From positions 1 through 22,768 of IMG/VR virus record IMGVR_UViG_3300017971_000786: a DNA stretch of 22,768 bases; one strand, given 5' to 3'. The DNA comes from a virus. The translations under genes were made by a program, and so were the position numbers. Of the stretch, positions 1 through 22,768 are shown in pieces. How positions within the stretch are numbered: position 1 is the stretch's first letter; each line of letters starts with the position of its first letter. The notes beneath the pieces were generated by a model that worked only from the letters and a program-made list of their open reading frames with translations, did not search any database and had not been told where the DNA came from.

Positions 1-1
1 C

Positions 2-274
2 ATTGCTATGGGTACACAGAAAGTCCCTGCCTCTGTCCAACTCCGAGCTATTCAGACTGCCCTGGAGTATGCAGGAATCTCCCTTCCCAGAACCACTCGT
101 GTGGAGATGTCTGGCAGGGACGGGCAGCCCTTGCAGGTGGAGAGCAAGTCAGAAGTCACACTGACCAGGGAACGCCTCCAGATTCTCTCTCAGGATCCAG
201 AAGGCATGCGTGCGCTGTCTCTCCTGGCGATGAAAGAAGCGGCGATAATGGTAGAGGCAGAGGGCAGAGACTAG
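2..274 (+). CDS. Probable terminase small subunit, C-terminal part (start outside window)
   Basis: The frame is already open at base 2, so the ATG at 8 need not be the real start and the gene probably begins upstream. The visible 88-91 residues contain KVPASVQLRAIQTALEYAGI, which resembles the C-terminal helix found in many phage small terminase subunits, where a K-x-P-x-S-V-x-L-R-A segment precedes a helix ending in AG. The rest is charged and helical with no other recognisable motif. Small terminases bind the packaging site and hand the DNA to the large subunit. The position two genes upstream of the large terminase fits. The N-terminal HTH domain cannot be seen, so this rests on one motif and on synteny. 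The stop codon sits inside a small inverted repeat (AGACTA/TAGTCT, 268-284). Confidence 0.5.
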   Translation: MAMGTQKVPASVQLRAIQTALEYAGISLPRTTRVEMSGRDGQPLQVESKSEVTLTRERLQILSQDPEGMRALSLLAMKEAAIMVEAEGRD

Positions 275-305
275 ATTATAGTCTAAAGCGAACAAGGAGG
301 AAGCG

Positions 306-752
306 ATGAGAGAACCACTTGAAGCATGGGAGGCAGTAGAACTTTTTTTGGGCTGTCCGATCGAGATTGTGGAATCGTTCCACGGAAAATCACATATCTA
401 TGTAGAGAATTCAGATGGAGCAATCTTCCACATAATCACAGGATCGCATTGCAGATCGGGAGAACAACTGGACTTGGGGATTCTGGTCGGAGCCCCTTCT
501 ATCGGAGCCCCTTCTATGGGTTGTGCGATTGACCCTGAAGGGGTTGTGTTTTTCGCGTGTGGAAGTAATGGTCTCAAAGCCGGCAATAGGGTCTTGCATG
601 ACTCTGTGAATAGACACATGTTGCCTTCCAAATGCGAATCGGTTAATGTCAACATTCATGTGGTTGCAGAAGAATTGTTCTTTCCAAAAGATGGTTGCCC
701 TGTAGAGTTGCTAGAAGATGAACAGCGTTCGCTGTCTACTGGTGAATATTAG
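306..752 (+). CDS. Hypothetical protein, 148 aa, between the two terminase genes
   Basis: I do not recognise this protein. The start is well supported by AAGGAGG at 294-300, six bases before the ATG. It is a soluble-looking, mixed alpha/beta protein with no signal peptide or membrane segment; it has a few scattered Cys residues but no clear metal motif. Around residues 62-71 it contains a GAPSI-GAPSM repeat, the product of a 15-base tandem duplication. It separates the putative small terminase from the large terminase and is followed by a strong terminator, so it may be an accessory (moron-like) gene. It lacks the TCGAA word that is dense in the genes downstream of base 1213. Its stop is TAG, and the same frame stays open for 35 more codons. 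Confidence 0.7.
   Translation: MREPLEAWEAVELFLGCPIEIVESFHGKSHIYVENSDGAIFHIITGSHCRSGEQLDLGILVGAPSIGAPSMGCAIDPEGVVFFACGSNGLKAGNRVLHDSVNRHMLPSKCESVNVNIHVVAEELFFPKDGCPVELLEDEQRSLSTGEY
488..517 (+). repeat. 15-bp perfect tandem duplication inside the 148-aa gene
   Basis: The unit CGGAGCCCCTTCTAT occurs twice in direct succession (488-502 and 503-517). It keeps the reading frame and encodes a repeated five-residue GAPS(I/M) unit. Perfect identity suggests a recent slippage or duplication event. Confidence 0.9.
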
Positions 753-860
753 TTTAGAGCCATATCCAAGCAAATCACCAAACAGTTGTTGGAAGAGGAA
801 GATCACTTGACAGAGCGAGCCTTGGTTCACAGTGGGATTTTGTCTGTGTTCAAAGCGTAA
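753..860 (+). other. Open frame continuing after the TAG stop of the 148-aa gene
   Basis: After the TAG at 750-752 the same frame is open for 35 codons up to TAA at 858-860. The translation looks helical and protein-like (it includes KQITKQLLEEEDHLTERAL). There is no ATG start and no RBS; only TTG codons (786, 789) could start it. It could be a decayed end of an originally longer gene, a low-level readthrough extension, or chance. An open run this short is expected by chance fairly often. Confidence 0.2.
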
Positions 861-893
861 ACAAATGCTGAGACTCAGACTGCTGAACTAGTT

Positions 894-930
894 GAGAGAG
901 TGGGCTGCTTTAGGGCAGCCTTTCTCTTTT
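894..930 (+). terminator. Rho-independent terminator before the structural operon
   Basis: GGCTGC (903-908) pairs with GCAGCC (915-920) across a six-base loop. The stem is flanked by GAGAGAG (894-900), which can pair with the TCTCT-containing tract (923-927), and ends in a T-rich run (921-930). GC-rich stem plus T tract is the standard intrinsic terminator layout. It would stop transcripts from the small terminase and 148-aa genes before the large terminase. Confidence 0.8.
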
Positions 931-937
931 GCTGGAG

Positions 938-971
938 TTGACAACTCTATTGTTCCATCTCTACCGTATAT
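938..971 (+). promoter_or_regulatory. Possible promoter upstream of the large terminase
   Basis: A perfect TTGACA (938-943) follows the terminator directly. No good TATAAT lies at 16-18 bases; the nearest AT-rich element is TATAT at 967-971, 23 bases downstream. The location between a terminator and a new operon argues for a promoter, but the spacing does not fit plain sigma70 use. The gap at 4982-5102 has TTGACA and TATA at exactly the same spacing. Confidence 0.3.
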
Positions 972-978
972 CGGTAGA
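960..978. repeat. Inverted repeat, possible operator
   Basis: TCTACCG (960-966) and CGGTAGA (972-978) are perfect inverted arms of seven bases around TATAT. It lies 28 bases before the terminase TTG start and overlaps the AT element of the possible promoter. That is consistent with a dimeric protein site or a short RNA hairpin, but function is not shown. Confidence 0.5.
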
Positions 979-1005
979 AAGTCTCTGTGAGATGGAGTCT
1001 CAATT

Positions 1006-2406
1006 TTGCTTTCTCTCAACTCTCTACCAGACATAAGACAGGGCTATTGGGCAGCTAGACCAGACAGCTTTGCTCATGTCATGTCTGCTGGAGTCTGGAA
1101 GCCTGCGAGACATCTACAGTGGATCTGTAGTCGGATACAGCCGAGACTGGTCCAGGGGAACTACTACTGCATTGTGAACATGCCACCTGGACACGGGAAA
1201 TCAGACTTACTGTCGAAGTGGATTCCATCATGGTTCCTGTCTTGGGATTTGTCTCGAAAGGTAATTCTGACAAGTTACGATTCAGGATTGTCCTACGACT
1301 TTTCTAGAGACGTTCGTGACATCGTCGGAGAGAGGAACGTTCGAAGGGACAGTTATGCAGTAGCCAGGTGGAGAACACACCAGGGAGGCGGGCTTGCAGC
1401 CGCAGGTGTAAGGGGACCGATCACAGGGAGGCATGGACACCTGCTATCCTGCGACGATCCACACAAAAACTGGCAAGATGCAGTTTCGGAGAAGTCAAAC
1501 GAAACTCTGCATAGTTGGTGGAAAAGTACTTTCATGACCCGTCGAATGGAGAACTCTTCCGTTCTCCTGGTTGGAACAAGATGGGCAGACTGTGACTTGA
1601 CAGGCTGGCTGTTGAGAGAATCAAGGCTCCCATGGGACCACATAGTTCTTCGGGCAATCGCAGAAGAAGACGATCCGATCGGCAGAAAGCCTGGGGAGCC
1701 ACTGTGGTCTAGCAGGTATCCGCTAGAAGGCGAGACGGGCCTGAACGCAATCAAGGAAGAGCTAGGTACCAGACTCTTCGAGAGTATGTATCAACAGCGT
1801 CCTGTCGAAGGTTCTGGGAATATCTGGTCGGAAGACTGGTTCAGGTTCTGGACTCGACCGGTTCTGGACGGTGATCTATGGGAGAAAGAGTTGCTCCCAG
1901 ACAGAGACGATCCTGAAGCGGAGTGGATCCAATCTTGGGATATGAATTTCAAGGAGTCTGGAAGTTCATACGTAGTTGGCCAGGTATGGTGTAGAAAAAA
2001 AGCCTTTTGCTACCTTGCAGACCAAGTTCGAGGCAAGTGGAGCTTTGTCGAAACTCTGAATCAGATTCGTTCACTTTCGAAACAGTATCCACAGGCTTCG
2101 CTTAAACTTGTCGAAGACAAGGCGAACGGTCCTGCGATTATTTCACAACTTCAGAGTGAGATGGGGGGCTTGGTTCCTGTCGAACCCTACGGGTCTAAGA
2201 CCGCTAGAGCCCTGGCTGTATCTCCACAGATAGAATCGCACAATGTCTATCTTCCTAGACCTAATGCTTTTCCATGGGTTCATGGATTCCTCGATGAGTG
2301 TCGAAAGTTCCCGAACTCTGTCAACGACGACCAAGTTGACGCGACCAGTCAAGCGCTATCTCGATTCCAGTTGCGGGGAGGGGGCCTCCTTGCAGGTTCT
2401 CTTTGA
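1006..2406 (+). CDS. terL: Terminase large subunit (packaging ATPase/nuclease)
   Basis: This 466-residue protein is the motor that pumps DNA through the portal and cuts the concatemer. Walker A is PPGHGKS (residues 60-66), Walker B is LLSCDD (146-151), and LVGTRW (188-193) matches the coupling region. The segment MYQQRPVEGSG (261-271) is typical of the linker before the nuclease domain. The RNase H-like nuclease acids are D312 (SWDMNF), E370/D371 (LVEDKANG) and D441/D442/D445 (VNDDQVDA). The start is TTG at 1006 with GGAG at 994-997. The next in-frame ATGs (1078, 1081) have no RBS and would remove the N-terminal helix usual for the family. The portal starts 12 bases after its stop. Confidence 0.96.
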   Translation: MLSLNSLPDIRQGYWAARPDSFAHVMSAGVWKPARHLQWICSRIQPRLVQGNYYCIVNMPPGHGKSDLLSKWIPSWFLSWDLSRKVILTSYDSGLSYDFSRDVRDIVGERNVRRDSYAVARWRTHQGGGLAAAGVRGPITGRHGHLLSCDDPHKNWQDAVSEKSNETLHSWWKSTFMTRRMENSSVLLVGTRWADCDLTGWLLRESRLPWDHIVLRAIAEEDDPIGRKPGEPLWSSRYPLEGETGLNAIKEELGTRLFESMYQQRPVEGSGNIWSEDWFRFWTRPVLDGDLWEKELLPDRDDPEAEWIQSWDMNFKESGSSYVVGQVWCRKKAFCYLADQVRGKWSFVETLNQIRSLSKQYPQASLKLVEDKANGPAIISQLQSEMGGLVPVEPYGSKTARALAVSPQIESHNVYLPRPNAFPWVHGFLDECRKFPNSVNDDQVDATSQALSRFQLRGGGLLAGSL

Positions 2407-2418
2407 AGGAAATTCATC

Positions 2419-3927
2419 ATGAGTTTGTTGAGTCGTTTCCGTGGATGGTGGAGCGGTAGTGCAGAAGGGCAGATTGCGAAAAGTCCAAAATTGGAGAACA
2501 CAGTTCCGAAGATTGACAGGGGCAATCTTGGCCAAGTCCTGAATCTGGCTCTGCAAGAGTTTGCGATCGAAAAGTCTCTGTCTCCGCAAGACATGTATCC
2601 ACAGGCCTTGAGTGGTAAGGCTCGCTGGTCTGGATTCAGTTCTACTTTGGCTCTTGAGCGGTTCAGGGCAGTCTCCTGGGTATATGTCTGTGTGAAGAAG
2701 ACAGCGGATGCACTTGCACAGCTTCCCTGGGCTGTCGAGCAACAGGCTTCAGATGGTTCGTGGGAGGCTGTAGAGAATTCTCCACTCGGAGAGTTGATGA
2801 ACAATCCGAACGAATTCTGGTCCAGGCAGAGCTTCACAAGTAGATACATTTCTGAGCTGCTGTTGACCGGAAACTCTTTGATTGTGAAGATTCGCCCGAA
2901 TCAGATTCCTGTCGAATTGTTCACTCTCCGTCCGCAGAACATTGCTCCGATTCCTTCAAGGGCTGATTATATCAGCGGATACGAAGTGAAGAATCAGGAA
3001 GGAAAGAAATACACAGTTTCAGCTGGAGACGTGATTCATCTGCAGTTTGTAGACCCTGCTGATATCTACTGGGGACTCTCTCCCATCCGAGCAGCAGCAC
3101 GGATTATCGATGTTGAGAACGATTCGCAATCATGGCAGAAAGCGAGTCTCCAGAATATGATGGTTCCTGCTGGGATCTTCCGCTACAACCATCCCATTTC
3201 ACTCGAACAGTTCCAAAAGGAGAAGAATTTTCTGAAAGAAGAATATCAGGGTGCTTTACAGGCTCGAAAGCCACTCTTGCTAGGAAGTCAACAGGGTCCT
3301 GGGCCAGAGTTTCAACAACTTGCTTTGTCACCTGTTGACGTTGACTTCATCGAAACTCGCAAGCTTTCGAGGGAAGAGATTTGCGCTATCTACGGAATGC
3401 CTCTTCCTGTCGCAGGTATTCTCGACCGGGCAACCTACAACAACATTTCCACTGCGAAAAGTATGTGGTGGGATGACACTCTGATTCCGTTGATTGCTCT
3501 TGTTGAGAGCTCATTCAATCTGCACCTGGCTACAGAATTCGCAGATAATCAGAGAGTAAGAGCGGACACGTCGAAGGTGTTTGCCCTGCTTGAGCAACTC
3601 GACAAGAGGCTTGCACTGGTTGAGAGAGCCTGGAAAATGGGAGCTCCATTCAACGAAGCTTCAGAATTCTTTGGGTTGGGCTTCAAGTTTGACGGTGGAG
3701 ACGTTGGTTACATTGCTTCGAATCTGTTCCCTGTCGATGGTATGACTGCTCCAGAAGAAATGCAGAGTATCGCAGAACAGGAAGAAATGGCGCGAAGTCT
3801 GAACTTCGACACTTTCGAAAGGGAACTTGAAGGAAAGGGCAACGGAAAACTCGATCGGTCGGAGCAACTGCAACAAGTGTTTGCTCCGCTTCGTGCACAG
3901 TTCGAAGAGATTCAGAATGCAAACTGA
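2419..3927 (+). CDS. Portal protein, HK97 family
   Basis: This 502-residue protein forms the dodecameric ring at the capsid vertex through which DNA enters and leaves, and onto which the neck is built. From about residue 90 it matches the HK97-type portal family (PF04860): VYVCVKKTADALAQLPW, a GNSLI segment, LRPQNI, a DVIHL strand followed by GLSPI, and the C-terminal-half segment EEICAIYGMPLPVAGI. The length is slightly above the usual 400-480 residues because of a polar N-terminus and an acidic C-terminal tail (residues 430-502). AAGGA lies before the ATG at 2419. It lies between the large terminase and the minor head protein, whose start overlaps its end by 11 bases. Confidence 0.95.
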   Translation: MSLLSRFRGWWSGSAEGQIAKSPKLENTVPKIDRGNLGQVLNLALQEFAIEKSLSPQDMYPQALSGKARWSGFSSTLALERFRAVSWVYVCVKKTADALAQLPWAVEQQASDGSWEAVENSPLGELMNNPNEFWSRQSFTSRYISELLLTGNSLIVKIRPNQIPVELFTLRPQNIAPIPSRADYISGYEVKNQEGKKYTVSAGDVIHLQFVDPADIYWGLSPIRAAARIIDVENDSQSWQKASLQNMMVPAGIFRYNHPISLEQFQKEKNFLKEEYQGALQARKPLLLGSQQGPGPEFQQLALSPVDVDFIETRKLSREEICAIYGMPLPVAGILDRATYNNISTAKSMWWDDTLIPLIALVESSFNLHLATEFADNQRVRADTSKVFALLEQLDKRLALVERAWKMGAPFNEASEFFGLGFKFDGGDVGYIASNLFPVDGMTAPEEMQSIAEQEEMARSLNFDTFERELEGKGNGKLDRSEQLQQVFAPLRAQFEEIQNAN

Positions 3928-4981
3928 ACCATGCTTCCCTCTTTCTAGAAAGGCTCCACCACAAGGTGACCCGTATGGCGCGGACATTCCCAGTCCTATC
4001 GAAAGGCCTGATATTAGACCTTCAGATCCTATTCGAAGGGGTTCGCTTCCAAGGGGTGTTTATAGGCCGATCCCGGTAAATAGACGTGACGTTGCTCAGG
4101 AAATGAGTGATATTGTTTTTGGTGATTCTCCTAAAATGGCTCGCTTTCTGGTGTCTACCTGGAACGCCCAATCTGAAGCGATAAAGTTTGAAGAGATTGC
4201 TAATGCTGTTGCAACTGGCGAACTTCCGCAGAACTGGAATGAAGAATTTGAAGAACTGTACGCTAATGCAATAGAAGAAGAATGTGAATTCTATTACAAG
4301 CGCGCTATTCGAAAAGGGTCTCATCGAATGGTGGCTGGAATAGAGGGGCTTGGTATAGAGCATGATTTTCAGTTGCTTGGTGGTAAACTTACAGAATGGA
4401 TTGAGAAAAGGTCTGCGACTCTTGTTGTGGACATTACTGATATACAGAGGCAGGCATTAAGGAAACTTTTGCGCAACCAGTTGATTATTGATCCCCTTGG
4501 TCCAAGGGAGATTGGAATTCTTATTCGTCCTTTGATTGGAAACACAGAACGTGAAGCAGCATGGGTATCCCAGCGGTTCAACGATTTACTGAAAGGTGGT
4601 CTTTCCGAAGAAAAGGCACTAAGGCAAGCAGAGATTTTTTCTGGATACCTTCGTAGAAAGCGTGCCATTAGGATTGCAAGGACTGAGCTTGCATTCGCCT
4701 ATAACAACGGATCCAGACTCGCGGTACAGGACGCAATCGAAGGGGGAGCATTCCCCCCAGGAGACGGAGTGGTAAAGGTCTGGTATGCCCAGGAAGACGA
4801 AAGGACATGTCCATTCTGTGGACAACTCCACGGACAGATTGTTGGATTTGAACAGACGTTTCCTGCAGTGACAAAACAACTCCCGAACGTGTTTGTCCCC
4901 CCTGCGCATCCTCATTGCCGGTGTGTGATTCTCTACCAGATTGACGAGGCTCCAGAACCAGAAGTCAAACCCGTAGAATAA
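3917..4981 (+). CDS. Minor head / head morphogenesis protein (Mu F / SPP1 gp7 type)
   Basis: The C-terminal region matches the phage Mu F-like / SPP1 gp7 domain (PF04233). It has IARTELAFAYNNGSR (252-266) followed by the Cys/His cluster ERTCPFCGQLHG (295-306) and PPAHPHCRC (328-336), so C298, C301, H305, H331, H333, C334 and C336 are candidate ligands. Proteins of this family associate with the portal inside the procapsid. The frame is open from 3827, but ATG 3917 is preferred: it overlaps the portal end by only 11 bases, whereas 3827 would overlap by 101. This gives 354 residues with a proline-rich N-terminus (1-55). TCGAA words are sparser here than in the flanking genes. Confidence 0.9.
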   Translation: MQTEPCFPLSRKAPPQGDPYGADIPSPIERPDIRPSDPIRRGSLPRGVYRPIPVNRRDVAQEMSDIVFGDSPKMARFLVSTWNAQSEAIKFEEIANAVATGELPQNWNEEFEELYANAIEEECEFYYKRAIRKGSHRMVAGIEGLGIEHDFQLLGGKLTEWIEKRSATLVVDITDIQRQALRKLLRNQLIIDPLGPREIGILIRPLIGNTEREAAWVSQRFNDLLKGGLSEEKALRQAEIFSGYLRRKRAIRIARTELAFAYNNGSRLAVQDAIEGGAFPPGDGVVKVWYAQEDERTCPFCGQLHGQIVGFEQTFPAVTKQLPNVFVPPAHPHCRCVILYQIDEAPEPEVKPVE

Positions 4982-5102
4982 ATACAGTTGACAAACTGCT
5001 GTTTAGTTGCTCACGATATAGGGCGAGTTAGAAAATCCCCAAAGCGACTCAACAATCGGACAGGGAGGAGAAAGAGACAAAAGGCGGACTGAGGGTCACA
5101 CA
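4982..5102 (+). promoter_or_regulatory. Leader of the protease-capsid gene pair; possible promoter
   Basis: This 121-base gap has TTGACA at 4988-4993 inside a short inverted repeat (CAGTT/AACTG, 4985-4998). TATA lies 23 bases downstream (5017-5020), the same spacing as in the gap before the large terminase. GGGAGGAG at 5063-5070 is too far from the start to serve it; GAGGG at 5091-5095, seven bases before ATG 5103, is the likely RBS. I see no terminator. A separate promoter for protease and capsid would make sense but is not shown. Confidence 0.3.
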
Positions 5103-6185
5103 ATGGAATACAAGGCATTCCCTTTCGAGTCTGTAAAGTCAGAGATTGACTTGGAAAAACGGACTATTGCCCTTCATTCGTCTGTGACTATGAATGTAGA
5201 CTTGGGCGATGATATCATCCTGCCAGGGGCATTCGAAAAGACTCTCCGAGAGAAGCGGGAAGACTCAAAGGGAACTTGGAGAATCCCTCTTCTATGGCAG
5301 CACGATTCAGACGTTCCGATCGGAAAGCCTCTAGAGCTCTACGAAGACAATACAGGCCTGTATTCGGTAGACGAAATTCCAGATACCGGGCCTGGTTGTC
5401 CTGGAACAAGGGCGCTGATTCTAGCAAAGTCCGGTGTGGTATGGGGCTGTTCGATTGGCTACTCTCCGCATGGGGCTGTCTTTAACGAAGAGACCGGAAT
5501 CAGGACTATCCCGGAGATTGAGCTTTTCGAAAGGTCGATTGTGACTTTTCCGATGAACGAGTCTGCAAGGATTCTGGGAGTTGGCGACTCGAAGCGTAGA
5601 TGTCTGCAACTGTTGACTCCAGAACTGCAGTCGAAAATCGGAAGAGTCCTGCGAGGAAGTAGCCTTTCGAAATTGGAGGAAGCGATCGGATTGCTTCTAG
5701 CAATTCTCGAAACGGCCAGTGTCGAGACAGAGGATTCTAGCGAAAAGCAGATCAAGGCGGTCGTTCCTTTCGAAAGCTACTCTCTCGACGAGACTGGTGA
5801 TTGGGATGGGCCTTCGGAGATAGCAGCCGCGTCTGTCGAAGACTTGCGTGTCATGTCGACTTGGTATGACAGTGAGAATCCAGACATCAAAGCAGCATAC
5901 AAGCTTCCACACCATAGAGCAGACGGATACGCGACTGTTTGGAGCGGAGTATATTCGGCAATGGGAGCACTGCTAGGGGCGAGGGGTGGGGTTGATATCC
6001 CTGAATCTGACAGGCAGGGAGTATATACTCATCTGTATCGTCACTACGAAGAATTTGAAAAAGAAGTTCCAGAGTTTCGATCTTTGGAACAGATAGAAAG
6101 TGAGAAGCAGATCGGCTATTCGGCCGACGAAGTAAAGGCGCTTCAAGAGAGCGTTGACAGTTGGATTGAGCGATTCCATGTTTAG
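5103..6185 (+). CDS. Prohead maturation protease (U35, HK97 type) with C-terminal extension
   Basis: Residues 1-160 match the HK97 prohead protease family (PF04586). The sequence has ILPGAFEKTL, the catalytic His in LLWQHDSD (H67), the nucleophile region GCSIGYSP (S117), and the ELFERSIVTFPMNESA block (141-155) with conserved acids just before it. The enzyme cuts the capsid delta domain and internal proteins during maturation. Typical family members have about 200 residues; this one has 360. The extra part (about 215-330) has a distinct conserved-looking core: AYKLPHH (265-271), GVYSAMGALLGARGGV (282-297) and HLYRHYEEF (310-318). I recall similar segments in some phage prohead proteases, but know no function for them. 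The major capsid gene follows directly. Confidence 0.9.
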   Translation: MEYKAFPFESVKSEIDLEKRTIALHSSVTMNVDLGDDIILPGAFEKTLREKREDSKGTWRIPLLWQHDSDVPIGKPLELYEDNTGLYSVDEIPDTGPGCPGTRALILAKSGVVWGCSIGYSPHGAVFNEETGIRTIPEIELFERSIVTFPMNESARILGVGDSKRRCLQLLTPELQSKIGRVLRGSSLSKLEEAIGLLLAILETASVETEDSSEKQIKAVVPFESYSLDETGDWDGPSEIAAASVEDLRVMSTWYDSENPDIKAAYKLPHHRADGYATVWSGVYSAMGALLGARGGVDIPESDRQGVYTHLYRHYEEFEKEVPEFRSLEQIESEKQIGYSADEVKALQESVDSWIERFHV

Positions 6186-6197
6186 GAATCGCGATTC
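6186..6197. repeat. 12-bp perfect palindrome between protease and capsid genes
   Basis: GAATCGCGATTC reads the same on both strands and begins on the base after the protease stop codon, 26 bases before the capsid ATG. It has no loop, so a duplex binding site is more likely than an RNA hairpin. Function unknown. Confidence 0.5.
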
Positions 6198-6222
6198 TCA
6201 GTTTCCAAGGAGTTAAACGGAA

Positions 6223-7719
6223 ATGAGTGTGGAAAAAGCACAGGCCGATCTGAACAAGTTGCAGAAGTCGATTGACCAGCTTGGAGAGAATGTTGCAGGA
6301 CTTCTGTCGAAGCAGGACAAGGAGATCCAGACGAACGGCGAAGCCTCTCGTGATACTGCGAAGAAACTAGACGCAATGAATGAGAAGTGGGCTGGCTTCG
6401 AGTCGGAAATCAAGGGGATTCAGAAAGATCTTCAGGAGAAAATCTCTGTATGGGAAAAGAGGATGGAGCGCCGTTCGAAGGCTGGCTTCGGGAGTGGTTC
6501 CGATCGGAAGAGTCTCGGAAAGGCCTTTATCGAGAGTGAATGCTTTCAGAAGGCACAGACAGACGGAGACCTTCGTGCGAAGAAGTTCTCTTTTGAAAAG
6601 GGTGACATCTGGCTTCCTGGACAGCGGAAAGATACCATTCTCACCAGTGCAGAGCTTGGCGCAGCAGCTCCGACTTTCCGATGGGATGAGATTATCAATC
6701 TCCCCGTTCGTCCACGGAAACTCTTCGATCTGATTCCATCGATCAATGTCAACACGAACAAGATTGAGTATCCCGAAGAGACGGTCAAACATGAACTGTA
6801 TGCTGAACTGGAGAGCCAGGCAGCATCTGGACAGCCAGATGTTGTTCTCGAATATACCGCAGAAGGATTCTTCGAAGGGCAGATTGTTACTCTCTCTCCT
6901 GGTCTTGGTGTAGAAGAAGAGGCAGAGATTGACACAATCGACTATGACACCCGAACTCTAACAATGACTGGGAATCTGACGAATACGCATGCTGCAGGTA
7001 ATTCCTGTATCAGTGACAAATTCGTGTATACGCCAGAGGCGAAAATCAAGCCGAAGTCCCGCGTGGAATTTGACCTCGCAGAAGCCACGATCAAGACTCT
7101 GGCTACCATCATGCCAGTGTCGAAACAGATGCTAGAAGATGCCCCTGCGCTTCAGCAGTACATCGACATGAGGATGAATGAATTCATCGAGCTGTCGAAG
7201 GAATCGGAGCTGCTGTATGGTGACAATTCCACTCGCCGAATTCAGGGAATTCTGACGCACCCTGATATTCAAAACTATTCGTGGAGTTCCGGTACTGTCG
7301 GGGATACCAAGCTTGACGCAATCCGACGGGCAATGACGCTCGCAATGCTCTCTTTCCTGCCACCTGATTCTGTGGTTCTGCATCCGAACGACTTCGAAGA
7401 CATCGAGACGACGAAGGCAACGGATGGACACTATGTGTTCGCTCAAGTGCAGAGCGGGAATGGGGTAACCAGGGTATGGAGGATGAATGTTGTTGAGTCT
7501 CCTGTGATTGAAGAGACACATGCTCTTGTCGGAGGCTTTTCGACTGGTGCTGTTATTTGGGATCGTCAAATGGCAGAAATGTCCATCTCAGATCAAAATC
7601 GCGACTGGTGGGAGAAAAATGTGATTGCAATGCGCCTGGAAGAGCGAATGGCACAGAGTGTGATTCGTCCACAGGCCTTTGTTGATGTGTACTTCAATAG
7701 TCCACCAGCCGCTCCCTAG
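6223..7719 (+). CDS. Major capsid protein, HK97 fold, with inserted domain
   Basis: Residues 1-85 are strongly heptad-like and charged, fitting the scaffolding delta domain that the upstream protease removes. From about 135 the chain matches the HK97-type capsid family (PF05065): RPRKLFDLIP, EAKIKPKSRVEFDLAEATIKTLATIMPVSKQMLED in the E-loop-to-P-domain transition (written here as EAKIKPKS at 272-279 and IMPVSKQMLED at 296-306), QGILTHPDIQ (341-350), and the C-terminal RLEERMAQSVIRPQAFV (471-487). At 498 residues it is long for the family. The excess lies at about 208-268, inside the expected E-loop, and reads as a beta-rich unit (GQIVTLSPG, EAEIDTIDYDTRTLTM, THAAGN). AAGGAG at 6207-6212 is the RBS. 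It should be the most abundant virion protein. Confidence 0.93.
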   Translation: MSVEKAQADLNKLQKSIDQLGENVAGLLSKQDKEIQTNGEASRDTAKKLDAMNEKWAGFESEIKGIQKDLQEKISVWEKRMERRSKAGFGSGSDRKSLGKAFIESECFQKAQTDGDLRAKKFSFEKGDIWLPGQRKDTILTSAELGAAAPTFRWDEIINLPVRPRKLFDLIPSINVNTNKIEYPEETVKHELYAELESQAASGQPDVVLEYTAEGFFEGQIVTLSPGLGVEEEAEIDTIDYDTRTLTMTGNLTNTHAAGNSCISDKFVYTPEAKIKPKSRVEFDLAEATIKTLATIMPVSKQMLEDAPALQQYIDMRMNEFIELSKESELLYGDNSTRRIQGILTHPDIQNYSWSSGTVGDTKLDAIRRAMTLAMLSFLPPDSVVLHPNDFEDIETTKATDGHYVFAQVQSGNGVTRVWRMNVVESPVIEETHALVGGFSTGAVIWDRQMAEMSISDQNRDWWEKNVIAMRLEERMAQSVIRPQAFVDVYFNSPPAAP

Positions 7720-7735
7720 TCGGGAACTTTTCATA

Positions 7736-7762
7736 GGTTCTGACTCTTTCTGAGTCGGAGCC
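7736..7762 (+). promoter_or_regulatory. Strong hairpin downstream of the major capsid gene
   Basis: GGTTCTGACTC (7736-7746) pairs along its full length with GAGTCGGAGCC (7752-7762), eleven pairs including two G-U, around a five-base loop. There is no T run after it, so it is not a standard intrinsic terminator. Its place 17 bases after the capsid stop fits an mRNA-stabilising or processing hairpin that would separate high capsid expression from later genes. Confidence 0.6.
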
Positions 7763-7797
7763 CTTGGAGAACGGCCCGAAGCAAGCGGAGCTGGACA

Positions 7798-8118
7798 GTG
7801 AATAAAGCCCACCAAAAAGTAAGAGTTATCAGGCCCTTCAGGATGCTTGGACATATGCAGCCTATAGGGAGAGAGATTGTTGTCAGGGTTATACTTGCTA
7901 GAGCCCTGCGAAGTTCTAAGCGGGCCGTGTTCGTCGAGGAAGGAACTCCGAAGAGACAGGCAAAGGATCGGGAGAAGAAGGTTACAAGTCCTGTCGATAC
8001 GAAGGTTGTGTCTCCTGTCGAAGAGAAGTCTGGACGCTGCCAGGGTGTTACTGCTGCTGGAACTCGCTGCAAAAGAAACGGAAAGTTCAACGGATACTGT
8101 GCATCGCACGCACGATAA
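7798..8118 (+). CDS. Small protein with C-terminal Cys/His motif (CX9CX9CX2H)
   Basis: The GTG start at 7798 is supported by GCGGAG seven bases upstream. The 106-residue product has two parts. The basic N-terminal half (KVRVIRPFRMLGHMQPIGRE then a helix ending in SKRAVFVEE) looks like small proteins often encoded just after phage capsid genes, which I recall as head-proximal proteins of unclear role. The C-terminal half has a spacer with a repeated (T/V)SPV motif, then GRCQGVTAAGTRCKRNGKFN and YCASH, giving CX9CX9CX2H, a likely zinc-binding module. It precedes the first appendage gene, whose RBS overlaps its stop. Possible roles are nucleic-acid binding or a small capsid-associated protein; neither is proven. 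Confidence 0.75.
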   Translation: MNKAHQKVRVIRPFRMLGHMQPIGREIVVRVILARALRSSKRAVFVEEGTPKRQAKDREKKVTSPVDTKVVSPVEEKSGRCQGVTAAGTRCKRNGKFNGYCASHAR

Positions 8119-8129
8119 GGGGTTCTGTC

Positions 8130-8153
8130 AATGGCTTGGGGAGACCACGATCA
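8130..8153 (+). repeat. 24-bp direct repeat at gene start, copy 1 (copy 2 at 9162-9185)
   Basis: The 24 bases at 8130-8153 are identical to 9162-9185 and cover the first codons of both anchor-bearing genes (MAWGDHDQ in each). Similarity continues imperfectly for about 130 bases. This shows a duplicated gene start with exchanged 3' parts. Confidence 0.9.
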
Positions 8154-8892
8154 AATCAGGACACAGGAGCAACTCCTTGCCAATGTTCCTTCGTTTATCG
8201 AAGGACTTCGATCCGATGGAGACTTCCGGGTTGGAAAGGTTGATCACCAGAATCTTAGGGACTTCATCTATACCATTTTCAATGCCCCGCCTCCGGGGAG
8301 CGTAGGAACAGACGATGTCACGAATGATTCAACGGTAGTCGGAGCAAATTGCAGCGATGCTCTTGAACAACTTGATTCTGATATTGCAGGCCTTGGTTCT
8401 GACGACATTGCAAACGAGTCAACAGTTACTGGGGCAACAGTTTCCGACGCTTTGGAGACTCTTGCAGGTGTGTCATGCGAAAGATTCTTCGACGCCTCGA
8501 ACCGCAACGGAATCCTTGACAACTACGCGACCAAAGTCATTGCTTCGACTTCATCAGGGTATTTCTCCTTCCTGGTTCCTGCCGACTTCGGGTCCCTTGT
8601 AGATGCAGAACTAATCTACTCACCTGAAGCAGGGGCAGCTCAGACCGGCAGGGATATCGACTTGTTCACGTCGTATGGTCCTGATGCAGGTGGAATTGAC
8701 GACTTCGGAGATTCGGACACATCCACTACATACGACATGTCAACGCAAGCAGGAGAATGGCACACTATCGATATTTCAGGTGTATTGACTTCGCTTGCAG
8801 CTGGGCATCGTGTCGGATTGATGGTTGATCATAATCTTGTGGGCGGAAACATTCACTATCTCGGAATCAGGCTCGTTTACAACAAGGCATAG
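8131..8892 (+). CDS. Putative virion appendage protein with shared N-terminal anchor (A)
   Basis: ATG 8131 has AAGGGG eight bases upstream. Three parts are visible in the 253 residues. Residues 1-50 (MAWGDHDQ ... SDGDF ... VDHQNLRDFI) are nearly the same module as the start of the 573-aa protein at 9163. Residues 58-110 hold two copies of a repeat, (S/T)DD(V/I)xN(D/E)STVxGAxxSDALExL. Residues 115-253 look like a beta-sandwich, ending in GNIHYLGIRLVYNKA, as in many phage fibre or decoration domains. Repeats ending in DAL-x-x-L are common in phage fibre-like proteins. The gene lies between capsid and neck genes, so a head-attached fibre is plausible, but tail attachment is not excluded. Confidence 0.75.
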   Translation: MAWGDHDQIRTQEQLLANVPSFIEGLRSDGDFRVGKVDHQNLRDFIYTIFNAPPPGSVGTDDVTNDSTVVGANCSDALEQLDSDIAGLGSDDIANESTVTGATVSDALETLAGVSCERFFDASNRNGILDNYATKVIASTSSGYFSFLVPADFGSLVDAELIYSPEAGAAQTGRDIDLFTSYGPDAGGIDDFGDSDTSTTYDMSTQAGEWHTIDISGVLTSLAAGHRVGLMVDHNLVGGNIHYLGIRLVYNKA

Positions 8893-8899
8893 GTGAGAC

Positions 8900-9163
8900 A
8901 TGGCCTTTATGTATCAGTACACGAGAGAACGAATCACGTCTGGAGAATACACAGGACGCAGGGACATCAACAATCCTTCCAGGGAAGACGGGAGCGGGAA
9001 TCGATTGTATCTCGCAGACGAAGTCCAGACTGCGCTTCCTGGGAAGGTGTTTTACGTGCACCTTTCAGGTTCGACGTGTAATGTTGAGTTCGAGATAGAG
9101 CTTGATTCTGCTGAACAGTCGACTCTTGACACTGTAGTTGCAAACCACAAGGCGAACACGTAA
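8900..9163 (+). CDS. Small beta-rich hypothetical protein, 87 aa
   Basis: The ATG at 8900 is preceded by GGTGAG, three bases from the start, and lies seven bases after the previous stop. The stop overlaps the next start (TAATG at 9161-9165). The product has a polar N-terminus (YTRERITSGEYTGRRDINNP), a beta-rich centre (TALPGKVFYVHLSG, VEFEIELD) and an end SAEQSTLDTVVANHKANT. I recall similar 'L-S-x-x-E-x-x-x-L-D-x-x-V-x-x-H' endings in small phage proteins encoded beside fibre genes, but cannot name the family. It sits between the two anchor-bearing genes and may be a partner or chaperone of them. Function unknown. Confidence 0.7.
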   Translation: MAFMYQYTRERITSGEYTGRRDINNPSREDGSGNRLYLADEVQTALPGKVFYVHLSGSTCNVEFEIELDSAEQSTLDTVVANHKANT

Positions 9164-9185
9164 TGGCTTGGGGAGACCACGATCA
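9162..9185 (+). repeat. 24-bp direct repeat at gene start, copy 2 (copy 1 at 8130-8153)
   Basis: Identical to 8130-8153; it covers the ATG and first codons of the 573-aa protein. The two copies are 1,032 bases apart, so homologous recombination between them would delete the 253-aa gene and the small gene after it. Confidence 0.9.
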
Positions 9186-10884
9186 GTCACGAAGCAAGTC
9201 TGAGCTTCTTTCAAAAATCCCAACGGACAAAGAAAGAATCTCTTCTGATGGAGACTATACAAGAGGGATAGTTGACCATCAGAATCTTCGTGATTTGATT
9301 GTTACGATGTTTGCAGGTTCTGGTTCAGGTCCTGGTTATGGAGGATGGATTCGAGTTGTTGACATTGAACCAATTTCTCCCGGTGTTATTTCTGACAAGG
9401 TGTTTCAGGATTCTCCACAGGACACTGTTCTTCAGTCTTGCAAAAGTGACAAGCAGACCTTTCGTGTCAGAGTCAAGGCCAGCTTTCCGATTGCCAATGT
9501 TGGAGGAATTGATTTTCTTCTTACAGAGTCAATAGATGGTGGATACTACGAAGGACTTGCAGACGTTACAATTTCTGACTCTGGGAATGTTGAGGCTGTA
9601 ACGATCAACCCGGACGGAGTTGATGGTTCTAAAGACACTGTATCTGTTGTGCTTGAGCCGGCTCCTGAGCTTTTGTCTCTTGAATTCACAGGTGGATATC
9701 CAGGGATTCAAACAGAGTTGAAACAGGGTGATTCTTTTTCAATTCATGGAACAACGGACGTTCCTTGCACTGGAGTGAGAATCCTTGACCATGAGGCTTG
9801 TGAATTTGCAGAAATAACGTTCGCTTCAACAACCAACTTTTCGGTTGCTGTTACGATTGCAAACCGTGGAGACTCTGCTGTGTTGAGGCCTGCAAGGGTG
9901 CAAGCCAGGAATGCTGCAGGTGCTTATGGAAGCACAAGGGATACTAACGAGCTTGGCGGTACTGTTGACGGTGTTGACGTAGTAAACTGCAACAATTTGC
10001 ATCCTTCTGTTTCTTTCGGAACCATTGCGTATCCTGGTGTCCAGGGTGCAATCAAAGACTCAGAATCTGCTTTTGCTAACTTTTTTGTCTCAAATCAGGA
10101 CTCTGTGTTTTTTGATTCTCCCACGTCAGAGCTTGCGGTTGTAAACCCCACTCTCGTTGAGTTCCCGAAAGAAGCTTACAGGATTGCAGGGGATTACAAC
10201 GTCTCTACTCACAATCTGAGTTGTACTGCGAACAGAGTTGCAAACGATGCGACTTCGATTGCTACAGCCCTGGTTAAGATTGCACACGTTGCCTGTACCA
10301 TTGAAGCTTCTCTCCCTGCTTCGAGACTTAGAAGCGGGGGCAATGATGGAACTTCAATTCAGAACCACACAATTACCCTGAGCGCAAATCAGGAACTGCT
10401 TTCTGCTCCGAGTATGGGCGAGGAAACGGGAGGCGGAACCTTCATTGGTTCGTGGGCAGGAGGGCCTGAGATTTGGACACGTACGCTACAAGTGCACGAC
10501 GATAATGTGAAGGGCTCCTATACGTGGCAGTCTCCGAGTGCAACAAATCTAGCAGGCCTTGTTACATCGGTTCTGACAGGCTCTGATGCATATGTTCTCG
10601 GTGGATTCGTCCAGCGCGATGTCACCTTTGGTCCGTTCTCACAGCAGGAACCGCTTGGAGTGGCTGTTGTCGACTATTCGAAACTTCAAGCAGGGATTTT
10701 AACCGCAACAAACCAGCCTTCAATTCGTCATACTCCACAAGGCGACACTGGAGACGCAACAGACGAATACACAATTCTCGTCCTGGGAGTGAATCCATCG
10801 CAGTTGTGGTGGAATGATATAGCGGCTGCATCTTCGAATAGCAGCGGAACTGCACAACTTCTCGAAATTGAAGAGTTGCCCTGA
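9163..10884 (+). CDS. Putative large virion appendage protein with shared anchor and Ig-like repeats (B)
   Basis: The 573-residue protein begins with the MAWGDHDQ ... VDHQNLRDLI anchor (1-47) and a Gly/Ser linker (50-62), then unrelated sequence. The rest is beta-rich and low in Cys. Two units begin with related motifs, FTGGYPGIQTELKQGDSFSI (about 171-190) and FGTIAYPGVQGAIKDSESAF (about 285-304), the first followed by a block ending in rARVQArNaAGaYg. These look like Ig-like domains as seen in phage decoration proteins and fibres. The C-terminal part (about 400-573) has no family I recognise. Both ends overlap neighbours (TAATG, TGATG), so it is translated together with them. A contiguous stretch that includes most of this gene has no TCGAA word. 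Confidence 0.75.
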   Translation: MAWGDHDQSRSKSELLSKIPTDKERISSDGDYTRGIVDHQNLRDLIVTMFAGSGSGPGYGGWIRVVDIEPISPGVISDKVFQDSPQDTVLQSCKSDKQTFRVRVKASFPIANVGGIDFLLTESIDGGYYEGLADVTISDSGNVEAVTINPDGVDGSKDTVSVVLEPAPELLSLEFTGGYPGIQTELKQGDSFSIHGTTDVPCTGVRILDHEACEFAEITFASTTNFSVAVTIANRGDSAVLRPARVQARNAAGAYGSTRDTNELGGTVDGVDVVNCNNLHPSVSFGTIAYPGVQGAIKDSESAFANFFVSNQDSVFFDSPTSELAVVNPTLVEFPKEAYRIAGDYNVSTHNLSCTANRVANDATSIATALVKIAHVACTIEASLPASRLRSGGNDGTSIQNHTITLSANQELLSAPSMGEETGGGTFIGSWAGGPEIWTRTLQVHDDNVKGSYTWQSPSATNLAGLVTSVLTGSDAYVLGGFVQRDVTFGPFSQQEPLGVAVVDYSKLQAGILTATNQPSIRHTPQGDTGDATDEYTILVLGVNPSQLWWNDIAAASSNSSGTAQLLEIEELP

Positions 10885-12149
10885 TGAGCGCCTTTGAAGA
10901 TTTTGTCAATCTAGAGCTGCCCAAGCGTGCAGTTACGATCAAGGGCTCGATTGCTACTGGAGACCCTAATCTCTCTTCTCTTCCTGAAGTGAACTTCGCC
11001 CCTGTAGGATCGATGTATTTCCAGGAAGATATTGTACCAAGAAAAAACTGGGCAAAGCTTGGACCTGAGGCGGATGACTGGTCTGTTGTGGGAGAAGGTG
11101 CAGGGGACATTTATTCTCCGCTCGACTTGAGGGATTGGGCTTCTCCCGCTCCTTCAACGATTGCAGGTGCTTTGGACAGATTAGGCTCTGTTCGTCCTAC
11201 TATTTTCTATTATGTGGAGTCAGACGCTTGTCCATACGCTACGATTCAAGATTGTGTTGATGCCGCTGCCCTGGTGGCAACGGTTGAACAACCATCTCTT
11301 GCAATTATTGCGTCCGGTACCTTTTCCCAAGATGTTGAGTTGAAGGACAATGTCATTCTACAGGGGCAGGGGAAAGAAAGCACAACCATCAATGGCCAAG
11401 TTAGTTTCACAACTGATTGGGCTTCTGCAATTATCAAGAGTCTGTCTATCGTAACAGAAGCACTTGACGACAAAGTTTCTTTGTATGTTCAGTCTGCAAA
11501 CTGGATTCAGCTTAGCCTTTTGAGTGTCGATATCTATCAGTGGTCGAACACACGGCAGGCCGTAATTGGAGACACAGGTGCAGATATAACTTTCCTTGAT
11601 GATTGTTATATTGTGGGTGTTTCTGCAACACCTTCAATCCCTGTTGTTGATCTTCAAAACGGTGCCTGGATTGGACTTGTTGCCAATGTTGCAATCGGTT
11701 TAAGCAATTCAACACCCGGTGTTTTTGCAGTTAGAATTGACGGTGGTTTTTTTGGGATAGGTCCGACAGGAAACTGTGTTATTGATGGTTCTGTAGAACT
11801 TTTAAACTTTGCCTTTATGAGTTCTGCCATCAAAATCACACTAAACGAATATGTTGCTTCTCGTTCCCCTCTTGTGCTTCGAAATGGCAGTATTGCTCAG
11901 TTCTATGGCCAGCTTGTCATGTTTGGACAGGGAACATATGACGTTGTAGGAGATGCAGGTACAGAATTCAGGTATCATGCAATATCAGGGTCAAGCCTTT
12001 CAAAGGTTGATCCGAATGTTTCAATAACAGATCTTCCTTCTGTTTTTTCTTTTGTTCCTTCTGTTCCTGCTGATTGGGACAGTCTTCCAAAGAGTATTTC
12101 TGATGCACTAAATGAGTTAGCATCAAGAGTCAGAGCACTGGAGCCGTAG
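10884..12149 (+). CDS. Putative beta-helix appendage protein (tailspike-like fold)
   Basis: This protein has 421 residues. The N-terminus (FEDFVNLELPKR, then YFQEDIVPRKNWAKLGPEADDWSVVG) looks like an attachment segment. SPAPSTIAGALDRL (87-100) is a linker of the same DAL/GAL type as in protein A. YATIQDCVDAAA followed by IIASGTFSQDVELKDNVILQ (about 118-155) is the usual entry of a right-handed parallel beta-helix of the pectate-lyase/tailspike type, and the repetitive beta-rich chain to about 360 fits it. The C-terminus has SISDALNELASRVRALE, a short coiled coil. I see no enzyme motif, so host-surface binding or glycan cleavage is only a possibility. The second half has A/T-rich codons and very few TCGAA words. 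Confidence 0.75.
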   Translation: MSAFEDFVNLELPKRAVTIKGSIATGDPNLSSLPEVNFAPVGSMYFQEDIVPRKNWAKLGPEADDWSVVGEGAGDIYSPLDLRDWASPAPSTIAGALDRLGSVRPTIFYYVESDACPYATIQDCVDAAALVATVEQPSLAIIASGTFSQDVELKDNVILQGQGKESTTINGQVSFTTDWASAIIKSLSIVTEALDDKVSLYVQSANWIQLSLLSVDIYQWSNTRQAVIGDTGADITFLDDCYIVGVSATPSIPVVDLQNGAWIGLVANVAIGLSNSTPGVFAVRIDGGFFGIGPTGNCVIDGSVELLNFAFMSSAIKITLNEYVASRSPLVLRNGSIAQFYGQLVMFGQGTYDVVGDAGTEFRYHAISGSSLSKVDPNVSITDLPSVFSFVPSVPADWDSLPKSISDALNELASRVRALEP

Positions 12150-12150
12150 A

Positions 12151-12369
12151 ATGAAGAAAAGCGATGCAATCAAACTCGCAAAGAGACTTCTTCATTCTGG
12201 ACACGATAGTGTGGAAGGTCTTAGAAAAGAGCTTGAATCTGTAAGTGATGAGGATGCCAAGGATGTATCAAGACAATACATGTTGTCAGTAGTCAGGGAC
12301 AAAAGGAGAAATGGCAAAAATCGCTGTCTTATTTTTCCTGAGCTTTTGATCCTGAAAAGGCTAAAATAG
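12151..12369 (+). CDS. Small basic hypothetical protein, 72 aa
   Basis: The ATG at 12151 is one base after the previous stop and GGAG lies upstream at 12140-12143. The product is strongly charged and helical (DAIKLAKRLLHSG, VEGLRKELESVSDEDAKDVS), with a basic C-terminal end (KRRNGKN ... ILKRLK). I do not recognise it. Its stop overlaps the GTG of the next gene. It belongs to the A/T-rich patch that also covers the beta-helix gene end and the adaptor gene. Confidence 0.6.
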   Translation: MKKSDAIKLAKRLLHSGHDSVEGLRKELESVSDEDAKDVSRQYMLSVVRDKRRNGKNRCLIFPELLILKRLK

Positions 12370-12812
12370 TGTCATATCTTGCGGATACCTGGACTTGGGC
12401 AGATTTGAAAGCAGAATTGCTTTTATATCTTGGTCTGACTGAACCATTGGATCCTGCTGTTGAAATGAAGCTTCAGGCTTTATTGACTGCTGCAATCAAG
12501 GACGGCGATCAATATATGAACAACCCATTCAAGGTTGATTCGGATGGTAAGTGGATTGACCCTGAAGCTTACGAAGACGATCCAGAAGAAGGCAGTGATG
12601 TTGTTCCCTCCTATGATGTGAAGATTGGTCTTTTTGAATGGGTTCGACTTAGAAATGTTGATACACAGATCCCTGCTTCAGGGCAGTTTGTTTCGATGAA
12701 AAAGACGGGAGACTTACAGGAATCATATGGAAGAGTTTCCAGGTCCTGGGATCCTGGTGAATTCATGCCGTATACTTTCTGGAATCCGTACAGACTAAGG
12801 CTTTCTTTTTAA
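12369..12812 (+). CDS. Head-tail connector / adaptor protein (gp6/gp15-like)
   Basis: The start is GTG 12369, overlapping the previous stop (TAGTG), with AAAAGG upstream at 12355-12360. The first half is helical: TWADLKAELLLYLGL, then AVEMKLQALLTAAIKDGDQYMNNPF. A helical bundle ending in a D-x-Y-x-N-N-P-F segment is typical of the adaptor ring under the portal in HK97- and SPP1-type heads. The second half has an acidic insertion (EAYEDDPEEGSD) and a helix-strand end. The 147-residue length fits. The position, first in a set of four overlapping genes before the sheath, supports the call. Confidence 0.8.
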   Translation: MSYLADTWTWADLKAELLLYLGLTEPLDPAVEMKLQALLTAAIKDGDQYMNNPFKVDSDGKWIDPEAYEDDPEEGSDVVPSYDVKIGLFEWVRLRNVDTQIPASGQFVSMKKTGDLQESYGRVSRSWDPGEFMPYTFWNPYRLRLSF

Positions 12813-13273
12813 TGACTGCCAGTTCAACATTTGTGGACAGAGACAGGGGTTGGAATTCGTTCCAGCGTCTGGTTGTGGACATGAATTCAAAAGTGGTGGT
12901 TGTCGGAGTGATTCACGGTCAAATAGCAACCTATGCTACTGCAAATGAGTTCGGGGTTCCTAGTCGGAACATTCCTGCAAGACCAGCCTTTCGAACAATG
13001 GTTGATAAGAACAGGGATATGCTAGGGCGAGAACTCAACAGACAGATGCAGCGTCAGATTGCGAGACGCTCTCCAAGCTCGGATGGAGCGTACATAGCAG
13101 TGGGTTTGCTCGCTTCGAATCTCCTGAAGAAGTCCATTCGGAACTGGAGCATTCCCCCGAACGCCCCTTCGACGATTCTACAGAAGGGAGTCAACAATCC
13201 ATTGGCCGACACAGGAGCAGAACAACAGGCAGTCACTTTCGAAGTGAGAAGCAGGGGAGCGGTAGGATCTTGA
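12812..13273 (+). CDS. Neck/tail completion protein, HK97 gp10-like
   Basis: It overlaps the adaptor stop (TAATG). The diagnostic part is VVVVGVIHGQIATYATANEF then GVPSRNIPARPAFRTMVDKN: an Asn-Glu-Phe-Gly block followed by I-P-A-R-P-F/A-R, as in the HK97 gp10-like and Mu gpG-type neck proteins. A helical stretch follows (MLGRELNRQMQRQIARR) and then LLASNLLKKSIRNW. The end (NPLADTGAEQQAVTFEVR) carries the usual 'P-L-x-D-T-G' signature. At 153 residues it is of normal length. It joins head and tail together with the adaptor, stopper and terminator encoded on both sides. Confidence 0.85.
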   Translation: MTASSTFVDRDRGWNSFQRLVVDMNSKVVVVGVIHGQIATYATANEFGVPSRNIPARPAFRTMVDKNRDMLGRELNRQMQRQIARRSPSSDGAYIAVGLLASNLLKKSIRNWSIPPNAPSTILQKGVNNPLADTGAEQQAVTFEVRSRGAVGS

Positions 13274-13626
13274 CAGAGTTTCTGGGTTCACAAACTCTTA
13301 CTGTTGAACGGACTACAGGATCCGTTGTGGATGGTGTTTGGACTCAGAATGTTACGACAAGCTTTGACATTGCGGGATCAGTGCAGCCAGTGATCGGAAG
13401 GGAGCTACAGAGCCTGCCAGAAGGCCAGAGAACGCGAGCAAGATACAAGCTGTTCACAGAGTCTGACTTGATTGTGATTGATTCTGCGAGCGGTACAGAG
13501 CCTGATAGGGTGCAGTATCTGGAAAAGTCATGGCAAGTGCAGGAAGACGAGAACTGGAACGGACATACAACCGGGCTTCCACACCGGAAGTACTTTTTGA
13601 TTGAGCCAGGAGACGACAGTCTGTGA
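13270..13626 (+). CDS. Head-tail stopper-like / head closure protein
   Basis: This 118-residue protein starts at TTG 13270, which overlaps the previous stop (TTGA), with GGTAGGA at 13261-13267. It is a small all-beta chain: TLTVERTTGSVVDGVW, then SVQPVIGRELQSLPEGQRTR, ARYKLFTESDL, and a final LPHRKYFLIEPGD. Polar beta-barrel proteins with this 'Q-P ... L-P-E-G-x-R ... H-x-K-Y-x-L' layout are encoded between gp10-like and tail terminator genes in many phages and plug the neck. The rare start and the overlap suggest its level is set by coupling to the gene before it. Confidence 0.72.
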   Translation: MTEFLGSQTLTVERTTGSVVDGVWTQNVTTSFDIAGSVQPVIGRELQSLPEGQRTRARYKLFTESDLIVIDSASGTEPDRVQYLEKSWQVQEDENWNGHTTGLPHRKYFLIEPGDDSL

Positions 13627-14159
13627 GCTATTCTGTCACATGGTACGAGACTGTGATTTTCGACTGGGTTCGAACAGTGCTTTCTGCTGTCGATCCTTCG
13701 ATTGTTGTATGGTATCAGGAGCAGAGACTACCAAGACAGGTTCTCCCTAATGCATCGATTCTGTTTCTTTCGGAAGGGAACAGGGGCGGAACCCCTGAAT
13801 TTAAGGCAATAGATATCGAGCAAGTCTCTGGAAAGTTCGAATCCAATCTTGACGAACACAGGCGCGGGACATTTTCTGTCACAATTTATGGAAAGCCTGG
13901 ACAAAGCTCGCTGTTGAAGAGTCTTGCAAAAGCTCTCGATAAAGCTCTGTGGAATCCTGAGCAATACGATGAGCTATTGACCAGCCAAGGTGTGTCTGTT
14001 CTTTGGAACATCACAGGTTCAGGTTCTGCTTTTGTTGCTCGCCAGATCGGATCGGAAAATCAAATCACTGTGGATTATGAGTTCGCGTATCGAGAAACAA
14101 CGGTTGGGGAAGTCGGCGTGATTGAGAGTGTCGACGTCACACAAAACGTTTCCACTTAG
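13623..14159 (+). CDS. Tail terminator / neck terminator protein
   Basis: The GTG start at 13623 overlaps the previous stop (GTGA). The 178-residue product has the usual terminator layout: an N-terminal helix (VIFDWVRTVLSAV), VVWYQEQRLPRQVLPNASIL (a strand pair with the 'P-x-x-P-x-A' turn), a long beta hairpin with RRGTFSVTIYG, a helix (SSLLKSLAKALDKALWNPEQ), and a final strand set. This matches the phage neck terminator family (gp12-like) found upstream of DUF3383 sheath genes. It caps the tail tube and sheath. The sheath gene follows after 12 bases and its RBS overlaps this stop. Confidence 0.82.
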   Translation: MSYSVTWYETVIFDWVRTVLSAVDPSIVVWYQEQRLPRQVLPNASILFLSEGNRGGTPEFKAIDIEQVSGKFESNLDEHRRGTFSVTIYGKPGQSSLLKSLAKALDKALWNPEQYDELLTSQGVSVLWNITGSGSAFVARQIGSENQITVDYEFAYRETTVGEVGVIESVDVTQNVST

Positions 14160-14171
14160 GAGTAGAGAGAA

Positions 14172-15539
14172 ATGGCCAACTTTGACGTCAACGTTCAAGT
14201 CAACGTTCTGACTGAAAACCCCCCTGCTGGCGTTGCGAGTTTCACGACTGCACTGATCGCAGGGATCGGGGATTGGGCAGGGAGTGCTGTTCGGTCCTAC
14301 GAAAGCGCTTCAGATGTGAATGCAGACTCGGATCTGAAGTATCCAATGGTACAGGCTCTCCTGGCTGCTTTTCAGCAGTCTCCTTCTCCTGCGATTGTGA
14401 AGGCAGGAAGGATGAGTGCAGACGTTGCTCCTTCTGTTGATTGGAGTATCGAAGATGGTGGCGGTACTTCTGATGGAGGGGACTCTTTCAAGATCTGGTA
14501 CAATGACATTGAAATTGAATATGTGTCTCCAATTGCACAAAACGAAGATGCAATTGCAACCGGTCTTCGCAATGCCGCAAATACTGCTTTGGCTGCGGAA
14601 CCAGTCACTGTATCTGGCGCTACGAATCATGTGATTCTCACTGCAGATACAACTTCTGATCCATTCCTGTATGATCATTTGTTCGACGGTTCTGGTGATG
14701 CAGATTTTGATGCCAGAGTTGTTGTCAGTGGGTATATCCCTGCGAACATTGATGACAAGCTTGATGCACTCGTGTCTGACGATTCAGACTGGTATGGATT
14801 TTCTATCGATTCGAGAGTGAATGCAGACTTGGACGCAGCAGCAGCATGGGCAGAACTGCAGATTCCGAAGAAGATGTTTATCGGACAAAGTTCTGATGCT
14901 GATGTTCTGGCTGGTACTGCAGGTGCAGTGACTGTCGATCTGAAAGCCCTTGGGTATGAGCAGTCTGCGATTCTGTGGAAGTCGAACGACGCAGAACAAG
15001 CCGCTTTCGCCTGGCTCGCCAAGACCCTGTCTGCAGACCCTGATGTGGAAACTACAATCTGGGCCTACAAGACTTTGGACGGTATTATCTCCGACGAAAC
15101 GAAAGTTTCCACCACAGAGAAAAATCAGGTTCTGGATGACTACGGTTCTCTGTTTCTCCCGTTCAAGTCAACTCCGGTCACAGGAATGGGCAGAAGCGCT
15201 TCCGGTCTTCCTCTGGATATCATCGTGACTCTCAACTGGGTAGAGGCGAGAATCCAGGAAGCGATCGTTGCTCAACTCATCGCGTATTCGAACAGAAACG
15301 AGAAAATCCCATACACTGATATCGGTATCAGCGTGATGCAAGCCACTGTTGAAGAAGTGCTTGCGAATGGAGTGGAAGCGGGACATTTCGAAGAGAACTC
15401 TACGGAAGTCACAGTTCCGCTTCTCGAAGATGTTTCTGCTGCGGACAAAACCGCTCGACTTCTTCGGATGCGTTTCGTTGCAACTGCAGCAGGGGCAATC
15501 GAGACTGTTCGGGTTACCGGATACATCCTGATTGACTAG
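14172..15539 (+). CDS. Tail sheath protein (DUF3383 family)
   Basis: AGGAG lies nine bases before the ATG. The 455 residues match the DUF3383 sheath-like family (PF11863): an N-terminal VNVQVNVLTENPPAGVASFT that forms the linking arm, an inserted beta domain (about 95-190), then WYGFSIDSRVNADLDAAAAW, KKMFIGQSSDADV, a central PFKSTPVTGMGRSA, and the C-terminal IPYTDIGISVMQATVEEVLA and GYILID. Contractile sheath subunits form rings around the tube and drive injection. The length is normal. Presence of a sheath is the main reason to call the phage a myovirus. The tube gene follows after a 57-base leader. Confidence 0.93.
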   Translation: MANFDVNVQVNVLTENPPAGVASFTTALIAGIGDWAGSAVRSYESASDVNADSDLKYPMVQALLAAFQQSPSPAIVKAGRMSADVAPSVDWSIEDGGGTSDGGDSFKIWYNDIEIEYVSPIAQNEDAIATGLRNAANTALAAEPVTVSGATNHVILTADTTSDPFLYDHLFDGSGDADFDARVVVSGYIPANIDDKLDALVSDDSDWYGFSIDSRVNADLDAAAAWAELQIPKKMFIGQSSDADVLAGTAGAVTVDLKALGYEQSAILWKSNDAEQAAFAWLAKTLSADPDVETTIWAYKTLDGIISDETKVSTTEKNQVLDDYGSLFLPFKSTPVTGMGRSASGLPLDIIVTLNWVEARIQEAIVAQLIAYSNRNEKIPYTDIGISVMQATVEEVLANGVEAGHFEENSTEVTVPLLEDVSAADKTARLLRMRFVATAAGAIETVRVTGYILID

Positions 15540-15597
15540 CCCTTTCTCTCATAGGGCACACACAGAGGAAACACACAACAAAGGGAGAGAGAGAAAG
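15539..15597 (+). promoter_or_regulatory. Tube gene leader with two competing hairpins
   Basis: GCCCT (15539-15543) can pair with AGGGC (15553-15557). Alternatively CTTTCTCTC (15542-15550) can pair perfectly with GAGAGAAAG (15589-15597), which includes the first base of the GTG start and lies next to the GGGAG RBS (15583-15587). The two share bases 15542-15543, so they exclude each other. The second would block translation start. Regulation is inferred from pairing only. Confidence 0.35.
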
Positions 15598-16019
15598 TGG
15601 CAAAGACATTCGACTTTAAAAAGGTTGCGGTTATCGTCGCAGGTGTCCCCATTCAAGGGTTCATTGACGGAGACGCAATCGTAGTTGCAAAGAACTCAGA
15701 TGCATGGGAATTGACTGTCGGAGTCGACGGAGAGTCTACTCGTTCCCGTTCGAACAACGAATCAGGAAGAATCACCCTGCGTCTCCAGGGCTCTTCTTTG
15801 TCGAACGCCTATCTTGACGGCCTTCGAACTGGCGATGAATTGTCAGGACTCGGACAAGTTCCAATCATGATCAAGGATCTTTTCGGAACTCTCCTGGTGA
15901 ATGCAGCACAGTGCTGGTGTGTGAAAGTTCCAGATGTCACACTTTCGAGAACACCGGGACAGAGAGAGTGGGTCTTCGAATCTGGCAACATCGCAATGGC
16001 CGGAGGGGGCAACGTCTAG
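15597..16019 (+). CDS. Tail tube protein (DUF3277 family)
   Basis: The start is GTG 15597 with GGGAG at 15583-15587. The 140-residue protein matches the DUF3277 tube family (PF11681): PIQGFIDGDAIVVAKNSDAW, GVDGESTRSRSNNESGRITL, the QGSSLSN segment, an IMIKDLFGTLL strand and TPGQREWVFESGNIAMAGGG at the end. Its subunits stack as hexamers into the inner tube, through which DNA leaves. The pairing with a DUF3383 sheath immediately upstream is the standard order, and both proteins are expected at high copy number. Confidence 0.92.
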   Translation: MAKTFDFKKVAVIVAGVPIQGFIDGDAIVVAKNSDAWELTVGVDGESTRSRSNNESGRITLRLQGSSLSNAYLDGLRTGDELSGLGQVPIMIKDLFGTLLVNAAQCWCVKVPDVTLSRTPGQREWVFESGNIAMAGGGNV

Positions 16020-16070
16020 TCCTTCTTCTGTCGAATCCCAAAGCGACACAGAAATGGAGCGAAAAGAATC

Positions 16071-16595
16071 ATGAGAGAGATTGACGACAAGTCTACAATC
16101 GAAGACGACTACGGTGAGAGCCACCAGTATTACGTACAGCAGCACCCGGCAGGCGAGGGATTCAGGCTTCTTATTCGTCTTGTCAGAATGGCTGGTGGAG
16201 CGCTAGGTAGGACGTGGGGTGCTTTCTCTCCGTCTGAGATTGGCGAGAAGATTGGCGAGATTGCAGAAGAGTTGAAGGGAGGGCTAGACGGAGACAGTCT
16301 AGCTTCTGCTTTCGAAAAGCTCGCAACACAGATTTTGGAGGAAGGAGCAGACGATTTTGTGGTTGAAATTCTCAAGCACTCTGCAAGAGACGGTCAGAAA
16401 ATCACAAGAGCAATCTTTGACTCTGCATACTCCGGGAACTACGGGGAGCTTTTATCTGCAATCTATCTTGTGTTGAGGGTCAACTATGGCCCTTTTTTGC
16501 AGAAGAGACTTGGAGGGTTTACCGCTGGCGCTCCGGGGATTCTGTCGAAACTGACAGCGAAGCTCCAAACATTGGAGAAGCAGCTAGGAAACTAG
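16071..16595 (+). CDS. Tail assembly chaperone, zero-frame product
   Basis: The ATG at 16071 has GGAGCG 12 bases upstream (16054-16059 region), and the product has 174 residues. The family is too diverse to confirm by motif; the call rests on position between tube and tape measure, helical acidic sequence (IGEKIGEIAEELKGGL, LATQILEEGADDFVVEILKH) and the frameshift arrangement. Such chaperones coat the tape measure and bring tube subunits to it. A slippery heptamer lies near residue 143. A -1 frame, open from 16421, continues 182 bases beyond this stop and ends one base before the tape measure ATG. The frameshifted form, from either candidate site, would have 235 residues. Confidence 0.8.
   Translation: MREIDDKSTIEDDYGESHQYYVQQHPAGEGFRLLIRLVRMAGGALGRTWGAFSPSEIGEKIGEIAEELKGGLDGDSLASAFEKLATQILEEGADDFVVEILKHSARDGQKITRAIFDSAYSGNYGELLSAIYLVLRVNYGPFLQKRLGGFTAGAPGILSKLTAKLQTLEKQLGN
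16493..16499 (+). promoter_or_regulatory. Slippery heptamer T TTT TTG for -1 frameshifting
   Basis: In the zero frame the codons are CCT TTT TTG, so T-TTT-TTG is an exact X-XXY-YYZ heptamer. It lies inside the region where the zero and -1 frames are both open (16421-16595). A second, weaker candidate is A-GGA-AAC at 16586-16592, just before the zero-frame TAG. Both give a 235-residue fusion. Confidence 0.65.
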
Positions 16596-16777
16596 GGCTG
16601 AACTTGTTCATCTGGTTACCTGCAGTAATGGGGGGCTGGGATCCTGTAGTGATAGAGCAGACGTGGTCAATCTATGACTGTCTCGACGCTATGAAAGCTC
16701 TACAGGTCCGAGCCTCTGTTATGAGTCATATGTTCGGAAAGTTGGGAAGCGGTATCAAGGGAAGGCTCGGAAGGTAG
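16499..16777 (+). CDS. Tail assembly chaperone -1 frame extension (fusion C-terminus)
   Basis: The -1 frame is open from 16421 (after TGA 16418-16420) to TAG 16775-16777. From the heptamer at 16493-16499 it adds 92 residues, among them APNIGEAARKLGLNLFIWLP, PVVIEQTWSIYDCLDAMKAL and a Gly/Lys/Arg-rich end. The 61 codons after the zero-frame stop have no other gene, an internal codon pattern that looks coding, and no RBS for an independent start. This is the lambda G/GT type arrangement, in which a small share of ribosomes make the longer protein that binds the tape measure through its C-terminal part. The ends are exact for the frame, but which slip site is used cannot be told from sequence. 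Confidence 0.8.
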   Translation, partial: AEETWRVYRWRSGDSVETDSEAPNIGEAARKLGLNLFIWLPAVMGGWDPVVIEQTWSIYDCLDAMKALQVRASVMSHMFGKLGSGIKGRLGR

Positions 16778-16778
16778 T

Positions 16779-18950
16779 ATGGCAGGTTCAATCACAGTCA
16801 GAGAGCTTTTGACAGTCCTCGGAGTGAATGCCGACACTGCAACCGTTCGTGACTTTGACAGGGCTGTGAACCGAACTGCTAGGACAATGAATCAGGCTGT
16901 ATCGCAGACCAATCAACTGTCTGCTAGCGTTGGCGGTTTGATTCGTTCTTATCTAGGCTTTCAGGCAATAAATATTGTTGCTCGTGGTGTCTTCGAAGCA
17001 AACAAGCAGTTCGAGAGTTTGCATGCTTCTCTTCAGACAACAGAAGGTTCTGTAGAGGCAGCAGACGAGGCTTTCGAACGAATAACAGAATTCACAACTT
17101 CTACTCCTTTCCAACTTCAGGAAGTAACATCAGGATTCATCAAACTAAAGAACATGGGCCTGGACCCTTCTGATCGTGCACTGCGTTCTTATGGGAACAC
17201 AGCTGCTTCGATGAGTAAGAGTTTGAATGATATGGTCGAAGCCGTTGCTGATGCTACAACTGGTGAATTTGAAAGGTTGAAAGAATTCGGAATCAAGGCT
17301 TCGAGCCAGGGGAACAGGGTACGATTCACCTTCAAAGGAGTAACTACAGAAGTAGGAAAGAACGCGAAAGAGATTGAAGAATTTCTAATGCGTATCGGAG
17401 AGACTGATTTTGCCGGGGCAATGGATCGACAAATGGACACCCTTGGAGGAAGGGTGTCGAATCTTCAAGATGCTTTCTTTCAGTTCTCCATTTCTGTAGG
17501 AAAGGCTGGTCTTTCAGGTGCATTGAACGAATTGCTTGTGTTGATAATTGACACAACAAACGAGTCTGACGATCTAGCTGTAACACTTGGGCAGACTCTA
17601 GCAGGTGCAGTTCGTATGCTCACCAGGACTCTACGGTTCCTGATAGAGCACGCAGACGAAGTCAAGATTGCACTGGAGGCAATGCTGCTGCTAATGGCAG
17701 CGCAGAGGGTACAGTCCTTCTCTGCGTCCATTGTGGGCTTGATACAGTCTCTTCGAGCACTCGACGCAGCAGCAACCCTTCCTGCAATCAAGCTCGCAGC
17801 GATAGCCGCAGCCATCCTGATTGTGATTCTGATAATTGACGATCTGATTGTCTTTCTTCGTGGTGGAGACTCTCTGATAGGTCGTGCTTTTGCACACTTC
17901 GGAGTAGGCCCGAAAATAATCGAAGACATCAGGGATCGGATTCTCACTATTGTGAATCAAGGGATCGCCTTCCTTTCTACAGTGGGCAGACGGTTCCTGG
18001 CGGTCTTCCTTTCTGCTGTCGAAAGAGTTCTTCCGATAGCGATCGGAATGGTTCAGAAGCTTGTGCCTGTGGTAATGGCACTTGCAACGAGACTTCTTCC
18101 GGTTCTAGAGAAGATTGTCAAAGCGATTGTTGAGATTCAGATAGCGATTTTCGAAGCCACTGTAGAAGTTGTTTCGGAGTTGATTCCTGCAGTTGCAGAA
18201 GTCGTCAAGTCTGTTGCCATTGCAATCACAGTCCTGCTTCCGACAATCATGGACCTGGCTCGCACAATCTTTGGCATTGTGCAGGAACTCTGGCCAGTCG
18301 TCCGTGGTGTTATCGGCCTGATTTTCTCGGCTGCCCTGGACATGATTGACCAATTGTTGCCGTTGGTTATGGCGATAATTGACATCGCAGTTCCGAATAT
18401 CAAGTTGATTCTTCGGGTTACTGTCGAAGTGTTCAAGGCAGTCTTGGCCGTTGCAGTTCCAGTCCTGAAAGTTATCATTGCGAACATTACTACTGCAGTG
18501 AAGTTCGGACTAGATGTCTTGGACTTTCTGTTGACTGTCTGGAAATGGTTCGTTGGGATCTTTGTCTCAATTTGGGAAACTGTTTCTGAGCCCATCATTG
18601 CAGTATGGGAAGGGATCAAGGCAACTCTTCTCACAATTCTGAACACCGTGATCGGAATCATAAATTCTGTGATAAACGGGGTTCTCTCTGTAATCAATGG
18701 GATCATTAGCGAGATAAACAATGTTGTCGAAGAGATTCCTGGAGTAGGGAAGATCGAGACTTTCGACTTTCAGGAGATTGCGTTGACTGTACCTAATCAA
18801 CCTTCTCCGGTTGTGACTCAGACTGGAGATATCACGGTGCAAGTCGACGGTTCGACAGACATGGGTCCAGACGAGTTATCTAGGTCTGTGAATGACGGGC
18901 TGAATCAGAGCCTGCGAGAAGCAGCGCGTTTCCTAGGAGCAACGGGTTAG
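16779..18950 (+). CDS. Tape measure protein, 723 aa
   Basis: The N-terminal 300 residues match the phage tape measure core: coiled start, then FESLHASLQTTEGSVEAADE, FTTSTPFQLQEVTSGFIKLK, and LGGRVSNLQDAFFQFSISVG. From about 335 a hydrophobic segment (AAIAAAILIVILIIDDLIVF, then LRGGDSLIGRAF) begins a long stretch of hydrophobic helices to about 660. It ends in a polar tail. Tape measures set tail length, fill the tube lumen and enter the host membrane on injection. At roughly 1.5 angstrom per residue a tail near 100 nm is expected. GGAAGG at 16769-16774 serves as RBS inside the chaperone extension. Its stop overlaps the next start (TAGTG). Confidence 0.95.
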   Translation: MAGSITVRELLTVLGVNADTATVRDFDRAVNRTARTMNQAVSQTNQLSASVGGLIRSYLGFQAINIVARGVFEANKQFESLHASLQTTEGSVEAADEAFERITEFTTSTPFQLQEVTSGFIKLKNMGLDPSDRALRSYGNTAASMSKSLNDMVEAVADATTGEFERLKEFGIKASSQGNRVRFTFKGVTTEVGKNAKEIEEFLMRIGETDFAGAMDRQMDTLGGRVSNLQDAFFQFSISVGKAGLSGALNELLVLIIDTTNESDDLAVTLGQTLAGAVRMLTRTLRFLIEHADEVKIALEAMLLLMAAQRVQSFSASIVGLIQSLRALDAAATLPAIKLAAIAAAILIVILIIDDLIVFLRGGDSLIGRAFAHFGVGPKIIEDIRDRILTIVNQGIAFLSTVGRRFLAVFLSAVERVLPIAIGMVQKLVPVVMALATRLLPVLEKIVKAIVEIQIAIFEATVEVVSELIPAVAEVVKSVAIAITVLLPTIMDLARTIFGIVQELWPVVRGVIGLIFSAALDMIDQLLPLVMAIIDIAVPNIKLILRVTVEVFKAVLAVAVPVLKVIIANITTAVKFGLDVLDFLLTVWKWFVGIFVSIWETVSEPIIAVWEGIKATLLTILNTVIGIINSVINGVLSVINGIISEINNVVEEIPGVGKIETFDFQEIALTVPNQPSPVVTQTGDITVQVDGSTDMGPDELSRSVNDGLNQSLREAARFLGATG

Positions 18951-19558
18951 TGGCTGTCCTTCTAGTCAAATCTCCTGCCACATCTGGCGCTCGAATCATC
19001 GAGCTGCTTGCTCTTACAATTCTCGACTTCGACGCAACCACTCAAGAGTCTCACAATCACAAAGTCAACTGGACTTCACACCCTGTCGAAAGCGGGATTG
19101 ATGTCACAGACAACGCAGTGATTCAACCGGATGAGTTGACTCTAAACTGCGTCATTTCGAATACACCACTTGGTTTGTCCCTTCCGATTCCTGACAAGGC
19201 TCTGTCTGGATACGAGACCCTGCTTCGTTTGAAAGACTCGAAAAGACTTGTGACTGTTGTAACTGGTCTTCGTGTTTACACGAATATGGGAATCACGAAT
19301 GTGTCTGTGCCACGGGCACAGGGAGACGGTCAGAAACTAAGATTCACAGTCAATTTCAAAGAGATTCGGAAGGTTGTTTCTGTCGAAATAGAGATCCCTC
19401 CAGAGTTGCTAAAGCCAAAGGTTAAAGCAGGTGGACAATCTCCAGTTGACGCAGGGACGCAGCCTACAGCAGCAGTAGAAGCAGGTTCAGAGGAAGCAGC
19501 AGGGGTTGACGTCTTCCAGTCGAAAGCAGCCAAACTCTTCGATAAGTGGGCCCAATAA
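18950..19558 (+). CDS. Dit-like baseplate protein
   Basis: The start is GTG 18950, overlapping the tape measure stop. The diagnostic part is FDATTQESHNHKVNWTSHPV then ESGIDVTDNAVIQPDELTLN and CVISNTPLG: the 'E-S-H ... H-P-V-E-x-G ... D-x-x-x-x-x-P-D/x-x-L' pattern of Dit-like proteins encoded after the tape measure in small contractile tails (Dit_like family). The C-terminal 50 residues (about 150-202) are Pro/Ala/Glu-rich and look disordered, then KAAKLFDKWAQ may form a short helix. In this class the protein forms a ring at the tube tip joining tube, hub and wedges. The 202-residue length is ordinary. Confidence 0.82.
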   Translation: MAVLLVKSPATSGARIIELLALTILDFDATTQESHNHKVNWTSHPVESGIDVTDNAVIQPDELTLNCVISNTPLGLSLPIPDKALSGYETLLRLKDSKRLVTVVTGLRVYTNMGITNVSVPRAQGDGQKLRFTVNFKEIRKVVSVEIEIPPELLKPKVKAGGQSPVDAGTQPTAAVEAGSEEAAGVDVFQSKAAKLFDKWAQ

Positions 19559-19926
19559 TGGCAGAGAAGTTTCGAACATTCTCTGATTTTGCCTCTTTCG
19601 AATACTCTTGCACTGTCGAAGGGACTGTGTACAGGTTCCGGTTTCAGTTTCATCCACGTTGTGGCGGATGGTATGTGGATATCATGGAATCTGATAGAAC
19701 TCCGATTGTTATGGGGACTCGTGTTGTCTTGGGTTGGCCACTTTTCGAAGGGCACAAAGATCCGATGCTTCCCAGCGGATTAACTCTTGCCCTGAACATG
19801 GACGGAGACTTGGTTGAGTTGACAGAGCAAGACGAACTAGGAGACAGGGTCAGAGTTGTTTACGTTCCTCTTGATGAGTTGACTGCTCCAGAAACGACAC
19901 CTTCTCCAGTTGTCGAACCAGTGTAG
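19558..19926 (+). CDS. Baseplate plug-type protein (Pam3 gp18-like)
   Basis: The frame is open from a GTG at 19546, but ATG 19558 is chosen because it overlaps the previous stop (TAATG), the common coupling here. The 122 residues form an all-beta protein: FEYSCTVEGTVYRFRFQFHP, GGWYVDIMESDRTPIVMGTR, WPLFEGHKDPMLPSGLTLAL and RVRVVYVPLDEL. The 'W-Y-x-D-I ... P-I-x-x-G-x-x-V ... P-S-G' pattern is that of the small baseplate plug family represented by cyanophage Pam3 gp18 (PF22479). These proteins line or block the hub channel. The C-terminal 12 residues are Pro/Thr-rich. Confidence 0.8.
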   Translation: MAEKFRTFSDFASFEYSCTVEGTVYRFRFQFHPRCGGWYVDIMESDRTPIVMGTRVVLGWPLFEGHKDPMLPSGLTLALNMDGDLVELTEQDELGDRVRVVYVPLDELTAPETTPSPVVEPV

Positions 19927-19935
19927 AGCGATCGT

Positions 19936-20766
19936 GTGTTTGAATTCTTCGACAGAGCTGTTGACATCAGGATTGGGATCCCTGCGAATCCTCAGGGAAC
20001 GTTTCCAGGTGCAGGCCGATCCTGGACTCAACTTCGAACGGAATTCGAAGTCAGCAGAAGTCTAGGAAAAGACCCGAACACAGCGAAGGTGAAACTCTAC
20101 AATCCAGACGAAGTCTCGATCGGACTCATCCAAGCAACCGGTTCCTTCCTTCAAGTCTTTGCTGGATACGGTCTGATTCCGAGTCAGATTTTCTCAGGTA
20201 ACATTGCGAAACGTGGTGTCACTATCGAGAAGAGAGACACGGATAAAATCGTATCCATCGAAGCAGGAGACGGAGAGCTTGCATACACAAGCGTTCCTTT
20301 CAACTGGCACTATTCAGCCGGAACAGAAGTCAACGTTATCCTGTCGAACCTTATACTTGCTTTAGGGGTTGGCCTTGGTCCTGGCTCTCCGGTTCTTCCG
20401 CCTCGTGTTCTCCTGAACGATGTAACGTACTACGGAAGGGCTGTAGACGCTCTGAACGAGCTTGTGACAGATGCCGGAGGAACGTGGAGTATCCAGGATG
20501 GGAATCTGGAGATACTGCTAGGAGACGCTCCTACGTCCGATCTGGCTGTGTCTTTGACACCTGCAACTGGACTCATCGGAAGCCCAAAGCGGACAGATGA
20601 TGGAGTAACTCTTCAGTCACTTCTTCACACCGGTATTAAGCCTGGAAAAATTATCAACGTTGTCTCGTTTCAAGTAACAGGATTCTATAAAGCAAAAGTT
20701 GTAAAGCATCGTGGAGATACTCACGTGAATCGCTGGCAAACAGAAGTAGAAGCCGTTCCGCTATGA
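19936..20766 (+). CDS. Baseplate hub protein (gp27/gpD-like)
   Basis: The GTG at 19936 is the first start in a frame that begins VDIRIGIP; upstream GTAGAG is a weak RBS. The 276 residues read as a hub: RTEFEVSRSLGKDPNTAKVK and LYNPDE, FLQVFAGYG, a SGNIAKRGVTIEKRDTDKIV strand pair, SIEAGDGELAY, and a final FQVTGFYKAKVVKHRGDTHV followed by RWQTEVEAVPL. The 'H-x-G-D-T-H-x-x-x-W-x-T-E-V-E' end is typical of phage hub proteins with the gp27/gpD fold. It should trimerise beneath the tube and carry the spike encoded next, whose ATG overlaps its stop (ATGA). Confidence 0.85.
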   Translation: MFEFFDRAVDIRIGIPANPQGTFPGAGRSWTQLRTEFEVSRSLGKDPNTAKVKLYNPDEVSIGLIQATGSFLQVFAGYGLIPSQIFSGNIAKRGVTIEKRDTDKIVSIEAGDGELAYTSVPFNWHYSAGTEVNVILSNLILALGVGLGPGSPVLPPRVLLNDVTYYGRAVDALNELVTDAGGTWSIQDGNLEILLGDAPTSDLAVSLTPATGLIGSPKRTDDGVTLQSLLHTGIKPGKIINVVSFQVTGFYKAKVVKHRGDTHVNRWQTEVEAVPL

Positions 20767-21434
20767 CAACGCAATTTGAAGGCACAACTCCGACACTCGC
20801 AGAAGTCCTGGAAAGGTCTGTGTCTAGTGGTCTAGGTAATGTCTACACTGCATTGCCTGGCAGGATTATCACATACAATCCAGCACAACAAAGCGCAACT
20901 GTCCTTCCTGGTGTCCAAGTCGAGAACAAAGCATCTGGAGAAATGGAACCATTGCCTGTGATAGGTGGAGTTCCTGTGCTTTTTCCTTCCGGCGGTTCCT
21001 TTCGAATGGTGTGGCCACTGGTTTCAGATGACATTGTGACTCTGTTCTTCTGCTCCAGTTCCATAGAAGACTTTCTTTTTTCGACTACTCCAGACAATAC
21101 AACCACTTCGAAACGTAGACACGGCCTTTCTGATGCAGTAGCTATTCCTGCCCTTCGTCCTTTCTCTTCTCCTCTTATTCCTGTTGATGCGACGGCACTA
21201 GAACTCGGAAGTGATCTGGCACAGATTGCGTTTGTTCCTGCTGGACGAGTTAAACTTGGTTCTTCTTTGGCTATTGATCCGATCGCTCTTTCGACTGCGA
21301 ACGAAGCAAACTGGACACAGTTCGACGCATGGGCAGCCAGTGTTGAATTGATTCTGACTGGTCTTGGGGTTCCTGTTCCAATACCATGGGTTCCACACAC
21401 TCCGACGGGTTCGACAAAGGTTGACGGAGTATGA
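20763..21434 (+). CDS. Baseplate central spike protein (Gp138 N-terminal domain, gpV-like)
   Basis: The 223-residue chain has the Gp138-type OB domain (PF18352) at its N-terminus: YTALPGRIITYNPAQQSATV, LPVIGGVPVLFPSGGSFRMV, WPLVSDDIVTLFF and RRHGLSDAVAIPALRPF. The strands from 130 to 180 (LELGSDLAQIAFVPAGRVKLGS) resemble the start of a beta-helical needle. The end, with its 'W-x-x-F-D-A-W ... L-x-x-L-G' helix, is unusual for a free needle tip and may cap it. The spike punctures the outer surface. I see no iron-binding HxH tip motif, so a separate tip protein may exist. It is translationally coupled on both sides (ATGA overlaps). Confidence 0.85.
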   Translation: MTTQFEGTTPTLAEVLERSVSSGLGNVYTALPGRIITYNPAQQSATVLPGVQVENKASGEMEPLPVIGGVPVLFPSGGSFRMVWPLVSDDIVTLFFCSSSIEDFLFSTTPDNTTTSKRRHGLSDAVAIPALRPFSSPLIPVDATALELGSDLAQIAFVPAGRVKLGSSLAIDPIALSTANEANWTQFDAWAASVELILTGLGVPVPIPWVPHTPTGSTKVDGV

Positions 21435-21814
21435 AAGACTTCCTGCTTGATAATCTCAACAACGATTTGGTTATTGACGAGACTTCAAACTTTGTCTTTG
21501 TCGAAGATGAAAGTCTTGTGGCACAAAGAGTTGTGCAGCGCCTGGAAACAGGCACAAACGAGTGGCTTTTCGATACTGAGCTAGGGATTGACTATCTCGG
21601 ACAAGTCCTTGTGAAGGCTCCAGACTTAGGTGTCATTCGTGCGATGTTCATTTCGGAAGTCAATACCACTGAAGGGGTCGGTGCTGTTACAAAATATCAA
21701 CAGGAACTGGAAGACAGACGACTCATTGTTGAAATGGAGTTTACAGCGGGAGAAGAAACTGTAGAGTTACGTGGAGCACAGGAAGGGGACGGCTTCTCCT
21801 GGACACAACTGTAG
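21431..21814 (+). CDS. Baseplate wedge protein, gp25-like
   Basis: Its ATG overlaps the spike stop (ATGA). The 127 residues match the gp25-like wedge family: SLVAQRVVQRLETGTNEWLF, DTELGIDYLGQVLVKAP and INSTEG-type loop (EVNTTEGVGAVTKYQQEL), then the beta end. The conserved 'Q-x-x-x-x-R-L-x-T-x-x-x-E-W' and 'G-I-D/x-Y' are visible. In contractile tails gp25 links wedge to sheath and starts sheath assembly. The following gene is J-like, the usual partner in the wedge. Confidence 0.9.
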   Translation: MKDFLLDNLNNDLVIDETSNFVFVEDESLVAQRVVQRLETGTNEWLFDTELGIDYLGQVLVKAPDLGVIRAMFISEVNTTEGVGAVTKYQQELEDRRLIVEMEFTAGEETVELRGAQEGDGFSWTQL

Positions 21815-21823
21815 AGATTCGAA

Positions 21824-22768
21824 ATGTCTGGACTCGATGCGAACGGATTCACAATCAAACGACTCGAAGAGTTGATTAATGATATGGTGACTCGTGCACG
21901 TAGTCCTGACTACTTTGGTCCTGCTATTGCAGCCGAGAACGATACACCGATTGGACATATGATTAGACTTGTAGCAGTGTCCCTATACGAACTATGGGAA
22001 CTCGGACTGCAACTCTACGATACTCGCGATCCATATGCAGCCGATGGGATTCCGCTTGACAATCTGTGTCTGATAACCGGAGTCGAAAGAGAGCCGCAAA
22101 GGAAGTCTACAGTACTGGAAAGGTTCAACGGGTCCTTTGGAACAGTTGTTCCGATTGGAACAGTTGTCAGAGTAACAGACGGTCCGCGTTTTGTTACCAT
22201 AGAGGCAGGTTCAGTTCCCCTCATTGGGTTTGTTGATCTGAACTGTGAGGCGGAAGAATATGGACCGATCGAAGCCCCAGCAGGAACGATCAATGAGCTA
22301 GTTACCCTGATTGCAGGGATAACATCTGTTACTAATCCCAATGATGCTGCTATCGGTCGCTTCGTCGAAAGCAACGAAGACTTGAGGATTCGGAGAGAAA
22401 TTGCTCTTAGAGCTGTAGGAGCTGGAACAGACCAGGCAATCAGAGCAAGAGTTGACGATTTGGACGAAGTTGACGCAGTCAACGTCATTTCGAACAGGAC
22501 TCTGTATACAGATTCATACGGAATCCCAGGAAAGGCCTTTCTTACTGTGATTTGGCCAGATCCTGTTTCAGATCCTGAAGCCGTTGCGGAAGCAATCTGG
22601 GAAGTAATGCCTGCGGGAATCAGGTCCTACGGGACAGAAGAATTTATAGTCACAGACGAACAGGGATATCCACAGTTTGTCGCTTTTTCGTATGCAACAG
22701 AGCTTATTCTCTACATGGAGTTTGTGATTGGATATTCTTCTGCATACGAAGGAGACAATGCAGTCAAG
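21824..22768 (+). CDS. Baseplate wedge protein, J-like (gp47/gpJ type), 3' end outside window
   Basis: The ATG at 21824 follows the gp25-like gene by nine bases (GTAGAG upstream is a weak RBS); the frame is open for 315 codons to the window end, so the C-terminus is missing. The sequence matches baseplate J-like proteins (PF04865): LYELWELGLQLYDTRDPYAA, DGIPLDNLCLITGVEREPQR, GTVVPIGTVVRV, and NEDLRIRREIALRAVGAGTD followed by the VDDLDEVDAVNVISNRT and GIPGKAFLTVIW blocks. Proteins of this family make up the wedge core and bind gp25-like and fibre-attachment partners. Length seen is typical for the first 80 percent of the family. Confidence 0.93.
   Translation, partial: MSGLDANGFTIKRLEELINDMVTRARSPDYFGPAIAAENDTPIGHMIRLVAVSLYELWELGLQLYDTRDPYAADGIPLDNLCLITGVEREPQRKSTVLERFNGSFGTVVPIGTVVRVTDGPRFVTIEAGSVPLIGFVDLNCEAEEYGPIEAPAGTINELVTLIAGITSVTNPNDAAIGRFVESNEDLRIRREIALRAVGAGTDQAIRARVDDLDEVDAVNVISNRTLYTDSYGIPGKAFLTVIWPDPVSDPEAVAEAIWEVMPAGIRSYGTEEFIVTDEQGYPQFVAFSYATELILYMEFVIGYSSAYEGDNAVK
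22137..22167 (+). repeat. 13-bp direct repeat, 18-bp period, in the J-like gene
   Basis: TTGGAACAGTTGT occurs at 22137-22149 and 22155-22167. It encodes GTVV-PI-GTVV in frame, matching the repeated glycine-threonine strand seen in J-like proteins, so codon-level conservation probably explains it. Confidence 0.7.

Follow-up and report, generated by a model that had tools for sequence, protein, structure and literature searches.

The genome fragment of an uncultured tailed phage, IMGVR_UViG_3300017971_000786, is enriched in its conserved structural genes for a TCGAA-core word beyond what protein sequence, codon usage and dinucleotides account for. The phage is known from these 22.8 kb, and the whole stretch of 22,768 nt that was analysed is called the window here. 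TCGAA words, above all CTGTCGAA and CTTTCGAA, are two to five times more frequent than predicted from protein, codon usage and dinucleotides. A first-pass annotation of the window had considered a DNA-level role possible. What stands of this is a cause at the level of the DNA rather than of the codon. It is supported in that sites in three codon phases and codons of three amino acids all lead to a single word, in that single-base variants of the long word show no clear enrichment, and in that two separate stretches of the fragment give the same result. We tentatively read the word as a recognition signal in DNA which most resembles Chi.

Word counts and null models

The window contains 98 TCGAA and 82 TTCGA, with 41 of these occurrences belonging to the palindrome TTCGAA, and TCGAA is its most frequent 5-mer. 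For TCGAA/TTCGA about 23 copies are expected from base composition and 34-36 from dinucleotides. As main null a synonymous shuffle was used, in which protein sequence, codon usage and dinucleotides are held fixed. It predicts 52-53 (+/- 6) genic TCGAA, while 96 are observed (z about 7.5). The over-representation reported in the first-pass annotation is thus confirmed, and it survives the codon- and dinucleotide-preserving shuffle that the annotation had itself named as a refuting test. The local counts given there (ten TCGAA in the terminase, nine in the portal and 11 in 18950-19926) are exact. The dinucleotide make-up as cause of the excess is ruled out by the dinucleotide expectation together with the dinucleotide-preserving null.

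Other words deviate from the null as well, upward for TCGGA (55 against 26.7), GATTG and CTGTA and downward for CCTC, CTCA and TGAAG. In a third-order Markov model TCGAA reaches 98 against 80 (z 3.5), and TTCGAA matches its maximal-order Markov expectation. Such figures would fit a functionless context bias, that is a lineage-specific mutation or codon-pair bias peaking by chance at TCGAA, which we regard as possible although somewhat unlikely. It is opposed by a specificity that extends over seven to eight bases and is lost on single changes, by the rise in three phases and by the existence of one module without excess. Little residual is left under Markov models of order three and above, as the signal is present in the sub-words too. 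We also weighed a codon shuffle that preserves trinucleotides but did not adopt it, since it fixes the word itself.

The extended word

Among longer words CT[G/T]TCGAA fits best; it is found 25 times in genes against 4.5-5.2 expected (z 10.6); for TGTCGAA the genic counts are 24 against 5.1-5.4 (z 9.7, both under the codon and dinucleotide null). The single-base variants CT[G/T]TTGAA, CT[G/T]CCGAA, CT[G/T]TCAAA and CT[G/T]TCGAC as well as TGTTGAA are at expectation, and CT[G/T]TCGGA (3 against 0.8) and CT[G/T]TCGAT (4 against 1.3) are slightly raised, though with very few copies. The whole long word is needed, as its one-base variants are not clearly enriched.

CT[G/T]TCGAA has a density of about 1.1 per kb. 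Nearly all sites are intragenic, and their flanks vary from site to site past about eight bases. An insertion of REP-type repeats was therefore rejected, since the site flanks are not conserved, unlike those of the repeat gcggtgagcCTGTCGAAccgcacccc in the bacterial genome G775, which is a long conserved unit with constant flanks; the phage sites have in common only the word itself. L5-type stoperators are asymmetric repressor sites of about 13 bases with conserved flanks, which are dispersed in mycobacteriophages and mostly intergenic. They share with the phage word that short asymmetric sites are scattered over a phage genome in one orientation along transcription, but differ from it in their location and in the conservation of their flanks.

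Codon phases and codon context

Genic TCGAA is distributed over the three codon phases as 28/52/16, against 15.7/29.5/6.4 in the synonymous dinucleotide-preserving null. All three phases are raised (z 4.1-5.1), as the first-pass annotation had claimed, although its example CGT-CGA-A is located at 1542 and not at 1532. The Ser codon TCG accounts for 61% before AA and for 14% elsewhere. For the Arg codon CGA the share is 41% in the T_A context against 11%, yet 14-15% in A_A, C_A and G_A, and for the Val codon GTC it is 49% before GAA against 22%, yet 17% before GAG. Ser, Arg and Val codons each shift to the codon that completes TCGAA, and they do so solely in that context.

The enrichment is thus not restricted to one phase, and on the phase and context tests codon usage or codon pairs were rejected as its cause. 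The phase NTC-GAA holds 52 of the 96 genic sites, which could point to a codon or codon-pair preference serving translation. With all three phases up and different amino acids switching codon only where the word gets completed, this explanation is highly improbable and already largely refuted.

Distribution along the fragment

The excess, which had been described as running through 1213-22768, is not uniform. The left enriched stretch (1213-7719, + strand) comprises the genes for terminase, portal, a MuF-like head protein, protease and major capsid protein. Under the codon and dinucleotide null, genes 8-8118 contain 40 TCGAA against 22.3 and 12 CT[G/T]TCGAA against 2.4. On the + strand of this region CTGTCGAA is located at 1210-1217, 1802-1809, 2177-2184, 2909-2916, 5833-5840, 6304-6311, 7192-7199 and 8015-8022, and CTTTCGAA at 2074-2081, 3812-3819, 5664-5671 and 5767-5774, the copies at 3812 and 5767 lying within the palindrome CTTTCGAAAG.

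The right enriched stretch (15597-22768, + strand) encodes a tail tube-like protein, tape measure, hub and baseplate and contains 39 TCGAA against 16.8 and 11 CT[G/T]TCGAA against 1.6. The words found in genes 8-8118 replicate here (TCGAA p 6e-6, TGTCGAA p 1e-5). Its + strand carries CTGTCGAA at 16028-16035, in the short intergenic gap between 15597-16019 and 16071-16595, and at 16542-16549, 18016-18023, 18421-18428, 19083-19090, 19380-19387, 19613-19620 and 20341-20348, and CTTTCGAA at 16309-16316, 17071-17078, 19595-19602 and 20999-21006.

Between these stretches, four + strand genes at 8131-12149 show no excess (TCGAA 7 against 7.8, CT[G/T]TCGAA 0). Except for a stretch of 51 residues, homologs of this module are lacking in L091, the nearest relative. 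The neck and tail-sheath genes (12369-15539, + strand) show a mild excess (TCGAA 10 against 6.0, TTCGA 14 against 7.4), with CTTTCGAA at 12988-12995 and 13236-13243 on the + strand. No TGTCGAA is found at 8.1-15.7 kb, although the genes at 12369-15539 have homologs in L091.

Orientation and palindromic words

All genes are on the + strand, and CT[G/T]TCGAA runs along transcription. Its orientation is 25:5 (p 2e-4 against equality, p 0.035 against codon expectation); that of TGTCGAA is 25:4 in the whole window and 24:4 in genes (p 0.011 against codon expectation), and that of CTGTCGAA is 16:2 in the whole window. The + strand preference noted in the first-pass annotation is weak and not significant for the pentamer, for which the genic ratio outside the palindrome is 56:41 (p 0.21 against codon expectation, 0.08 against equality). 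It appears only in the extended word, and the suggested polar signal is likewise retained for CT[G/T]TCGAA alone, where it is modest after codon correction (p 0.01-0.04 across long words). The agreement with transcription would also suit a signal at the mRNA level, with a ribonuclease or an RNA-binding protein as possible readers. We consider this very unlikely, as the reverse-oriented pentamer TTCGA is raised on the + strand too (81 against 50 under the codon null) and an Rfam scan of the window revealed no family at gathering threshold.

Palindromic words are raised in the codon null as well: TTCGAA occurs 40 times against 18.4 (about 30 against 16 outside CTTTCGAA) and TTTCGAAA six times against 1.0. 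Together with the rise of TTCGA, these counts would fit an essentially palindromic signature on TTCGAA/TCGA like that of HIP1, carried over to the phage from a host with a methyltransferase and biased mismatch repair. A model of this kind has been published for HIP1 (PMC4390886), and HIP1 in cyanobacterial phage loci looks similar in the same test. HIP1 (GCGATCGC), known from cyanobacteria and their phages, is like the phage word highly iterated, short, CG-containing and raised independently of codons. However, HIP1 is an 8-base palindrome and is not itself among the leading words of the window, whereas the strongest words of the phage, TGTCGAA and CTGTCGAA, are non-palindromic, with the reverse complement TTCGACA near expectation (4 against 3.0 in the codon null). 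Palindromes without the flanking T rise only mildly (18 against 10.2), palindromic words are raised more weakly than TGTCGAA, and, unlike HIP1, the phage word is missing from part of the 22.8 kb seen, namely 8131-12149. We therefore regard a HIP-like origin as rather unlikely.

Comparison with other loci and genomes

For calibration the same codon-aware test was applied to 87 loci, nearly all of them homologous phage loci. At the 5-mer level the window ranks 8th of 87, in line with a neutral bias. Against such a bias, its best 7-mer is exceeded only by five loci with CGATCGC/HIP1 words. Compared under this null with the word of the window, HIP1 of cyanobacteria is stronger in homologous loci and Chi of E. 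coli is weaker; the known Chi GCTGGTGG is recovered in enterobacterial loci.

The signature is not shared by about 330 related loci. The nearest relative by terminase, portal and capsid, L091 (terminase 56%), is without it, and single-sequence searches with portal and sheath retrieved no relatives. TTCGAA is lacking or under-used in L177, L178 and L091. The word is therefore under selection in this group, which favours a HIP-like signature. Of the viral contigs in which two copies of CTGTCGAA are spaced by 150-180 bases, none has the dispersed multi-word pattern; the best matches, L394 and L383, were rejected as local repeats.

About 1,220 bacterial genomes of sampled groups were scanned for CTGTCGAA: Pseudomonadota 299, Bacillota 299 (a first scan of 199 was repeated within this sample), Desulfobacterota 148, Chloroflexota 151 plus 82 from one order of it, Verrucomicrobiota 145, Synergistota 81 and a mixed set of 37, with phylum labels deduced from the locus at the centre of the respective sample. 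None came near 790 per Mb or had a density of CTGTCGAA comparable to that of the phage. The only outliers are G775 (Chloroflexota) and its kin, with G775 reaching 135 CTGTCGAA per Mb because its long dispersed repeat contains this word. The host skew proposed in the first-pass annotation was thus not confirmed in the sampled groups, and that no scanned genome shares the signature also speaks against a HIP-like origin.

A possible Chi-like signal

Over-representation of Chi was published for phages without their own recombinase (PMC3784561). Like the phage word, Chi is short (about 5-8 bases), dispersed and over-represented beyond composition. Chi is also oriented, a trait that is modest in the phage word after codon correction, and is found in phage genomes relying on host recombination. 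If the Chi-like reading is right, a host enzyme of the RecBCD, AddAB or AdnAB type would enter a free end of the phage DNA, halt degradation at CT[G/T]TCGAA and initiate recombination there, as has been described for Chi-rich phages, which need host recombination to form the concatemers that are packaged. Copies of the word would have been gained through selection at synonymous positions, so that a recently exchanged module would be without them.

The word differs from Chi in its density, as Chi occurs once per 4.5 kb in E. coli, and in its palindromic companion TTCGAA. CT[G/T]TCGAA matches no sequence in a table of known Chi sequences, which include GCTGGTGG of E. coli, AGCGG of B. subtilis, GCGCGTG of L. 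lactis, GAAGCGG of S. aureus and GCTGGCGC of P. syringae (PMC5959072), and it is less G-rich than these. This, the scan of bacterial genomes, the modest polarity of TGTCGAA and CT[G/T]TCGAA against codon expectation and the gap in TGTCGAA at 8.1-15.7 kb speak against a Chi-like signal; the raised TTCGAA outside CTTTCGAA is not explained by a polar signal. A more specific version, which is unlikely, would be that phage and host use CT[G/T]TCGAA as a new Chi that is degenerate at one position and not G-rich, and that the conserved genes were filled with copies since the phage is without its own recombinase or nuclease inhibitor.

If the enrichment reflects only a neutral bias, it still shows that codon usage need not be behind the enrichment of a word in each of the three phases, a point of relevance to host prediction based on word counts. 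With HIP1 and Chi as positive controls, both of which it recovers, the codon-aware test could be applied to whole phage collections. Should a host enzyme indeed read the word, phage sequence alone could reveal Chi or modification signals that are still unknown, with no need for the host.

Over-representation of TCGAA

TCGAA occurs 98 times and TTCGA 82 times in the window (the palindrome TTCGAA accounts for 41 of these), compared to 23 expected from base composition and 34-36 from dinucleotides. The first-pass annotation had described TCGAA as over-represented independently of frame, and its local counts are exact (terminase 10, portal 9, 18950-19926 11), while an example site placed at 1532 lies at 1542. 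Within genes 96 copies are found, against 34 expected from a within-gene codon shuffle, 45 from a synonymous-codon shuffle and 52 +/- 6 from synonymous swaps which keep protein, codon usage and dinucleotides exactly (the codon null). Under this strictest null TCGAA has the highest z-score of all 5-mers and all three phases are raised (28/52/16 observed, 15.7/29.5/6.4 expected); the claim therefore survives the codon- and dinucleotide-preserving shuffle that was named beforehand as the test able to overturn it.

One DNA word is the meeting point of three amino acids in three frames. Before AA, 28 of 46 serine codons are TCG (70/516 elsewhere, p 4e-12); between T and A, 16 of 39 arginine codons are CGA (37/328 elsewhere, p 1e-5); and before GAA, 18 of 37 valine codons are GTC (127/566 elsewhere, p 7e-4). 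The CGA share of arginine is 14-15% in the contexts A_A, C_A and G_A, and GTC is used in just 4 of 24 valine codons before GAG. A neutral context bias is a serious rival to the Chi-like recognition word considered below, and only slightly less probable.

The longer word and its polarity

The TCGAA excess is concentrated in TGTCGAA (24 vs 5.1 under the codon null, as for the other counts in this paragraph) and in CTGTCGAA (15 vs 2.3) and CTTTCGAA (10 vs 2.3), the two forms of the best-fitting longer word CT[G/T]TCGAA (25 vs 4.5, z 10.6; expectation 5.2 in a second run). The z-scores of the longer word are inflated because it was picked after data inspection, and replication between separate stretches is the safer figure. 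Words were ranked on the genes in 8-8118 alone, and the leaders were then counted in 15597-22768 against a null computed anew for that stretch. TCGAA, the best 5-mer, replicated with 39 vs 17.5 (p 6e-6), and TGTCGAA, the best 7-mer, with 12 vs 2.5 (p 1e-5). CT[G/T]TCGAC, CT[G/T]TTGAA, CT[G/T]CCGAA, CT[G/T]TCAAA, TGTTGAA and TGTCAAA are all at expectation; CT[G/T]TCGGA (3 vs 0.8) and CT[G/T]TCGAT (4 vs 1.3) are slightly up at very small counts. TTCGAA exceeds expectation outside CTTTCGAA too, at about 30 vs 16 by subtraction. One CT[G/T]TCGAA copy lies in a short intergenic gap, at 16028.

The preference for the + strand, also proposed in the first pass, is weak for the pentamer (56:41 in genes outside the palindrome, p 0.21 vs codon expectation), whereas the longer words lean to one orientation: 24:4 for TGTCGAA (p 9e-5 vs equality, 0.011 vs codon expectation) and 25:5 for CT[G/T]TCGAA (p 0.0002 and 0.035, respectively). 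In these words, picked after inspection, polarity is suggestive and not established.

Distribution over the structural module

The window, a whole IMG/VR fragment of 22,768 bases, holds the structural genes of a phage with a contractile tail; 26 genes, all on the + strand, were used. Among their products are the large terminase (1006-2406), portal (2419-3927), MuF-like head protein (3827-4981), protease (5103-6185), major capsid protein (6223-7719), a jumbo-phage-type sheath-like protein (9163-10884), neck protein (12812-13273), sheath (14172-15539), tape measure (16779-18950), hub (19936-20766) and baseplate wedge proteins (21431-21814 and 21824 onward). Under the codon null, genes 8131-12149 carry no more copies than expected (TCGAA 7 vs 7.8, CT[G/T]TCGAA 0), and TGTCGAA has no copy from 8.1 to 15.7 kb. 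Beyond one 51-residue stretch, nothing homologous to genes 8131-12149 occurs in the nearest relative, phage locus L091. The pattern is consistent with a module taken up from a lineage that does not carry the signature; other causes are possible.

That stretch, in 8131-8892, recurs in L091/L172 with 51% identity. Two sheath-type proteins are encoded within one small phage: 9163-10884 matches the jumbo-phage tail sheath (PhiPA3, Noxifer and kin, 33-38% identity; PHROG 15433), and 14172-15539 is a sheath of the ordinary kind (DUF3383/PHROG 205). An N-terminal module of one kind (MAWGDHDQ...VDHQNLRD) opens both 8131-8892 and 9163-10884 and looks like a shared attachment or duplicated domain. Between the capsid and tail modules, 7798-8118 encodes a small protein whose C-terminal cysteine/histidine motif matches DUF5763.

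Relatives and bacterial genomes

In searches with terminase, capsid and portal, L091 (43.9 kb, GC 63%) is the nearest relative, at 56, 54 and 47% identity. The signature is missing from L091, where TTCGAA is rarer than expected (1 vs 5.6, one strand); relatives L177 and L178 have no TTCGAA (27-32 expected, both strands), and L175 contains TCGAA once (12.9 expected). For TCGAA, TTCGAA, TGTCGAA and CTGTCGAA, the window comes top of the compared loci of at least 5 kb. Avoidance by these four relatives of a word favoured by the window suggests restriction at TTCGAA in the hosts of related phages.

Copies of CTGTCGAA were tallied across about 1,220 bacterial genomes in the groups to which the terminase relatives belong, which may not include the host's. 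None comes near the window's density of 790 per Mb, the highest being 135 per Mb in genome G775, caused by a long repeat; this says little on the true host. The G775 repeat (loci L335-L342) is dispersed, longer than 30 bases (ggtttccccacctgcggtgagcCTGTCGAAccgcacccc) and supplies hundreds of CTGTCGAA copies; the related genomes G1025-G1030 and G1008 are also CTGTCGAA-rich. Genomes G727, G736, G745, G753 and G769 almost lack the control word AAGCTGTC (1-12 copies per strand), as if AGCT-type sites were avoided, and CTGTCGAA is normal there. Viral contigs scanned for paired CTGTCGAA gave only local repeats as top matches among the matches listed.

Comparison with known words

To calibrate the codon-aware test, it was applied to 87 loci no shorter than 14 kb, almost all of them homologous loci of phages or prophages. 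By best 7-mer the window (10^-8.5) is exceeded only by L034, L033, L030, L158 and L032, all of which carry words with CGATCGC, the known HIP1 core; all except L158 derive from cyanobacterial genomes. Next after the window comes L123 (GCCTCGA, 10^-8.0), a phage contig in which a HIP-like palindrome around CTCGAG is frequent (GCCTCGAG, 17 vs 2.6 under the codon null). The E. coli-type Chi GCTGGTGG was detected in Xenorhabdus, Proteus and Kluyvera loci. The window is eighth by 5-mer and ninth by 8-mer, and its signature therefore stands out mainly at a length of 7 bases. Another serious rival to a Chi-like word, though a somewhat less probable one, is a HIP-like signature linked to methylation (PMC4390886).

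The enrichment is DNA-level, codon-independent and word-specific; it replicates in two separate stretches and varies from module to module. We infer a recognition word, which by analogy may tentatively be regarded as Chi-like. A Chi-like word is disfavoured by the modest polarity, by the symmetric component in TTCGAA, by the lack of a host genome with the word among those scanned and by a sequence unfamiliar beside known Chi (PMC5959072). Chi is the closest functional analogue, because the window word is likewise non-palindromic, about 8 bases long, dispersed and, suggestively, oriented, and also because phages without their own recombinase over-represent Chi (PMC3784561).
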